A DNA stretch of 64,000 bases, from the NCBI RefSeq assembly GCF_013170805.1, contig NZ_CP051293.1:4842001-4906000 (forward strand), given 5' to 3'. Below, in pieces: positions 1 to 64,000 of this stretch (position 1 is its first letter; every line of letters starts with the position of its first letter). The notes below the pieces were generated by a model. The model worked only from the letters and a program-made list of their open reading frames with translations. It was not told where the DNA came from and made no database searches. The position numbers were made by a program, and so were the translations under genes. This DNA is from Mesorhizobium sp. NZP2077 (GTDB taxonomy: Bacteria > Pseudomonadota > Alphaproteobacteria > Rhizobiales > Rhizobiaceae).

Positions 1-2
1 AG

Positions 3-287
3 CCGCCCACGGCCATCCTGGCGATGTCGGACAAAATAGCCTTGGTAACGCTCGAATGGCTGAGCGCGCGCAAACTCAACGTCCCCAACGATGTTTCCGT
101 CGTCGGGTTCGACGGTGTTCCGGAGTCCGCCTTATCCGAGCCGCCGCTGACCACGATCGCCCAGCCGATAGCCGAGATGGGCCGCCTTGCCGTCAAGGCG
201 ATCCTGGAAAACGACGGCAAGGTCAGCCGGCAGTTGCTGCCGGTAGACCTGATCGTACGCGCCTCGTCGGCTCCGCCGCACGGCTGA
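3..287 (+). CDS. LacI-family transcriptional regulator, C-terminal part (5' end outside window)
   Basis: The reading frame is open from the window edge, so only about 94 C-terminal residues are present. The stretch PTAILAMSDKIAL, then VPNDVSVVGFDGVPES and PPLTTIAQP, is the classic C-terminal effector-binding core of LacI/GalR repressors, a type I periplasmic-binding fold. In this family an N-terminal helix-turn-helix binds DNA and a sugar or similar ligand controls binding. The DNA-binding domain and any target genes lie upstream of the window, so the ligand cannot be named. It converges on the OpgC-like gene, leaving a gap of 12 bases. Confidence 0.9.
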   Translation, partial: PPTAILAMSDKIALVTLEWLSARKLNVPNDVSVVGFDGVPESALSEPPLTTIAQPIAEMGRLAVKAILENDGKVSRQLLPVDLIVRASSAPPHG

Positions 288-299
288 GCCGCGCCCCTC

Positions 300-1562
300 T
301 CAGCGATTGGCTCTGGCCACGGCGGAGATGCCGAAATACGCTCGGACCGGCGTGACATCCTTTTGCGTCGTGCGAACCTTCCCCGAGCCGCCGATGGTCG
401 ACAGCCATTCGAGATAGAAGGCTAGTGCGAATTGCATGGCGATGCCGGCTGCTAGCAGCAGGCTGTCATAGGCAAGCCCGCCCGGATTGATCAGTTTCAT
501 CACCTGCGCGACCATAGCGATCAGCGTGCCGGCGATGAAGACCGGCAGCGAGCGCTTGCCTAGGATCGCCAGAGGATGGTCCGGGCTGCTGCGGAACAGG
601 TTCGACAGCGCCGGCAAGGCGATGATGAGGTAGCTGACCGCCAGGATATGCAGCAGACGCGGCAGCGACAGGAAGGTCTTGTCGAAGCCGCCGATCACCA
701 CCGGCAGCTTGAACCAGGTTATCTGCCCCCAAAGCGGACTGTGCACCCAGACCAGCGCCGTCAGCACATAGGCCGCGGCCGCGCCGACCAGCCAGCGTTT
801 GACCGGAATGGTACCGCCGCGCCTGACATGCAGCATGCTGGCCAGGCCGATGTTGAACAGGAACTGCCAGGACAGAGGGTTCAGGAACCAGAAGCCGGGC
901 TCGGGATAGTTGGGCGGGGCGATCTGCCAGATGCCGGCAACGAGCCACAGCGCACCTGACGCAACAAGCGCCGCGACGGGCCGGTAGCTGATCAGCAAGA
1001 CGAAGGCCGGCGCCATCAAAAGCAGCGCGGCATAGACCGGCAGGATGTTGTTGTAGCCGAGTTGATGGCCGAGCGTGACGATGCCGACCAGCACTTCCGG
1101 CGTGTTCTTCATCAGCGGTTCGACGTTGATCAACTTGAGCAGTTCCGGACGCCTGGCGAACACCGCCACGGCGCAGAACAAGGCGATCACCACCATGGTC
1201 GTGACGATATGGGCGACGTAGAGCATGCCTGCCCGCCGCCACATCTTCAAGGTGGCGAGAAACCGGCCACCCGGCCGGAACTTGGTGCCATAGGCGAGCG
1301 CGACCGAGATACCGGAAATCAGTACGAATGCCTCGGCCGCATCCGAGAAGCCGAAATTCTTATAGGTGAAGGCCTCAAAGGCCGTGCCCGGCACGTGATC
1401 GATGAAAATGGTTAGCAGCGCAAGCGCGCGCAGCACATCGATACGCGTATCGCGATCCGAGATACGCGTATCGCGATCCGAGATACGCGTGTCGGGTCCG
1501 GGGATACGCAAATCGCGATCCGGGATACGCAAATTGCGATCCGGCAAAACAGGGGTAGTCAT
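300..1562 (-). CDS. OpgC-family integral membrane protein (probable glucan acyltransferase)
   Basis: A 420-residue, strongly hydrophobic protein with about ten membrane spans. It opens its conserved region with RIDVLRALALLTIFIDHVPG, the signature start of OpgC and related acyltransferase-3-like proteins. OpgC proteins transfer succinyl groups to osmoregulated periplasmic glucans across the inner membrane. I start at ATG 1562, which has a GAGG about 11 bases upstream; TTG 1568 is in frame but weaker. The N-terminus is odd: five copies of a seven-residue unit (DRDTRIS type) precede the conserved domain, and the last copy merges into it. The substrate is inferred; ndvA and ndvB at the other end of the window make a cyclic glucan plausible. 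Confidence 0.8.
   Translation of the reverse strand: MTTPVLPDRNLRIPDRDLRIPGPDTRISDRDTRISDRDTRIDVLRALALLTIFIDHVPGTAFEAFTYKNFGFSDAAEAFVLISGISVALAYGTKFRPGGRFLATLKMWRRAGMLYVAHIVTTMVVIALFCAVAVFARRPELLKLINVEPLMKNTPEVLVGIVTLGHQLGYNNILPVYAALLLMAPAFVLLISYRPVAALVASGALWLVAGIWQIAPPNYPEPGFWFLNPLSWQFLFNIGLASMLHVRRGGTIPVKRWLVGAAAAYVLTALVWVHSPLWGQITWFKLPVVIGGFDKTFLSLPRLLHILAVSYLIIALPALSNLFRSSPDHPLAILGKRSLPVFIAGTLIAMVAQVMKLINPGGLAYDSLLLAAGIAMQFALAFYLEWLSTIGGSGKVRTTQKDVTPVRAYFGISAVARANR
1437..1541 (-). repeat. Five-copy 21-bp in-frame tandem repeat in the OpgC-like gene
   Basis: Five 21-bp units built around GATACGCGTATCGCGATCC encode a heptad of the form DRDTRIS/DRDLRIP. The unit length is a multiple of three, so copy-number changes keep the frame. 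The copies nearest the membrane domain are most alike and those nearest the start codon have diverged (CGCAAATCG instead of CGCGTATCG). This suggests stepwise expansion out of the conserved DRDTRID segment. Confidence 0.85.
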
Positions 1563-1763
1563 CGACAAAAGGCCTCAAAGCTGGTTGTTCATGTCCAGCA
1601 ATGCGACCCCCGGCGCACCGCTTCGATTCCTCCCACGCGGAGTATATCGGCGCAGAAACGGGCTGGAATGCGCCTGGTTCAATCAACTTTCGCGGAGCAT
1701 GAAAATATTGCGTTTTGAAGCCGGCAAATTGAGCGGAACCTCATATAATCAAGAGGATGCGAG

Positions 1764-2432
1764 ATGACTGGCGTCCTCGTCGAAAACGGCCCGCTGCTTA
1801 TGGATCTGGCCTTTCCCTATCGCATCCACGACGCCGGCGGAAACAGCCGTGAATGTCTATTCCTGCTGCATGGATCGGGTGTCGACGAGACCACTCTGGT
1901 GCCGCTGGCCAGACGGATCGCGCCTGGTGCCACGCTGGTCGCGGCACGTGGTCGTATCCCCCAGGAAGACGGTTTCCGCTGGTTCGAGCGAATCACCCCG
2001 ACGCGCTTCGAACAGAAGAGCATCCTGGCCGAAACAGCTGCCTTCGCGGTATTCGCCAACGAAGCCGCCAAGCGCCATGGGCTCGATCACACCCGCGCAA
2101 CTTTTCTCGGCTATTCGAACGGCGCCAATCTGGTTTCCAGCCTGATGCTGCTCCATCCGGGAATCGTCCGCAGGGCGGCACTGCTCAGGCCAATGCCTGT
2201 GCTCGACGACGTGCCGGCGACGGATCTTGCGGGAACACGAGCACTGATCATCGCCGGCGCCGCCGACGAAACCTACGGCCCCTTCGCGCCGGCGCTGGTA
2301 ATGCTGCTCAACCGGCACCACGCCGAGACCGACGCGCGGATCATCCCATCAGGCCATGAAATCGGTGATCCGGACGCTGCGATTGTCAGGCAATGGCTTG
2401 AAGGCCCAATGGCCATTGCACAGGCGGATTGA
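1764..2432 (+). CDS. alpha/beta hydrolase (carboxylesterase/phospholipase type)
   Basis: A 222-residue soluble protein of the short carboxylesterase/phospholipase group. LFLLHGSGVDET supplies the oxyanion-hole HG region, GYSNGAN is the nucleophile elbow with the catalytic serine near residue 116, a candidate acid lies in IIAGAADETYGP, and the catalytic histidine is in IPSGHEIGD close to the C-terminus. All three triad elements are present, so the enzyme should be active. The start ATG 1764 has AGAGG about ten bases upstream. The natural ester is unknown. It runs away from the OpgC gene with a gap of about 200 bases. Confidence 0.85.
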   Translation: MTGVLVENGPLLMDLAFPYRIHDAGGNSRECLFLLHGSGVDETTLVPLARRIAPGATLVAARGRIPQEDGFRWFERITPTRFEQKSILAETAAFAVFANEAAKRHGLDHTRATFLGYSNGANLVSSLMLLHPGIVRRAALLRPMPVLDDVPATDLAGTRALIIAGAADETYGPFAPALVMLLNRHHAETDARIIPSGHEIGDPDAAIVRQWLEGPMAIAQAD

Positions 2433-2448
2433 CCGCTCAGCGCGCGGC

Positions 2449-2553
2449 GACGGCCTTAAAGCATTCGGCGGCGAGATCGACTGCGCCATGGTCAAGGTTT
2501 ACGGCACGTCGCCGGAAGAGCGTTGGGAGATTGCAGGACATCGTTGCGCTTGA
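2449..2553 (+). pseudogene. Remnant of a transposase-like gene
   Basis: About 35 codons reading DGLKAFGGEIDCAMVKVYG and onward resemble the conserved core of IS1-type transposases common in rhizobia (AFGGDVDYAMLVKLYG-like, from memory). There is no start, no downstream continuation and no terminal repeats, so this is at most a fossil. The assignment rests on a short motif only. The following 100 bases up to the next gene show nothing recognisable. Confidence 0.4.
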
Positions 2554-2657
2554 TCGAGGAGAAGGAAGCCGAGAAGCCACTGGCGCGCTGCCCCTATGAA
2601 GGTTGACGAGCCATCGCGTTCGACAAGCTTCATTGGAGCTATCTAGCAGAATGTGCT

Positions 2658-2843
2658 ATGATTCCTGTCGTGGGCAAGAAGGCAAAGCAGAGGATCGAAT
2701 CCTTGGCAGATCGCGAGATGGCGATCGAAGCCGCCTACTTTGCCCGCAAGTTCGGCCTCACCAAAGAGGAGGCACTCAGAACCCTCAAAGAGGCCCGCGT
2801 CGTGAAACCGTTGCCTAGCAGAACTCTGGCAAAAACCCGATAA
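2658..2843 (+). CDS. Small DUF3606-like protein
   Basis: A 61-residue basic protein whose middle, IEAAYFARKFGLTKEEALRTL, resembles the helix-turn-helix-like core of DUF3606 proteins (YWTKKFGVSKDELRRAV type). These are small proteins of unknown function that are abundant in rhizobia. No strong ribosome-binding site is visible before ATG 2658. It converges on the phosphate transporter gene with 37 bases between. An artefactual ORF cannot be excluded, but the family-like pattern makes it probably real. Confidence 0.6.
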   Translation: MIPVVGKKAKQRIESLADREMAIEAAYFARKFGLTKEEALRTLKEARVVKPLPSRTLAKTR

Positions 2844-2880
2844 GGGCTGGGTTGGGCGACAACGGGCTTTTGGCGAGAAG

Positions 2881-3885
2881 TCAGCCGCCCAGGCGCGTGA
2901 CAAAATAGGTGAGGGCCGAAATGGCGGCAGTCGCCGGCAAAGTGACGATCCAGGCAATGACGATGTTCCCGGCGATGCCCCAGCGTACGGCCGAGACACG
3001 GCGGGCGGCACCGACGCCGATGATGGCGCCGGTAATCGTATGGGTGGTCGAAACGGGGACACCGAGCCAAGTGGCAGCGAACAGCGTGATGGCGCCGCCG
3101 GTTTCGGCGCAGAAGCCTTGCATCGGATTGAGCCTGGTGATTTTCGAACCCATCGTGTGGACGATGCGCCAGCCGCCGAACAGCGTGCCGAGCGCCAGCG
3201 CCGACTGGCAGGTGAGGACGACCCAGAGCGGCACGTAGAAAGTCGTGCCGAGCATGCCTTGCGAGTAGAGCAGCACTGCGATGATGCCCATGGTCTTCTG
3301 CGCATCGTTGCCGCCATGGCCAAGCGAATAGAGCGAGGCGGAAAAGAACTGCAGGACGCGGAAGGTGCTGTCGACAGCGAACGGTGTCTGGCGCACGAAC
3401 AGCCAAGAAACCACCAGGATCAGGACGAGCGCCAAGACAAAACCGGTCGCCGGCGACACGACGATCGCGGCAACCGTCTTGCCAAGGCCCGACCAGACGA
3501 TGGCGCCGAAACCGGCCTTGGCGACACCGGCGCCAACCAGCCCCCCAATCAGCGCGTGCGAGCTGCTCGACGGAATGCCGGCAATCCAGGTGACGATGTT
3601 CCAAACAATAGCGCCGACAAGGGCAGAAAAGATCACCGCGGGTGTGACGATGCTGACGTCGACGATGCCTTTCCCCACGGTTTCGGCGACATGCAGGCCG
3701 AAGAACATGAAGGCGATGAAATTGAAGAAGGCCGCCCACAGCACTGCATATTGTGGCGTGAGCACACGGGTGGAGACGATGGTGGCGATGGAATTCGCCG
3801 CATCGTGCAACCCGTTGAGAAAATCGAAGAACAGCGCCACGGCGACAAGGCCGATCAGCACGGGAAAGGCAATGGTGGCTTCCAT
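2881..3885 (-). CDS. pit: Inorganic phosphate transporter, PiT family
   Basis: A 334-residue inner-membrane protein. It has the PiT signatures FDFLNGLHDAANSIATIVST near the N-terminus and, later, GHGGNDAQKTMGIIAVLL and VPVSTTHTITGAIIGVGAAR. These two internally repeated halves carry the GxNDxxN-like phosphate and cation sites. PiT proteins move metal-phosphate with protons or sodium at low affinity. The start overlaps the context of the upstream DUF47 gene: the DUF47 stop is followed at once by GTG ATG, and I take the ATG. Translational coupling with the DUF47 gene is therefore likely. Confidence 0.93.
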   Translation of the reverse strand: MEATIAFPVLIGLVAVALFFDFLNGLHDAANSIATIVSTRVLTPQYAVLWAAFFNFIAFMFFGLHVAETVGKGIVDVSIVTPAVIFSALVGAIVWNIVTWIAGIPSSSSHALIGGLVGAGVAKAGFGAIVWSGLGKTVAAIVVSPATGFVLALVLILVVSWLFVRQTPFAVDSTFRVLQFFSASLYSLGHGGNDAQKTMGIIAVLLYSQGMLGTTFYVPLWVVLTCQSALALGTLFGGWRIVHTMGSKITRLNPMQGFCAETGGAITLFAATWLGVPVSTTHTITGAIIGVGAARRVSAVRWGIAGNIVIAWIVTLPATAAISALTYFVTRLGG

Positions 3886-3888
3886 CAC

Positions 3889-4530
3889 CTAAACATTCTC
3901 GATGACGATGCCGCTGATCTCATTGGCGACGTCCTCGAAACGGTCGACCACCTTCTCCAGCTGGCCATAGATCTCACTGCCGATCAGATAGGCCATGGGG
4001 TCGCTGCCGCCGTGCCGCCTGAACAGGTCTTTCAGGCCTTGCTCGTGCAGATCGTCGGCCCGGCTTTCGACGCGCATGACCTCTTCGGCAATGGCGTTGA
4101 GGCGCACCGTGTGCGTACCGACCTTGGCAAGCAGCGGGATCGCCTCGGCAACCAGCTTGGCGGCGGCGACGATGACGCCGCCCATTTCCTGCATGAGCGG
4201 GTCGAATTCCTTCTTTTCGAACAGTTTTACCGTCTTGACGGTCTTGTGCATCATGTCGATGGCGTCATCCATCGATTGGATCAGGTCCTTGATGTCGCCG
4301 CGATCGAAAGGCGTGATGAAGGAACGCCGCACCGCTAACAGGACTTCGGCGGTAATATGATCGGCCTCGTCCTCGAGATCGACGATCTTCTGGCACCAGC
4401 GCTCGATGTCCTTGCCGTGGAGAAGCTGTTCCAGCGCCTCGGCGCCGCCGACCACGGTGCGGGAATGGCGCTCGAACAGGTCGAAGAAACGATCTTCGCG
4501 CGGCAGCAGCTTGCGGAACCAGCCCAGCAT
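3889..4530 (-). CDS. DUF47 (PhoU-like) partner of the phosphate transporter
   Basis: A 213-residue helical protein starting MLGWFRKLLPREDRFFDLFE, typical of the DUF47/PhoU-like regulators encoded next to Pit transporters. DUF47 proteins fold like PhoU, with acidic metal-binding helices (EDEADHIT here), and are thought to modulate Pit activity. The start is decided by a strong GGGAGG six bases upstream of ATG 4530; a longer frame upstream lacks one. It is the first gene of a two-gene operon with pit, separated by no bases. Confidence 0.9.
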   Translation of the reverse strand: MLGWFRKLLPREDRFFDLFERHSRTVVGGAEALEQLLHGKDIERWCQKIVDLEDEADHITAEVLLAVRRSFITPFDRGDIKDLIQSMDDAIDMMHKTVKTVKLFEKKEFDPLMQEMGGVIVAAAKLVAEAIPLLAKVGTHTVRLNAIAEEVMRVESRADDLHEQGLKDLFRRHGGSDPMAYLIGSEIYGQLEKVVDRFEDVANEISGIVIENV

Positions 4531-4617
4531 GTCCAACCTCCCGTCGCGCTTCCACGACCCATCCATTCACATAACGCCCCAGCGAGCCACTGGAAACAGT
4601 AAGCCGGCTGAAAGATG

Positions 4618-4886
4618 TGGATGCGGACGACGCGGCTTGAGACGCAATACAATTTCCCCGACCTTGCGCAAGAAGGGCCGCGACGGTCGACAGGCTGCTG
4701 GAGGCGCTGACCAGCCCGACGCTGCAGCAGCTCGCCTGGTCGAAGCACGGGTTCCGCGGCCCGCTCGGCACCGTGGCGGGTGACGCCGACGCCATCGCCG
4801 GGGTGAGACCGGCGGAGATCGAAGCGGTGCTGCCGATGCCTTCAGCCGATGTGATGCTGGCGCTGCTCGCCCAGATGGAGAGTTGA
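4618..4886 (+). pseudogene. Frameshifted C-terminal remnant of an unidentified protein
   Basis: Two frames together make a protein-like tail. One reads RTTRLETQYNFPDLAQEG (from 4624). The next frame continues ATVDRLLEALTSPTLQQLAW, then SKHGFRGPLG, and ends PSADVMLALLAQMES before TGA 4884-4886. The break lies near 4670-4685. The tail looks like the last part of a secreted or binding-type protein, but I cannot name the family. No start codon or ribosome-binding site remains, so it is treated as a decayed gene between the DUF47 and sthA genes. Confidence 0.45.
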
Positions 4887-4889
4887 GGC

Positions 4890-6278
4890 TTACCCTCGTC
4901 CCATCCGGTTCCAGGCATCGAGCCCGGCGATCTTGTAGGCTTCCGCCAGCGTCGGATAGTTGAAGGTGTTGTTGACGAAGAAGTCGACCGTGCCGCCGAG
5001 ATTGATCACCGCCTGGCCGATGTGAATGAGCTCGGTGGCGCCCTCGCCGACGATATGCGCGCCGAGCAGGCGGCGCGTCTCGATCGAGAACAGCAGCTTC
5101 AGGACGCCAGTATTGACGCCCATGATGTGTCCACGCGAGGTCTCGCGAAAACGCGCCACGCCAACCTCATAGGCGGCTCCGCTCTCACGCACCTGTTCCT
5201 CGGACTGGCCGACCGTGGAGATCTCCGGCACGGCATAAATGCCATAGGGGAAAGTTTCCGGCGGCGGCGGGAGCGGCACGCCGAAGGCGTGGCAGGCGGC
5301 CACCCTGCCCTGCTCCATCGAGGTCGAGGCAAGGCTCGGAAAGCCGATGACATCGCCGGCCGCGTAGATGTTGGGCACGCTGGTCTGGAAGGTTTGCGGG
5401 TCGACCTTGATTCGGCCCCGGGAGTCCGCCTCGATGCCGACCACGTCGAGACCCAGGCTGCCGACATTGCCGGTGCGGCCGGCGGCGTAGAGCACGACCT
5501 CGGAACGGATGGTGCGGCCGTCGGCCAGTTCCACCTCGGCGGTCTCAGGCTTGGACCGGATTTCCTTCACCGCGCTGCCCAGCCTAATCGTCATGCCGCG
5601 ATCGCGCATCTGGTGGATGAAATCGTCAACGATCTCGCGGTCGACGAAATCGAGAATGGTGTTGCGCGGTTCGACCAGCGTCACCGGCACGTCAAGAGCG
5701 GAAAAGATCGTGGCATATTCGACGCCGATGACGCCGCCACCGATCACCGTCAGCGTGCGCGGCAGGCGGTCGAGCTCCAACATCTCGTCGCTGTCGAAGA
5801 CGCGGGTCTTGTCGAAGGGCACGTCGCGCGGCCGATGCGGCCTGGTTCCGACCGCGATCAGCGCGTTCGCGAATCCGACCTCGCTGTAATCGCCATTGTC
5901 GGCTGTCAGGCTGACCTTGTTGGGGCCGAGAAATTTTACCGAGGCGCGTGCGCTCTTGACCGTGTTGCGCATGAACTGGTGCTGCAGCACCTCGACCTCA
6001 TGATCGAGCGTCTTGTGCAGCCGTTCGATAAGGTCGCCGACGGAAATGTCCTGCTTGACCCTGTAGCCGCGTCCGTAAAAGCCGCGCTCGCGCCAGCCCG
6101 AGAGATTGAGCACGGTTTCGCGCAGCGTTTTCGAGGGGATGGTGCCGGTGTGCACGGAGACGCCGCCGAGACGCCGGCCACGATCGACCACCAGCACTGA
6201 TTTACCGAGCTTGGCCGACTGCACCGCGGCGCGGCGGCCGGACGGGCCGCTGCCGATGACCAGCATGTCGTAGTCCAT
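4890..6278 (-). CDS. sthA: Si-specific (soluble) NAD(P)+ transhydrogenase
   Basis: A 462-residue FAD flavoprotein of the pyridine nucleotide-disulfide oxidoreductase fold. It shows the FAD motif IGSGPSGRRAA, the second GGGVIGVEYA dinucleotide motif, YAAGRTGNVGSLGL, IYAAGDVIGFPSLASTSMEQ, and a C-terminal dimer region. The position where relatives have the redox cysteine pair reads GGVSVHTGTIPSKTLRE, with no cysteine. This matches the transhydrogenase class, which moves hydride between NADPH and NAD without a disulfide. The start is ATG 6278, with GGGGA just upstream. It is transcribed away from the RDD gene. Confidence 0.88.
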   Translation of the reverse strand: MDYDMLVIGSGPSGRRAAVQSAKLGKSVLVVDRGRRLGGVSVHTGTIPSKTLRETVLNLSGWRERGFYGRGYRVKQDISVGDLIERLHKTLDHEVEVLQHQFMRNTVKSARASVKFLGPNKVSLTADNGDYSEVGFANALIAVGTRPHRPRDVPFDKTRVFDSDEMLELDRLPRTLTVIGGGVIGVEYATIFSALDVPVTLVEPRNTILDFVDREIVDDFIHQMRDRGMTIRLGSAVKEIRSKPETAEVELADGRTIRSEVVLYAAGRTGNVGSLGLDVVGIEADSRGRIKVDPQTFQTSVPNIYAAGDVIGFPSLASTSMEQGRVAACHAFGVPLPPPPETFPYGIYAVPEISTVGQSEEQVRESGAAYEVGVARFRETSRGHIMGVNTGVLKLLFSIETRRLLGAHIVGEGATELIHIGQAVINLGGTVDFFVNNTFNYPTLAEAYKIAGLDAWNRMGRG

Positions 6279-6537
6279 ATTTCCCCGTCCCCTCGCCCCT
6301 GTCCCGGAGCGCTTTGTTGCGCCGCAACAAGCTAATGCCATCCGCGCGGCAAATTCAACCGATTCGGATTGTGTCCTGCGTCGCTCGAGCCTTTGCGCCC
6401 GGGAAAACCCCGACCTTGATTCCGACACAGGCCTTCACCATTTCAGTGTCGAGCGGCCCGCACCCTATGTCGGGCCTCGTTACGAGGAAATGACATGAAC
6501 GCGCGCGTTCTCGACGGCGAAATCATCAACACCCGGC

Positions 6538-6966
6538 TTGACGATGCCCAGGGCCTATGAAGGCGTGCGCACAAGGCGCATCCTGGCCTTCGTGCTCGAC
6601 TATATCATCGTCGCGCTGCTCACCATTCCTTTCGCCATACTGGTGTTCTTCCTCGGGCTTTTGACCCTCGGCCTCGGCTGGATGCTGTTCGGCGCCCTCG
6701 TGCCGGCCGTCGCCATCCTCTACATCTGGAACACGCTGGGCAGTGCCGACCAGGCCACAACGGGCATGAAGGTGATGGGCATCCGCCTCGATCGTCTCGA
6801 CGGCCGGCCGATCGACGGATTGACCGCGGTCGTCCATACCGTGCTGTTCTGGGCCGGCAACGTCATCCTGTCGCCGCTGGTCCTGCTGGTGACCTTGTTC
6901 TCCGACCGCAAGCGCACGCTGCACGACCTTTTGCTCGGCACGGTGGTCAGCCGCAGCGGCCGTTGA
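6538..6966 (+). CDS. RDD-family membrane protein with a frameshifted N-terminus
   Basis: The intact part codes for about 141 residues with the RDD signature (RTRRILAFVLDYIIVALL), three to four membrane spans and a C-terminal RTLHDLLLGTVV. A better initiation site lies upstream: ATG 6495 with GAGGAA in front. That frame (MNARVLDGEIINTRLDDA) runs into a stop at 6558. Removing one C from the CCC at 6547-6549 joins the frames as LDDARAYEGVRTRR. So either the gene carries a one-base insertion, or there is a base-call error, or translation now starts at TTG 6538 or ATG 6544. Its function is unknown; some RDD proteins take part in ion transport. Confidence 0.75.
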   Translation: MTMPRAYEGVRTRRILAFVLDYIIVALLTIPFAILVFFLGLLTLGLGWMLFGALVPAVAILYIWNTLGSADQATTGMKVMGIRLDRLDGRPIDGLTAVVHTVLFWAGNVILSPLVLLVTLFSDRKRTLHDLLLGTVVSRSGR

Positions 6967-7105
6967 AGGCGTTTTCCCGGGGCTCTCCCGCCTCGTCGGC
7001 GCAAAATGTGAAGGCATTCGCTTGCCCGCGCCTTCACAATCCTGTTGAATTTTTCGCTTTCCGCGCCAAAGGTAGAGCGACTCGAAGGAGTGTTTCCAAA
7101 ACTCG

Positions 7106-7870
7106 ATGACGCAGCATCCGACCCAGTCGCCGCAGTTCTTCCTGACCGCGCCGTCGCCGTGCCCTTATCTCGACGGCCAGTTCGAGCGCAAGGTGTTCAC
7201 GCATCTGGTCGGCGACAAGGCGTCGGAGATGAACGACCTGTTGACGCAAGGCGGCTTCAGGCGCTCGCAGAACATCGCCTACAGGCCGGCCTGCGAGACC
7301 TGCCGCGCCTGTGTCTCGGTGCGCATCCTCGCCCAGGAATTCACCGCCAGCCGCAACATGAAGCGCGTGCTGCAGCATAATTCCGACCTCGTCGGCGCCA
7401 TGCACAATGCCGAGCCCTCGACCGAACAATATTCGCTGTTCCGCGGCTATCTCGATGCCCGCCACCGCCGCGGCGGCATGTCCGACATGACGGTGCTCGA
7501 CTACGCCATGATGGTCGAGGATACCCATGTCGACACCAAGGTGATCGAATACCGGCGGCGTGGACCCGACACCTTCATCACCGGCAAGGGTCAGGGCGAG
7601 CTGATCGCGGTGGCGCTGACCGACAAGATGGCCGACGGCCTGTCGATGGTCTATTCCTACTTCAATCCCGAATTCGAGGAGCGTTCGCTCGGCACGTTCA
7701 TGATCCTCGACCACATCGCCCGCGCCAGGGCGATGGGACTGCCCCATGTCTACCTCGGCTACTGGGTCAACGGCTCGCGCAAGATGAATTATAAGATGCG
7801 CTTCATGCCGCAGGAGCATCTCGGCCCCAAGGGCTGGGAGCGCTACACCAACGAAGCGGTTTCACGCTGA
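7106..7870 (+). CDS. bpt: Aspartate/glutamate leucyltransferase (arginyl-tRNA-protein transferase family)
   Basis: A 254-residue enzyme of the N-end rule pathway. Bacterial Bpt transfers leucine from Leu-tRNA to proteins with N-terminal Asp or Glu, marking them for ClpS/ClpAP degradation. Family landmarks are [16 protein letters not shown], the cysteine cluster [12 protein letters not shown], and the GNAT-like core [20 protein letters not shown] and [15 protein letters not shown]. The length matches the family. The start ATG 7106 has AAGGAG about 15 bases upstream, which is a little far. Confidence 0.93.
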
Positions 7871-7998
7871 GTTTTTCCACGATCCGCGCTTAAACTGTTT
7901 CAAGGCAGGAGATGCTGGTCTTTCAGCCGGTTGGCTGGAGAAAGTGCGCCATTGCACCGGCCGGCCGCCAGCCTGCATTTCATTGCGAAAGTTCCTGC

Positions 7999-8895
7999 AT
8001 GTCCTCTCACCTTGATCACCAGAAGGGTCTCTTGATAACCGCCCTCGGCGGACTGACGCTGACTGTCGACATACCGTTGATCCGCCTGGCCGACGGTGGC
8101 GCATGGACGATCATGCTGCTGCGCACCGGCACCACCTTCGTCGCGGGCATGGTCATCTGGTCGGTCTGGCGTGCGTTGAGCCGAAACGCCCCACCACTCG
8201 TCCCCGGCTGGTCCGGCCTGATCGTGGCGATCTGCTATGGGCTGACCGGGATCACCTTCGTCACCGCCGTCTATCACACCTCGACCGCCGATCTGGTGTT
8301 CATCCTGGCCTTCAACACCGTATTCGCGGGCCTGCTGTCCTGGCTATTCCTGAGGGAAAGGCCGCAGTTGGTGACGATCATCGCAATGTCGATCATGATC
8401 CTCGGCGTGCTGGTCATCGTCGGCGGCTCGGTCGGCACCGGCAAGCTGTTCGGCGATCTCATGGCGCTTTGCTCGGCATTCTTTATCGCGGTGGCCATCA
8501 CCATCTCGCGCGCCAGCGGCAAGGACATGGGTTTCACCTCGCTGGTCGGCGTCCTTCTGCCGATGGCCCTGGCCGCCTTCATGGTGTCAGGCGAAGGCTT
8601 CCACGTGAACGCACCCTGGTGGATCATCTTCAACGGCGCCGTCATCATGCCGATCTCGTTCTTCTGCCTTGCCGCGGGGCCGAAATACATTTCGGGGCCG
8701 GAAGTGGCGATGTTCTACCTGCTCGAAACCGTGCTGGCGCCGGTCTGGGTGTGGATGATCTTTGCCGAGGCACCGACCCGCAACAGCCTGATCGGTGGCG
8801 CGATCCTGATCGTCACGCTGGTCGCCCACTCGCTCTGGCAGTTGCATGACGGGCGCAAGCGCCGACCCGAACTCGCGGTGCATCATCCGGTCTAA
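7999..8895 (+). CDS. EamA/DMT-family transporter
   Basis: A 298-residue inner-membrane protein with ten predicted helices in two EamA repeats, the drug/metabolite transporter fold. I start at ATG 7999 because membrane helix one begins shortly after (KGLLITALGGLTLTVDIPLI). An upstream in-frame ATG 7912 would add about 29 residues of non-membrane sequence. Visible features include WLFLRERP at the end of the first repeat. The substrate cannot be predicted. It follows bpt, with its own start about 130 bases after the bpt stop. Confidence 0.85.
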   Translation: MSSHLDHQKGLLITALGGLTLTVDIPLIRLADGGAWTIMLLRTGTTFVAGMVIWSVWRALSRNAPPLVPGWSGLIVAICYGLTGITFVTAVYHTSTADLVFILAFNTVFAGLLSWLFLRERPQLVTIIAMSIMILGVLVIVGGSVGTGKLFGDLMALCSAFFIAVAITISRASGKDMGFTSLVGVLLPMALAAFMVSGEGFHVNAPWWIIFNGAVIMPISFFCLAAGPKYISGPEVAMFYLLETVLAPVWVWMIFAEAPTRNSLIGGAILIVTLVAHSLWQLHDGRKRRPELAVHHPV

Positions 8896-9036
8896 GGCGT
8901 ATCGATATTCAGGTGATGCCGGCCTGCAAATGGCAGCTTCCTGCGCTTCCGGTGCTCACGTACGAAAAGTACGCTCCGCTCCGGTTCTCGGAAACCACCA
9001 TTTTCGGCTCGGCCTGACCTGAATCTCAACACGCCT
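8895..9036. repeat. Long imperfect palindromic intergenic repeat
   Basis: The outer arms AGGCGT (8895) and ACGCCT (9031) pair, then ATTCAGGT with ACCTGAAT, then AAATGG with CCATTT. The pairing continues inward to CGTAC and GTACG around a GAAAA loop. The whole 142 bp therefore folds as one long, imperfect hairpin. It fills the gap between the converging EamA and AI-2E-family genes. Its sequence, with CTCACGTACG-type cores, resembles repeats I associate with Mesorhizobium intergenic regions, but that recollection is unchecked. It could act as a bidirectional terminator or a mobile palindromic unit. Confidence 0.75.
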
Positions 9037-9057
9037 AGCACAAGTTGCGTTTCGGAA

Positions 9058-10272
9058 TCAGGCGCTGGCTTTTTTCGTCGAACTGGGTTCCGGCAGGATC
9101 TCAATCTGCGGACCAGCTTCAATTTCGACCGCCGAGCCGGCGGCCGTCTCGTCGACCAGTTCCACCTCGCGCAGCCACTCGCGCCATATGGCGACCAGCA
9201 ACGCCATCAGCACCGGGCCGATGAACAGCCCGAGAAACCCCATGGTCTTGACGCCGCCGATCAGGCCGAAAAAGGTCGGCAGGAACGGCAGTTTTATCGG
9301 CCCGCCGACGAGCTTCGGGCGCAGTGTCTTGTCGACGATGAACAGTTCGACCGCACCCCACAGGAACAGCGCCAGACCGGTCATGGGCGAGCCGCTGGCC
9401 GCGAGGTAAATCGAGACAAGGGTGAAGGACAGGGGTGCGCCGCCGGGGATGAGCGCCATGACGCCGGTCAGGGCACCAAGCGTCACCGGCGACGGCACGC
9501 CGGCCAGCCAGTAGGCGATGCCCAGCACCAAACCCTCGCCGATGGCGATTACGGTCATGCCGGTCACCGTCGACGAAATGGTCGCCGGCACGACACGCGA
9601 AATCCGCTCCCATCTCGTCGGCAAGATGCGCTCGCCGAGGCGGTCGACCTGGCCGGCAAAATGCTCGCCGTCGCGATAGGCGAAGAACAGGGCGATCATC
9701 ATGAACAGCAGCGTCAGGAGCAGCCCAAAGGCACTGCCGCCGGCGGCCAGGGCGCCGCGATAAATGCTGCCTATGTTGGCGCCGCTGATCAACTGGATCA
9801 GTTCACCAATGCCGCCAGGATGCCCAAAATTGGTCGTCCATTGCTCATTCAGCCAGTCGCCTATGACAGGCATGGTGGCGATCCAGTGCGGCGTCACGGC
9901 CCCATGCCGATTGGTCTCGATCGCCCAGCCAACCCACTCGCGCACCTCGTTGATGGCGTAGGTGCCGGCCAGCGCGATCGGTATCACCAGGAAGGCAAGG
10001 ATGAACAGGATGGCCAAGGTGGCGGCAATGGTGCGGTTGCCACCGACGCCAGCCAACAGCCGCTGGTAAAGCGGCCAGCTGGCGAAAGCGATGACGAGCG
10101 CGGCCAGCACCGGGAACAGGAAGCCGTGGAAGAAATAGACGCCGGCGGCGACGATCAGCACCAGCAGCCAGCGTGCCGCCGAAATCGGCGGAATGACAGC
10201 TGAACTCAGTGGCGTCGACAGGCCGAACAGGCGCTGGTGGCGCTCCGGTTTCTGGATTTTGGATTCCTTCAA
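9058..10272 (-). CDS. AI-2E-family (PerM/DUF20) permease
   Basis: A 404-residue membrane protein with seven to eight spans. The long domain in the centre and the conserved IPGGAPLSFTLVSIYLAASG, then PKLVGGPIKLPFLPTFFGLIGG near the C-terminus, mark the AI-2E transporter superfamily. Members include TqsA-like exporters and Na+/H+ antiporters, so the substrate is open. The start used is TTG 10272; no ATG is available before the first membrane segment. The C-terminal tail is acidic and then basic. It ends next to the palindromic repeat. Confidence 0.85.
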   Translation of the reverse strand: MKESKIQKPERHQRLFGLSTPLSSAVIPPISAARWLLVLIVAAGVYFFHGFLFPVLAALVIAFASWPLYQRLLAGVGGNRTIAATLAILFILAFLVIPIALAGTYAINEVREWVGWAIETNRHGAVTPHWIATMPVIGDWLNEQWTTNFGHPGGIGELIQLISGANIGSIYRGALAAGGSAFGLLLTLLFMMIALFFAYRDGEHFAGQVDRLGERILPTRWERISRVVPATISSTVTGMTVIAIGEGLVLGIAYWLAGVPSPVTLGALTGVMALIPGGAPLSFTLVSIYLAASGSPMTGLALFLWGAVELFIVDKTLRPKLVGGPIKLPFLPTFFGLIGGVKTMGFLGLFIGPVLMALLVAIWREWLREVELVDETAAGSAVEIEAGPQIEILPEPSSTKKASA

Positions 10273-10352
10273 ACGCCCGTGTCTCCCAAACGCCCTTCGC
10301 CGTTATGCACTGATATAGTGCAGCAATCGTGACGATACTCCAAACGGTTGGA

Positions 10353-10593
10353 TATCTCCCCCCTCGAGGGGGTGAGCAGCCGGTTCGCCGAAGCCGAATT
10401 CATCGTGCCGGTGGCACGATGAAAGGCCGGCGAACGCCGGGACGCTGCAAAGCAGCGGGGACCCGGCAGGGCTCTCTCAGTTGACGCCTTGCCCTCGGCT
10501 ATGGCCTCGGGCGTTCGAGTCCTTTGAAAGGTCCACTGGACCTTTCAATTTGCCTTCGGCAAACCGGACTCTCACCCCCTCGAGGGGGAGATC
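10353..10593. repeat. Interspersed repeat bounded by inverted CCCCTCGAGGGG ends
   Basis: The left end (10353-10375) and right end (10571-10593) are near-perfect inverted copies of a 23-base sequence centred on CCCCTCGAGGGGG, differing by about one base. Inside are several smaller hairpins (ATCGTGCCGGTGGCACGAT; AAAGGTCCACTGGACCTTT). The inner segment 10497-10580 is clearly related to 26496-26578. The element lies between parC and the permease, touching the parC stop, and has no coding potential. It is a candidate non-autonomous repeat. Confidence 0.8.
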
Positions 10594-10598
10594 AGCCG

Positions 10599-12851
<2,253 letters not shown>

Positions 12852-13188
12852 GGGCTGGGACTAGCCGAGCGGGTGATTCGCGGCAAGAGGCGCACACAGG
12901 ACAAGTCGATTTACGCCTATTCTGCAACAGGAAACAGCAAGGCCGAGCTTGCCGGCCAACATCAATCTGTTACATGCCACCTCTATTGCGAAACACGATA
13001 ACGCTCGACGGCCCGGCCTTCATGCCAAATTCACTGCATTCTCCAATAGTGTGCGGATCGGGTTTGCCTTTCACTGCGATTTTTGACCATTGTGCCGGGA
13101 CCTGCCTTTTTCCCGTCCAGTTCGTCACGGAATGGTGATGGCGCGAAGAATTGAAAAACAATTTCAGGACACTCTCAGGGACCTTGCG
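12852..13188. other. Intergenic region between divergent parC and a periplasmic protein gene
   Basis: The 337 bases carry the upstream regions of two divergent genes. I see no RNA gene, no strong palindrome and no convincing ORF; short ORFs on both strands lack ribosome-binding sites. AGGGA about ten bases before ATG 13189 is the ribosome-binding site of the right-hand gene. Confidence 0.6.
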
Positions 13189-14379
13189 ATGACAATCAAA
13201 CGCTCAACTCTCCGGAAATTCGCTCTTTCGACCTTCTTGTTCACATTGCCGCTGAATGCGGCCCTTGCCCAGGACGCGGCGGTTGCCGACCGTCTGAAGG
13301 CTGCGCTGGCTGCCCAGGGCGTCGACATCTCCTGGACCGGTGTGACCGGCGACAACACCAGCATGGTGCTGCAGGGCGTTGCCATCAAGCCGGCGGCGGA
13401 AAAGGAAGCCCTCACCATCGGCGACGTCAAGCTCGAGAACGTCACCGCGGCCAATGGCGGTTTTGAGATCGGCACCGTCTCGACCTCGGCCTTCGAACAC
13501 AGCAAGGACGGCGTCACCCTCGATCTCAGCCCCTTCGTCATCCACGACATGACGGTTCCGGCCGATGGCTCTACCGGCCCGCTCGGCGCTCTGATGATCT
13601 ACAAATCCGCTGAACTTTCGAACATGACGGTCAAGGTCGCCGACAAGACCGCCTTCTCGATGGACGGGCTTGCCATCAAGATCACACCGCCCGCGGATGG
13701 CAAGGCGATGGAGTTCACCGGCACCACCGAAAAATTCAATGCCGACCTGACGCTGGTCGACGATCCCAAGTCCAAGGAAGTCATCGACGCGCTCGGCTAC
13801 CAGAACATCGCGGGCAATTTCGAGATAGCCGGCACCTGGCAGCCGACGGATGGCAAGATGGAGCTGTCGAAATACGACATCTCGGTCGAGAACGCCGGCA
13901 CGCTCGGCATGACCTTCGACCTCGGCGGCTACACGATGGACTTCGTCAAGTCGCTGCAGGACATGCAGAAGAAGATGGCCGCGCAGCCGCAAGGCGCCGA
14001 CAATTCGGCGCAAGGCATGGCCATGCTCGGCTTGTTGCAGCAGCTTTCCTTCAACAGCGCCTCAATCCGCTTCGACGACGATTCGCTGACCGGCAAGGTG
14101 CTGGACTATGTCGGCAAGCAGCAAGGCATGTCGGCCAAGGACATCGCCAACCAGGCCAAGGCGATCGTGCCCTTCGGCATGGCGCAGCTCAACAATCCGG
14201 AACTGACGGCTCAGGTGACGGCGGCGGTCAGCAAATACCTCGACGATCCGAAGAGCATCGAAATCTCGGCCGAGCCGCCGGCAGCAGTACCGTTCGCGTT
14301 GATCATGGCAGGCGCCATGTCCAACCCACTCGACCTGCCGAAGACGCTCGGCGTCAGCGTCAAGGCAAACGAGGACTGA
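13189..14379 (+). CDS. Exported periplasmic protein of unknown function
   Basis: A 396-residue protein with a clear signal peptide: a basic MTIKRSTLRKFALS, then a hydrophobic stretch ending NAALA before QDAAVADR. The mature part is a repetitive beta-rich sequence of the kind DVKLENVTAANGGFEIGTV and SMDGLAIKITPPADGK. It resembles large AsmA/DUF945-like periplasmic proteins, but I cannot assign it to a family. A longer frame begins at 13090, but the signal peptide and the AGGGA before 13189 fix the start. It ends at a strong terminator shared with aspS. Confidence 0.8.
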   Translation: MTIKRSTLRKFALSTFLFTLPLNAALAQDAAVADRLKAALAAQGVDISWTGVTGDNTSMVLQGVAIKPAAEKEALTIGDVKLENVTAANGGFEIGTVSTSAFEHSKDGVTLDLSPFVIHDMTVPADGSTGPLGALMIYKSAELSNMTVKVADKTAFSMDGLAIKITPPADGKAMEFTGTTEKFNADLTLVDDPKSKEVIDALGYQNIAGNFEIAGTWQPTDGKMELSKYDISVENAGTLGMTFDLGGYTMDFVKSLQDMQKKMAAQPQGADNSAQGMAMLGLLQQLSFNSASIRFDDDSLTGKVLDYVGKQQGMSAKDIANQAKAIVPFGMAQLNNPELTAQVTAAVSKYLDDPKSIEISAEPPAAVPFALIMAGAMSNPLDLPKTLGVSVKANED

Positions 14380-14402
14380 TCGAAGCGGCCTCAAGATACG
14401 AA

Positions 14403-14435
14403 AATAGCCCGGCAGCGATGCCGGGCTATTTTTTT
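14403..14435. terminator. Rho-independent terminator, probably bidirectional
   Basis: An 11-bp perfect stem (AATAGCCCGGC/GCCGGGCTATT) with a six-base loop is followed by a T-run on the + strand and preceded by AAAA. It therefore can end both the periplasmic protein gene on + and aspS on the - strand, which converge here. Confidence 0.93.
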
Positions 14436-14497
14436 GGATTGTGGAACCGAAAGAATCGGCTCTGGCGGGTTTTTAAAGTACCGCCCGAAGCTCGCGA

Positions 14498-16288
<1,791 letters not shown>

Positions 16289-16426
16289 GGTCATTGCTAA
16301 AGTCCGGGGTGCTGGGTTGCGGCCGAAGCATCAAAGCCCGGCCCAAAATTTGCGCGAAAAGCGCATGGGAGGCCGGATTTGTCAAGGCAAGCGGACTATC
16401 CCAACGCCCAACATGCCACTGAGCGT

Positions 16427-17185
16427 TCAGGCGAAGTGGATTTCGGCGCCCTGGCGTTCGAAATCGGCAAGGATCGCGGCCGGCGCGGTCTTTTCGACCA
16501 CCAGATGGCGGATCGCTTCGGCCCCGGCGACGCGATAGGGTGCCGCGGTGGCGAGCTTGTCGTTGGTTACGGCGATGACGATACCGGTGCTGTTCCTGGC
16601 CATGGCCCGCTTGACTTCGGCCTCGGCCGAATCAAATGCCGTCACACCGCGTGAGGCATCCAGACCGCACGAGCCAAGGAAGAACAGATCGGCGCCAAGC
16701 TGCGCAATGGCGGCCAACGTGTCGGCGCCGACGCAGGTGCCGAGGTCGCGGACAAACCTTCCGCCGAGCACGATCAGTTCGACCAGGGGATGGTCGGACA
16801 GCGCCGAGGCAACACCGAGCGAATTGGTTGCGATGGTCAGCTCAAGGTCGCGCGGAATGGCCTTGGCAATGGCGGCGTTGGTGCTGCCGCCGTCGATGAA
16901 CAGGCTCTGCCCACTGGAGAGCAACGCGACGGCCGTGCTTGCCAGCCGCGCCTTCTCCTCGACCGCATGGCCGCCGCGCAGACCGATGGGGGCCGCGGCA
17001 AAGGGTGCGGCCGCAACCGCGCCACCATAGACCCGTCGACATTGCCCGGCTTTCGCCAGTTCCCTGAGGTCGCGGCGCACCGTGTCCTCGGAAACACCGA
17101 AGCGGCTCGCCAGTTCGCCGGCCAGCACACTCCCCTCCGCCGCAAGGCGGTCACGGATAAGCTGGTGCCGTTGATCGGTGAGCAT
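16427..17185 (-). CDS. DeoR/GlpR-family transcriptional regulator
   Basis: A 252-residue regulator. The N-terminal helix-turn-helix LASRFGVSEDTVRRDLRELA with the following RVYGG is the DeoR signature. The C-terminal DeoR sensor domain carries LFIDGGSTNAAIAKAIP, ITIATNS-like LTIATNSLGVASAL and LGSCGLDASRGVTAFDSAEA. These regulators usually repress sugar-phosphate or nucleoside catabolism and release DNA on binding a phosphorylated sugar. The gene is divergent from an MFS transporter, and two direct repeats in the shared upstream region look like its operators. Confidence 0.92.
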   Translation of the reverse strand: MLTDQRHQLIRDRLAAEGSVLAGELASRFGVSEDTVRRDLRELAKAGQCRRVYGGAVAAAPFAAAPIGLRGGHAVEEKARLASTAVALLSSGQSLFIDGGSTNAAIAKAIPRDLELTIATNSLGVASALSDHPLVELIVLGGRFVRDLGTCVGADTLAAIAQLGADLFFLGSCGLDASRGVTAFDSAEAEVKRAMARNSTGIVIAVTNDKLATAAPYRVAGAEAIRHLVVEKTAPAAILADFERQGAEIHFA

Positions 17186-17203
17186 TGCCTGATCCTATTT
17201 CTC

Positions 17204-17238
17204 TTTGCACGTTCTTGCATGTTTTGCACGTTTATGCA
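17204..17238. promoter_or_regulatory. Two direct repeats, putative DeoR operators
   Basis: TTTGCACGTTCTTGCA (17204-17219) and TTTGCACGTTTATGCA (17223-17238) differ at only two positions and lie 19 bp apart, about two helical turns. Each holds TGCA-N6-TGCA. They sit between the divergent DeoR regulator and the MFS transporter, where autoregulation and control of the transporter would be expected. Confidence 0.75.
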
Positions 17239-17298
17239 AGGAGTGACTGATCAGGCTGCCGGACAAGCCAGCCTCTCTGTTCCTTTGAAAGCACCGCG

Positions 17299-18531
17299 AT
17301 GAGCTTTGGCCTCAACCTTGCCCCGCAACACCGCGTCTATGCCGGCTTCGCGATCTATTCCTTCGCCATGGGCAACATTTTTCCGCGGCTGCCAGACATC
17401 AAGCACGCCATGGGCATTGGCGACGGCACGCTCGGCCTCAGCCTGATCGGAACCCCGATCGGCACCTTGACGGCGTTGACGCTGGCGACGCCGCTGCTCG
17501 AGCGCATCGGCTTCCGCCGCGCGCTGCTTGCCCTGATCCCGCTGCTGGCGCTTGCTTATGCCATCACAGTGCACGCACCGGGGCCCCTGGCGCTTTTCCT
17601 GATGCTCTTTCCAGTCGGCCTGATGATTGGCAGCGTCGAGATCATGCTCAATGTCGAGGCCGACCGGACCGAATTCCTGGTCAAGCGCCGCATCATGAAC
17701 CGCGCGCATTCGTTCTGGAGCATGGGCTTTTTCGGCGCCGGCCTCTTCGGTGCCGCACTGGCGCATCTCGGCATATCGCCGCAACTGCATCTGGCGCTGA
17801 TCGTACCGATCGTCACGATCTCGATGGCGCTGTGCCTCGGCGGCTACCAACCGGCGCCGAGCCGCTTCGCCGGCACCAGCGAGAAGGCACCCGTGCTGGC
17901 GCGGCCGACGCTACCCATCCTCGTCCTTGTCGCCGTCACGCTCTCGGCCATGCTGATGGAAGGCGCCAGCATCGACTGGTCGGCGATCTATATGCGCACA
18001 GTGTTCGAATCCGGCCCCTTCGTCGCCGGCTTCACCGTGGCGCTGTTTGCCTTTTCTCAGGCAACCACGCGCTTCTTCGCCGACAGTTTCGTCGACCGCC
18101 ATTCGCCAAGCGGCGTGGCGCGGGTGCTGCTGGTGATGATGGCGGCCGGCGTGCTGATTGTGTTTTTCTCGCCCGCCCCGTTTGTCTCCATGCTGGGCTT
18201 TGCCCTTCTGGGGATTGGCACCAGCGCCCTCTTCCCGCTGGCGATCTCGGCCGCCGCCCAGCGAACCGACCGACCGGCGGCGATCAATGTCGCGGCGCTG
18301 TCGCAGATCTCCTTCGTCGCCTTCCTGCTCGGCCCGCCGCTGCTCGGCTTCGTCTCCGACCATTGGGGCATCCGCTCGGCCTTTGGCATCGGCATCCCCT
18401 TCATCCTGCTGAGCCTGCTGACGGCAGGATCGCTTGGCCGGCGGCCGGCCGCCGGCAAACCCGCCGCTCCGGCGGGTGAGCCGCTCGAACCGGCGCGGGA
18501 CAAGATACTGGCGCGGGTAACAGAAGGGTGA
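17299..18531 (+). CDS. MFS transporter
   Basis: A 410-residue major facilitator protein with about twelve membrane spans. GNIFPRLPDIKHAMGIGDGTLGLSLIGTPIGTLTAL at the N-terminus is typical of the YbjJ/FucP-like group of sugar or aldose transporters. The gene is divergent from a DeoR regulator with shared operator-like repeats, so a carbohydrate substrate controlled by that regulator is a reasonable inference. The C-terminal tail after the last helix is Ala/Pro-rich. Start at ATG 17299. Confidence 0.87.
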   Translation: MSFGLNLAPQHRVYAGFAIYSFAMGNIFPRLPDIKHAMGIGDGTLGLSLIGTPIGTLTALTLATPLLERIGFRRALLALIPLLALAYAITVHAPGPLALFLMLFPVGLMIGSVEIMLNVEADRTEFLVKRRIMNRAHSFWSMGFFGAGLFGAALAHLGISPQLHLALIVPIVTISMALCLGGYQPAPSRFAGTSEKAPVLARPTLPILVLVAVTLSAMLMEGASIDWSAIYMRTVFESGPFVAGFTVALFAFSQATTRFFADSFVDRHSPSGVARVLLVMMAAGVLIVFFSPAPFVSMLGFALLGIGTSALFPLAISAAAQRTDRPAAINVAALSQISFVAFLLGPPLLGFVSDHWGIRSAFGIGIPFILLSLLTAGSLGRRPAAGKPAAPAGEPLEPARDKILARVTEG

Positions 18532-18691
18532 ATGGCGTCCCTCATCAAGTCGACGAGGATGTATCGGCCGCGTCAGTCCTGATTTCCAAATGGCGGTCCG
18601 CCGGCTTCCTGGGGCAACGCCTGGAATTGTTGCTGGCATTGGCCGAGGCGATGGTTCAAAAAGGATAGTCGACCAAGCGATTGCTTCCTCC

Positions 18692-19936
18692 ATGTCCTCC
18701 ATTCGCCCGCTGATTCCGCTCCTGCTCGCCGCAGGCATCCTGCTCGGCGGCAATGGGCTGCAGAGCACGCTGATTGCGCTGCGCGGCGCACAGGAAGGGT
18801 TTTCCGCTTCCGACATCGGCCTGATGGGCACCTTCTATTTTGCCGGCTTCCTGCTCGGCTGCCTGGCCATCACCCGCATCATGAAGGCAGTCGGCCATAT
18901 CAGGGTGTTTTCAGCGCTTGCCGCGATCGCCTCGGTCGGCACTCTGCTCCTGGTGCTGGTCCCCGATCCGGTGATGTGGTGCGCGGTGCGCTTTGCCGGC
19001 GGCTTCTGTTTCGCCGGGCTGTTCACCATCGTCGAGAGCTGGCTGAATTCCGGCGTCACCAACAAGGACCGCGCCCGCGTGCTGGCGATCTACCGGATGG
19101 TCGATACCGGCTCGGTGACATCAGCCCAGTTCCTGATCCCGGTCTTCGGCGCCAGCGGCTTCACCATCTTCGCCATCATGTCGATCATGATCACCCTGTC
19201 GCTGGTGCCGGTTTCGCTCGGCGATCGCTCCAACCCGACGCCGCCGGAGGACGTCAAGCTCGACCTGGCGCGCGTCTGGCGGATTTCGCCGCTCGGCTGC
19301 TTCGGCTGCATCGCCGTCGGCGTCACCAACAGCGCGTTTCGCACGCTATCGCCGGTCTATGCCGAGCAGATCGGCATGTCGGTTGCCGACGTCGTGACCT
19401 TCGTCAGCGTCGGCATCTTCGGCGGCGCCATCATCCAATATCCGCTCGGCTATCTCTCCGATCGCTGGGACCGGCGCCGAGTGCTGTTGATAACGACCTG
19501 TTGCGCGATGCTTTCAGCCCTGGCGCTGGTGTTCATCGCCGGCAGCAATCGGCTGCTCAACTTCATCATCATCTTCATCTTTGGCTGTTTCGCCATGCCG
19601 CTCTATTCGCTGTCGGCGGCGCATTCCAACGACCGCGCCGACACGGGCGAGTTCGTGCTGATCAATGCGGCGCTGATGCTGTTCTACTCCTTCGGTGCCA
19701 TTGGCGGCCCGTTCGCCGCCTCGACAGTGATGCAATATTTCGGGCCGAGCGCGCTGTTCGTGTTCAGCGCCGCCGTCTATGCGATCTTCATCACCGTCAT
19801 CCTCTACCGCATGCGGGCCAGGTCGGGCGTGCCGGCGGGCAAGCGCGGCCGCTTTATCGCGCTGCTGCGCACCTCGACGGTTTTTGCGCGGCTGGCCAGA
19901 CGGAATGGCGATTCCGATGACCCGGGAAGCTCATGA
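18692..19936 (+). CDS. MFS transporter, YcaD-like
   Basis: A 414-residue twelve-helix transporter. I choose ATG 18692 because the first membrane helix starts at once (IRPLIPLLLAAGILLGGNGLQ). The YcaD-like features are TLIALRGAQEGFSASDIGLM, an acidic-aromatic IVESWLNSGV in helix 4, and YLSDRWDRRRVL in the middle loop. Substrates of this group are largely unknown. It is separate from the previous MFS gene (160 bases apart), and the two share little sequence. Confidence 0.85.
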   Translation: MSSIRPLIPLLLAAGILLGGNGLQSTLIALRGAQEGFSASDIGLMGTFYFAGFLLGCLAITRIMKAVGHIRVFSALAAIASVGTLLLVLVPDPVMWCAVRFAGGFCFAGLFTIVESWLNSGVTNKDRARVLAIYRMVDTGSVTSAQFLIPVFGASGFTIFAIMSIMITLSLVPVSLGDRSNPTPPEDVKLDLARVWRISPLGCFGCIAVGVTNSAFRTLSPVYAEQIGMSVADVVTFVSVGIFGGAIIQYPLGYLSDRWDRRRVLLITTCCAMLSALALVFIAGSNRLLNFIIIFIFGCFAMPLYSLSAAHSNDRADTGEFVLINAALMLFYSFGAIGGPFAASTVMQYFGPSALFVFSAAVYAIFITVILYRMRARSGVPAGKRGRFIALLRTSTVFARLARRNGDSDDPGSS

Positions 19937-20011
19937 AGAAGGCGCCAAAGCTTGACGAAAGCCTTCCCGGCTGAAATCTAGGAAGACCTTACTCCTGCCA
20001 AAAGCGATTTG

Positions 20012-21163
20012 ATGCACGTCATCACCACCCAGAAAGAACTCGAGACCGTTCTCGCCGCTTTCGAAAAGTCGGATTTCGTCACCGTCGACACCGAATTCAT
20101 CCGCGAAACGACCTTCTGGCCGATCCTGTGCCTGATCCAGATGGCCGCTCCTGGCGTGACGGCACTGATCGATCCGCTGTCGCCGGATATCAACCTTAAG
20201 CCCTTCTTCAGGCTGATGGCCAATGAAGCGGTGGTCAAGGTCTTCCATGCCGCAAGGCAGGACATCGAAATCATCGTCCATCTCGGCGATCTCGTTCCGC
20301 ACCCGGTGTTCGATACGCAGGTCGCGGCGATGGTCTGCGGCTTTGGCGATAGCGTTTCCTACGACCAGCTCGTGCAACGTATCACCGGCGCGCGGCTCGA
20401 CAAATCGTCGCGCTTCACCGACTGGCGCCACCGGCCGCTTTCCGACAAGCAGCTCGACTACGCGCTGGCCGATGTCACCCATCTGATCGAGGTCTATCAG
20501 CACCTCAGCGCTGAACTGGAGCGGGAAAACCGCGCCCATTGGCTGAACGAAGAGATGGATGTGCTGACCTCGCGCGAGACCTACGATCCGCACCCCGAAG
20601 ACGCCTGGAAGCGGCTGAAGATGCGGCTGCGCAAGCCGCAGGAACTGGCGATCGTCCAGACCGTGGCGGCATGGCGTGAACGCGAGGCCAGGGAACGCGA
20701 CGTGCCGCGCGGCCGCGTGCTCAAGGACGATGCGATCTACGAAGTGGCGCAGCAGGCACCGCGCGATGCGGCGGCCCTTGCCAAGCTGCGCACCACGCCA
20801 AAAGGCTGGGAGCGCTCGTCGACGGCGACGGCCCTGCTTGGCGCGGTCAATACCGCACTTGCCTTGCCCAAGGAGGAGATGCCGAAGCTGCCGAAGAATT
20901 TTCAGCCGCCGGAAGGTTCAAGCGCGGCGGCGGAGCTATTGAAAGTGCTGCTGCGGATCGTCGCCGAAAAACAGGGCGTGGCCTCGAAGGTGCTGGCCTC
21001 CAGCGATGACATCGACCGTATCGCGGCCGAAGGCGAGGAGGCCGATGTGCCGGCGCTGCAGGGCTGGCGGCGCGCCGTGTTCGGCGAAGCGGCCCTGAAG
21101 TTGGTGCGCGGCGAGATCGGCATCAAGTTCGACAAACGCAAGATTGCGGTGTTCGATCTGTAG
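20012..21163 (+). CDS. rnd: Ribonuclease D
   Basis: A 383-residue 3'-5' exoribonuclease that trims tRNA and other small RNA 3' ends. The DEDDy exonuclease motifs are present: TVDTEFIRE (Exo I, Asp and Glu), KVFHAARQDIEIIV (Exo II Asp) and LDYALADVTHL (Exo III Tyr and Asp). A helical HRDC region follows (KPQELAIVQTVAAWRE). A TTG immediately before ATG 20012 is less likely. No neighbouring gene overlaps it. Confidence 0.94.
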   Translation: MHVITTQKELETVLAAFEKSDFVTVDTEFIRETTFWPILCLIQMAAPGVTALIDPLSPDINLKPFFRLMANEAVVKVFHAARQDIEIIVHLGDLVPHPVFDTQVAAMVCGFGDSVSYDQLVQRITGARLDKSSRFTDWRHRPLSDKQLDYALADVTHLIEVYQHLSAELERENRAHWLNEEMDVLTSRETYDPHPEDAWKRLKMRLRKPQELAIVQTVAAWREREARERDVPRGRVLKDDAIYEVAQQAPRDAAALAKLRTTPKGWERSSTATALLGAVNTALALPKEEMPKLPKNFQPPEGSSAAAELLKVLLRIVAEKQGVASKVLASSDDIDRIAAEGEEADVPALQGWRRAVFGEAALKLVRGEIGIKFDKRKIAVFDL

Positions 21164-21177
21164 GGGCTTTCTGGCCG

Positions 21178-22207
21178 ATGGGTTCGGATCAGGACGAGAA
21201 CCGGCGATACGAGGCGATTGACGCCTTGCGTGCAATCGCCGTGATGCTGGTTCTGATCTTCCACTATACGTCTCGCTTTCCTCCCGACTACATCCGGTTC
21301 GATCACCAGATGGAGTTGCCGTGGCAAGGGGTGGTTGGTGTCTTCCTCTTTTTTATTATCAGCGGCTACTGCATCGCGATGACAGCCGAGCGGGCTGGAA
21401 CCGTGTGGATGTTCTGGCTGCAGAGATTTACGCGGCTAGAGCCGGCGCTCATCGCCTGTATCGCAATCACGCTTGTCGTGGTTGCGGCCTTGGGTCTTCC
21501 AGGCAGAGAGGTTTCAGCGCTCGATGGCCTGAAAAACGCAAGCTGGGTAACCCTTTTTGTTCCGACGCCGCTTGTCGACGGCGCCTACTGGTCGCTGCTC
21601 GAGGAAGCAAAATTCTATTTTGTGTTCGGCCTCATCTTCTATCTCTGGCCAAATCGCGTCCTCGCCGTTTTCACCGGCTTTACCGTTCTGGGCGCAATTG
21701 CGCAGTTTTCAGGATTGTGGAGAGACCATCAGGCCTTGATCTATCCCTTCAAGGGCATCGCCACGCCATATTTTTTCTTCCCCTACAGCCTGTTCTTTTT
21801 GATGGGCATCGCGGCGAGGCGATCGACCCGGGCTGTACAGATGGTCGTGATGGCCGGGTGCCTGGTTCATCAAGCTGTGGGGCGGCTCAGCATTCAGTGC
21901 CTGGGTCATCGCGCTTTCAATTCTTGGTGTCATCGGGGTCCAGCTGCGCGATATCAAGATCTGGCGAAGCGTCAGCTATATCGGCTTGATCAGCTATCCG
22001 CTGTATCTTCTGCATCAGAATGTCGGTGTCGCGTTCATACGATGGCTGGCTACGTGGATCGGTTCCCCGTATCTCCGGATCGGCATAGCGTTCTGCATCG
22101 TGGTCGCCATGGCTGCGTTCATCGCATGGTCGGTCGAGCATAGATTTCGACGTAGGATCGAAATCCGTGCGGCACGCTTGATGTCGAGGACGGCAACCGC
22201 CGCGTAG
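21178..22207 (+). pseudogene. Acyltransferase-3 family gene broken by a frameshift
   Basis: The first frame starts at ATG 21178 with YEAIDALRAIAVMLVLIFHY, the acyltransferase-3 (OafA/YrhL) signature with the catalytic histidine region. It runs through several membrane helices to MVVMAG near 21858. The family sequence then continues one frame over as WFIKLWGGSAFSAWVIALSI and SYIGLISYPLYLLHQNVG, ending at 22207. The break lies around 21850-21863. Such enzymes acylate surface polysaccharides or other envelope sugars. A sequencing error in one base would restore the gene. Confidence 0.85.
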
Positions 22208-22213
22208 CCTGTC

Positions 22214-22633
22214 TCAGACCGCGCCAAGCAGATGCAGCGCGAACCAGATCCAGGCCAGCGCCAGCACCACAGCACCTGCGAAGAAAGAGCGGCTGCGAAG
22301 CCGCAGATTGTTGCTGGTCAGGTGGACCCACGCATGGAAATAGCGCGTCAGGACGAAAATCCACATCAGCGCCAGGGTCAGATAGTTGACGCCGTTGGTG
22401 ACGTGAAGCGTCAGGCACAGCACGTAGAAAAGCACCGGCAGTTCGAACTGGTTGCAGAGATTGGCGGCAACGGTGACGCTGGATGCGGGCTCGGTCGAAC
22501 GCGCCTTGAACTGGCCGACCTTGGCCTCGCCGGACTTCACCGCAACGAACCGGCGCCGGCCCATCACGATGTAAACGATATAGACCAGCAGAACTTGCGC
22601 CAGAACAGGCCAGAAGATCGTGGTCTGGTTCAT
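22214..22633 (-). CDS. MAPEG-family membrane protein
   Basis: A 139-residue, four-helix membrane protein with the MAPEG-type core AANLCNQFELPVLFYVLCL and the following RYFHAWVHLTSNNLRLRSRSF. MAPEG proteins include glutathione-dependent transferases and peroxidases in eukaryotes; bacterial members are poorly characterised. Start ATG 22633 is preceded by AGGGGA. It shares its direction with the membrane protein gene just upstream (26 bases apart), so the two may be co-transcribed downstream of guaB. Confidence 0.85.
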   Translation of the reverse strand: MNQTTIFWPVLAQVLLVYIVYIVMGRRRFVAVKSGEAKVGQFKARSTEPASSVTVAANLCNQFELPVLFYVLCLTLHVTNGVNYLTLALMWIFVLTRYFHAWVHLTSNNLRLRSRSFFAGAVVLALAWIWFALHLLGAV

Positions 22634-22658
22634 GACATGTCCCCTGCCGTGTCCGGCA

Positions 22659-23282
22659 TCAAGCCTGACGTCTCTGGCCAATCAGCCAGAAAGCGGCGAT
22701 GACGAGCAGCGGGATGGCGAGAAGCGCGAATTTGGTGACGATCAGCGCGGAAGCCAAAGACAGCGAATCCGGGTTGGCCGACAGGAAATCGGATAGAAGC
22801 CGTGCCACCGCGATGTTCTGGGCATAGTCGGCAAGCGTGTAGGGCAGCACCAGCACCAGCGCAAAGATCGACTGCATCTGCCCGGGAAGCACGCGGAAAT
22901 TCTTCAAGCGCCGGCCGGCGGCCAGGATCAGGCTGACCAATGTCAGCGACAGCAGCGCCGGGAACAGGAGATCGAAAGTCAGATAGTGCCAGACCAGGAT
23001 GATCTCGCCGCCGCGCCGGCCGAGCGCCGTCAGCCAGGCCATGCCTTCGTCTGGCGTGAAGCCGAGATAACGCATATCGAGCGACGGCAAGCCGCCGCTC
23101 AATTGACGAAAATAGAAGAATTCCAGCAACGTCATGGCGATGAAAACCGCCGCCGACAGGAAACACAGCGCACCGACGTGCCGCGACAGCCGCAGGATCG
23201 TCGCGGTCAGGCTCCGCCCGAGCCCGTATTGTTCAGGCTCCGCCGGGATAGTTCGGGCTTTCGCGGGTAATCGTGACGTCAT
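22659..23282 (-). CDS. Membrane protein of unknown function overlapping guaB
   Basis: A 207-residue protein with four to five predicted helices (ALCFLSAAVFIAMTLLEFFYF; LVWHYLTFDLLFPALLSLTLV; C-terminal ALIVTKFALLAIPLLVIAAF). I recognise no family. The start ATG 23282 is inside the last 50 bases of guaB, on the same strand in another frame. An internal overlap of that size suggests translational coupling. Earlier in-frame starts would lie deeper in guaB and are unlikely. Confidence 0.7.
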   Translation of the reverse strand: MTSRLPAKARTIPAEPEQYGLGRSLTATILRLSRHVGALCFLSAAVFIAMTLLEFFYFRQLSGGLPSLDMRYLGFTPDEGMAWLTALGRRGGEIILVWHYLTFDLLFPALLSLTLVSLILAAGRRLKNFRVLPGQMQSIFALVLVLPYTLADYAQNIAVARLLSDFLSANPDSLSLASALIVTKFALLAIPLLVIAAFWLIGQRRQA

Positions 23283-24735
23283 GGGCGTGGCTTTCACGAA
23301 GTCCGGCGTTGGATATGCGCACAAAGGTGGCGCGTTCACGGAAATCGGCAAGGTCGCGGCCACCGACATAACCCATAGCGGCTTTTAGCCCGCCTGCAAG
23401 CTGATGCAGCACGCCAGACACAGGTCCTTTGTAGGGAACCTGGCCTTCAATGCCTTCCGGCACCAGTTTCAGCGTGTCGCGCACCTCGGCCTGGAAGTAG
23501 CGATCGGCCGAGCCGCGCGCCATGGCGCCGACCGAACCCATACCACGATAGGCCTTGAACGAGCGGCCCTGGTGCAGATAGACCTCACCCGGGCTCTCGT
23601 CGGTACCGGCCAGCAGCGAGCCGATCATGGCGGCGCTGGCGCCTGCGGCGAGCGCCTTGGCGAGATCGCCTGAATATTTTATGCCGCCGTCGGCAATCAC
23701 CGACACACCCGATTTGTGCGCCGTCTCGACCGCCGACATGATGGCTGAGAGCTGCGGCACGCCGACGCCGGCGACGATGCGGGTGGTGCAGATGGAACCC
23801 GGGCCGATGCCGACCTTGACGGCGTCGGCGCCGGCGTCGATCAGCGCCTGCGTACCCTCTGCGGTGGCGACGTTACCGGCCAGGATGCGAACCGAATTGG
23901 ACAGTTTCTTGGCGCGCGTGACCGCGTCCAGCACGCGCTGCGAGTGGCCGTGCGCGGTGTCGATGACCAGAAGGTCGACGCCGGCATCGATCAAACGCTC
24001 GGCGCGCTCGAAGCCGTCATCGCCGACGCTGGTGGCGGCAGCCGCGCGCAGGCGGCCCTGCGCGTCCTTGGTCGCGTGCGGGTTGAGCTGCGACTTCTCG
24101 ATATCCTTGACCGTGATCAGGCCGACGCAATTGCCCGACTTATCGACAACAACGAGCTTTTCGATGCGGTGCTGGTGCAGAAGCCGCTTGGCCTCGTCCT
24201 GGTCGACATTCTCCTTGACCGTGATCAGGTTCTCACGGGTCATCAATTCGTAGACCTTCTGCGCCGGGTCGGAGGCAAAGCGCACGTCGCGGTTGGTCAG
24301 GATGCCGACCAGCCGACCGATCTTCTGGCCGCCGGTACCGCCATTCTCGACCACCGGAATGCCCGAGATCGAATAGGTGCGCATCAGCGACAGCGCGTCG
24401 GCAAGGGTGGCGTCCGGGCCGATGGTGACGGGATTGATCACCATGCCGGACTCGAATTTCTTGACCTGCCGCACCTGCTCGGCCTGTTCGGCCGGGGAGA
24501 AATTGCGATGGATGACGCCGATGCCGCCGGCCTGGGCCATGGCGATGGCAAGACGCGCCTCGGTGACGGTGTCCATCGCGGCGGAGAGGATCGGAACGTT
24601 GAGATCGATGTCGCCGGCAATGCGGGTGCGGACATCGGTTTCGCCAGGCATGACTTCGGAATGACCCGGCTGCAAAAGCACGTCGTCGAAGGTCAGCGCA
24701 AGTGCGCCGGTGGACGTTTCGATGATTTTTGCCAT
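23233..24735 (-). CDS. guaB: IMP dehydrogenase
   Basis: A 500-residue enzyme that oxidises IMP to XMP, the committed step of GMP synthesis. It has [19 protein letters not shown] at the N-terminus, two CBS domains as an insertion (residues about 95-215), [14 protein letters not shown], and the active-site loop [17 protein letters not shown] carrying the catalytic cysteine. The C-terminal flap holds [10 protein letters not shown]. The start ATG 24735 follows an AAGGG element. A longer upstream frame exists but does not resemble the family. Confidence 0.96.
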
Positions 24736-25023
24736 GGCCAGCCCTTTAGAATGCGGAAAAAGCGCTGGACCGGGATGGACAGCGCCGACTCGTTCTTCCC
24801 TTTCAGGATTGGCGCTGGCTGGTAACACGTCGCGGCGCGGATGAAAAGCCGATGATTTCACGCTCCCGGAAAGGTGACCTTTTCCGAAAAGATGCCACCC
24901 AGGGTTGCCAGTCGCACAAAAGTGACAGCAAATTAATGCGACATCCACCCGAAGGCATGGTAACCGCCCGCTCCAAGGCCGACATGCAATCGGCAATGCA
25001 ACATTCAAGTCTGGACGCGTTCC

Positions 25024-26445
25024 TTGAACCGCACCATCCCGCTCATCCTGGCGGTCGCCCTTTTCATGGAAAACATGGATTCGACCGTCATCGCGACATC
25101 GCTGCCGGCGATCGCCATCGACATCCATACCAGCCCGATCGCGCTCAAGCTGGCGCTGACCGCCTATCTCGTCTCGCTGGCGATCTTCATTCCGATCAGC
25201 GGCTGGATGGCCGACCGTTTTGGCGCCAAGAACATTTTTCGTGCCGCGATCGCGGTCTTCATCGTTGGTTCGATCGCTTGCGCCCTGTCAGGTTCGCTGC
25301 CTGCTTTCGTGGTTTCACGCTTCCTGCAAGGCATTGGCGGCGCCATGATGACACCGGTCGGGCGCCTGGTTCTGGTGCGCGCCACGCCCAAGAGCGAACT
25401 GGTCGCGGCCATGTCGTGGCTGACCGTTCCCGCACTGGTCGGACCGCTCGTCGGCCCGCCGATCGGCGGCTTCATCACCACCTATTTCACCTGGCACTGG
25501 ATCTTCCTGATCAACGTGCCGATCGGCCTGATCGGCATCTGGCTGGCCACACGCTTCCTGCCGGAAACCGAATCGATGGAGACGCCGCCGCTCGATTTCA
25601 TCGGCTTCGTGCTGAGCGGGCTCGCGGCATCCGGCGTCGTGTTCGGCCTGTCGGTGGTCTCCCTGCCCTATCTGCCGCCGGCGACCGGGCTGATCACCGT
25701 GGCCGTCGGGCTGCTGTCGGGCGCGCTCTACCTGCTGCACGCCCGCCGCGCCAGAAATCCGCTGCTAGCGCTCGAACTGTTCCGCAACCAGGTGTTCCGC
25801 TCCTCGGTGCTTGGCGGCTCGCTGTTTCGCATCGGCATCGGGGCGGTGCCGTTCCTGCTGCCGCTGATGTTCCAGATCGGCTTCGGGCTGACGCCGTTCC
25901 AGTCCGGCATGATCACCTTCGTCTCGGCGATCGGCGCCATCGGCATGAAGTTCGTGACAGCACTGATTTTTCGCCTTGCCGGCTTCCGCCGCGTGCTGAT
26001 CAGCGGCTCGCTGGTCGCCGCCGCATCGATCGCCATCTACGGCCTTTTCACCCCCGAAACGCCTTACGTCCTGATGCTCGCCATATTGCTGGTCGGTGGC
26101 TTCATCCGCTCGATGTTCTTCACCGGCGTCAACGCGCTGTCCTATGCCGAGGTGTCGGCCGAAGACACCAGCAAGGCAACGCCGATCACCGCGGCGTTCC
26201 AGCAGCTCTCGATCGCGCTCGGTGTGGCACTCGCAGGCGGCATTCTGGAAGTCTCGACCTCGATCCATGGCGGCCCGCTGGCGCTGAGCGATTTCCATAT
26301 CGCCTTCTTCATCGTCGCGGCGGTGTCAGCGGCGGCATCGCTGTCGTTCATGCGGCTGGCGCCCGATGCCGGCAACGCCGTGTCGGGTCATGGCCGGCTG
26401 ACCACGCCCAAGACACTGGAACCGGCGAGATCGCCGGGGGAGTGA
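25024..26445 (+). CDS. MFS drug-type transporter (DHA2/EmrB-like)
   Basis: A 473-residue major facilitator protein with about fourteen membrane helices. ALFMENMDSTVIATSLPAIA is the DHA2 family start. GWMADRFGAKNIFRAAIAVF is the loop 2-3 motif and RFLQGIGGAMMTPVGRLVLV is motif B. Members export drugs, dyes or bile-type compounds. The only plausible start in frame is TTG 25024, since no in-frame ATG occurs just upstream. It is divergent from guaB across 288 bases with no other visible feature. Confidence 0.85.
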   Translation: MNRTIPLILAVALFMENMDSTVIATSLPAIAIDIHTSPIALKLALTAYLVSLAIFIPISGWMADRFGAKNIFRAAIAVFIVGSIACALSGSLPAFVVSRFLQGIGGAMMTPVGRLVLVRATPKSELVAAMSWLTVPALVGPLVGPPIGGFITTYFTWHWIFLINVPIGLIGIWLATRFLPETESMETPPLDFIGFVLSGLAASGVVFGLSVVSLPYLPPATGLITVAVGLLSGALYLLHARRARNPLLALELFRNQVFRSSVLGGSLFRIGIGAVPFLLPLMFQIGFGLTPFQSGMITFVSAIGAIGMKFVTALIFRLAGFRRVLISGSLVAAASIAIYGLFTPETPYVLMLAILLVGGFIRSMFFTGVNALSYAEVSAEDTSKATPITAAFQQLSIALGVALAGGILEVSTSIHGGPLALSDFHIAFFIVAAVSAAASLSFMRLAPDAGNAVSGHGRLTTPKTLEPARSPGE

Positions 26446-26495
26446 GGCCGCCGTCGCACTAGGTAGGCCGATCAGTCTTCGGCATCCCCCGGCCC

Positions 26496-26578
26496 TTCGC
26501 TATCGCTCCGGGCGCTCGAGTCCTTCGTCCACTGGACGTTCCGATCCGCCTGGCGGCGAACCGGACTCTCGCCCCTTA
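26496..26578. repeat. Second copy of the interspersed repeat, inside the rlmE 3' end
   Basis: The stretch GGGCGCTCGAGTCCTTCG, then GTCCACTGGAC, then GAACCGGACTCTCGCCCC lines up in order with GGGCGTTCGAGTCCTTTG, GTCCACTGGAC and AAACCGGACTCTCACCCC in the repeat at 10497-10580. This is one dispersed repeat family seen twice. Here it covers the last codons and the stop of rlmE. Confidence 0.75.
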
Positions 26579-27264
26579 AAGTCTTTGGCCAACAGATACA
26601 GCTCCACCGACTCATCCCTCGATGCCGGCGGCTTGACGTGGTGCACCGAGCGGAAATTCTTCTTGAGCATCGAGAGCAGCTCGTTCTCCGCGCCGCCCTG
26701 AAAAGTCTTGGCGAGGAAATGGCCGCCCGGCTTCAGGACGGACAGCGCGAAATCGGCCGCCACCTCGCACAGATGCATGGTGCGGATATGGTCGGTCCGC
26801 TTGTGGCCGGTGGTTGGTGCGGCCATGTCGGACAACACGACATCCGGGTCACCACCCAGCGCCTCGGCTAGTTTGCGCGGCGCATCCGCGTCCAGGAAAT
26901 CCATCAACAGCACCGGCGCGCCGGGCACGGCATCCATTTCGAGATAATCGATGCCGATGACATGCGGATTTTCCGCCGTCGATTTCGTGCGCGCGGCCGC
27001 GACCTGACACCAACCGCCGGGGGCGGCTCCCAGATCGATCACCTTCATGCCGGGTTTGAGCAAATGGTGCTTGTCGTCGATCTCGATCAGCTTGTAGGCC
27101 GCGCGCGAGCGATAGCCGTCGGCCTTCGAGCGCTGGACATAGGGATCGTTGATGTGGCGCTGCAGCCAGCGGCGCGACGATTCCTTCAGGCCGCTCTTCT
27201 TCTTGATCCGCGTCTTCAGCACGCGAATGCTGGCCGAGCCTGGTTTTTCCGGTTTCTTGGTCAT
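26500..27264 (-). CDS. rlmE: 23S rRNA 2'-O-ribose methyltransferase RlmE (FtsJ/RrmJ)
   Basis: A 254-residue SAM-dependent enzyme that methylates U2552 in the A-loop of 23S rRNA. The core [23 protein letters not shown] motif [30 protein letters not shown] and LAKTFQGG contain the K-D-K-E catalytic elements of the family. Start ATG 27264. The last 23 residues (from about [17 protein letters not shown]) come from an interspersed repeat that runs into the gene, so the protein is longer than usual at its C-terminus. The ppx gene lies just upstream on the same strand. Confidence 0.94.
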
Positions 27265-27292
27265 TGCCTGATTTCTTGCTTGAGCATGATCT

Positions 27293-28714
27293 CTACGCCC
27301 TGCCACGCCCATCATTGCGCCAGACGCCGTCATCGGCCATCAGCTCGCTCAATATGCCTTCGCGCAGGCCACGGTCGGCGACACGCAGTCGCTCCGACGG
27401 CCAGACCGCACGGATCGCTTCGAGGATAGCACAGCCGGCCAGCACCAGATCGGCGCGGTCCGCACCGATGCAAGGGTTGGCGCAGCGCTGCTGGAAATCC
27501 CAGCCGACCAGCCTCTCGACCATGCGGTCGACGCTGTCGCGGTCCATCCACAGCCCGTCAACCCGACGCCGGTCGTAACGTTCGAGATCGAGGTGGACGC
27601 CGGCCAGCGTCGTCACCGTGCCGGACGTGCCGAGCAGATGAAAATTCGGGCTGGCCTTCAGGTGGCTCAGGCGGTCGCGGCCATCGAAAGTGGCCAGCCT
27701 GCCGGCGACATCATCGACCATAGCGGTGAAGATCTCGCGCGTCACCGTGCGGCCGCCAAAGCGCTCGGCCAAGGAGACGACGCCGACCGGCAGCGACGTC
27801 CACGAGACGATATGGTTGGCAAGCCGCGGCGAGCGGCGGCCGGTGAGGTCGATCAGCGCGATTTCGGAAGAGCCGCCGCCGATATCGAACAGGACGACGC
27901 CTTGCGTATCACGCTCGACCAGCGAGCCGCAGCCGGAAACCGCCAGCCGCGCTTCGGTCTGGCGGTCGATGATCTCGAGCTTCAGGCCTGCCTCGCGCTC
28001 GACGCGTTCGAGAAATTCGACGCCGTTTTCGGCCGAACGGCAGGCTTCCGTGGCGATCAGCCTGGCTTTCCTGATCTTGCGACTGCGCAATTTGTCGCCG
28101 CAGATTTTCAGCGCCTCCACGGCGCGATCCATCGCCGGTTGACCGAGCCGTCCACTGGCGGTGAGCCCCTCGCCCAGCCTGACGATGCGCGAAAAGGCAT
28201 CGATGACGCGGAACTGGCCATGCCGTGTTGGAACGGCGACCAGCAGCCGGCAATTGTTGGTGCCGAGATCGAGGGCCGCGAAGACGGGAAGCTCATGCAC
28301 CGGCGGCCGGCGGGCGCCCTGCTCGGGGCGAGGCGTATGAGCGGCGGGCGAAATCGCCGGCGCCGCCGGCTGCTTCGGCTCCAAAGCCGGGCCAGCACCT
28401 TTGCCTTGCACCGGAGATCGATTGTCCTGGGGATGAGCTTCTTCGCGCGCAAAAACCTTGCGCCCGCGCCTTCGCTTGCGCCGCTTCTTGGGCTTGCCCT
28501 TCTGGTGATGCGTCGCGTCGGCCGCCTGGCCGTCGGCGGAGCGCGGCTCCGTCGGACGGCGTTGCTGCCAACCGGCTGTCCCCGAGCCTGATGGCCCTGG
28601 GGAAGCGCTGGACGCGCCCACCTCCGACGCGCCTGCGCCGGTGTCGCGGTCTTCCACTGTCGTTCCTTCCGGCGCCGCGCGAACCGATGAAGGACGCAGC
28701 AGGCGCTTTGGCAT
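27293..28714 (-). CDS. ppx: Ppx/GppA-family phosphatase with a long basic N-terminal extension
   Basis: A 473-residue protein. The C-terminal 330 residues are the exopolyphosphatase/pppGpp phosphatase fold: [38 protein letters not shown], and the second phosphate loop [18 protein letters not shown]. The first roughly 143 residues are low-complexity, rich in Gly, Ser, Pro and Arg, with the very basic tract [17 protein letters not shown] around residues 72-88. That extension may bind nucleic acid or polyphosphate, but this is speculation. rlmE follows 29 bases downstream. The start could be internal, though the frame is open throughout. Confidence 0.87.
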
Positions 28715-29071
28715 GTTTCAAGTTGGTGCCAGAGTAACAGTGCCGTGCCCGATCACCAAGAGCCGCATGCTGAATTTTGCCGGATGGGCGTGAACCGGCT
28801 TTTCGCGCGCTGCGTAATGTACCCGCAAGGCTGGGTTGGTAGCGCAACGCAGTCGGAATGTCCGGTCGAAGCCGATGCCCTCACTGCTTGCCGGTGCCCT
28901 TACGCCGCTTTCGGTGCTGGCGGACCTTGCCGGCGGCCGGCGCGACAAGTGTTCGCGGTTGAATAGCCGGCTTCAATGAGGCATTTCTGAAATGAACGGA
29001 GGAATCCGGAGAGCCGGCCTCCCACCACCAAGAGAAAAGGAAGCGGACACGCAACGCATGGCAGTCAGGCA
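28715..29071. other. Intergenic region between ppx and the UPF0104 gene
   Basis: These 357 bases separate two divergent genes. A short basic minus-strand ORF (28881-29072) ends VRQHRKRRKGTGKQ. It has no ribosome-binding site and its start would lie in the next gene's start, so I do not call it. I see no RNA gene or strong terminator here. Confidence 0.5.
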
Positions 29072-30004
29072 ATGAACTGGAGACGCTATTTTTGGCCGGT
29101 CGTCGGCTTCGCCGCGGTGATCTTCTCGCTGCTGTTGCTTTGGCACGAACTGCGCGGCATCTCGATCGACGATGTCTGGGACGGGCTTGCCGCCATTCCG
29201 GCGCGAGGCTGGGTGCTGGCGGGGCTGAGTTCCGTCATCGCCTATGCAGCACTTGCCGGCTACGACCATATCGCGCTGCTGCATATCGGCAAGCGTGTGT
29301 CATGGCTGTTCGTGACGCTGTGTTCCTTCACCACCTACGCGCTGTCGCACAATATCGGCGGCTCGGTTTTCTCCGGCGCCGTCATCCGCTACCGCGCCTA
29401 CGGCACCAGAGGCCTGACCGGCCCGGATGTCGGCGTGCTGGTGGCGATCTGTTGGATCACCTTCGTGCTGTCCAGTCTCCTGGCCGGCGGTCTGGTGCTG
29501 GTGCTGGAGCCGCAAATCGTCGACCGTTTCTCGGGCGCCCCGCATCACGGGCTGGCGATCGCCGCCGGCCTTGCCATGCTGATCATCATCGGCGCTTACA
29601 TCTTCGGCAGCGCGCTGCATCTCAAGCCACTGAAGATCGCCAGCTTTCAGCTGCATTATCCGGCGCTGCCGATCGTCGCCCGGCAGCTGCTGATCGGCCC
29701 GATCGAACTGCTTGCCGCCGCCGCGATCATCTTCTTCGCCCTGCCCGAGGTGCACAATCCCGGCTATTTCGTCGTGCTCGGCGTCTTCCTCGTTTCCTTC
29801 TCGGTCGCCCAGCTCTCGCATGCGCCGGGCGGGCTTGGGGTGTTCGAGGTGGTGTTCCTCGCCGGGCTTTCCGACATGGACCAGGTCGGCGTGCTGGCCG
29901 CGCTGCTGGTGTTCCGGCTGTTTTATCTCATCATCCCGCTGATTCTGGGCCTCGGCGTGGTGCTGTTCTTCGAACGCTCGCAATTCAGCCGGACCGAGAG
30001 CTGA
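29072..30004 (+). CDS. UPF0104/YbhN-type membrane protein (LPG synthase transmembrane domain family)
   Basis: A 310-residue protein with about eight membrane helices. The pattern LSHNIGGSVFSGAVIRYRAYG and LSHAPGGLGVFEVVFLAGL belongs to the lysylphosphatidylglycerol synthase TM/flippase family (YbhN, UPF0104). The C-terminal MprF-like synthase domain is absent, so it is likely a lipid flippase-like or permease protein on its own. Start ATG 29072. It is the last core gene before the tRNA and the integrated element. Confidence 0.82.
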   Translation: MNWRRYFWPVVGFAAVIFSLLLLWHELRGISIDDVWDGLAAIPARGWVLAGLSSVIAYAALAGYDHIALLHIGKRVSWLFVTLCSFTTYALSHNIGGSVFSGAVIRYRAYGTRGLTGPDVGVLVAICWITFVLSSLLAGGLVLVLEPQIVDRFSGAPHHGLAIAAGLAMLIIIGAYIFGSALHLKPLKIASFQLHYPALPIVARQLLIGPIELLAAAAIIFFALPEVHNPGYFVVLGVFLVSFSVAQLSHAPGGLGVFEVVFLAGLSDMDQVGVLAALLVFRLFYLIIPLILGLGVVLFFERSQFSRTES

Positions 30005-30100
30005 GGCGCGGACTGGGCTTTGTGCTCGTGCCAGCGCGCCATATGAAACCCGGCGTCTGAAACCGGCCGTCAAAACGTAACGATTGAACCGCAGACCAGG

Positions 30101-30128
30101 CTTGACTATTTTCCGCTGGCGGCTACAA
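30101..30128 (+). promoter_or_regulatory. Probable tRNA-Gln promoter
   Basis: CTTGAC (30101-30106) and CTACAA (30123-30128) with 16 bases between match the rhizobial housekeeping consensus CTTGAC-N17-CTATAT reasonably well. The position, about 55 bases before the tRNA, fits a short leader. Confidence 0.6.
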
Positions 30129-30183
30129 GGCAGCGCTCAAGCGGCTCAGCCGTTCGGCCCGCGCGGTCCATGACTGCGCCTGC

Positions 30184-30257
30184 TGGGGAATAGGTTAACG
30201 GTAGACCCACGGACTCTGACTCCGTTAGTCCTGGTTCGAATCCAGGTTCCCCAGCCA
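30184..30257 (+). tRNA. tRNA-Gln (anticodon CTG)
   Basis: The complete cloverleaf is readable: acceptor TGGGGAA pairs with TTCCCCA; D-stem GGT/ACC; anticodon stem ACGGA/TCCGT around the loop CTCTGAC with anticodon CTG; T-stem CCTGG/CCAGG around TTCGAAT; discriminator G and encoded CCA. It is the integration target of the element: the part from the anticodon stem to just past the CCA is duplicated at the far end of the island. Integration at this side kept a full, functional tRNA. Confidence 0.97.
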
Positions 30258-30261
30258 AACA
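30209..30261 (+). repeat. attL, 53-bp direct repeat inside tRNA-Gln
   Basis: The 53 bases from the first base of the anticodon stem (position 27 of the tRNA) to four bases past the CCA recur exactly at 46853-46905. The base before and the base after differ between the copies, which defines the core as 53 bp. The integrase gene starts 64 bases inside. Confidence 0.95.
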
Positions 30262-30324
30262 AAATCAAGCACTTAGCGATACCTGAATCCCACCATCGAG
30301 CCTCCATGTCGCGTTTGTGTCGCG

Positions 30325-31587
30325 TCAAGCTCCGAGCAATGCCTTTTCGGCCACTGCCAAGGCCTCCTGATCGTTGGTGCTCGGGAACAGATGGCCGTAG
30401 GTATCGGCCGTCATCACGATGCTGGAATGACCCATGCGGGCCTGCACCGTCTTGATGTCCTTCCCCTGCCCGCCGGCCTCCTTGGGATTGATCAGCCAAC
30501 TGGCATAGAAATGCCGAAGCGCATGCAGGCCGGTGTACTTCGCGGCCAAGACGGGCTCGCCCTTCTTGTCGAGCTTAGGCTTACCGCTCGCGTCGAGCGC
30601 GGGAACCGTCAAGCCGGCCTCGATCTGCGGCGGGTGCAAGCCCCGTGTCACGATGTTGGCGTGAAACTCGATGTTTCCCTCGCCGTTCGGGAAAACCAGA
30701 TCAAGCTGGCCCTTCGGGCATTTTAGCTTCCACTCCCGCAGCGTGTTGACGACCATCGGCGCCAGCGGAATCGTCCGATCTTCGCCGGCCTCAGACTTAG
30801 GAAGGCCGATCGGGTTATAGCCTTCGTCGATATATTTCTTGGCGTGGTATTTGTCGGCGCGCTGGCGCACATGCAGCTCGCCCGCCTTCAGATCCACATC
30901 GATCCACCGCAGGCCGCGCAATTCAGACGAGCGCAGCCCGGTGAAGATGGCGGTGATAATAAGCGGCCGATGCCAACCCTTGCTATTCTCCAGAATGAGC
31001 CGGATCTCAGCCGGTGACGGTATGTCGACGCCGACCTTCAGCTTAGGCTTGCGGTCGCCATTCTTCTTGCGCTTCCGCCGTGTCGACATGTCATGAACGA
31101 CGTTGCGAGCGACGAGCCCGCGCTCTTGCGAATCGGCCAGAAGCGAGCCGAGGCTGACGGTGACGCGCTTGATCATGTCGGCGCTACAAACCTGGTTCTT
31201 GGTGCCGTGCGCCTCGGTGCGGAGTCGATCCTGAAACTGGCGCACCACGGGGATGCTGAGCTTCGACAAGCGCAGATTGCCCAGAAAAGGTTCGATATGC
31301 TCGTTGAGGTGCTGGCGGCGCTGGTCGAGCGTTGTGCGCTCCAGCCCGGCGGCCGTACCATCCTCGAGCCAATAGACGCCGGCCTCCTTCACGCTGACGG
31401 TAGCGCGATCGGCGACGTGTGTCCCCTCGTCTATCGAGACCGTGGTCTTTGCCTCCCATGCGTCGGCATCCTTCTTTTTGTCGAAGGTCTTGAGCCGACG
31501 GGTGCCCTGCCCGTCCACATAGTCGACGACCCAGGCCTCCTTCTCGACGCCCTTTGCCGTTGTCCACTTGCGCTTGCGAACTGACAT
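30325..31587 (-). CDS. int: Tyrosine site-specific recombinase (integrase)
   Basis: A 420-residue phage-type integrase. The N-terminal half has an arm-binding region and a SAM-like core-binding domain. The catalytic domain shows the first Arg in FTGLRSSELRGLRWIDVD, HALRHFYASWL with His and Arg, the box LGHSSIVMTADTYGHLF written here as MGHSSIVMTADTYGHLF with the nucleophile Tyr. All R-H-R-Y residues are present, so it should be active. Start ATG 31587 is preceded by AGAGGT. It lies next to attL and is driven leftward by a near-consensus promoter. Confidence 0.95.
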   Translation of the reverse strand: MSVRKRKWTTAKGVEKEAWVVDYVDGQGTRRLKTFDKKKDADAWEAKTTVSIDEGTHVADRATVSVKEAGVYWLEDGTAAGLERTTLDQRRQHLNEHIEPFLGNLRLSKLSIPVVRQFQDRLRTEAHGTKNQVCSADMIKRVTVSLGSLLADSQERGLVARNVVHDMSTRRKRKKNGDRKPKLKVGVDIPSPAEIRLILENSKGWHRPLIITAIFTGLRSSELRGLRWIDVDLKAGELHVRQRADKYHAKKYIDEGYNPIGLPKSEAGEDRTIPLAPMVVNTLREWKLKCPKGQLDLVFPNGEGNIEFHANIVTRGLHPPQIEAGLTVPALDASGKPKLDKKGEPVLAAKYTGLHALRHFYASWLINPKEAGGQGKDIKTVQARMGHSSIVMTADTYGHLFPSTNDQEALAVAEKALLGA

Positions 31588-31637
31588 GACACTTACCTCT
31601 TTTGCGTAGCCGCCCGTAATGAACGGAACCATGTTGC

Positions 31638-31665
31638 ATTATGTCGCAAACAATCCGCTTGTCAA
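31638..31665 (-). promoter_or_regulatory. Integrase promoter
   Basis: Read on the minus strand, TTGACA (31665-31660) and CATAAT (31643-31638) with 16 bases between are a nearly perfect -35/-10 pair, about 50 bases before the int start codon. The -35 TGTCAAT is one arm of an inverted repeat with ATTGACA at 31688-31694, which could be a repressor site over both divergent promoters. Confidence 0.7.
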
Positions 31666-31710
31666 TTGATGGCAGCTAATGCGCGTCATTGACAGCCAAC
31701 GTAAATTCAG

Positions 31711-31731
31711 AGTACGTAATGCGTACTTGAT
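31711..31731. promoter_or_regulatory. Palindromic operator of the element's regulator
   Basis: AGTACGTAATGCGTACT (31711-31727) is a dyad with six-base arms AGTACG/CGTACT. The extended half CGTACTTGAT (31722-31731) recurs exactly at 32286-32295, just before the next small gene. Both are upstream of element genes beside the MerR-like regulator, the pattern expected of its binding sites. Confidence 0.65.
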
Positions 31732-31743
31732 TGGAGCGCCGTT

Positions 31744-32253
31744 TTGCAACTCGAATACACCTTGGCTGATCTGACCAGGATCGTCGGCGCAAAGCGTCGG
31801 ACTATCCAGCTATGGGCAGAGGCTGGCGCCATAAAAGCCGATGACGAAACCGAGCGCGCAGGCACAGGCACTCATCGGCGGTTCAGCCGGCGGGAAGCCC
31901 TTATAGCTTGTCTTCTGAAGCCCTTTGCCGACTACCAGATGAGCATCGGCTTTCTGATCGGAATTGCCGACTCCATCCGCGACGAAGGTGCCGCAGCCTG
32001 GCGCTGGGAATTGCTTGAGAGAGCCATTCAAGATGAAAGCATGGTCTACATGCTGCTTCGGCGCTTTGGCCATGAATTCGAAATAGCCTTGATCGACGTC
32101 AATCACGTCGGCACCAGCGAGTATTTCCAGGACCGCCACGCAGATCTTGGAGCGCTGATAACGAAGGGCGGCAGTTTTGTAGCTCAAGATGTCGTGCCCA
32201 CATCGGTGCTGGTGTTTTTGGTGAACCCTTTCGTCTCGAAAATAGAGAAATAG
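31744..32253 (+). CDS. MerR-like helix-turn-helix regulator of the element
   Basis: A 169-residue protein. The N-terminus YTLADLTRIVGAKRRTIQLW, then RRFSRREALIACLL, is a winged helix-turn-helix of the MerR/excisionase superfamily, and the C-terminal 100 residues show no known effector domain. The start is TTG 31744. Because it is divergent from int and faces the palindromic operators, it probably controls the choice between integration and excision. A lambda-type CI repressor is not seen in the element, so this may be its main switch. Confidence 0.75.
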   Translation: MQLEYTLADLTRIVGAKRRTIQLWAEAGAIKADDETERAGTGTHRRFSRREALIACLLKPFADYQMSIGFLIGIADSIRDEGAAAWRWELLERAIQDESMVYMLLRRFGHEFEIALIDVNHVGTSEYFQDRHADLGALITKGGSFVAQDVVPTSVLVFLVNPFVSKIEK

Positions 32254-32290
32254 CCTCCCTTTTTTGCTATCTTAAGAACGGAGAACGTAC

Positions 32291-32488
32291 TTGATCAACG
32301 ACAACGAAGCCCAAAGCATCGACCTCGTGTGGGGTGCCGAGAACATCGGAAAAGAGATCAACCAGAAGCCTAGGCAGACATTCTACATGCTTGAGGCTGG
32401 CCTGCTGCCGGCAAAGAAGGTCGGCACCAAGTGGGTGGCCGAGCGTGGCAAGTTGCGCGCTTTCTTCATCGGCGAGGATGTAGCATGA
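32291..32488 (+). CDS. Small excisionase-like DNA-binding protein
   Basis: A 65-residue protein whose core IGKEINQKPRQTFYMLEAGLLPAKKVGTKWVAERGKL reads as a winged helix-turn-helix with a Trp-containing wing, as in many phage excisionases. The start is TTG 32291 with GGAG seven bases upstream. The repeat CGTACTTGAT overlaps the start codon, so binding of the regulator would block expression. Recombination directionality factor is the likely role. Confidence 0.6.
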   Translation: MINDNEAQSIDLVWGAENIGKEINQKPRQTFYMLEAGLLPAKKVGTKWVAERGKLRAFFIGEDVA

Positions 32489-32682
32489 CTGCCGCCCTCA
32501 CCGCGCCCGAGCACTCCCACACCGCGGCGATCGACCAGGCCGCGCAATGGTTGGCCACAACTCCACCACGGCAGCGGCCGGCGCCGCTCGTGCCAGCAAT
32601 GCGGGAAATGTTCGGGCTCTCAGCAGTTGAGGTATGCGCGGCCATTCGCGAGGCCCAACTGATCAGAGCGCGCGCCGCGTGA
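32485..32682 (+). CDS. Small hypothetical protein
   Basis: A 65-residue protein with MTAALTAPEHSHTAAIDQAA at its start and a helical C-terminus (MREMFGLSAVEVCAAIREAQ) that could be a DNA-binding helix-turn-helix. Its ATG overlaps the end of the excisionase-like gene. I do not recognise a family. Its place in a run of early genes suggests a regulatory or accessory role. Confidence 0.6.
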   Translation: MTAALTAPEHSHTAAIDQAAQWLATTPPRQRPAPLVPAMREMFGLSAVEVCAAIREAQLIRARAA

Positions 32683-32684
32683 CC

Positions 32685-33146
32685 ATGCAGCCGTCGACCT
32701 TCATCCCTGGCGCCGATGTGAAAAATCCGCGGTGGACGGGCAAGCGAAAGAAGATCCCGCGCTGCACTTCTGGCTCGATCCACATGACGTGGGGAAAGAC
32801 CATCAAGGAATGCGAGGACGCTTTCGCCGACTGGCACCATTGTGCCCTGCAGATCGTGCACGCCGAGAATGTCAGCTTTCGCCTGCTTGCCTTCGTCCGC
32901 CAGTATCTCAACATGAAGACGGGCACCATCAGTGGCACCAATCTGGAATTTGCCAAGATGGGCGGCGGCTGCTCGATCAAGACCATTTCCCGTGAGATCG
33001 GCCTCTATGAGGGGCTTGGTCTGTTCATCGGAACGCGGCGCCGGCACAAGATCCCGGGCGGCGGGATCAACGAAGTTCGGACCCTTCGCCTATCGCTACC
33101 GAAGACGTTTGCGCCAGGAATAACGATGCGGGAGGCAGACCCGTGA
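32685..33146 (+). CDS. Helix-turn-helix protein, possibly replication initiation
   Basis: A 153-residue basic protein. WTGKRKKIPRC is followed by a helical domain with an apparent recognition helix: TNLEFAKMGGGCSIKTISREIGLYEGLGLF, then a basic wing TRRRHKIPGGGINEVRTLRL. Such winged-helix proteins occur in phage and plasmid replication genes. Three 18-bp palindromes start one base after its stop codon, the usual arrangement of an iteron origin beside its initiator. ATG 32685 is used, and GTG 32679 is an alternative. The replication role is inferred from the context. Confidence 0.55.
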   Translation: MQPSTFIPGADVKNPRWTGKRKKIPRCTSGSIHMTWGKTIKECEDAFADWHHCALQIVHAENVSFRLLAFVRQYLNMKTGTISGTNLEFAKMGGGCSIKTISREIGLYEGLGLFIGTRRRHKIPGGGINEVRTLRLSLPKTFAPGITMREADP

Positions 33147-33249
33147 GGACCACAGTGGTCCCGCATGGTGGCCATGGTCTGCCGGACCACTGTGGTCCCG
33201 CGTGGACCTTGCTCGCATCCCCTCGCATGTGGGGCCACAGTGGTCCCGC
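33147..33249. repeat. Three palindromic iterons (GGACCACAGTGGTCCCGC)
   Basis: Copies at 33147-33164, 33184-33201 and 33232-33249. The first is GGACCACAGTGGTCCCGC, the second differs only in the central A to T (GGACCACTGTGGTCCCGC), the third has GGG for GGA at the left. Each is a 15-bp dyad with seven-base arms plus a CGC tail in one orientation. Spacings are 37 and 48 bases. They are either an iteron origin used by the preceding gene or operators for a dimeric regulator. Confidence 0.85.
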
Positions 33250-33279
33250 TAATACAGCCACATCTTGCTCGGGTGACGC

Positions 33280-33576
33280 ATGACGCAACTGGACCTTTTC
33301 AAGCAAGCACCGAAGGACGCGGGCCAGGTCGTGGCATTCCCAGTCGATCGCCGCGCCATGATGGTCAGGGCAACTGCGCACCAGCTCGGCACCCTCGACT
33401 ACATCGCCGGGCGCAAGTTCTGGAATGCCCATGTCAAGGCGCTGCGGACCGAGCTTCGCGCCGTCGGTATTCCATGCCGGAAAGTCGATCTGGAAATCCG
33501 TCGATATTCCGCAGCCGTTGCTCGCACCGTCAATCCTTCCCTGCTTTACCAGGGCGGACCAGACACCGCAGCTTGA
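33280..33576 (+). CDS. DUF6074-like protein
   Basis: A 98-residue protein with the DUF6074 pattern VVAFPVDRRAMMVRATAHQL near the N-terminus and a helical C-terminus with LRTELRAVGIPCRKVDLEIRR. DUF6074 proteins are small, of unknown function, and abundant in rhizobial prophage regions. It follows the iterons by 31 bases. Confidence 0.7.
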   Translation: MTQLDLFKQAPKDAGQVVAFPVDRRAMMVRATAHQLGTLDYIAGRKFWNAHVKALRTELRAVGIPCRKVDLEIRRYSAAVARTVNPSLLYQGGPDTAA

Positions 33577-33913
33577 CACTCACAGGGCCAACGAAGTTGG
33601 TCGGGGGTGTGGGGCCTCAGGCCCCGCGTCTTCCGTCAGCGCTAACGCCGCGCGCGAGGGGCCGGCTGTCAGCGCCCGCGCAACGGTGCTTCCGCTCTCG
33701 TCGCAAGTGCTTGAGCGCTTCAGGATGTCTGCGATACGCGGATTATATATCCGCTAGTCATACATCAAGTCATTGATAAATATGCGAAATATGAAACGTG
33801 TCGCGAGAATGTTGCGCCGACGCAGCATTCCATGATAGGTATGCAATCCTAGTCAGACGGTTTTTCGCAAGCATTCGTTGTAACCGCGTCGCGCTTCAAC
33901 CAGGCAGGAACCC
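33577..33913. other. Non-coding segment before the packaging genes, with a palindrome
   Basis: About 337 bases with no convincing gene. The right half is AT-rich compared with its surroundings, which fits a promoter region for the packaging module. GCGGATTATATATCCGC (33738-33754) is a palindrome with six-base arms and a TATAT centre, a candidate operator. No terminator or RNA gene is visible. Confidence 0.55.
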
Positions 33914-34537
33914 ATGCGCTCCAAAGCGATCTTGAAAACGTCTCGCTGCCAGATCTGCAAGCATCCCGAGCGGATGCGGATCGAGATGCTTCGCCTGGCC
34001 GGCATGTCGCTGGACAGCATCGCTGAGAAGTTCGCGCTTGGCTCCGGTGGCCGCGATGCGGTGTGGCGGCATTGCCGTGAGCACGTCAGCGAAGACGAAA
34101 AGGCCATGATGCTGGCCGACGTGCCGCTGCAGGAAGCCGCAGAGCGGGCCGCAGCCGAGGGCATCTCGTTGCTCGATTACCTGGCCCTGATCCGCAGCGC
34201 ATTGCTCCAGCAAGTCCGCTTGGCCGCAGCAACGAACGATCGCCACGGCTTGGCTGCTGTGTCCGGCAAGGCGCTGCTGTGCTTGCGCCAGATCGGCGAG
34301 ATCACCGGCCAGCTCAAGGGCTTCGGTCCTCGCACCATCCACAACACGCAAATCAACTTCATGGCTTCACCGGCCTTCGCTCTGGTGCAGGCCGCGCTAA
34401 TCAAGGCGCTGCAGCCGCATCCTGAGGCGATGGCCGCTGTTGTGGCTGCGCTGCAGGATCTTGAGGCTTCCACGCCAATGCCGGCGCCAGACACGCTCAC
34501 GCTGCCGCCGGAGGGCTACCATGCCCATGCAGCCTAG
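33914..34537 (+). CDS. Probable terminase small subunit
   Basis: A 207-residue protein immediately before the large terminase. The start has CQICKHPERMRIEMLRLAG and SLDSIAEKFALGSGGRDAVW, a zinc-ribbon-like Cys pair followed by a helix-turn-helix, then WRHCREH, with further Cys and His residues. Small terminase subunits recognise the cos or pac site through such a domain and oligomerise through the helical rest. Its stop lies 17 bases inside the next gene. The assignment rests on position plus the DNA-binding-like domain. Confidence 0.65.
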   Translation: MRSKAILKTSRCQICKHPERMRIEMLRLAGMSLDSIAEKFALGSGGRDAVWRHCREHVSEDEKAMMLADVPLQEAAERAAAEGISLLDYLALIRSALLQQVRLAAATNDRHGLAAVSGKALLCLRQIGEITGQLKGFGPRTIHNTQINFMASPAFALVQAALIKALQPHPEAMAAVVAALQDLEASTPMPAPDTLTLPPEGYHAHAA

Positions 34538-35852
34538 CCTCGCCAGCGCGCTTGCCAAATCGCTGGCCGAAAGCTGGCGGATGAAGGCCCGGCCTGAACA
34601 GGTCGCGCCTCATGGTGATTGGGCGGTGTGGCTCGTCATTGCCGGCAGGGGCTTTGGCAAAACGCGCTGTGGGTCTGAGTGGTCTCACGAGCAGATCGCC
34701 GCCGGTGTGTCGCGCCTCGCTCTTGTCGGGCCAACGGCGGCCGACGTTCGCGACGTCATGGTTGAGGGCGAATCCGGCATCATCGCAACCGCGCCGAGTT
34801 GGAACAGGCCCGACTATCAACCCGCGCTTCGCAGGCTCACATGGCCAAACGGTGCCGTTGCAACCTGCTACTCGGCTGACGAGCCGGAGCGACTGAGAGG
34901 ACCACAACACGAGGCGGCTTGGTGTGATGAGATCGGCGCCTGGCGCTATCCGCAAGCTTGTTGGGATCAGTTGCAATTCGGCTTGCGCCTTGGTGCGCGG
35001 CCCCGAGCGATCGCGACTACGACGCCGAAGCCGAGCAAGCTTTTGAAGGATCTCATTGCTCGGGCCGGCAAGGATGTCGTCATCACCCGAGGAAAGACCA
35101 AGGACAACGCCAGCAATCTCGCTCCTACGTTCCTGAAGGCCATAGAAGACCGCTACGGCGGCACGCGACTTGGCCGGCAGGAACTTGACGGGGAAATGCT
35201 CGAAGACGTTGCCGGCGCGTTGTGGCAACGGAGCTGGTTTGATCGCGACCGCGTGGAAAGCGCTCCGCAGTTGATGCGCGTCGTGGTCGCCGTCGACCCT
35301 GCGATCAGCAACAAAGAAGGTTCGGACGAAACCGGCATCATCGTGGCCGGCTTGGGCCAGGATGGGCGCGGCTATGTGCTCGACGATGGTTCGGGCCGCT
35401 ATGCACCCCAGGAATGGGCAACGAAGGCGGTCGACTTGTACGAAAAGCACCGCGCTGATCGTGTCGTGGCCGAGAAAAACCAGGGCGGCGACATGGTCGA
35501 AGCAACGCTTCGCATGGTCGATCCGCGCGTGCCCGTGAAGCTGGTTCATGCCAGCCGCGGCAAGGCGGTACGGGCCGAACCTGTCAGCGCGCTGTACGAG
35601 CAAGGCAAGATTTCCCACGTCGGCGCCTTCCCGGCCCTTGAAGACCAGCTTTCCAGCTTTGCCAGCGACTTCGACCGGGCGCGCGCTGGCTACTCGCCTG
35701 ACAGGCTGGACGCGCTGGTCTGGGCCTTCACCGAACTGATGGTGAAGGAGCGCCACGACATGAATCTCAGCTTCGCGGGACCGGTAATGGAAATCATCAC
35801 CCTGAACGAAGGTCCGCAATTCTACGACGGCGACTTCGAATACCGCGGCTGA
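34521..35852 (+). CDS. terL: Phage terminase large subunit
   Basis: A 443-residue packaging motor. GRGFGKTRCG (about residues 43-51) is the Walker A site. AAWCDEIGAW (Asp136-Glu137) is Walker B plus the catalytic Glu. AIATTTPKP (about 163-171) is the coupling motif. The RNase-H-like nuclease has Asp259 in VVAVDPAISNKEGSDETG, Asp269/Glu270, Glu318 in VVAEKNQGGDMV, and an Asp in SPDRLDALVWAF. ATPase and nuclease both look intact. GGAGGG seven bases upstream sets ATG 34521. The neighbouring gene downstream should be a portal but is not. Confidence 0.95.
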   Translation: MPMQPSLASALAKSLAESWRMKARPEQVAPHGDWAVWLVIAGRGFGKTRCGSEWSHEQIAAGVSRLALVGPTAADVRDVMVEGESGIIATAPSWNRPDYQPALRRLTWPNGAVATCYSADEPERLRGPQHEAAWCDEIGAWRYPQACWDQLQFGLRLGARPRAIATTTPKPSKLLKDLIARAGKDVVITRGKTKDNASNLAPTFLKAIEDRYGGTRLGRQELDGEMLEDVAGALWQRSWFDRDRVESAPQLMRVVVAVDPAISNKEGSDETGIIVAGLGQDGRGYVLDDGSGRYAPQEWATKAVDLYEKHRADRVVAEKNQGGDMVEATLRMVDPRVPVKLVHASRGKAVRAEPVSALYEQGKISHVGAFPALEDQLSSFASDFDRARAGYSPDRLDALVWAFTELMVKERHDMNLSFAGPVMEIITLNEGPQFYDGDFEYRG

Positions 35853-35867
35853 AAAAGGAGAACCCCC

Positions 35868-36818
35868 ATGCTGTCAAAGCTCAGATCTTTCATCATCGGC
35901 ACCCGCGACGGGGCCAAGGTCGCGGCTGACGAGTTCGCCACGGTCGAAGCGGCCTATGCTGAAGCCGCCCTCGAGGTCGAGGGCCTGGCCGGTAAAAAGC
36001 TCGCCCTCGACATGAAGCCCGAGGCGAAACAGCCAGGCGAAACCCGCGAAGAACACGCCAGCCGGCTGTGGGAGTTGCAGACCGAGCGCAAGGCTCTCGC
36101 CGGCAAGATCGAAGGCGCCAGCGCAGCGCTGAAGGAACTGTCGACCAAGCGCACCAAGCTCCGCAATGACCGTGAGCAGGCCCAGCGCACCGCAACGCTC
36201 GCTGAAGGCTCGCAGGACGGCGCTGAGGCGATTGCAGCGGTAAAGGCTGCAAAGGTGCTCGTCACCGATATCGAGGCGAAACGGACGGCTGCCACCCAGC
36301 ACTCGGAAGCCCTTGCCACTGAGCGAAGCGCGATCGCATTGCAGGCACATTCCGGTGATGACGCTGCCAGGCGCCGGCTCGATGAACTGCATGGCGAGAT
36401 CGGCACGCAAAATTCCGAACGTGCATCGCTCGACAGCGCCTTGGCCGAAGCCCAGCAGCGGTTGAAGGATGCCGAGGCGGTGCTCGCCGGCCAGGACAGG
36501 GCCTATCGGCAGTCTGAAGCCGCGCGCATCTCCGCGTTGCTTCTCGAACAATCGGCTATTGCCGACACGGCGCTTGCCGCGGCCGCTGCGGCCCTGCATC
36601 GGCGTCGGGATCTGGCAACCGAGCTTCGCAAGACCGGCATCATCAGTTCCAGCATGACGAACCAGTTGGGGTCGCCGATGACGATGAACCGGGCTCTTGC
36701 AGCGGCCGGTTTGGGCGATTTCGCCCGGTTCGATCGCGGTGGCCACGCCACGCCATTGGCCGACCACGACGTCAAGATCGTTGGGCGCCCGACAGGGTCT
36801 GCCCAGGCGGCGGCATAG
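35868..36818 (+). CDS. Coiled-coil protein in the portal position
   Basis: A 316-residue protein dominated by Ala-, Glu-, Lys- and Arg-rich heptad repeats from about residue 25 to 240 (for example ERKALAGKIEGASAALKELS), with a short non-helical C-terminal tail. There is no hydrophobic segment. It starts 15 bases after terL, with GGAG before the ATG, so it belongs to the packaging operon. It shows no resemblance to a portal or capsid protein. A scaffold-like or motor-adaptor role is possible; I recognise no family. Confidence 0.8.
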   Translation: MLSKLRSFIIGTRDGAKVAADEFATVEAAYAEAALEVEGLAGKKLALDMKPEAKQPGETREEHASRLWELQTERKALAGKIEGASAALKELSTKRTKLRNDREQAQRTATLAEGSQDGAEAIAAVKAAKVLVTDIEAKRTAATQHSEALATERSAIALQAHSGDDAARRRLDELHGEIGTQNSERASLDSALAEAQQRLKDAEAVLAGQDRAYRQSEAARISALLLEQSAIADTALAAAAAALHRRRDLATELRKTGIISSSMTNQLGSPMTMNRALAAAGLGDFARFDRGGHATPLADHDVKIVGRPTGSAQAAA

Positions 36819-36851
36819 AAGGTCACGAGCGCTGAAAAGGAGATCAGGGAC

Positions 36852-37325
36852 ATGACAGCTATGGATTTCAACGAGGCGTTCGCGAAACGCCGCATGCAGG
36901 AGCTTTTGAAGATCGATTCCGGCTCATCGGTCATCATGAAAAACGACACAGGAGATCGTCACATGGACTTCGACGGCAAAACAGCCGCGGAACGGAAGGT
37001 CGAGGACATCGCCAAGCGTTCGCTGGGCGCTGGGGAATACGCCACCATCGAAAAGGCGCGCGCTGCCGCCTGGTTGGCCAACCCCAAGTTGTTCGACGAG
37101 TACCGGACCGAAAGCCAATCCGAAGCCTTCCTTGCCAAGATCGCCAAGGCATCCGAGGCCAGGATCTCCAAGGGCGGTCATGCAATGAGCACGGCCGAAT
37201 CGCAGTTGGACAACTTGGCCAAAAAGCGCGTGGCAGAAACGAGCGAGCCCTACGCCAAGGCCTACACCGCCGTCCTGGATACGCCGGAAGGCCGACGGCT
37301 CTACGCCGAACACCGGGCGGCCTGA
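36852..37325 (+). CDS. Hypothetical phage-related protein
   Basis: A 157-residue, mainly helical protein, with ATIEKARAAAWLANPKLFDEY and the C-terminal YAKAYTAVLDTPEGRRLYAE. Residues up to 37 or so (MTAMDFNEAFAKRRMQELLK) could be an alternative region; ATG 36963 is an internal start (MDFDGKTAAERKVEDI). It follows the coiled-coil gene by 33 bases and has AAGGAG before ATG 36852. The family is not recognised. Its position suggests a role in particle formation. Confidence 0.65.
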   Translation: MTAMDFNEAFAKRRMQELLKIDSGSSVIMKNDTGDRHMDFDGKTAAERKVEDIAKRSLGAGEYATIEKARAAAWLANPKLFDEYRTESQSEAFLAKIAKASEARISKGGHAMSTAESQLDNLAKKRVAETSEPYAKAYTAVLDTPEGRRLYAEHRAA

Positions 37326-37383
37326 AGAACATGGTTCGCGACGCTGGGTTTTTGGTTTCTCCTTCCCTGGTGGCGCGTGTGGC

Positions 37384-37468
37384 TTGGCTTTTTCTCGCCG
37401 GGGAAGCCAACCACCCAGAAGCGGCCGGGCATCGGTGTGAAGAGAAAAGTGCTCGGCCGCTTCCACAC
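37384..37468 (+). ncRNA. Structured non-coding segment with a possible pseudoknot
   Basis: The first hairpin is TTGGCTT/AAGCCAA (37384-37390, 37404-37410). The second is GAAGCGGCCG (37418-37427) with CGGCCGCTTC (37454-37463), a perfect ten-base stem. Its loop contains GTGTG (37435-37439), which can pair with CACAC (37464-37468) right after the stem, giving an H-type pseudoknot. It lies 23 bases before a small ORF with its own AAGGTG ribosome-binding site. It could control the downstream tape measure operon or be an RNA in its own right. Confidence 0.5.
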
Positions 37469-37490
37469 TCCAATCTTGAAAAGGTGAACC

Positions 37491-37679
37491 ATGGGTAAGG
37501 GCTGGTGGAAGGCGATTCCCTGGAGGGATCGGGTCAAGCCGAATGTGATGTGCCCGCCGTTGCCGCCTCCTGGCGAGCCCATGGATGACGGGCAAATGGG
37601 AGTTCCGTACGCATGGCCGACGAAGCTGCCGCCGACGCCCGACAGCATCACGAGCACCACTCCGACCTACCCCGAGTAA
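37491..37679 (+). CDS. Small Pro-rich protein
   Basis: A 62-residue protein MGKGWWKAIPWRDRVKPNVM and onward, Pro-rich in its middle (CPPLPPPGEPM), with no membrane segment. AAAAGGTG lies seven bases before ATG 37491, a good ribosome-binding site, and the tape measure gene starts 41 bases after its stop. I do not recognise it. Small genes here in phages often encode assembly chaperones or decoration proteins, but this is only position-based. Confidence 0.55.
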   Translation: MGKGWWKAIPWRDRVKPNVMCPPLPPPGEPMDDGQMGVPYAWPTKLPPTPDSITSTTPTYPE

Positions 37680-37720
37680 CGATAAACGTCTTTCTCACTA
37701 GCAATTGAAGGCCCAACACC

Positions 37721-40700
37721 ATGTCCGATGAAGCCGGTAGCGTCGTTATCCAGATCACGGGCAACATCGCGGCCTTCGAGGCGGCGCTGGCCAAGGCCGA
37801 GCAGCGCGCCATCGCCTTCGAGGCGCGGATCAGCGCGCAGTTAAATGGGACTGGCGTATCAGCAGGGCTTGCCAAGATCGCGGCCGGCGTCGAGCAGACG
37901 AATGCATTCCTGGCCAAGCTCACCACGACCAGCACGGCTGCAAGTACGGTTCTGTCGAAAGTCGCGGCATCGACCAGGGAAACCACGGCGGCACTCGGCG
38001 GTGTCGCAACCGCAGCGAAGCTCGTTAATGCAGAAATGGGCACCCTTGGCGCTGGCAGTAATGCGGGGCTCGCCGCCGGCACGATCTCGGCGCGGGAGTT
38101 CGCTGCTGCGCTTGAGGCGACGGGCGGCAACTTGAGCAAGATCACACCACGCATGCTCGGCCTGGCTGAGGCAGAAACGGCTGTGACTGCGGCGGCCTTG
38201 GAAGCCCAGACTGCGTTCCGAGGCCTTACAGAAGCGCAGATACAGGCATTCTCCGCGCAACAGGAGGGTGCCAACTTCAATCGGGCGCTCAATGAGAGCT
38301 TCGGCCTCATCAACTCCACGACGAAATCGGCCAGGGATTCCGCTCTCGCATTCCGGGATCTGGGCCTTGCGGAATCGGAAGTCGGCGCACAGGCCAAAGT
38401 TGCTGCGACGGAAGCCGCCGGCCTTGGCGCCGGCGTCAGCCGAGAATTTTCCGTCTTGGGCAGCGAAGTGTTGCGCGGCAACTTCAGCCGCATCCCCGGC
38501 TCGCTGCTCGTCATGAATGAGCGCTTAGCCGGCACCGGCGCCAGCGTCCTGACCTTGGGCAACGGCATGAAAGCTCTCGGTGCACTGGGCAACGTGATTT
38601 TCAATCCGTTTGTGCTCGGCTTCCTGGCGATCTCCATCGGTTCCGAGGTCGCGATCAGGGCGTTCAGCGGGATCAAGGGTAGCGTTCTCGACGTCAACAC
38701 CGTGCTGGAGAACAATAAAAAGCTGATCGACGATATCGCCAAGGCGTACCCCGAGGCGGCAGTCGCGGCGAAACAGTACGAGGAACAAGCCAACCAGATT
38801 CCGAAGTCCATCGCGGCGGCCGACCTGAAAAATCAGATAGCCGATGCGAGGAAGACGCTTTCAGCCGATCTGAACACGCTGCGTATCGACCTGCATGCTC
38901 TCGGCGGTGAATTCGGCCTCACGGGCAAGGCCGGCTCTGAAGCTTTCGAGGCCCTTTCGGGCAGGGTTCACGACGGCACGATCAGCGCCCAGGCGCTCTA
39001 CAGCGAAATCGGAAGACTCGAGCTCGACCCGAAGTTGAGCGACGAGGCCCATTCATTCGCCAGATCGCTGGAGGACGCTGCGAAAAAGGCCGCCGATCTG
39101 GAGCGGTCGATCTCGGCGGACACCGGCATCACCAAGATTGTCCAGGATAACGCGAAGGCGCAGCACACGCTCTTCGAAATCTCTGCCGGCTTCAAGGATG
39201 TCAACAGCAGCGCGGGCAGCGCCGACGCCACGATCGCCAAGTTGTTCGGCACGATCAACACAGGCGGCGGCAGCGGATTCGGCGTCACCAGGTCTCTCGC
39301 CGGCCAGTTCGGAAATCAGCTAAACGGCCAGCTTCAATCGACCCTTGGTATGTTCCAGCAGGTCGACGCAGCCGTACAAGACGCCCGCCAGAACCAACTC
39401 GCCGGCATGGTGCAACTCGAGGCGCAGTTTCGGAGCACGACCACACAGGTTGACGTCCTCAAGCAGGCAATCGCGACAGCCGCGGGCAAGGACAATATCG
39501 ACGCTTTCTTCGGCGACGTTGCCAATATCAAGGACGCAAACGCCGAGATCGCCACCGCGACCACGACTGTCCAGAAACTTTTCGATGCGATGGCGACGGG
39601 CAACGCCACGGTCAATTCGGTCTTCCAGGGCCTCGATATGGTCAGGCAGACGCTGATCGGTGATGGCTTCCCCGTCGACAAGGTCAACGCATTCGTCGAC
39701 TCGCTGGTGCGGACAAATCAGCAGCTTGTCGCCGATCAAGGCGCCGCGCATCAGCTCAACGCTGCGATCCAGGCCATCCAGAACCGAACCGTCACCATCA
39801 CCGTTGTGACCCAGCAAGTCGGCTCAGGCACTAAGTCCGTCTACGACGTCGGCAGCACTGGCGGCATTGGCGTGACCCGCTACGGCGGCCAGTCCGACAT
39901 GACCCAGCAGTCCTATCAGGTTCCTGCCACGGGTGGATATGACAGCAGCATTGGCACCAGCGGCGTCAACGTCACCCGCTTTGGTGGTACACGTGCCGCG
40001 GGCGGCCCAATCGTGCCGGGGATGCCTTATCTGGTCGGGGAGCATGGTCCGGAGTTTGTCATTCCATCCGGCGCCGGCACCGTGATCCCTAATGCACAGT
40101 CAACAGCCCTAGCCAATGCGCAATCCGGCTTCACCGGACAGGTAGCCACGCGCGATCAAGACCGCATGTGGCAGCTTCAGATGAATATCGAGGCGAACAC
40201 GCGCAAGACGGCCCAACTGCTTGACGAGATCAAGACGACAAGCCTTGCCAGCAGTTCAGGGCTTTCGTCTGGTTCGTCATCGGGCTCTTCCACCGGCAAC
40301 GCCGCGACGGACACGCTTGCGAAGCAATATGCCGCTGTTCTGACCCAGATCGAAGCGAACTTCCATGCCGCCGGCATCGTCGGCGCGGGCCAGATCGGCT
40401 ATGGTTCAAACGGCCTCGCCGCCACGCCGCAGGATATCGCTTACAACATCGTCTATGGCGGCCAGAAATCGGTCGGCACACCTTCCGGGGGCGGTTCATC
40501 GTCCGGTGGCGGGTATCAGACCCTGCCGGGTGGGCAGGAATATCCAGAACTTGCGGGCCTCACGCCAAACTCTCCCGGCTATGCGGCTGCCTACAACAGC
40601 GCTCTCGCCAGACTAAACAAGTCGATCGGCTTTTCCACCGGCGGTATCGACAGCAGCGATACCCAAAAGGTCGAGTTCTTCAAGAGCCCCGGCGAGAAGG

Positions 40701-40912
40701 TCATCATCGCGCGGCCCGATCAGTTCGCGGATGTGCGGCCCGGAACAACCGGCACGGGATCGGCCGGCGGCACAGACGGACGCCCGATTAGCATCTCGAT
40801 CCCGATCACCATCCAAAGCGGCGCCAATGTCAGTAAGGACAGCATAGCCGCCATGCGCACGCAACTTGCCGCCGCCGTTCGCGATGGCCTGAGGTCTGTC
40901 AATGGTCGATAA
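37721..40912 (+). CDS. Phage tail tape measure protein
   Basis: A 1063-residue protein. The N-terminal 600 residues are repetitive Ala-rich helices with coiled-coil character, opening IQITGNIAAFEAALAKAEQR. A hydrophobic segment lies around residues 290-312 (FNPFVLGFLAISIGSEVAI). The C-terminal half has Gly/Ser-rich linkers and the tape measure signature GGPIVPGMPYLVGEHGPEFV, then PSGAGTVIPNAQ (about residues 760-790). In siphophages this protein sets tail length and lines the tube. It is the largest gene of the element and appears intact, yet almost no other tail gene accompanies it. Confidence 0.9.
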   Translation: MSDEAGSVVIQITGNIAAFEAALAKAEQRAIAFEARISAQLNGTGVSAGLAKIAAGVEQTNAFLAKLTTTSTAASTVLSKVAASTRETTAALGGVATAAKLVNAEMGTLGAGSNAGLAAGTISAREFAAALEATGGNLSKITPRMLGLAEAETAVTAAALEAQTAFRGLTEAQIQAFSAQQEGANFNRALNESFGLINSTTKSARDSALAFRDLGLAESEVGAQAKVAATEAAGLGAGVSREFSVLGSEVLRGNFSRIPGSLLVMNERLAGTGASVLTLGNGMKALGALGNVIFNPFVLGFLAISIGSEVAIRAFSGIKGSVLDVNTVLENNKKLIDDIAKAYPEAAVAAKQYEEQANQIPKSIAAADLKNQIADARKTLSADLNTLRIDLHALGGEFGLTGKAGSEAFEALSGRVHDGTISAQALYSEIGRLELDPKLSDEAHSFARSLEDAAKKAADLERSISADTGITKIVQDNAKAQHTLFEISAGFKDVNSSAGSADATIAKLFGTINTGGGSGFGVTRSLAGQFGNQLNGQLQSTLGMFQQVDAAVQDARQNQLAGMVQLEAQFRSTTTQVDVLKQAIATAAGKDNIDAFFGDVANIKDANAEIATATTTVQKLFDAMATGNATVNSVFQGLDMVRQTLIGDGFPVDKVNAFVDSLVRTNQQLVADQGAAHQLNAAIQAIQNRTVTITVVTQQVGSGTKSVYDVGSTGGIGVTRYGGQSDMTQQSYQVPATGGYDSSIGTSGVNVTRFGGTRAAGGPIVPGMPYLVGEHGPEFVIPSGAGTVIPNAQSTALANAQSGFTGQVATRDQDRMWQLQMNIEANTRKTAQLLDEIKTTSLASSSGLSSGSSSGSSTGNAATDTLAKQYAAVLTQIEANFHAAGIVGAGQIGYGSNGLAATPQDIAYNIVYGGQKSVGTPSGGGSSSGGGYQTLPGGQEYPELAGLTPNSPGYAAAYNSALARLNKSIGFSTGGIDSSDTQKVEFFKSPGEKVIIARPDQFADVRPGTTGTGSAGGTDGRPISISIPITIQSGANVSKDSIAAMRTQLAAAVRDGLRSVNGR

Positions 40913-41219
40913 TCCCGAAAAGTGGTGGAAGGCGCCGCCAGAGTTCGCTCACCTGGTCGAGCAGAACCGCGCGGAGTTCAAGGCCCAATTCGGCAGCTTC
41001 CCGGACGCGCTGATCAAGCGATATTGGTTGGGGACTTCAGACGACGGCGCATACCTGGCCTTCCAGTTCTATATGCCCGACGGGACCATTCAGCGCTTCA
41101 CGATGTGCCGGGAATGGGTGTCAGATTTTGTCATCCAGTTCGCAGGCGCGACGGACGATATGAACGAACGTGCACTCGCTGCGGGACTCGCAGTGGCGGA
41201 ACCGAAGGGGCAGGCCTGA
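40902..41219 (+). CDS. Hypothetical protein after the tape measure
   Basis: A 105-residue soluble protein (WWKAPPEFAHLVEQNRAEFK; RYWLGTSDDGAYLAFQFYMP). Its ATG overlaps the end of the tape measure gene, so the two are coupled. Position suggests a distal tail or tail-tip component, but no family is recognised. The next coding start (ATG 41219) is nested in its stop but gives only 19 codons. Confidence 0.65.
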   Translation: MVDNPEKWWKAPPEFAHLVEQNRAEFKAQFGSFPDALIKRYWLGTSDDGAYLAFQFYMPDGTIQRFTMCREWVSDFVIQFAGATDDMNERALAAGLAVAEPKGQA

Positions 41220-41258
41220 TGTTTGCACACATGCTAAAGCGGCGGCGCAGTTCGCGAC

Positions 41259-41360
41259 ATGGCTGGCTGGGCAGATGAAGTTCGCTTCAGCAATGGCGTT
41301 GCCCGCTATGCCTCTGATGCCGGCTTCACGGTGCCGACGACTGCCTTGCCGAGATCGTGA
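41259..41360 (+). pseudogene. Truncated phage ORF at the border of the cargo cassette
   Basis: The frame starts MAGWADEVRFSNGVARYASD, which looks like genuine phage-tail sequence, then quickly reaches TGA at 41358. The second half of this frame overlaps the 3' end of the reversed fatty-acid hydroxylase gene (stop at 41306-41308). The simplest reading is that the tail operon was cut here by the arrival of the cargo cassette. The remnant is short, so this is tentative. Confidence 0.4.
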
Positions 41361-42199
41361 CCCTTGCGCGGCAGGAAGGGATAGCCGATCTGGCCGAAAT
41401 AGTTCGCTGGGATCGGATCATCGACGCCATATTTCGCGGGCGTTGTAGCCCCCGGAACGCGGAAGGTGCCGAAAATCAGATCGATGATCGCCAGTTGGCC
41501 GGCGAAGTTCTTGTCATAGGCGGCACGCTCACCGGCGTGATGCCAATGATGGAATTGCGGGCTAGCGATCAGCCATTTGAGTGGGCCGAAATTGATTTTG
41601 ACGTTGGCGTGGATAAACATCGCATGCGCCGCATAGATCACGAAGTAGATGCCTATGGACGCGCCCGAAAAACCGAGGAAGAACACCGGCAGCAATGCCA
41701 CTGCCTTCGTCAGCATCTGATCGACCGGATGCGAGTGGAACGCGGCGAGCCAATCCATCTCCTCGACGCTATGATGAATCGAATGGAAACGCCACAGCAC
41801 CGGTATGGCATGGAATGCCCGGTGCGCGGCGTAGACACCAAGATCGGTCAGTACGATGATCTCAAGCACCTGCAGCCACGTTGCTTGGCTACTGACGGCC
41901 GACGGAAGGCTCGGCGGCATCAGCACGGCAAGCGCGCCGATCACCGGCGCGAGCAGCATGCCGGCGAGGATATCGACAGCGGTGCCGTTGAAGATGGCAT
42001 AGATCAGATCGGTGAAGACGCCCTTGCGGAGTATCTTCTGCTGCTCGCGTAGCGCAAACAGCCGCTCCAGGGGTACGAAAATCATCAGGCCTATGAGTAG
42101 CGACCTCAGCCCCAACTGATCCGCGACGTGCAGTAAAAAGTCCAAATCCCGCCCCCCAAGCCAAGGCTGATTAGAAGCACTGTCGGGCTTGCCACACAA
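41306..42199 (-). CDS. Fatty-acid hydroxylase / sterol desaturase family protein
   Basis: A membrane protein of up to 297 residues with the diiron histidine boxes of the family: HRAFH, HSIHH and HFHHWHH, all present. Hydrophobic helices lie before box 1 and between boxes 2 and 3. These enzymes hydroxylate or desaturate lipids using a di-iron centre. The start is uncertain: TTG 42199 opens the longest frame, but TTG 42145 with GGGGGG upstream looks better. It is in reversed orientation to the phage genes, as part of a cargo cassette with two Flp pilins. The link to lipid modification of the host envelope is inferred. Confidence 0.85.
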   Translation of the reverse strand: MCGKPDSASNQPWLGGRDLDFLLHVADQLGLRSLLIGLMIFVPLERLFALREQQKILRKGVFTDLIYAIFNGTAVDILAGMLLAPVIGALAVLMPPSLPSAVSSQATWLQVLEIIVLTDLGVYAAHRAFHAIPVLWRFHSIHHSVEEMDWLAAFHSHPVDQMLTKAVALLPVFFLGFSGASIGIYFVIYAAHAMFIHANVKINFGPLKWLIASPQFHHWHHAGERAAYDKNFAGQLAIIDLIFGTFRVPGATTPAKYGVDDPIPANYFGQIGYPFLPRKGHDLGKAVVGTVKPASEA

Positions 42200-42223
42200 G
42201 GTTTTGGTTCACGAACAGTTAAT

Positions 42224-42406
42224 TCAGACCCTCACCAGCCAGTGCCCGGTTTTCATCCATAACTCGTTTTGTTGCTGCCTCAATTCATAAACCGGCACCA
42301 AAACCGGCTGCTGCGTTACGACCTGCTGCGGAGAAGGATACACCTTCTCCGCGCCCCATAGAGCCAGAAGCCCGATAATTACGACCCCGCCGATCTTCTC
42401 AACCAA
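42224..42406 (-). CDS. Small membrane-anchored protein
   Basis: A 60-residue protein with one hydrophobic segment IGGVVIIGLLALWGAEKV at the N-terminus, then a Gln-rich tail. GGAGAG about eight bases before TTG 42406 could serve as ribosome-binding site. It sits between the Flp pilins and the hydroxylase in the same direction. A structural or secretion role with the pilins is possible, but the family is unknown. Confidence 0.5.
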   Translation of the reverse strand: MVEKIGGVVIIGLLALWGAEKVYPSPQQVVTQQPVLVPVYELRQQQNELWMKTGHWLVRV

Positions 42407-42605
42407 GGTTTTGCTCTCCGGTTGGTCTGAGCAGATATCATGCAGTCGCTAACCTTGTGTGAAGCTGTGCTCTAAATGCAGAAAAAGGGCCGGCGCGACG
42501 AACGCCGACCCTCTCTAGGCCGATACCGGGTGATGGCCGCTAACCTCCAAGAAAGAGGCCCGCCCGCTATCGCAACGCGCCTGGTTCAAGGGCGCGCAAA
42601 GTGCA

Positions 42606-42812
42606 TTACGGCGTGCAGGTGCTTCCTGTAATACCGTTGGTGCCGAGCGCAGTGCAGAGTCCGGTAAACTGGCTCCCAACCCACCCGCCAATCGCAATAA
42701 TCGCAACGATTGATACCGCCGCGATGATGCCAATCAAGATCGAGTATTCCACCATGGCAGCGCCGTTCTCATCGTTGCGGAACTGCATGGCTACGTGGAG
42801 AAGCCGCTTCAT
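42606..42812 (-). CDS. Flp-type (type IVb) pilin, copy 2
   Basis: A 68-residue pilin. A short leader MKRLLHVAMQFRNDENG precedes the conserved AAMVEYSILIGIIAA, with Gly at -1 and Glu at +5 relative to the expected prepilin peptidase cut. A hydrophobic helix and a short C-terminus with two Cys (LCTALG, STCTP) follow. It is a close paralogue of the upstream pilin. Flp pilins are polymerised by the Tad secretion machinery, which is not encoded here, so host Tad genes would be needed. Confidence 0.9.
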   Translation of the reverse strand: MKRLLHVAMQFRNDENGAAMVEYSILIGIIAAVSIVAIIAIGGWVGSQFTGLCTALGTNGITGSTCTP

Positions 42813-42826
42813 GGCTATATTCTCGA

Positions 42827-43051
42827 TCAGCTAGCCGCAGCGGTGCTGCAAGTGCCGGTGCCGGTGCCGCCCGAGCCGATACCCGTGCCGGACAGCTTGG
42901 AGCAGAGGCCGGTGAACTGACTGCCGACCCAGCCACCGATGGCGATCACGGCCACGATGGAAGCGGCGGCGATGATACCGATGAGGATCGAATATTCGAC
43001 CATCGCGGCGCCGTTCTCGTCGTCGCGAAACTGCTTCATCATATTACGCAT
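42827..43051 (-). CDS. Flp-type (type IVb) pilin, copy 1
   Basis: A 74-residue pilin with leader MRNMMKQFRDDENG and core AAMVEYSILIGIIAA, then AIGGWVGSQFTGLCSKL and a Gly/Thr-rich C-terminus ending in CSTAAAS. ATG 43051 has AGGGG seven bases upstream, which decides the start. It precedes copy 2 by 14 bases in the same direction. The gene pair has its own promoter just upstream. Finding Flp pilins as cargo of a phage-like element is unusual. Confidence 0.92.
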   Translation of the reverse strand: MRNMMKQFRDDENGAAMVEYSILIGIIAAASIVAVIAIGGWVGSQFTGLCSKLSGTGIGSGGTGTGTCSTAAAS

Positions 43052-43446
43052 GTAATAACCCCTTTTGTTGACTTCACACCCCGGAGTAGCCGGCATATCC
43101 ATGCCCCCAAGCCGCCCCGTCGAAGATTATTTAGCTCTCGCTCATATGCGGGTGTCAAAGGGAATTTAACAGAACATTAACCGCGATGACTTCACGGTTG
43201 CTTGGTGTCCCTTCTAATTCCCTGAAATCCAACAGAATTCCGGAACTTAACCATAGCGTCATCCCGCCGCCTGCCATCCGATCGCGCCACCGGGGTCGTT
43301 CGCAATCGATATATCCTGTTATGTCAACCTGCTCGCGAGGGCCGACGGAAAGGAGGGAGTGCCTGTCACGGCTGCTCGGAATGCGGCGATCTTGTCTATC
43401 AGCCGAGACTTATGCAGTATCCGCCACGTTCACAGCGAGGCGCGGC
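43052..43446. promoter_or_regulatory. Intergenic region with the Flp cassette promoter
   Basis: Reading leftward, TTGACA (43158-43153) and TAAATAAT near 43133-43126 form a -35/-10 pair for the pilins with an 18-19-base spacer. The transcript leader would be about 70 bases. To the right, GAGGCG before ATG 43447 is the ribosome-binding site of the next gene. A longer upstream frame for that gene from 43186 exists but has no ribosome-binding site. Confidence 0.55.
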
Positions 43447-43905
43447 ATGCTTGCGAGAACTCCCTTCACCGAAATCGAGATCGAGGGCGTGGGCACCTAT
43501 CGCTTGCCCAACCAGTGGCAAGGCCAACGGCTCCGGCGCCTTCGTGGCGATAAGCGGCACACCGCCGTGCTGGCGATCGGTTGCGGGATGACAGTGCACC
43601 AGTTCAACAAGCTGCCGGCCGACAAGCAGCATGAGGTGCACAAGGCCTACCTAGCGCTGATGTCATCCGCCAACGTCGTGCCGCTGGCAGATCCGTTGCC
43701 TGCCGATACACGAGCGATCCCCCGCGGGCACCTCTCGCTCGAGCAGAAGATGGCGATCGGCCGCTGGCTGCTGCACCAAAAGGCGACACTGCCCCATGGT
43801 CATTTCGGGCCTTGGCTCGACAAGCAGGAAGGTCTTTCGCGGTCGATGGCTTCGCAATGCATGGCGCTGGCCAAAGGGAGCGAAGGCGAGCACCGAACGG
43901 CTTAG
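43447..43905 (+). CDS. DUF3102-like phage protein
   Basis: A 153-residue protein. The C-terminal half LEQKMAIGRWLLHQKATLPHGHFGPWLDKQEGLSRSMASQ has the DUF3102 pattern (IG..L...K..L.HG.F..WL), which is common in phages and in defence-island proteins. The N-terminal half begins MLARTPFTEIEIEGVGTYRL. It is the first + strand gene after the cargo cassette and is close to phage accessory genes. Function unknown. Confidence 0.65.
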   Translation: MLARTPFTEIEIEGVGTYRLPNQWQGQRLRRLRGDKRHTAVLAIGCGMTVHQFNKLPADKQHEVHKAYLALMSSANVVPLADPLPADTRAIPRGHLSLEQKMAIGRWLLHQKATLPHGHFGPWLDKQEGLSRSMASQCMALAKGSEGEHRTA

Positions 43906-43977
43906 CCCGCCCCCTTTGGTGGACAAAACTTGACGAAAATCAAATCCGGCGCATGACGTTGGGCGGATAGTGGCTCG

Positions 43978-44175
43978 ATGTGGCAGTCGATCCTTAGCGC
44001 GCCATTCTTCCGCAGTCTGGAACTCGCCGTTCTGGACGAGGAAGGCATGCACTCGCTGGTTTTTCCTTGCGAAAGGACTTTGAAGGGGTGGAAGCACGCC
44101 ATTACCGGAAAGCTTGTGGACGTCGACCCTACCCATTGGCGTGACTGGATTGACTCAGATCAGGCCGCCCCATGA
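43978..44175 (+). CDS. Small rhizobial hypothetical protein
   Basis: A 65-residue protein with LDEEGMHSLVFPCERTLKGW and THWRDWIDSD, a pattern I recall from many small rhizobial proteins of unknown function. Its stop overlaps a following ATG. No other feature helps to assign it a role. Confidence 0.65.
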   Translation: MWQSILSAPFFRSLELAVLDEEGMHSLVFPCERTLKGWKHAITGKLVDVDPTHWRDWIDSDQAAP

Positions 44176-44318
44176 AAGGACATGGCGAAGCTGGCCACAG
44201 CGGGGCGCCAGGACGCGCGGGCCGCTTCGCCGGTGTAAGGAGAGCGGACGGCGGGAAAGTGCGCTGGCGGGCTCTGGCAAAGCCAGCGGCGGGACGCCGA
44301 ATCTGCTATCCCCGAATC

Positions 44319-44894
44319 ATGTTCAATCCCGCACTTCACGTGTTTCCGAAAGAGGCGGCACTTGTCGGCCTCCTCGTTGCCGGCTACGGCGAGCTTGATA
44401 TCTGCTTGGGCCACGTTTGCGGCCTAGCAGTGGGCGACAAATACGCGGTGCTGGAAGCGCTGAACAAGGTTTCCAGCGAACAGGCCCGCATCGAAATTGC
44501 GAACAGCCTGGCCAAGCACATTCTGGAAGCGAAGGGCTTTGGCACGAAGTTCGGCGAGGCGGTCGGTGCGATAAATCTATGCCGGAAGATCCGCAACCAG
44601 TATGCGCATGCTCAATGGCTGAGCGTCGACGGGAAGCTTGGCTTCGTCCGGGCCGATAGCATCAATTGGAGAGATAAGGATTCGATCCGACCGTCGACCC
44701 TGACCCTCGCCATCCTGGAAAAGCAGGAGCTGTATTTCGAATACACTCGAAAATGCTTGATCTGGTTAGAGTTCCAATTGGGCACACCGAAGCCCAGCGT
44801 CGCCATCCCGTGGCCCAAGCACATGCAGCGGCCACCCTTAGATGCCGGGAACGCGTCAACAGCCGGGCAAGCGTCGCCACCGCAAAACGGCTAG
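44319..44894 (+). CDS. HEPN-like protein
   Basis: A 191-residue soluble helical protein. CRKIRNQYAHAQW (about residues 88-100) contains R-x4-H, the hallmark of HEPN domains, which in many toxin and anti-phage systems act as ribonucleases. The upstream helices have the conserved acidic pattern. I start at ATG 44319, which fits the domain, although a longer frame begins at 44172. No antitoxin-like partner is obvious. The motif alone is modest evidence, so the catalytic role is tentative. Confidence 0.5.
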   Translation: MFNPALHVFPKEAALVGLLVAGYGELDICLGHVCGLAVGDKYAVLEALNKVSSEQARIEIANSLAKHILEAKGFGTKFGEAVGAINLCRKIRNQYAHAQWLSVDGKLGFVRADSINWRDKDSIRPSTLTLAILEKQELYFEYTRKCLIWLEFQLGTPKPSVAIPWPKHMQRPPLDAGNASTAGQASPPQNG

Positions 44895-45244
44895 CTTGAC
44901 GATTTCAGCGAATGAGAACATCTTCGCCGGCGGAGCGTAGCAACTCCCGCGAATGGCCTTAGCCGGGCCATTGGCACCCAGAGCGTAGGCAGGGCGATCC
45001 TTGCCGGGATCTTTCAGCCTACGAAAACGAACGCGCACACAAGCCGTGAGCGCGACCGGCCGCACTTTGTCGGGAAGGCCACGGCTATGCAATAGCCCGC
45101 AAGGGTAAAGGCCGTGGCGCATCGTCTCTGGCGATGTTGCTAACTTCCCGGCGCCAGTGACGAATGCTGGCATCAGGAGAGTTTGACAAGTTGGTCAAAC
45201 TTTCCCCGGCCGTAGCAAGCCGGTCTTATCCAGAGAGACGACCA
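44895..45244. other. Non-coding region with a perfect inverted repeat
   Basis: AGTTTGAC (45180-45187) and GTCAAACT (45194-45201) form an eight-base perfect dyad around AAGTTG, 44 bases before the next gene; it could be an operator. A 105-codon minus-strand ORF (44856-45173, ending VKLAVLRWRRLPGC) has protein-like character but no support. The rest shows nothing else I can name. Confidence 0.5.
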
Positions 45245-45403
45245 ATGACCTACATCACCATAGCCATGCTGCTTGCCGCAGCCGGCCTCCGCACGCGCCT
45301 CGGGCGCCTCTGCCTGGCTCACCAACTCCTCCGCGCCTCCAACGTGCTCCACGAGGCCGGCAGCCGCGTCCTTGACCATGTGAAGCGGGAGGCGGGCCAA
45401 TGA
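45245..45403 (+). CDS. Small amphipathic protein
   Basis: A 52-residue protein MTYITIAMLLAAAGLRTRLG and onward, with a short hydrophobic N-terminal segment and a basic-amphipathic C-terminus (ASNVLHEAGSRVLDHVKREAG). ATG 45245 has AGAGAG about nine bases upstream. Its stop overlaps the start of the acidic protein gene by four bases, so the two are likely co-expressed. Confidence 0.5.
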   Translation: MTYITIAMLLAAAGLRTRLGRLCLAHQLLRASNVLHEAGSRVLDHVKREAGQ

Positions 45404-46107
45404 CCGACCTCGATCTCACCAAGAAGGGCGAAGCCTACGTCGCGGCATCGCTGGCCGCTGATCCCGAAACCCTGCTTGTCGCGCTCACCAATCGGAAGGC
45501 CATCGCCGATTCGATTGAGCGGCTTATCGACATGCTTGACGCGATGTCGCCGGATCCTGACCTTGAGGACACTGCAGACGATGAGCCGTCGCTGCTTTCC
45601 CTTGACGATCTGGAACTCGACAACAGCGACTATGAACCGGACAGCGACGGCGAGCCGGCCATGGGCGCCATCGAACGCCATCCTACGTCTAGAGAAAGCC
45701 CGTGGGGGCGTTGTGGCGAGCTGACAGTCATGCACTACGGGAGCAACTCGCAAGAGGACTGGGCGGGCTCCCGCGCCACGGCACCGGGCCATGACGAGTG
45801 CGAAGCCGAAAACGAGCATGGCGGCGACGTGTTGGACGAGCCGCACGATCGCGAAGACGACGAGTACGAACTCGGCTGGACGGAGCATGTCGACCAACGC
45901 CTTGCCGGCAAGGTCGAAGAAGGCAAATGGAACCATCCCGAAGGCGAGCCCGATCTCGGCTGGACGGGCTATGGGCGCGGCTGCACTGCCGACGAAGCGC
46001 GCGACGATCGGGAAGGCGACGACGAGCGGGAGGCAATCGACGAGCGGGAGGACGATCACGGGGATTACGACGGCCCCGGCTTCATATCGGGAGGGCAAGG
46101 GCTCTAA
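45400..46107 (+). CDS. Extremely acidic protein of unknown function
   Basis: A 235-residue protein in which Asp and Glu dominate long stretches (DPDLEDTADDEPSLLSLDDL; DDREGDDEREAIDEREDDHG). The first 45 residues form an ordinary helix. Its sequence, with DLGWTGYGRGCT and a duplicated YELGWTEHV-type unit, resembles a rhizobial hypothetical family. Such strongly acidic phage proteins can mimic DNA and block restriction enzymes or regulators, but that role here is a guess. It ends at a rho-independent terminator. Confidence 0.7.
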   Translation: MTDLDLTKKGEAYVAASLAADPETLLVALTNRKAIADSIERLIDMLDAMSPDPDLEDTADDEPSLLSLDDLELDNSDYEPDSDGEPAMGAIERHPTSRESPWGRCGELTVMHYGSNSQEDWAGSRATAPGHDECEAENEHGGDVLDEPHDREDDEYELGWTEHVDQRLAGKVEEGKWNHPEGEPDLGWTGYGRGCTADEARDDREGDDEREAIDEREDDHGDYDGPGFISGGQGL

Positions 46108-46129
46108 AATCCAACCGGATTGGAATTTG

Positions 46130-46158
46130 GCCCGCTGCCTCACGGTGGCGGGCTTTTT
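46130..46158 (+). terminator. Rho-independent terminator after the acidic protein gene
   Basis: GCCCGCTGCC (46130-46139) pairs with GGTGGCGGGC (46144-46153) around TCAC, a ten-base stem that needs two G-U pairs. Five T residues follow. It lies 23 bases after the stop and just before the reversed gene at 46165. Confidence 0.8.
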
Positions 46159-46164
46159 AGTTGC

Positions 46165-46677
46165 CTACTGCTGCTGGGGGAAGCTAAAAATGGGCCGGCC
46201 GCCCGTGCGCAGCCGTTCTTCCTCGTTCGCCCATATCTTCCAGGACCGAACTCGTGCCCCTTGATATCGTTCCTCGTTCGCCGGTCGGTAGGAAATCATG
46301 TTCAGTAATATGAGTTTACGGTTCATTCGCTGATCGAGCATGTTCGCAATGATGCTCGTGATTCCGGTATCAAATAGCCGAATTTCGCCGGCAGAATCCG
46401 CCCCCTCCGCGTTTCCGGGGAATGTTTCTTCGTCGGGAAGCAACTCCATAACCCATTCGGCTCCATAGCTGAAACAGCGGTGCTCATAGCCTATGGGAAG
46501 AATCGAGAAAGCCGGGATTTGGTGGTTTGACGACAGCACCAAATACGTGTTCTTCCCTACAAGCTTTTCTAGAACGACAGCCAGCAGAGCCCCGCCTCCG
46601 TTGGCGTCGAATCTCACCAGTTCTCCCGGCTCACAAGTCTCAGCTTTTCTCACTTCCCCTGGATTTACCAAACGCAT
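46165..46677 (-). CDS. Hypothetical protein at the right end of the element
   Basis: A 170-residue soluble protein beginning MRLVNPGEVRKAETCEPGEL, with LLAVVLEKLVGKNTYLVLSS and LLPDEETFPGNAEGADSAGE. ATG 46677 has GGGGG about ten bases before it; a longer frame from 46773 lacks such a site. No family is recognised. Its place near attR, opposite to the other late genes, resembles an accessory (moron) gene. Confidence 0.6.
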   Translation of the reverse strand: MRLVNPGEVRKAETCEPGELVRFDANGGGALLAVVLEKLVGKNTYLVLSSNHQIPAFSILPIGYEHRCFSYGAEWVMELLPDEETFPGNAEGADSAGEIRLFDTGITSIIANMLDQRMNRKLILLNMISYRPANEERYQGARVRSWKIWANEEERLRTGGRPIFSFPQQQ

Positions 46678-46852
46678 GATGACTAGCCCCCGTTGTGTCG
46701 CGCGCATGTTGCGTGGACCTGCCGATAGTCGCAGGAAACCCTTGGAAATCAACGGGAATGATTTGCAACACAACGCGACATGAAAAGCACCCTCCCTTCT
46801 ATCATCGAATTGATTATAAACGATAAATTAGCTATTTCGCGCGATACGGCGG

Positions 46853-46905
46853 ACGGACTCTGACTCCGTTAGTCCTGGTTCGAATCCAGGTTCCCCAGCC
46901 AAACA
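46853..46905 (+). repeat. attR, 53-bp direct repeat (3' half of tRNA-Gln)
   Basis: Exact copy of 30209-30261, comprising the tRNA from the anticodon stem to four bases past the CCA. No acceptor 5' half or D-arm precedes it, so it is not a tRNA gene. It marks the right junction of the element. Confidence 0.95.
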
Positions 46906-46987
46906 TTCCACAACAAAAATAGTGTTTTAGCGCCCTGTTTCATTTTGCATCGCTATGCTTCCTCAGGTTGCTGCACGAGGCCGCGTC

Positions 46988-47620
46988 ATGTCCACCGATA
47001 GCCAGTACATTCTCGAAAGCATCAGCCAAGGCTGCGTGATGCTTACCGATGACGAGTTCGTCATCGATAGGCTGGTGAAGTATATCGGCAATGGAAGGAT
47101 CCGGTGGCACGTCGAGTTTCGGGGGCATCGCGTCGAGTTCACAACCGGCCAGTTGAAGAAGCAGCCTGCCTTCCGTAGGAAGATGCTCGAACAGGCCGGT
47201 GTGCTGCCGCCCCAGCGTGCCGGGGCCGACTACAGGCGATGGGTTGTCGATTTGAGGAAGAATGCCATCGAGCTTCCGTGGCGGGATAGACCGGCCGATG
47301 CGGGTTTCGCCATCGACGGCCTTGTCAGTCTTGGAGGCGACCGCTGGACGGTTGACTACCAGGGCAAGGTCATCAAGTTCACGACGACCAAACTCCGCCG
47401 GCAAACCAGTTTCCGCAAGCGGATGCTGCTCAAGGCCAAGGTGCTACCGCCCCTGCTCGATCCGGTTGCCTATCGGAAGTGGATGGATTGGCTCATTCAA
47501 AACGCCACGGAGGCTGCACCACAGGCCAGCGATGCCTCGATAAGCGAGAAAAGTTGGCTTGACGATCTGCCAGAGCTGGCCGGCTGGCAAAACGAAACGT
47601 CGCTTGAAGGAACCAACTGA
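46988..47620 (+). CDS. Protein with two tandem copies of an approx. 75-residue domain
   Basis: A 210-residue protein starting MSTDSQYILESISQG. The unit VIDRLVKYIGNGRIRWHVEF, then FRRKMLEQAGVLPP and YRRWVVDLRKNA is followed by a second like unit: GLVSLGGDRWTVDYQ, FRKRMLLKAKVLPP and YRKWMDWLIQNA. It looks like a small DNA-binding-type domain repeated twice, reminiscent of C-terminal domains of phage primase-helicases, but I cannot name it. It lies just outside attR, so it could belong to the host or to an older element in the same tRNA site. A start at 46955 is also possible. Confidence 0.65.
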   Translation: MSTDSQYILESISQGCVMLTDDEFVIDRLVKYIGNGRIRWHVEFRGHRVEFTTGQLKKQPAFRRKMLEQAGVLPPQRAGADYRRWVVDLRKNAIELPWRDRPADAGFAIDGLVSLGGDRWTVDYQGKVIKFTTTKLRRQTSFRKRMLLKAKVLPPLLDPVAYRKWMDWLIQNATEAAPQASDASISEKSWLDDLPELAGWQNETSLEGTN

Positions 47621-47934
47621 GGGCGGCGCGCCAACCGCCCTTTGCATAGTATCAGCACTACAACACGGACAGTCCTGTCATCGCCCAAACCGCGCAGGGG
47701 GTGCTGCAGAGTCGCAGCGCAATTGTGGCAGCGCAGTTCTCCCGCAATCTCGAAGATCGCAACACAATCGTCTAGAAACCTGCGAGACGCCCCTCCAAAA
47801 CGCTCTTTTTGTTGCACCATCGCAACACGCCTCAGGAAACTGGGCACTCTGACCGTTCAATTGCATTCCGTCAGGGAATCCTTCTGATACACAGGGCTTT
47901 GGTTGAACACAGTTCAACGTGGCGGGGATACGTA
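47621..47934. other. Upstream region of the porin gene with a dyad near the start
   Basis: These 314 bases hold no clear gene. GTTGAACACAGTTCAAC (47902-47918) is a dyad with seven-base arms, six bases before GGGGA and 17 bases before the porin start. As DNA it could be an operator, and as RNA a hairpin next to the ribosome-binding site. No other feature is evident. Confidence 0.6.
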
Positions 47935-48615
47935 ATGAAGTACATTTTGGCAGCAGCAATTCTGGGCGCCACTCTTACCTCGGCTATGGCAGCTGATGCT
48001 GTGAACGAGCTTCCGGTCGCTTCGACATATGATTGGACAGGTGCCTATATCGGCGGCCAGATCGGTTACGCCTGGGGTAAGGACCATATCCAGGACGAGA
48101 ACACCTCTGACGGCCATTCGGATTATTCGGACAGCTTCAGGGCTCGTGGAGTCACCGGCGGTGTTTTTGCCGGCTACAATATGCAATGGGGCAACATCGT
48201 CGGCGGCATTGAAGGTGATATCGAGGCCTCCGGAATTGTCGGCCACAATCCGGACTGGCCGTTCGGCAGCGACGACAATACCCATATCGATGCTCAGGGC
48301 TCACTGCGCGGGCGCTTGGGTTATGCCTTCGACAACTGGCTGCCCTATGTCACTGGTGGTCTGGCCCTCGGGGATATTCACACCAAGTTCGAAGATGGCG
48401 CGGCAACGGATTCCCAGTCAAAAATCAAGGCTGGCTGGACGGTTGGTGCTGGCGTCGCCTATGCCTTCAACAAGAACTGGGTCGGTCAGGTCGAATATCG
48501 CTATACGGATTTCGGCAAGGTTACGACAGTCACCGACAACACTGACTCGGGTTGGGAAGAGCACGAGCACCTCAAGACCAACGAGGTCCGAATCGGGATC
48601 GCCTATAAATTCTGA
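47935..48615 (+). CDS. Outer-membrane opacity/Omp25-type porin-like protein
   Basis: A 226-residue exported beta-barrel protein. The signal peptide MKYILAAAILGATLTSAMAA is followed by YDWTGAYIGGQIGYAWGKD, the typical start of the rhizobial Omp25/Omp31-like family, and it ends in VRIGIAYKF with the terminal aromatic residue of outer-membrane proteins. Eight strands are expected. These are abundant surface proteins in Brucella and rhizobia. Start ATG 47935 follows GGGGATACG. A strong terminator follows. Confidence 0.92.
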   Translation: MKYILAAAILGATLTSAMAADAVNELPVASTYDWTGAYIGGQIGYAWGKDHIQDENTSDGHSDYSDSFRARGVTGGVFAGYNMQWGNIVGGIEGDIEASGIVGHNPDWPFGSDDNTHIDAQGSLRGRLGYAFDNWLPYVTGGLALGDIHTKFEDGAATDSQSKIKAGWTVGAGVAYAFNKNWVGQVEYRYTDFGKVTTVTDNTDSGWEEHEHLKTNEVRIGIAYKF

Positions 48616-48671
48616 TTTGCAGATTCGGCTCCGAGGCCAAACCAGACGGCGTATTCAGACCTCCATTTTTA

Positions 48672-48703
48672 AAAGCCGCCCGCGCTGACCGGGCGGCTTT
48701 TTT
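48672..48703 (+). terminator. Rho-independent terminator of the porin gene
   Basis: AAAGCCGCCCG (48672-48682) pairs perfectly with CGGGCGGCTTT (48690-48700) around a seven-base loop and is followed by further Ts, an 11-base stem. It lies 57 bases after the porin stop codon. Confidence 0.93.
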
Positions 48704-48824
48704 CGTCAGGGACGCCAGCTCCCAAACAATGGCGATGGCGGCGTTTGCCATGGCTACGGATTTCGGCACACAGTGATGGCGAAGGACTCTGGCCACGGCC
48801 CGGCTCGCGGCTCATCAGACTTGA

Positions 48825-50519
48825 ATGGAAGACATGGACCGCTTCAACCTTGGCACCTACCGTCGCCCGATTTCCACGCACTCCACTGAGACCCTGCGCT
48901 GGTTCGATATCGGGCTCAACTGGTGCTACGGCTTCAACCATGAGGAAGGCATCAAGTGCTTTGAGAAGGCGCTGGAGACCGATCCCGGCTGCGCCATGGT
49001 CCACTGGGGCATCGCCTATGCCGCCGGGCCTTTCTACAATCTGACCTGGAAGGAACATGGCGAGGCCGAGGCCAACAGCGCGACGAAGCGCTGCTTCGAG
49101 CATGTCCAGCTGGCGCGCGCCAATGCGGCTGGCGCCAGCGAGGTCGAGCGACAGTTGATCGAGGCGTTGGCTAGCCGTTTCCAGAAGCCTCACAGAGTGA
49201 GCCCGCAGGAATTCGAACAGTGGGATGATGCCTATGCCGCCGCGATGCGGCGGGTCTACGAAAGCTTTCCCGACGACCATGATGTGATGGCGCTGCTGGT
49301 CGAGGCGCTGATGATGCGCACGGTGCGGCGGCTGTGGAACCTCAAGACCGGTGCGCCGGCGCCGAATTCGGACGTGCTTGAGGCGCTGGAGGTTTGCGAG
49401 CGGTCGATCCGCCTCGCCGACGAAGCCGGCATTGCGCAGCATCCGGCGATCGTCCACCTGCACATCCATCTGCTGGAAATGTCCACCATGCCGGAACGCG
49501 GCGTGCGCTCAGCCGATCTGCTCGGGCAGATGTGCCCCGATGCCGGACACATGAACCACATGCCGGGGCATATCCATGTGCTCTGCGGCGACTATGAGAA
49601 GGCGAAGCTTGCCAGCGAAAAGGCGGTCCGCGCCAACGACCTCTACCTCGCCTATGCCGATGAGCCGACCTATTACCTGCTTGGCTGCTGCCACGACCTG
49701 CATCTGATGATGTTCACCTGCATGTTCCTTGGCCAGTATCGGCCCGCGCTCTGGGCCGCCGACAAGGTGCGCAGCCTGGTCACGCGGGATGTCGTCAGCC
49801 TCCCCGACCGGCCCAAGCTCACGCAAACGGTGGAAGGCTATCACGCGATGAAATCGCATGTGCAGGTGCGCTTCGGCCGCTGGCGGGAGATCATCGACGA
49901 ACCGGCGGTTAAAGAGCCCGGCCTCTATGTGCTGACGGCGGCGATGCAGCACTACGCCAAGGGTGTCGCGCATGCGACGTTGAAGCAATTCACGGAGGCC
50001 GAGCGCGAGCGCGACCGATTCCACCGGCATCTGGAGAACATTCCAGCCGAGCGACGTTTTCTCAGCAACCCGACCCGCGCCTCGCTCGCCGTCGGCGCCG
50101 CCTTGCTCGATGGCGAGCTTGCCTACCACCAGGGCCGGCATGAGGAGGCCTATGCCCATCTGCGGCAAGCGGTCGAGCTGGACGACAATCTCTCCTACAC
50201 CGAGCCATGGGCGTGGATGCACCCGCCGCGCCATGCGCTGGCGGCGCTGCTTCTCGACCAGGGCCATGCGAAAGAGGCCGAGCAGGTCTATCGACACGAT
50301 CTCGGCCTCAGCGGCAAGGTGCAACGCTGTGCCCAGCACCCTGACAATGTCTGGGCGCTGCACGGACTGGTCGAATGTTTGAGGCGGCGCGGCGAGAGCG
50401 AAGAGCTGCCGCTGCTGCAGGCCAAGCTCGCTGTGGCGGTGGCCAAGGCGGATGTGGCGATCAGCTCGTCATGCCTGTGCCGGACAAGCGTGCAATCGGT
50501 GCCAAGCTGCTGCCACTAA
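48825..50519 (+). CDS. TPR-repeat protein with histidine-rich motif
   Basis: A 564-residue protein with TPR-like helices (WFDIGLNWCYGFNHEEGIKC; AYHQGRHEEAYAHLRQAVEL) through most of its length. HPAIVHLHIHLLEM (about residues 207-220) and MNHMPGHIHVLCGDY (about 240-255) cluster many His residues, as in metal-binding proteins. A Cys-rich tail SSSCLCRTSVQSVPSCCH ends it. No transmembrane segment is visible. It may be a scaffold or chaperone with metal dependence, but this is not established. The start ATG 48825 could be replaced by ATG 48834. Confidence 0.75.
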   Translation: MEDMDRFNLGTYRRPISTHSTETLRWFDIGLNWCYGFNHEEGIKCFEKALETDPGCAMVHWGIAYAAGPFYNLTWKEHGEAEANSATKRCFEHVQLARANAAGASEVERQLIEALASRFQKPHRVSPQEFEQWDDAYAAAMRRVYESFPDDHDVMALLVEALMMRTVRRLWNLKTGAPAPNSDVLEALEVCERSIRLADEAGIAQHPAIVHLHIHLLEMSTMPERGVRSADLLGQMCPDAGHMNHMPGHIHVLCGDYEKAKLASEKAVRANDLYLAYADEPTYYLLGCCHDLHLMMFTCMFLGQYRPALWAADKVRSLVTRDVVSLPDRPKLTQTVEGYHAMKSHVQVRFGRWREIIDEPAVKEPGLYVLTAAMQHYAKGVAHATLKQFTEAERERDRFHRHLENIPAERRFLSNPTRASLAVGAALLDGELAYHQGRHEEAYAHLRQAVELDDNLSYTEPWAWMHPPRHALAALLLDQGHAKEAEQVYRHDLGLSGKVQRCAQHPDNVWALHGLVECLRRRGESEELPLLQAKLAVAVAKADVAISSSCLCRTSVQSVPSCCH

Positions 50520-50538
50520 AATGATGGCGGCGCTGCCC

Positions 50539-51291
50539 TCACGAGAAGATTTCCGCCAGTTCATCGACGCTGGCGCCTTCCTTGACCCGGCGCAGTTCGA
50601 CGTAGCTCACCGCCGGCAGAATTGACGACAGCATATAGATCAGCGTGGTGTCGAGCGCGTCGAGCGAGAGGGCTGCAATCGCGCCAACGGCTGGAAGGAT
50701 GCGGGCCATGACCAGTTCCATCGCGCTGGCGGCAACGATCACGATCACCCAAAGTCCTAACAAGGCCCAGCGGCTTCCCTCGGTCAGGTCGCTGCTGCGC
50801 GCCATGCTGGCGAACACACCGCGTCGCTCCTGCACCAGCACGGGAGCCGCGGCCGACCAGCGAAGGAACAGGATGATCCCGGGAACGATGAGCAGCAGCA
50901 GGCCCAGGGCAGCGCCCAAAGTAGTGAGCAGTGAAATGCCTATCGCAGGCAGCAGGACAGAGAGGGCGGTGCCGATGCAATCGCGGGTCGCCGGCCGCTT
51001 GCCATTCAAATCCTCGATGGCGACGCGCACCAGGGCGGCCTGCAGTACGGCAGCAAGCACCATCGCGATCAAGCCAGCCGCGACGGCAAAGACCATGCGT
51101 TGAGGCGCATGTTGCTCGAGGCCGGCCAACCACTTCCAGGCCGTAAACTTAATCAAGAAACGCGGCAGGCCTAGAAAGACCAATGCCACGCCGAAGCACA
51201 GGATAAAATTGCGACCGATGACCGCAAAGCTGTCGCCGAGAACCCGACCGATGCGAAACCGATCGCGCTGCTCGATCACCGCCGACGTCAT
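50539..51291 (-). CDS. Membrane protein, paralogue A
   Basis: A 250-residue protein with about five hydrophobic helices, in the glycerophosphoryl diester phosphodiesterase membrane-domain style (RIGRVLGDSFAVIGRNFILC at the start; LLLIVPGIILFLRWS in the middle). It ends VSYVELRRVKEGASVDELAE, a tail nearly identical to that of its neighbour. The ATG 51291 start is followed by MTSAVIEQRDRFRIG. Together with paralogue B it forms a tandem duplicate reading away from the MoxR operon. Confidence 0.75.
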   Translation of the reverse strand: MTSAVIEQRDRFRIGRVLGDSFAVIGRNFILCFGVALVFLGLPRFLIKFTAWKWLAGLEQHAPQRMVFAVAAGLIAMVLAAVLQAALVRVAIEDLNGKRPATRDCIGTALSVLLPAIGISLLTTLGAALGLLLLIVPGIILFLRWSAAAPVLVQERRGVFASMARSSDLTEGSRWALLGLWVIVIVAASAMELVMARILPAVGAIAALSLDALDTTLIYMLSSILPAVSYVELRRVKEGASVDELAEIFS

Positions 51292-51322
51292 GGTGTGCCT
51301 CCCCTCGTCAGGTTGCTGCTCT

Positions 51323-52105
51323 CTAGGAGAATATCTTCGCCAGTTCGTCGACGCTGGCGCCTTCCTTGACCTGGCGCAGCTCGACATAGCTGACCGCGGC
51401 GGCGATCGACAGCACCATGGAGACCATGGTCTGCACCAGCGCGGCGCCAAGCTGGGCCAGAATCCCGCCAAACAGGACGACAACCAGCAATATCCCCCAT
51501 TGGATGACCATCGCGATGATCATCAGGATGAGGAACAGGCCGAACAGCGACCAACGGTTGCCCTTTGTCAGGGCGCGGCTGCGCGACATCGAACCGAACA
51601 CGCCCAACCGTTCCTGGATCAGGACCGGCACCGACATCGACCATCCGAGCCACAGGATGATGCCGGGCACGATCAGGGCCAGCATGGCGAGGGCGGAGCC
51701 AAGGGCGACGAGGAGGCCAATCGCCAGCGTCGGCAACAGGAAGCGAATCGCAATCTGAAGGCAATCGCCGAAGGACGGCCGCCTGCCGTTCAGGTCCTCG
51801 ATGGTCGCCCGAACCAGCGATGACTGAAGCAGCAGCGTGAGAACGAATGAAACCAGCCCGGCGATAAGGCTGAGGTAGGAATTGCGAAACATCGCATGGG
51901 GATCCACCATCGCACCGGGATTGCCGTGCAGCATCGCGTCGATCTGCGGCTGGGTCCACAATCTGACAAGCAGCGTCGGCACGCCTGCGAACAGCGCGGC
52001 AAGGCCAAGGCAAAGCCCGATGTTGCGGCCTATGACGGCAAAGGTGTTGTTGAACACCCTGCCGATCTCGAACCGGCTGGGTTGTCCCAGTGTCGCAGTG
52101 GTCAT
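51323..52105 (-). CDS. Membrane protein, paralogue B
   Basis: A 260-residue protein with about five helices and the same design as the neighbouring gene: FEIGRVFNNTFAVIGRNIGL at the start, MLALIVPGIILWLGWSMSVP in the middle, ending VSYVELRQVKEGASVDELAK. The duplicated tail suggests a recent gene duplication with divergence of the middle. It is divergent from the DUF4129 gene across about 130 bases. Its role is unknown. Confidence 0.78.
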   Translation of the reverse strand: MTTATLGQPSRFEIGRVFNNTFAVIGRNIGLCLGLAALFAGVPTLLVRLWTQPQIDAMLHGNPGAMVDPHAMFRNSYLSLIAGLVSFVLTLLLQSSLVRATIEDLNGRRPSFGDCLQIAIRFLLPTLAIGLLVALGSALAMLALIVPGIILWLGWSMSVPVLIQERLGVFGSMSRSRALTKGNRWSLFGLFLILMIIAMVIQWGILLVVVLFGGILAQLGAALVQTMVSMVLSIAAAVSYVELRQVKEGASVDELAKIFS

Positions 52106-52234
52106 GATGTTTTCCCCGGTCACCGCCGCATCCAAACAGCCGCCATCGAAAGTAAATCTGCCAAGATTAGAAGGCTTCGTCCAGTGGACTTGCAATTGGG
52201 CAGGGGTATTGCCAGTGTCGAGGCTGAACCGCAG

Positions 52235-52879
52235 ATGCAGGGGAGCGAGCGGGTGGCAGTTGCACAGCCGGTAGACGCCGAATGGCTGGCCAAGGTGCAC
52301 AAGCAACTGCTTGCGGACCATTCGATCCAGTTCGACCTGCCAACGCTGGTGCAGCCCACGCCGCCGGTATGGCTGAGGCCTTTTCTGGACGCATTGGCGA
52401 AGATTGGCCCCTACATGATCTACCTGTTCTGGGGCGCGGTGATCATCGGCGTCGCTGTCATCGCGCTTCTCGTCGCCCTCGAAGCGAAGGGGGTGGCATG
52501 GCGCCTGCCATGGCGGCGCACTCGCAAACAGCCAGAGGCGGAAGAGGCCTGGCGCCCGGACGCCGCGGCGGCACAGATCCTGCTGTCCGAGGCCGACGCG
52601 CTCGCCGCGCGCGGCGATTATGACGAGGCGGTGCATCTTCTGCTTCGACGCAGCGTCGCCGACATTGCGGGGCGGTTGCCCGACTTCCTGCGCCCGTCGC
52701 TGACCTCGCGCGACATTGCGACGGCCCCATCGCTGCCGGCGCGGGCGAGCCACGCCTTCAGCGAGATCGCGCGCATCGTCGAGGCCGCGCTGTTTGCCCG
52801 CCGGCCGGTCGGGGCCGAGGGCTGGCGGCAGGCGCGCGGCGCCTATGAGCGCTTCGCCTTCAGGGATGCCTGGATATGA
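52235..52879 (+). CDS. DUF4129-domain membrane protein
   Basis: A 214-residue protein with one strong membrane helix (YMIYLFWGAVIIGVAVIALLVALE) and a C-terminal cytosolic domain with AARGDYDEAVHLLLRRSVAD and ARASHAFSEIARIVEAALFA, the DUF4129 pattern. I start at ATG 52235 with GAGG upstream; TTG/GTG starts at 52187-52191 would add 15 residues or so. It is the first gene of the MoxR-type operon. In this family it is thought to work with MoxR and DUF4350 proteins at the membrane. Confidence 0.75.
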   Translation: MQGSERVAVAQPVDAEWLAKVHKQLLADHSIQFDLPTLVQPTPPVWLRPFLDALAKIGPYMIYLFWGAVIIGVAVIALLVALEAKGVAWRLPWRRTRKQPEAEEAWRPDAAAAQILLSEADALAARGDYDEAVHLLLRRSVADIAGRLPDFLRPSLTSRDIATAPSLPARASHAFSEIARIVEAALFARRPVGAEGWRQARGAYERFAFRDAWI

Positions 52880-54090
52880 GCACGCCGGCCGCCGAAGCGG
52901 CACCGGAACCGTTCAGCCGAAAAACCCTGTTCTGGGGGATTTTTGCCAGCCTGCTCGCCGCGGCGGGATTCTTCCTGTTGTCGACCTATGCACCGGATTT
53001 TCGCCAGCCGGAAGGCGGGGCGACGCCGCTCTCCAAGGGCGGTTCCGGCTATGCGGGCCTTGTGGAATGGATGAAACTTGCCAATGGACAGTCGCCACCC
53101 ATGGCGCGCAGCGAGCAGGCTCTCAGTTCCGGCCCAGCGTCCGAATTCCTGCTGATCGTCACGATCGCGCCCAACAGCGATCCGGCTGCGCTGGCAAGAA
53201 TCATCAAGCTTCGCTCGGGCAAGGCCACGTTGTTCGTGCTGCCGAAATGGTTCACCATTCCGCTATCAGACCACGACGGCTGGGGGATGAAGATCGAACG
53301 GCTGCCCAGCACAGTCACCAACGACTGGTTGGGCCGCATCGCCAAGGCCAAGCTCGGCGAAGACAAGAGCTCGGTCGGGCAGATCGACGTGGCAGGCCGC
53401 ATGGTCGCCGCGCCGGATGAGCTTCAATGGGTGGCGGACGATCACCCCTTGATCGCGGCGGGCAACGGCAAGGCCGTTCTCACCGAGCTCGACAAAGAGC
53501 CCTTTTACATCCTGACGGATCCTGATCTGATCAACAACGCGGCGCTGAAGGATCCGCAAAAGGCGGCGGCGGCACTCGATATGATCGCCATGCTGGAGCC
53601 CGGCAAGGGCGCGGTGATGTTCGATCTAACGCTGCATGGTATCGGGCAGAAATACGATCTGGCCAGGCTGTTAGTCGAGCCGCCCTTCCTGGCGCTGACG
53701 CTGTCGGTGCTGGTAGCCGCTGCACTTGCCTTCCTGCACGGGCTCGGCCGGTTCGGGCCGCCGCGCACCGAGGCCCGGGCGATTGCCTTCGGCAAACAGG
53801 CGCTGGTCGACACCACGGCGATGCTTTTGAAGCGCGCCGGGCGGATCGAGGAGCTCGGCGACCGCTATGCGGCGCTGATGCGTGCGCGTGCCGGTGCATT
53901 GCTCGGCGCGCCGCAAGGCTTGCCAGGCGAAGCACTCGACCGTTGGCTCGATTCCCGCGACCACGGCGAAACCCAGAGCTTCAGCCGGCGCTTCAAGGCC
54001 GCGAACGAGGCTGGGACCTTGGCTCAAATGCATGAAGCGGCGCAGGAGCTGCATGACTGGACGACAAGGAGGCTCGGTGAACGTCGATGA
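52876..54090 (+). CDS. DUF4350-domain membrane protein
   Basis: A 404-residue protein with an N-terminal membrane helix (LFWGIFASLLAAAGFFLLSTY), a large periplasmic-type domain with GGSGYAGLVEWMKLANGQ, and a second membrane helix (LALTLSVLVAAALAFLHGL). The domain is the DUF4350 type found beside MoxR and DUF58 genes. ATGA overlap with the DUF4129 gene shows translational coupling, and it overlaps moxR by 14 bases. No catalytic motif is visible. Confidence 0.78.
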   Translation: MSTPAAEAAPEPFSRKTLFWGIFASLLAAAGFFLLSTYAPDFRQPEGGATPLSKGGSGYAGLVEWMKLANGQSPPMARSEQALSSGPASEFLLIVTIAPNSDPAALARIIKLRSGKATLFVLPKWFTIPLSDHDGWGMKIERLPSTVTNDWLGRIAKAKLGEDKSSVGQIDVAGRMVAAPDELQWVADDHPLIAAGNGKAVLTELDKEPFYILTDPDLINNAALKDPQKAAAALDMIAMLEPGKGAVMFDLTLHGIGQKYDLARLLVEPPFLALTLSVLVAAALAFLHGLGRFGPPRTEARAIAFGKQALVDTTAMLLKRAGRIEELGDRYAALMRARAGALLGAPQGLPGEALDRWLDSRDHGETQSFSRRFKAANEAGTLAQMHEAAQELHDWTTRRLGERR

Positions 54091-55033
54091 TGTGAAGGCC
54101 CTGGCGAATGCGATCAGGGAAGAAGTTGCGAAAGCGATCACCGGACAACGCGACACGGTCGATCTGATGCTGACGGCATTGTTCGCCGGCGGACACATAT
54201 TGCTGGAAGGCCCGCCGGGCACGGCAAAGACGATGACCGCGCGCTGCTTCGCGCAGGCACTCGGCGTCGCCTATGGCCGCATCCAGTTCACGCCCGACCT
54301 GATGCCCGGCGATATCGTCGGCTCCAACATCTACAATTTCCAGAGCGGGCAGTTCACACTGACGCGCGGCCCGATCTTCTGCGACCTCCTGCTTGCCGAC
54401 GAAATCAACCGCACGCCGCCGAAGACGCAGGCGGCACTGCTGGAGGCCATGCAGGAACATGCCGTCACCTTCGATGGCACCACGCATGCGCTCAGCCAGA
54501 ACTTCATGGTGGTGGCGACGCAGAACCCGATCGAGCATCAGGGCGTCTATCCCCTGCCCGAAGCCCAGCTCGACCGCTTCCTGTTCAAGCACAGGGTAAG
54601 CTATCCCGATGCACAGGAGGAACGTGCCATCATCGTGCATCACGGCGGCGGCTCCGCCTCGCACGACATCGAGCAATACGGCATCAAGGCGCAGACCGAC
54701 CGCAAGACGCTGGAGGCAGCCCTTGCCACCGTCGGCGATGTCACGCTGGTCGACGATATTGTCGGCTACATCGCGGCCCTCGTGCGCGGCACGCGCGAAA
54801 GCCCGGATCTGGAGGTTGGCGCCAGTCCTCGCGCCGGCGCCATGCTGGCCCGGGCCGCCCGCGCCAGGGCAGCGCTCGACGGCCGCGCCTATGTCATTCC
54901 CGACGACGTCAAGGCGCTGGCCGTGCCGGCGTTGCGCCATCGCGTCATCCTGTCGCCGGCGGCGCAGATCGACGGGCGGCTGGTCGAGCAGATCGTCTCG
55001 GACCTTGTCGACCAGACGGCAGCGCCGCGTTGA
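54077..55033 (+). CDS. MoxR-family AAA+ ATPase
   Basis: A 318-residue AAA+ protein: GHILLEGPPGTAKTMTARCF (Walker A, about residues 41-49), LLLADEINRTPPKTQAALLE (Walker B, about 103-112), ATQNPIEHQGVYPLPEAQLD (sensor-1 and arginine finger region). The C-terminal lid is present. MoxR ATPases act as chaperones in assembly or maturation of membrane or metal proteins. GTG 54077 is preceded by AAGGAGG, an ideal ribosome-binding site. Confidence 0.92.
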   Translation: MNVDDVKALANAIREEVAKAITGQRDTVDLMLTALFAGGHILLEGPPGTAKTMTARCFAQALGVAYGRIQFTPDLMPGDIVGSNIYNFQSGQFTLTRGPIFCDLLLADEINRTPPKTQAALLEAMQEHAVTFDGTTHALSQNFMVVATQNPIEHQGVYPLPEAQLDRFLFKHRVSYPDAQEERAIIVHHGGGSASHDIEQYGIKAQTDRKTLEAALATVGDVTLVDDIVGYIAALVRGTRESPDLEVGASPRAGAMLARAARARAALDGRAYVIPDDVKALAVPALRHRVILSPAAQIDGRLVEQIVSDLVDQTAAPR

Positions 55034-56334
55034 TCTACCCAAGCGGCAGAGCGGTCTGGGCAGCAGCGGCGGGTGCCATCCCCGCCTTCCTGATCGCGCT
55101 TGCGCTGCCCTCCTTCTGGTATCTCGGCCTGTTGTGGATCTGCATCCTGCTCGCCTTCCTTGCGGTCGATGCGGCGGCCGGGCGTGGACGCGCCTCGCTC
55201 ACCGCCAGTCTTTCGGCGCCGCCGCAGGTCGGCGTCGGCGGGCGTTTCACCCTCCATGTCGCAGCCAGCCTCGGCGGGCGGGCGCGCCGGCTGCAGGCGC
55301 GCGTCGGCCACGATCAGCGGCTGGCGCCGGTCGGCGGCACCGGCGGCGCCCTGCCCGCCAATGGCGGCACGCTCGACCTTGAATTCGACGCGCTGAGGCG
55401 CGGCATCGCCAGTTTCGACCGGCTGTGGCTGCGCTGGAACGGCCCGTTCGGGCTGACCTGGAACCAGGTCGTCCTGCCGATGGACCGCAAGGTGGCGGTG
55501 CTGCCCGATGTCAGCAGCGCGCGCGATGAGGCGATCACGTTGCTGCAGCGCTCCGCGCTCGCCGACGGCCACGCGCAAAGGCGAGCCGGCCAGGGCCGCG
55601 AGTTCGAGTCGCTGAAGGACTATCAGCCGGGCATGGGCCGCCGGATGATCGACTGGAAGCGCAGCGCGCGCCACGGCAAGCTTTTGGCACGCGAATTCCG
55701 CATCGAGGAGAACAACAACATCGTGCTGGCGATCGACTGCGGACGGCTGATGTGCGAGCCGGTCGACGGCGTGCCGAAGGTTGATCGGGCGGTAACGGCA
55801 GCACTTCTGTCGGCCTTCATTGCGCTCAAGGGCGGCGACCTCGTCAGCCTGTTCTCCTTCGACGCCAAGCCGCGTGTCTCGAGCGGCGCGGTACGCGGCT
55901 CGCCGAGTTTCATGATGATCCAGAAGCGCGCGGCCGAGATCGATTATTCCAGCGAGGAGACCAATTTCACGCTGGCATTGACGACATTGGCGGCCAAGCT
56001 TGACCGTCGCTCGCTGGTCATCATCTTCACCGATTTCGTCGACCCGATCAGCGCCGAGCTGATGCTGCGCACCGTCGGCCGGCTGACCGAGCGGCATCTG
56101 GTGCTGTTCATGCTGATGAAGGATGTCGAACTGGAGACGCTGGCCGACATGGCGCCCATAACGCCGGAGGATGTCGCGCGCGCGGTCACCGCCGGCGGCC
56201 TGCTTCGGGAGCGGCAAGTGGTGATCGGGCGGCTGCGGCTGCTCGGCGCGCATGTGATCGAGGCCGATCACCAACGCCTCGGTCCGGCGCTGGTCGAGCG
56301 TTATATCCAGCTCAAGGAGGAGAACCTCCTATGA
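55030..56334 (+). CDS. DUF58-domain protein
   Basis: A 434-residue protein with two N-terminal membrane segments (AIPAFLIALALPSFWYLGLL) and the DUF58 core FESLKDYQPGMGRRMIDWKR, ARHGKLLAREF and IVLAIDCGRLM, followed by a von Willebrand A-like domain. It starts at TTG 55030, inside the moxR stop. DUF58 proteins are common MoxR partners. The full role is unknown, though envelope stability is often proposed. Confidence 0.85.
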   Translation: MIYPSGRAVWAAAAGAIPAFLIALALPSFWYLGLLWICILLAFLAVDAAAGRGRASLTASLSAPPQVGVGGRFTLHVAASLGGRARRLQARVGHDQRLAPVGGTGGALPANGGTLDLEFDALRRGIASFDRLWLRWNGPFGLTWNQVVLPMDRKVAVLPDVSSARDEAITLLQRSALADGHAQRRAGQGREFESLKDYQPGMGRRMIDWKRSARHGKLLAREFRIEENNNIVLAIDCGRLMCEPVDGVPKVDRAVTAALLSAFIALKGGDLVSLFSFDAKPRVSSGAVRGSPSFMMIQKRAAEIDYSSEETNFTLALTTLAAKLDRRSLVIIFTDFVDPISAELMLRTVGRLTERHLVLFMLMKDVELETLADMAPITPEDVARAVTAGGLLRERQVVIGRLRLLGAHVIEADHQRLGPALVERYIQLKEENLL

Positions 56335-57350
56335 CGCTGCCCACCGGCACCGATGCCGTACGCCAGTCGCTGGCAAGCTTTCGCCAGGAACGCGAGGCCG
56401 ACTGGAAGGCGTTCGAGGCGCTGCTTTCACGGGCCGAAAGACGCGCACCGCGTACGCTCTCGGAAGAAGAGCTGCTGTCGCTGCCACTGCTCTACCGTTC
56501 GGCGCTGTCCTCGCTGTCGGTGGCGCGCGCGACGTCCCTCGACAGCGCGCTGATCGCCTATCTGGAGGCGCTCAGCCTGCGCGGCTATTTCTATCTCTAT
56601 GGCGCACGGCGCGGCCTGAGGCAGCGCGTCGGCGATTTCTTCCTGCGCGACTGGCCGGCGGCAATCCGCGATCTGTGGCGCGAGACCTGGGTGTCGGTCG
56701 GGCTGACGGTGATCGGCGCGATTGCCGCCTACTGGCTGGTGGCCTCCGACAGCCGCTGGTACGACGCCATCATTGCGCCCAGCCTCGCCGGCGGGCGCAA
56801 TCCGGACTCGTCGGCAGAGGCTCTGCGCAGCGTGCTTTACGACAGCGGCGGCAGCCATTTCCTGTCCGGCTTTGCCGCCTATCTCTTCATCCACAACACG
56901 CAGGTGGCGATCCTGGCTTTCGCGCTGGGCTTCGCCTTCGCGGTGCCCAGCGTGCTGATCATCCTGATGAACGGATGTATGCTGGGCGCGCTGTTCCAGG
57001 TCTACGCGGCCAAGGGATTGGGCTTCGAGCTTGGCGGCTGGCTGTCGATCCACGGCACGACGGAATTGTTCGCTATCGCCCTGGCTGGCGCGGCAGGCAT
57101 GCGGATAGGCACGCGCATAGCCTTCCCCGGCGACCTGACCCGGATGGCCGCTGCAGCCCAGGCCGGGCGGGTGGCGGCGACCGCCATGGTCGGCGTCATG
57201 GTGATGCTTCTGTTTGCCGGCCTGCTCGAAGGCATCGGCCGGCAAACGATCACCAGCGATGCGGTGCGCTACGCCATTGGCTGCGGCATGCTGACGCTAT
57301 GGATCGCCTATTTCTACCTGTTCCGGATGGTGCGGCATGGCAACGGCTAG
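56331..57350 (+). CDS. SpoIIM-family membrane protein
   Basis: A 339-residue protein with about six helices and the stage II sporulation M pattern AYLFIHNTQVAILAFALGFA and LGFELGGWLSIHGTTELFAI. An N-terminal coiled-coil part (FRQEREADWKAFEALLSRAE) precedes the membrane domain. This is the widespread non-sporulation SpoIIM family associated with MoxR/DUF58 operons. ATGA overlap with the DUF58 gene shows coupling. Confidence 0.85.
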   Translation: MTLPTGTDAVRQSLASFRQEREADWKAFEALLSRAERRAPRTLSEEELLSLPLLYRSALSSLSVARATSLDSALIAYLEALSLRGYFYLYGARRGLRQRVGDFFLRDWPAAIRDLWRETWVSVGLTVIGAIAAYWLVASDSRWYDAIIAPSLAGGRNPDSSAEALRSVLYDSGGSHFLSGFAAYLFIHNTQVAILAFALGFAFAVPSVLIILMNGCMLGALFQVYAAKGLGFELGGWLSIHGTTELFAIALAGAAGMRIGTRIAFPGDLTRMAAAAQAGRVAATAMVGVMVMLLFAGLLEGIGRQTITSDAVRYAIGCGMLTLWIAYFYLFRMVRHGNG

Positions 57351-58200
57351 GAATCCTGCCGCGCTGATAAGGCCGCTGATCACACCGGAAGGTGTCGACC
57401 TCAAGGTCAAGCTGGCGGACGCCGGCACGCGAGCCGCGGCCTTCCTGCTCGATGTGGTGATCATTGTCGCTGCCGCTATTGCGGTCACCCTCGTCGTCAT
57501 CTTCGGCCTCGGCGGCCTTGGCGTGAAGGAGGCGGAGCCGCTCTTCATCGTCTGGATGATCTTGATCTTCTTGCTGCGCAACGCCTATTTCATCGCCTTC
57601 GAGGCGGGGCGGCGGGCCGCGACGCCCGGCAAGCGGATCGTCGGCGTGCGGGTCGCCTCGCGCAGCGGCGCGGGTCTCACCATCGATCAGGTCATCGCGC
57701 GCAACCTGATGCGCGAGATCGAGGTATTCCTGCCGCTGTCGATCATTGCCGGGCGCGGCGGCGCCGGCGTCGCCGACACGCTGTCGACGATTTTCGGCCT
57801 GGTGTGGGCACTGTTGTTTTCGCTGTTTCTGTTGTTCAACCGCGACCGGCTGCGCATTGGCGACCTGCTTGCCGGAACCTGGGTGGTGGAGACGCCGAAA
57901 TTCAAACTGGTCGAGGACCTTTCGCAGCGGCAAGACCCGATTGCCAAGCGCTTCCATTTCAACCCGGCGCAGCTCGACGCCTATGGCATCGCCGAGTTGC
58001 ACAAGCTGGAAGAAGTGCTGCGCCGCGACGACTATTTCGCGATGAAAGCGGTGGCGGAAACGATCAGCCGCAAGATTGGTGCGAAGGTCGAGCCGATCGA
58101 CTCAAAGGCCTTCCTTACCGCCTATTACGGCGAGCTCAGGGCGCATCTCGAGCGCAAGCTTCTGCTGGGGAATCGCAAAGTGGACAAATATGCGCGGTAG
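57337..58200 (+). CDS. RDD-family protein of the MoxR operon
   Basis: A 287-residue protein with the RDD pattern LADAGTRAAAFLLDVVIIV and RAATPGKRIVGVRVASRSGA, and three to four membrane helices. The last 110 residues form a soluble domain not present in short RDD proteins. The start overlaps the previous gene by 14 bases. It differs from the shorter RDD protein encoded at 6.5 kb. It ends the operon. Confidence 0.85.
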   Translation: MATARNPAALIRPLITPEGVDLKVKLADAGTRAAAFLLDVVIIVAAAIAVTLVVIFGLGGLGVKEAEPLFIVWMILIFLLRNAYFIAFEAGRRAATPGKRIVGVRVASRSGAGLTIDQVIARNLMREIEVFLPLSIIAGRGGAGVADTLSTIFGLVWALLFSLFLLFNRDRLRIGDLLAGTWVVETPKFKLVEDLSQRQDPIAKRFHFNPAQLDAYGIAELHKLEEVLRRDDYFAMKAVAETISRKIGAKVEPIDSKAFLTAYYGELRAHLERKLLLGNRKVDKYAR

Positions 58201-58228
58201 CGCGTGGCCAAGCCGAATTTGACTTGCC

Positions 58229-58915
58229 CTACCCCAGCCACTTTTCATAGTCGGCCACCAGCAGGTGCACGGGGGCGACATCCTCGTCGATGTTGGAGAA
58301 ACGGCCGATCGTCTCGCGAAACACATTGTCGGTGAGATCGTCATTGACGGTCGAGACCTCTCCGATCAGCACGTCCTTGCCCTCGGCCCAGAAGGCGTGC
58401 CAAACGCCGGGCAGCAGCGTGACGCTCTGGCCCGGGTCGAGCTTCAGCAGGCCGCCCGCCGGCAGCCGATGGATGGTTCCATCAACGGGGACCGACACCT
58501 CGGCCTTGGGATCGATGCCGCCGTCGCGATCGTGCATGAACAGTTCCAGAACCAGCTTGCCGCCGCCACGGTTGATGATGTCCTCGGCCTTGATGTTGTG
58601 GCGGTGCATCGGCGACAGCTGGCCCTTGCGCGAGATCATGATCTTCTCGGCGTAGAGCATGCCCATGCCCTTCTTCATGTCCTCATAGCGGCCGTTGCGC
58701 ACGGTGAACAGGAAAAGGCCGAGTTCCCTAAACTTCTCCTGGCCGTAGTCGGTGATGTCCCAGCCGAGCCGCGAGGTGAAGATCGCCGAAGAATCGACCT
58801 GACGCGCCTTCATCTCCTCGGGCGACCAATAGGCGAAGGGCGGCATGATGTAGCCGAACGAGCGGATGAAAGCGTCGGCTTCGCGGATGATATCGTTGAT
58901 GGCAGAGCGTTTCAT
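58229..58915 (-). CDS. D-lyxose isomerase-like enzyme
   Basis: A 228-residue cupin-type enzyme with QLSPMHRHNIKAEDIINRGG and LLPGVWHAFWAEGKDVLIGE, giving the His, Glu and further His residues of a bound metal. The fit is to D-lyxose ketol-isomerases (D-lyxose to D-xylulose). ATG 58915 gives MKRSAINDIIREADAFI, the expected N-terminus. The next gene is divergent. A sugar catabolic role is inferred. Confidence 0.85.
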   Translation of the reverse strand: MKRSAINDIIREADAFIRSFGYIMPPFAYWSPEEMKARQVDSSAIFTSRLGWDITDYGQEKFRELGLFLFTVRNGRYEDMKKGMGMLYAEKIMISRKGQLSPMHRHNIKAEDIINRGGGKLVLELFMHDRDGGIDPKAEVSVPVDGTIHRLPAGGLLKLDPGQSVTLLPGVWHAFWAEGKDVLIGEVSTVNDDLTDNVFRETIGRFSNIDEDVAPVHLLVADYEKWLG

Positions 58916-59103
58916 GATCGTGACCCTTCGTGTCGATTTTTCCGACAGTTCGCATAGCCGAACGTCGCTGCGGTGTCGATCCATGTCGCTGCCCGCCGTG
59001 CCCTTTGCTACCTTCGGATGGCCCACCGATCCGGTCGGCTGGCCGCGTGACATCGCCGGCTTTCAGGCTCATAAACCCGGCGAAATTCTCACAGGGATAG
59101 AAG

Positions 59104-60162
59104 ATGCCGACGATCCACGACCTCGATACGCCGTCGATCCTGATCGACGCCGCACGCGCCGAAGCCAACATTGCCCGCGCACAGGCCCATGCCGACAGGA
59201 GCGGACTGAAGCTCAGGCCGCACATCAAGACGCACAAGCTGCCCTATTGGGCGAAGAAGCAGGTGGCGGCGGGTGCCGTCGGCATCACCTGCCAGAAGAT
59301 CGGCGAGGCCGAGGTGATGGCCGATGCCGGGTTGTCCGACATCTTTCTCCCCTACAACATCCTCGGCCGCGCCAAGCTGCAACGGCTGAAGGCGCTGCAC
59401 GGTCGCGTCACCCTGTCGGTCACGGCGGACAGCACGGATACCCTGGAAGGACTGGCGGCGGCTTTCACCGATGCCGGCCACCCACTGCCGGTGCTGGTCG
59501 AATGCGACACCGGCATGGGCCGCTGTGGTGTGCAGACGGCCGATGAAGCTCTTGCGCTGGCAAGGCTGATCGACAAGGCCAGTGGCCTGACCTTCGGCGG
59601 GCTGATGACCTATCCGGCCGCCGGCCGCGCGGTGGAGGCCGAGGCCTGGCTCGCCACCGCCAAGCAGGCGCTGACCGCTTCGGGTCTTGCCTGCGAGCGC
59701 GTCTCCAGCGGCGGCACGCCTGACATGTGGCGCTCCGCCGATGCTTCCGTCGTCACCGAATATCGCCCCGGCACCTACATCTATCTCGACCGCTATCAGG
59801 TCGCCAAAGGCGTCGGCACCTTGGACGATTGCGCGCTGACGGTGCTGTCGACGGTGGTCAGCCGCCCGACGCCAACACGCGCCATTCTCGATGCCGGCAG
59901 CAAGGCGCTTTCCAGTGATACACTTGGCCTGAAGGATTTTGGCGAGTTGCTCGGCAACCCCGACGCAAGGGTCACCGGGCTCAGCGAAGAACACGGCACT
60001 GTCACGCTTTCCGGTAACGCGAAGCTGCGCATTGGTGAGCGTGTGCGCGTGGTGCCCGACCATTGCTGCGTCGTCACCAATTTGTTCAACGAGGTCAACC
60101 TGATCGATGGCGACAAGGTGCTGGAAACGCTGCCGGTGGCAGCGCGCGGGCTGATGGCCTGA
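59104..60162 (+). CDS. D-threonine aldolase/D-serine dehydratase family PLP enzyme
   Basis: A 352-residue enzyme with the alanine racemase-like N-terminal barrel. LRPHIKTHKLPYWAKKQVAA carries the PLP lysine (Lys42 by alignment to the RPHxKTHK motif), VLVECDTGMGRCGVQ and SSGGTPDMW follow, and the C-terminal metal site is VVPDHCCVVTNLFNEV. Family members are D-threonine aldolases and metal-dependent D-serine dehydratases. The exact substrate is undecided. ATAGAAG precedes ATG 59104. Confidence 0.85.
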   Translation: MPTIHDLDTPSILIDAARAEANIARAQAHADRSGLKLRPHIKTHKLPYWAKKQVAAGAVGITCQKIGEAEVMADAGLSDIFLPYNILGRAKLQRLKALHGRVTLSVTADSTDTLEGLAAAFTDAGHPLPVLVECDTGMGRCGVQTADEALALARLIDKASGLTFGGLMTYPAAGRAVEAEAWLATAKQALTASGLACERVSSGGTPDMWRSADASVVTEYRPGTYIYLDRYQVAKGVGTLDDCALTVLSTVVSRPTPTRAILDAGSKALSSDTLGLKDFGELLGNPDARVTGLSEEHGTVTLSGNAKLRIGERVRVVPDHCCVVTNLFNEVNLIDGDKVLETLPVAARGLMA

Positions 60163-60186
60163 CCGGTTACGGCCGGCAACAGTTGA

Positions 60187-60951
60187 TCAGGCCGGTTGCC
60201 GCTCGGCCTGCCGCGCCGCCACCCGCCGCATGGCCATCACCCGGCGGCGGCGGATTTCGGTGCGCATCGCCATCAGGTGCAGCGCGAAGAACAGCACGGT
60301 GAAGCCTAAAGCCATGACCAGCAGCGGCCAGAGCAGGCTGGGGTCGATGGTTGGTCCGCCGAGCCGGAACACCGAGGCCGGCTGGTGCAATGTATTCCAC
60401 CAGTCGACTGAGAATTTGATGATCGGGATGTTGATGAAGCCGACCAGCGTGATGATGGCGGCGGCCCAGGCGGCGCGGCTGGCATCGTCGAGCGCACGGG
60501 TCAGCGCGATGATGCCGAGATACATCAGGAACAGCACGAACACCGAGGTCAACCGCGCGTCCCACACCCACCAGGTGCCCCACATCGGCTTGCCCCAGAT
60601 CGAACCGGTGATCAGCGCCAGTGCGGTGAAGACGGCGCCGATGGGAGCCGCCGATTTCAGCGCGACATCGGCCAACGGATGGCGCCAGACCAGCGTGCCA
60701 AGCGCCGAGACCGCCATCAGCGTGTAGCACATCATGGCGAGCCAGGCGAAAGGCACGTGGATGTACATGATGCGGACCGTGATGCCTTGCTGGAAATCCT
60801 CGGGCGCCGCGAAGCTCATATAGAGGCCGACGGCAAGGATGAGTGCGGCGATCGTTGCCAGCCATGGCACGACCTTGTCGGCCAGCCCGACGAACCGCGT
60901 CGGGTTGGCAAGGTCCATCCAGCCGGTCAGGCGTGAAGTCGTGTCGCTCAT
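60187..60951 (-). CDS. ccmC: Heme exporter protein CcmC
   Basis: A 254-residue membrane protein with six helices and the heme-handling tryptophan motif WGKPMWGTWWVWDARLTSVF, plus flanking His residues (IMYIHVPFAWLAM; WWNTLHQPASVF). It takes heme from CcmAB and delivers it to CcmE in cytochrome c maturation. ccmA, ccmB and ccmD are not in the window on the downstream side, so the set is incomplete here. Start ATG 60951. Confidence 0.93.
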   Translation of the reverse strand: MSDTTSRLTGWMDLANPTRFVGLADKVVPWLATIAALILAVGLYMSFAAPEDFQQGITVRIMYIHVPFAWLAMMCYTLMAVSALGTLVWRHPLADVALKSAAPIGAVFTALALITGSIWGKPMWGTWWVWDARLTSVFVLFLMYLGIIALTRALDDASRAAWAAAIITLVGFINIPIIKFSVDWWNTLHQPASVFRLGGPTIDPSLLWPLLVMALGFTVLFFALHLMAMRTEIRRRRVMAMRRVAARQAERQPA

Positions 60952-61051
60952 GCGACTTTACATAGACCGCCGGGGCGATTGGGGCAATCGAGCGGTGGTG
61001 TCGCAGGCTGGGAAGCATGTTTCCCTTCTCCCGCGGGGGAGAAGGAACGAG

Positions 61052-62824
61052 TTACGCGGCCGCGTCCTGCACGGAGCGGCTGAGGCGGCGGACTTCCTCG
61101 TCGTTGAGCAGGCCGCCGGCGCGCAGCAGGCTGGCGAAGCGGCCGTTGCGCAGCGACAGTTCGGCGAAGCCACCCATTTCGACCACCCTGCCCTTGTCCA
61201 TGAACACGACCAGGTCGGCGTCGCGAACGGTGGTCAAGCGGTGGGCGATGATGAAGGTGGTGCGGTCGCGCCGCAGCTCGTCGATCGCTTCCTTGACCCG
61301 GTCCTCGGTCTCGACATCAAGCGCGCTGGTCGCCTCGTCGAGCACCAGGATCGGGGCATCCTTAAGCACCGCGCGGGCGATGGCGATGCGCTGGCGCTCG
61401 CCACCAGACAGCTGGCCGCCACGTTCGCCGACCACCGTGTCGTAGCCATTGCTCTTGGCCAGGATGAAGTCCTGTGCGGCCGCCGCGGTGGCAGCGGCAT
61501 GGATCTCGTCATTGGTCGCTTCGGCACGGCCGACACGGATGTTGTCCTCGATCGAGCGGTTGAGCAGCCCGGCATCCTGGAACACGGTGGCGATCGAATG
61601 GCGCAGCGACTTGCGGCTCACGGTGCGAGTATCGATGCCGTCGATCAGGATGCGGCCGCTGGACGGCGAGAAGACGCGCTGCAGCAGATTGATGAGCGTG
61701 GTCTTGCCGGCCCCTGTCGGTCCGACAATGGCAACGGTCTGGCCGGCCTGAACCTCGAAGGACACGTCGCTGACGCCCTGCCCCGAATTGGCGAATTCGA
61801 AGCCGACATCCTCGAAACGGACATGGCCGGTGACGTTGGTGAGGTCGCGCAGGCCATCCGGCTCGGCGGCATCGGCAGCCGAGTCTTCGAGCTTGTAGAA
61901 TTCCTCGAGCTTGGCGCGGGCCTCCGAAATCTGGTTGGCGAAAGCCGACAGCTGGTCGAGACGGGAGATGAGCAGCGTTGCGAAGCCGGTGAAGGCAACA
62001 ACGTCGCCGACGCGCAGCTGGCCATGGGTGACCAGATAGGCGCCGATGATCAGCACGACCATCATCGATATGGTCGAGGACAGCCGCTGCAGCGCATTGG
62101 CGATCGCCCACCAGTCGAGCACGGGGTTTTGCGCGTCGAGCAGGTTCCTGACATAACGGCGCAGCGTCTCGGCCTCGTGGCCAAGGCGATTGTAGCTCTG
62201 CAGCACGGCGACGTTGCTGACCGAGTCGGTCACATGCGCGAACACCTTGTGGTAGTGGCGCTCGACGGCTGCCTGGCCTGCCTTGGTGCGCTTCATTACC
62301 AGCCGGCCGATGCCGACATAGAGCACGCCAAGCGCGAGCAGCACCATCGACATGCGCACATCCATGCTGAGTGCCGTCGGCACCAGCAGGACCAGCGTAA
62401 CGGCCGTGGACAAATGCTGGCGCATGAATTCGAGCCATAGGCTGAACAGCGTCTCGACCGCGCGCAACAGCGTGTGCAAGGCGTTGGAAGTTCCGCGCTG
62501 ATGATGCCAGGCCAGCGGCATGGTGATCACGCGTTCAAAGGACTGGCAGAGCACTTCCGAGCGGCGGGCATGGGCAAAGCGATCGGCGCCGCGCGCCACA
62601 AGCACAAAGGCAACGACACTGAAGACGCCGAGGCCGGCCCAGAGAGCGAGCATTGAAAAAACCGGACCGTGGCTGGAGATAGCGTCGATCACTCGACCAA
62701 ACAGGATCGACTCAACGATCGCAATCGCGGCCAGCGCGACATTGGCGCCGCAAATCAGCGCGACGCGCCTCTTGTCGGATGCCAGATAGCCCAGCGCTCT
62801 CCAATAGATCTGCAGAAGTGACAC
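61052..62824 (-). CDS. ndvA: Cyclic beta-1,2-glucan ABC exporter (NdvA/ChvA)
   Basis: A 590-residue half-transporter. The six-helix membrane domain includes MPLAWHHQRGTSNALHTLLR and VFAHVTDSVSNVAVLQSYNR. The ATPase domain has VAIVGPTGAGKTTLINLLQR (Walker A), LSGGERQRIAIARAV (signature) and LVLDEATSALDVETEDRVKE (Walker B). The sequence and the adjacent ndvB-type gene identify it as the cyclic glucan exporter. Rhizobial ndvA mutants fail to export glucan and form poor nodules. The start ATG 62824 fits. Confidence 0.95.
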   Translation of the reverse strand: MSLLQIYWRALGYLASDKRRVALICGANVALAAIAIVESILFGRVIDAISSHGPVFSMLALWAGLGVFSVVAFVLVARGADRFAHARRSEVLCQSFERVITMPLAWHHQRGTSNALHTLLRAVETLFSLWLEFMRQHLSTAVTLVLLVPTALSMDVRMSMVLLALGVLYVGIGRLVMKRTKAGQAAVERHYHKVFAHVTDSVSNVAVLQSYNRLGHEAETLRRYVRNLLDAQNPVLDWWAIANALQRLSSTISMMVVLIIGAYLVTHGQLRVGDVVAFTGFATLLISRLDQLSAFANQISEARAKLEEFYKLEDSAADAAEPDGLRDLTNVTGHVRFEDVGFEFANSGQGVSDVSFEVQAGQTVAIVGPTGAGKTTLINLLQRVFSPSSGRILIDGIDTRTVSRKSLRHSIATVFQDAGLLNRSIEDNIRVGRAEATNDEIHAAATAAAAQDFILAKSNGYDTVVGERGGQLSGGERQRIAIARAVLKDAPILVLDEATSALDVETEDRVKEAIDELRRDRTTFIIAHRLTTVRDADLVVFMDKGRVVEMGGFAELSLRNGRFASLLRAGGLLNDEEVRRLSRSVQDAAA

Positions 62825-63197
62825 TTCAGCTACTCCGCCAACTCTCTATTGTGCCCAATACCAATATTGTGCACTGCACCATTCCCTAAACACGTAACGA
62901 GTGATGCGTCGCAAAACAATGCCCGTCTACCGGTTCCGTTCCCATTTAGCGAACAAAACATGACGACGATACGAAATCTGACGTGATCACCTAACGGTTT
63001 GAGATAAAAGGTGAAATGTCAGCCTTGCGGCAAAATCATGGCAGTAGCGGTGCACTGCCACATTTTTAATCACGAGGGTATTGCAAGGCTTGATCAGGAG
63101 GCATCTGGCGGCCGTCGCCGCGGATCGCGCGCAAGTAACGGGGCGCTGCGTCGCGCGTCCCGAAGGACGCGCGATCTATTGATCTAAGCTGTTGATT
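62825..63197. promoter_or_regulatory. Region between ndvB and ndvA, with direct repeats and a stable hairpin
   Basis: TATTGTGC occurs at 62847-62854 and 62865-62872, exactly 18 bases apart, close before the ndvA start, a candidate regulator site. At the other end a perfect ten-base hairpin follows the ndvB stop (see separate entry). No gene or RNA is visible in these 373 bases. ndvA therefore likely has its own promoter in addition to any read-through. Confidence 0.5.
63151..63174 (-). terminator. Ten-base TTCG-loop hairpin after ndvB
   Basis: TCGCGCGTCC (63151-63160) and GGACGCGCGA (63165-63174) pair perfectly. On the ndvB transcript the loop reads UUCG closed by C-G, one of the most stable RNA tetraloops. 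No T-run follows, so it may act as a mRNA 3' stabiliser or Rho-dependent stop rather than a classic terminator. Confidence 0.6.
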
Positions 63198-63998
63198 TCA
63201 CGCCGGTATCTTGACCACAATCTCGGTCTGAGTGCCGGCTTTGGGTTCGAAGGAAGCGGACTTTGTTTTCGAACCGTCGACTTCTAGCGAGATCGTCTTG
63301 GTCTTTTTGTCGCGAACCACATGAACCTTGATCTCGGCGCCCAGCATCTTGAGCGTGGCGTGGTAGCCATCCCAGTGGCTGGGCAGTTTCGGCCGGAACG
63401 TGATCTGCTTGCCGCGCCGTTCGATGCCGAGGATGCCCTCCACCGCCGCCCGGTAGAGCCAGCCCGCCGAGCCGGTGTACCAGGTCCAGCCGCCGCGTCC
63501 GCCCTTATCGTCTCCGGCATAGATATCGGCGGCGACCACGTAGGGTTCGACACGGTAGTGCTCGGCCGAAACCTCGTCGAATGCGTGGTTGACCGGGTTC
63601 AGCATCGAGAAGCAGCGATAGGCTTCGTCGGTCTGTCCCATCTCGGCCAGCGCGATGACGAACCATGTGGCGGCGTGGGTGTACTGGCCGCCATTCTCGC
63701 GCACGCCCGGCGGATAGCTCTTGATGTAGCCGGGGTCTTTCTGCGTCTTCGAGAAGGGCGGCGTGAACAATTTGACGATCTTGAGCTTGTCGTCGACGAG
63801 AAGCTTGGTGGCCTGTTGCATGGCCGTCGTCGACCGGGCCGGGTCGCCCTCGCCCGAAAGCACGCTCCAGGACTGGGCGATGGAATCGATCCTGCACTCT
63901 TCGGACGTGCGTGACCCCAAGGGCGTGCCGTCGTCGAAACTGCCGCGCCGGTACCATTCGCCGTCCCATGCCGTGCTTTCAAGCGCCCGCTTCAGCGC
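63198..63998 (-). CDS. ndvB: Cyclic beta-1,2-glucan synthase C-terminal part (NdvB/ChvB); 5' end outside window
   Basis: The frame is open to the window edge and gives the last 266 residues or so of a very large protein. RALESTAWDGEWYRRGSFDD, KDPGYIKSYPPGVRENGGQY, THAATWFVIALAEMG and WTWYTGSAGWLYRAAVEGI are hallmarks of the glycoside-phosphorylase (GH94)-type C-terminal domain of the cyclic glucan synthase, which controls ring size. The full enzyme (about 2800 residues in relatives) also has glycosyltransferase domains upstream. It is encoded next to ndvA on the same strand. Confidence 0.93.
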   Translation of the reverse strand, partial: ALKRALESTAWDGEWYRRGSFDDGTPLGSRTSEECRIDSIAQSWSVLSGEGDPARSTTAMQQATKLLVDDKLKIVKLFTPPFSKTQKDPGYIKSYPPGVRENGGQYTHAATWFVIALAEMGQTDEAYRCFSMLNPVNHAFDEVSAEHYRVEPYVVAADIYAGDDKGGRGGWTWYTGSAGWLYRAAVEGILGIERRGKQITFRPKLPSHWDGYHATLKMLGAEIKVHVVRDKKTKTISLEVDGSKTKSASFEPKAGTQTEIVVKIPA

Positions 63999-64000
63999 CT

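Follow-up and report, generated by a model that had tools for sequence, protein, structure and literature searches.

A probable PICI-like satellite of Mesorhizobium with its own terminase and tape measure protein and no matched head genes

Results

An integrated element at a tRNA-Gln gene

The window (the 64,000-nucleotide stretch of Mesorhizobium sp. NZP2077 analysed here) contains a 16,697-bp element (30209..46905) that occupies a tRNA-Gln site and is bordered at both ends by exact 53-nt direct repeats. Its features are as follows.

30184..30257, + strand: tRNA-Gln (CTG), the attachment site (ARAGORN)
30209..30261, + strand: left 53-nt direct repeat, identical to 46853-46905, covering the 3' part of tRNA-Gln(CTG)
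30325..31632, - strand: tyrosine integrase, 435 aa (Phage_integrase 1.9e-14; phrog_1 7.6e-54)
31744..32253, + strand: MerR/HTH_17-like regulator, 169 aa (weak Pfam match, E 0.004, under cut-off)
32291..32488, + strand: 65-aa protein, small and HTH-like, occupying the AlpA slot of relatives (no family match; homologues in G065b and G132)
32485..32682, + strand: c2, 65-aa protein that marks this family of elements (12 loci in its cluster, the window's among them)
32679..33146, + strand: possible replication initiator, 155 aa (by position only)
33147..33249, no strand: three palindromic repeats GGRCCACWGTGGTCC, candidate origin or operator
33280..33576, + strand: DUF6074 protein, 98 aa (PF19551 9.4e-16)
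33914..34537, + strand: putative terminase small subunit (TerS), 207 aa (by position, size and overlap with terL)
34527..35852, + strand: terminase large subunit (TerL), 441 aa (Terminase_6N 1.1e-29, Terminase_6C 7.7e-19, for a longer reading)
35868..36818, + strand: cc316, coiled-coil protein of the c8 family, 316 aa (homologues in four other elements)
36852..37325, + strand: p157, 157 aa (phrog_24785 3.5e-10)
37491..37679, + strand: doubtful ORF, 62 aa (gene caller alone, weak score)
37721..40912, + strand: tape measure protein (TMP), 1063 aa (phrog_10574 1.8e-7)
40902..41219, + strand: p105, c3 family, 105 aa (11-nt overlap with the end of the TMP gene)
41306..42199, - strand: fatty-acid hydroxylase family gene, cargo (PF04116 3e-28)
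42606..43102, - strand: two tandem Flp/Fap-type pilin-like genes, cargo (PF04964 E 1.6e-5 for the first gene, under the family cut-off)
43447..46617, no strand: further accessory genes, among them those for a DUF3102 protein and for proteins of 235 aa and 150 aa
46853..46905, + strand: right 53-nt direct repeat, identical to the left copy

An earlier note on this DNA had read an element at tRNA-Gln, an integrase, a TerL and a 1063-residue TMP from the letters alone, and all of these were recovered by repeat search, Pfam and PHROGs. Together with ARAGORN, the same searches define a discrete integrated element with integrase and att repeats, as expected of a satellite. The comparison of the tRNA-Gln site among relatives, which the note had proposed, revealed an empty site in two of the nine relatives fetched with the right flank (L184 and L187), where the left flank, tRNA-Gln and right flank lie close together without the element; in the other seven, no tRNA-Gln and left flank were seen next to the right flank. 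The element G065b, likewise located at tRNA-Gln(CTG), has an integrase 86-88% identical to that of the window element. Elsewhere in the window's genome lies a second element, which has c2, a different TerL and a TMP of 617 aa that is 53% identical to the TMP of phage G168.

The slot of the 65-aa HTH-like protein is filled by AlpA (PF05930) in G146, and c2, in a longer reading (32431-32682), matches phrog_24797 at 1.3e-4. The replication-like gene of the earlier note is a candidate by position: the 155-aa product, scanned as a longer reading, has no Pfam or PHROGs match, and the corresponding part of relatives' elements carries AAA_25, VapE-like or primosomal genes.

Packaging genes and the search for head genes

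The putative small terminase is so assigned for its position and size and for a 67-68% identical homologue that G132 has in the corresponding slot; the protein has no family match in Pfam or PHROGs. TerL contains the Walker A motif GRGFGKT and is 54% identical both to its counterpart on phage contig L153 and to that of Brevundimonas phage Polewnik. A TerL is recognised in eight of the 12 elements described below, and a canonical Walker A is found in eight of the nine TerLs checked, the exception being the c10 TerL of G065b; with four of the 12 elements lacking a recognised TerL, an own motor is thus not universal. With the 62-residue ORF (37491-37679) counted as a gene, the gaps from terL to the TMP gene are 15, 33, 165 and 41 nt, in keeping with the spacing of 15-166 bases first described; if this ORF is not counted, the p157-TMP gap is 395 nt.

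The 20 window proteins scanned with Pfam and PHROGs, which included the first of the two pilins but neither the second nor the ORFs of 60 and 62 residues, matched no family for head, connector, baseplate or lysis functions beyond terminase and tape measure, in agreement with the earlier reading, in which no portal, protease, capsid, connector, baseplate or lysis gene could be read. A phmmer search of the 278 proteins called in the 12 elements with 13 references for capsid, portal and protease yielded no match (E<=0.01), and capsid/protease HMMs (c41, c46, c101) match only G074b, G079b, two G087 loci and phage-like loci. In pooled family scans of relatives, no head family appeared among the best 25 of 101 and the best 25 of 34 PHROG families; these scans covered 126 of 164 listed proteins of at least 100 aa, after removal of three without a single-locus reference, many shorter ones and some scanned before, and another set of 41. 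One unplaced protein in the pooled scan with 34 families matches a 'virion structural protein' PHROG family (4.3e-8).

The structure check that the note had called for, run on two of its three proteins, gave an all-helical model for cc316 (pLDDT 80.7), with no match to the PDB at E<=0.001, and a helical model for p157 (pLDDT 70), with no match to viral models at E<=0.001; neither protein thus matched a capsid or portal fold significantly. By the family scans of the 20 proteins, the 13 head references and the models of the two larger unknown proteins, the element lacks genes for a complete virion. The C-terminal 44 residues of p157 are 48% identical to the C-terminus of RDJLphi1 gp72 (hhalign probability 97.5), a likeness to a scaffold-position phage protein that is confined to short end segments, the phage protein itself being a putative scaffold. 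On this sequence evidence p157 is scaffold-like and may be a capsid-redirecting protein; cc316 is a possible head-hijacking protein. The second-ranked hit in the p157 model search is an RDJL phage protein of 369 residues (E 0.26), suggestive at most.

A head-less plan shared by 12 elements

The head-less plan is common to 12 distinct Mesorhizobium elements at six kinds of tRNA. TMP matches occur in 17 of 146 genus genomes and, by context, comprise 11 capsid-less elements in 10 genomes; the twelfth element comes from M. huakuii NBRC 15243. Direct repeats at the tRNA were found in nine of the 12, eight of them with repeats of 49-59 nt and the ninth with one of 32 nt, and these bounded elements are 13.8-16.6 kb long. 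Over 15 scored pairs (16 chosen), dN/dS is 0.10-0.27, indicating purifying selection on TMP (0.17-0.25, five pairs; 0.17-0.18 for the window TMP), TerL (0.10-0.13, three pairs; 0.12 for the window versus G132) and their neighbours p157 (0.18) and p105 (0.15).

Some elements also carry a tail-chaperone-position gene, a fibre-like gene or a hub-type fragment, labels that, but for two matched fibres, derive from position, shared ends and RDJL annotation; the chaperone-position gene and hub-type fragment have no Pfam match. In some elements just the N-terminal part of the phage hub-type protein is present, and the sister G078 has a hub-type fragment without a TMP. Three sister satellites encode podovirus-type ejection proteins. 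The related loci G074b, G079b and G087 combine capsid, protease and TMP, the TMP being broken in two of the three.

Tape measure proteins shared with phages

In long-tailed phages the TMP determines tail length, and in some phages it exits the tail before the DNA and helps the DNA to cross the envelope. The window TMP is 48% identical to that of phage contig L142 and has matches among IMG/VR contigs; against annotated phages it has no match at 1e-5. Homology to phage TMPs was found in 13 of 22 chosen elements, and the two genes that follow the TMP gene in phages are matched in none of the 22. This choice excludes capsid-bearing loci and L194, L195, L199, L200, L202 and L204 (capsid-bearing or unbounded). 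For G065a, G113, G141 and L206 approximate bounds were used, and among the 17 phage loci compared several are truncated by the end of the contig or of the fetched piece. A 752-aa gene of L194 and a 709-aa gene of L195, considered as tape measures by size, were rejected because they match other families. The TMP gene is followed by p105 in seven of the 12 elements, and a p105 HMM has no counterpart in the phage loci searched.

Satellite TMPs are 958-1072 aa long and those of related phages 959-1132 aa (13 rows), so the ranges overlap; phage rows of 873 and 882 aa, broken or cut, lie outside this range. A tree of 15 satellite-class and 15 phage TMPs, in which three capsid-bearing loci are labelled as satellites, requires five satellite/phage label changes, each forced by supported branches; the TMP of G141, for example, sits within a phage clade (support 100/100, 100/99). 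The rows G074b and G079b, both capsid-bearing, are broken, and the phage rows L144 and L149 are short. The mixing of satellites and phages in this tree shows, at the level of sequence, that TMPs have been swapped repeatedly between them.

Discussion

The satellite identity of the element, as the earlier note had proposed, is well supported by 12 head-less integrated elements, att sites in nine of them, intact genes and purifying selection. We give a probability of about 0.78 to the reading that it is an integrated PICI-like satellite that would bring the proteins for packaging and entry itself and take shell, portal and tail tube from a helper. Upon helper infection or induction, the element would excise via its own integrase and replicate, and its TerS and TerL, the latter with Walker A present, would load element DNA into helper-made heads. 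The helical cc316 and p157 might bias head assembly; p157, which keeps the end motifs of the scaffold-position phage protein, could act as a small competing scaffold, in role much like SaPI1 CpmB, P4 Sid and PLE TcaP. Tails would then be assembled from helper parts around the satellite's TMP. As this TMP is neither longer nor shorter than the TMPs of related phages, its likely benefit is an entry function rather than tail length. The podovirus-type ejection proteins of some sisters likewise favour a TMP that serves DNA entry or the match to a helper, and suggest that the satellites supply a protein ejected with their own DNA.

We also consider, tentatively and at somewhat below even odds, that a large group of Mesorhizobium satellites carries an entry kit, the protein ejected along with the DNA, matched to the helper type: a TMP where the helper is a siphophage, and internal or ejection proteins of T7/P22 type where it is a podophage. 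Some would add a fibre-like or tail-tip piece, and all would steal shell, portal and tail tube.

An alternative, which we regard as unlikely, is that the TMP serves interference, a competing tape measure or partial hub poisoning helper tail assembly and so protecting the host population. Inhibition of tail assembly has precedent in the Tai systems of PICIs, prophages and P4-like satellites, as described in the part of PMC11364771 available, and some elements have only the N-terminal portion of the hub-type protein; against this, the 12 elements have full-length TMPs that track phage TMP lineages, and packaging genes are kept as though particles were needed.

Less probable still is that the TMP chiefly sets a different tail length on particles with helper parts, the role that the earlier note had suggested. 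An intact TMP under selection, with its known length-setting function, would suit such a role, but the overlapping satellite and phage lengths speak against it, and the ejection proteins of the three sisters do not set tail length.

A reduced prophage, in which head, neck, baseplate and lysis genes were lost and terminase and TMP left by chance, had been put forward as the simpler explanation and now appears very improbable. The virion-type genes do have phage relatives (L142 for TMP; L153 and Polewnik for TerL); however, a unique deletion with decaying remnants would be expected, and what is found is one recurrent plan whose ORFs are intact and have low dN/dS, along with att repeats and empty sites. 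Because of this recurrence, and since repeated retention of the TMP amid loss of other virion genes is not expected of decay, we consider that reading unlikely.

A tailocin or gene transfer agent remnant is scarcely credible: the order has TerL homologues (49-57%) in several families, perhaps as parts of gene transfer agents, and the annotation of RDJLphi1 calls its tail genes GTA-like, but no tube, baseplate or lysis family was found among the window proteins scanned, and in place of a full head-tail cluster at a stable chromosomal locus there are no matched head genes, an integrase, att repeats and a scattered distribution over different tRNAs.

Returning to the satellite reading, the closest known kind are PICI-type satellites. 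The element resembles Gram-negative PICIs in its size (~10-17 kb), its integration at a tRNA, its integrase and its TerS slot, with a small HTH-like gene in the AlpA slot and a possible replication gene; its relatives carry AlpA and VapE-like genes. To our knowledge, classical PICIs carry no virion genes, and a TerS without virion structural genes is their mark; the window element differs in having a TMP and a TerL, the latter shared by 8/12 elements, and some relatives add tail-chaperone-position, fibre-like or hub-type pieces. No P4 or PLE hallmark family was named in the Pfam and PHROGs scans of the window proteins. RDJLphi1-type and Mu-like alphaproteobacterial siphophages have related TMP, hub-type, chaperone-position or scaffold-position proteins but differ in possessing head and tail genes and in their larger contigs or records (~40-66 kb).

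In the usual view, phage satellites either steal whole particles or make heads and steal the tails. A satellite family in which the TMP is the most constant of the virion genes points to another control point, the tail-tube protein that enters the cell first. Such a family would offer a testable case of why DNA entry depends on TMP sequence and not just on length, and a natural series of TMPs that satellites and phages have exchanged. According to the available text of PMC10690885, cf-PICIs have their own genes for capsid, protease, portal and connectors and borrow tails alone. The window element, in which none of these head genes was matched, shares with them an own terminase (TerS here by position only) and would likewise depend on a helper for the remaining particle parts, and with its tape measure is approximately their mirror image; the entry-kit reading, if true, would be the reverse of their strategy, with TMPs swapped on a change of helper.

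The same source describes the Streptomyces satellites MulchRoom and MiniFlayer, which resemble the window element in having packaging genes; they encode portal and capsid and have no replication genes, and MiniFlayer has a tail fibre gene as well as a proposed adsorption module. The word 'tape' does not occur in that text. Pseudomonas AH14b, a 16.8-kb satellite of AH14a similar in size to the window element, uses the particles of another prophage and, unlike the window element, is reportedly without structural genes (PMC4936722, in the part available), and a 2026 abstract likewise describes a phage satellite without structural-protein genes. In the portion of the open-access PMC literature surveyed, no satellite encoding a TMP was reported.

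In a search of the window genome for a resident helper, neither a DUF2460 tail gene nor a capsid match to PF05065 was found, though a helper could equally come from outside the genome. Its TerL_ATPase locus was rejected as a resident helper, resembling instead a second satellite.

The GGRCCACWGTGGTCC repeats lie at three sites (five matches with both strands counted; none in 100 shuffles) and, among the loci fetched, recur only in L002, the window's own copy. As for cargo, the tandem pilin-like genes form the D1 repeat (74%), and phage L150 carries a 63% identical fatty-acid hydroxylase family gene behind its tail genes.

Integration Site and Contents of the Element

The window (C1:4842001–4906000 of a 7.69-Mb genome) contains an element that is bounded by exact 53-nt repeats, the left of which lies inside tRNA-Gln. 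The features of the element that are discussed here are as follows.

30209–46905, element integrated at tRNA-Gln
33147–33249, three palindromic 15-mers (GGRCCACWGTGGTCC), intergenic, before the packaging genes
41306–42199, fatty-acid hydroxylase gene, inside the element
42606–43102, tandem pair of Flp-type pilin-like genes, within the element

Comparison of the same tRNA-Gln site in related genomes, proposed in the earlier note, revealed an empty site in two of the nine relatives fetched by the right flank (loci L184 and L187), in which left flank, tRNA-Gln, and right flank follow one another without the element. In the other seven, the left flank does not lie beside the right flank in the fetched stretch, indicating that the site there differs or is occupied.

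The palindromic array, none of which arose in 100 shuffles, is a candidate replication origin or operator; its 15-mers are present in no other fetched locus except the window's own copy. Two Mu-like phage contigs have homologues of the fatty-acid hydroxylase (63% identical in L150) at a distance of eight genes behind the tape measure, and the gene may thus be shared cargo. A small gene ∼60% identical to the pilin-like genes is found behind the tail region of the Pseudaminobacter phage locus L106.

Capsid-less Elements across the Genus

We searched 146 genomes from the genus for relatives of the tape measure protein (TMP), fetched their surroundings, and called genes using a hexamer model that had been trained on the loci obtained. 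TMP matches occur in 17 of the 146 genomes. When named genomes were scanned with an alignment of the TMPs, 14 loci were returned, 13 from Mesorhizobium and one from Pseudaminobacter, which points to Mesorhizobium as the genus of the window. Eleven capsid-less elements reside in 10 genomes (the window's own, G000; G065, with two; G074a, G081, G146, G113, G109, G132, G096a, and G141, where a and b mark loci within one genome), and M. huakuii NBRC 15243 has a twelfth. Repeats at a tRNA are recognizable in nine of the 12. In eight of these they are 49–59 nt long and span 13.8–16.6 kb, whereas the M. huakuii pair is 32 nt long and spans 14.5 kb; the search of the 12 elements gave none for G065a, G113, or G141, the last of which fills its contig. 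The tRNA targets are Gln(CTG), Gln(TTG), Arg, Asn, Phe, and Thr.

The absence of readable head genes described in the earlier note was borne out, as the 278 proteins called in the 12 elements include no match at E ≤ 0.01 to any of 13 references for capsid, portal, and protease, whose names are mostly based on homology or position. For TMP, the large terminase subunit (TerL), the 157- and 105-residue proteins p157 and p105, and their neighbors, dN/dS is 0.10–0.27 (15 scored pairs of 16). We consider it probable (roughly 0.8) that these elements constitute a functional satellite family. No satellite with a tape measure gene came to light in the open-access full-text literature searched, although an earlier description of TMP-bearing satellites could exist; the single paper listed that mentions both phage satellites and Mesorhizobium is a review on plants and bacteria.

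The TMP is accompanied by capsid and protease genes at three loci, G074b, G079b, and G087, and the TMPs of the first two are broken. Judged by gene content, with homologues of an HK97-type capsid and protease, these loci (L067/L068, L079/L080, and L077/L078, respectively) are possible capsid-forming relatives. The other TMP loci comprise the full phages G079a (judged by its gene map) and G096b (portal, protease, and capsid confirmed), three fragments (G076, G159, and G020), and two distant phage-like loci (G032 and G145).

Shared Gene Plan and Terminases

The common gene order is integrase, a small HTH gene (AlpA in G146), the 65-residue protein c2, replication genes, a slot for the small terminase subunit (TerS), TerL or none, a helical protein, and TMP. 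The integrase varies in position and is at the other end in G074a. The helical protein has ∼220–350 residues and belongs to cluster c7 or c8, its helicity having been modeled for the window's copy only. That copy, the 316-residue cc316, is predicted to form a set of long helices and has relatives in four other elements as well as two close database proteins. Behind the TMP, p105 follows in seven of the 12 elements.

Two types of TerL were recognized: that of the window, in G000 and G132, and another, c10, in both G065 elements, G146, G081, G141, and M. huakuii. None was recognized in G074a, G113, G109, or G096a. A 145–147-residue protein is common to G109 and G113, the G109 copy being weakly TerS-like (phrog_4044, E = 0.0057). 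The Walker A motif GRxxGK[ST] is present in eight of nine TerLs checked and absent from that of G065b, and the G081 TerL has an internal stop in its extended match.

Sister Elements with Other Virion Proteins

A search for c10 TerL over the 146 genomes found 24 places in 19 genomes. Fourteen further contexts were fetched, and ten large proteins were scanned. In eight of the 14, tRNA repeats of 47–66 nt bound 9.8–16.4 kb. Three elements with the same backbone have podovirus-type ejection or internal virion proteins in place of the tape measure; fibre-type genes are present in two of the three.

L192, 14.5 kb, tRNA-Lys, DNA ejection protein (phrog_26400, 1.6e-23) and fibre
L197, 11.8 kb, tRNA-Asn, match to an internal virion protein (phrog_342, 1.2e-11) as well as a fibre or decoration protein
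L202, repeat of just 18 nt, protein of 394 residues that resembles the end of phrog_342 (1.6e-45)

These three podovirus-type cases suggest the wider claim that satellites may bring the ejected protein. The ten scanned proteins come from elements other than L193, L196, L198, and L201, in which no comparably large gene lies close downstream of TerL.

The window's genome carries a second satellite-like element, L206.

G000 C1 ∼4391970–4408740 (L206:1973–18737), adjoins tRNA-Ser

Besides c2, it has a 617-residue TMP (phrog_9483, 3.2e-18), 53% identical to the TMP of phage G168, and a TerL that belongs to another family (PF03354); no att repeat of at least 18 nt was found.

Phage-Matched Genes in the Elements

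From 22 chosen elements, 475 proteins were searched against the virion-region genes of 17 phage loci (BLASTP, E ≤ 1e-6). In this comparison, 12 elements have a TMP with a phage match, and L206, the second element in the genome of the window, has a different one; a gene in the tail-chaperone position, upstream of TMP, is found in G109 and G132. A small gene whose product has a phage tail tip domain at its C terminus (PF24243) is present in six elements; its homologue in phage L146 is located upstream of TMP. Hub-type N-terminal parts occur in G113, the 14.1-kb G096a, and G078, and fibre-like parts, from genes behind the hub, in G141, G113, and G078. The hub-type pieces end at about residue 580–610 of ∼1150 (identity to L144, 66% for G113 and 54% for G078), and in G078 the part that follows is similar to the gene behind the hub in L144. 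The G078 protein, encoded at 13188–15665 of the joined L136 and L137 (G078:C1) in an element without a tape measure, is an 825-aa chimera of a hub-type N-terminal half and a behind-hub-like end. The G141 fibre-like protein is 70–76% identical to phage genes over its 227 N-terminal residues, with no match beyond.

At the same threshold, the scaffold-position protein was matched in G141, a gp71-like protein in L205, and packaging-region phage genes in L206. No match in the 22 elements was obtained for the genes of ∼200 and 270–360 residues behind phage TMPs or for any gene placeable as portal or major capsid. Cargo is also phage-matched, namely the hydroxylase and pilins of the window and two genes of M. 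huakuii. The M. huakuii element has a 504-aa gene (L097:13009–14523, minus strand) 89% identical to one behind the tail genes of phage G079a.

A C-terminal motif is common to p157 and its relatives, gp72 of phage RDJLphi1 (370 residues), and ORF085 of phage KPP23 (356 residues); an N-terminal motif is also kept in some p157 relatives (P0006, 41 residues, 54% to L142). Directly after ORF085 come a virion protein gene and the gene annotated as major capsid; directly after gp72 come a small gene and one labeled "capsid related", the annotated RDJL major capsid being gp78. Since both phage proteins are annotated as hypothetical, their designation as putative scaffolds derives from gene position and helical make-up. 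The tRNA-Lys element L205 encodes, at 7977–8414, a 49% homologue of gp71, whose gene in RDJLphi1 immediately precedes the one in the scaffold position.

Role and History of the Tape Measure

The TMP lengths of satellites and phages overlap, so the earlier proposal that the element imposes a tail length of its own finds no support. Our preferred reading is that the TMP would serve entry or the matching of a helper more than it would set length.

In a tree built from 15 TMPs of the satellite class and 15 of phages, five changes between the two labels are needed, and well-supported branches force as many. The window's TMP falls in a clade of seven satellites (99/100). That of G141 is nested in a phage clade (100/100, 100/99) and its p157 is 74–75% identical to the window's, so either the TMP would have been replaced or the backbone recombined. 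The G096a TMP groups with Mu-like phages (98/100), one of which is resident in the same genome.
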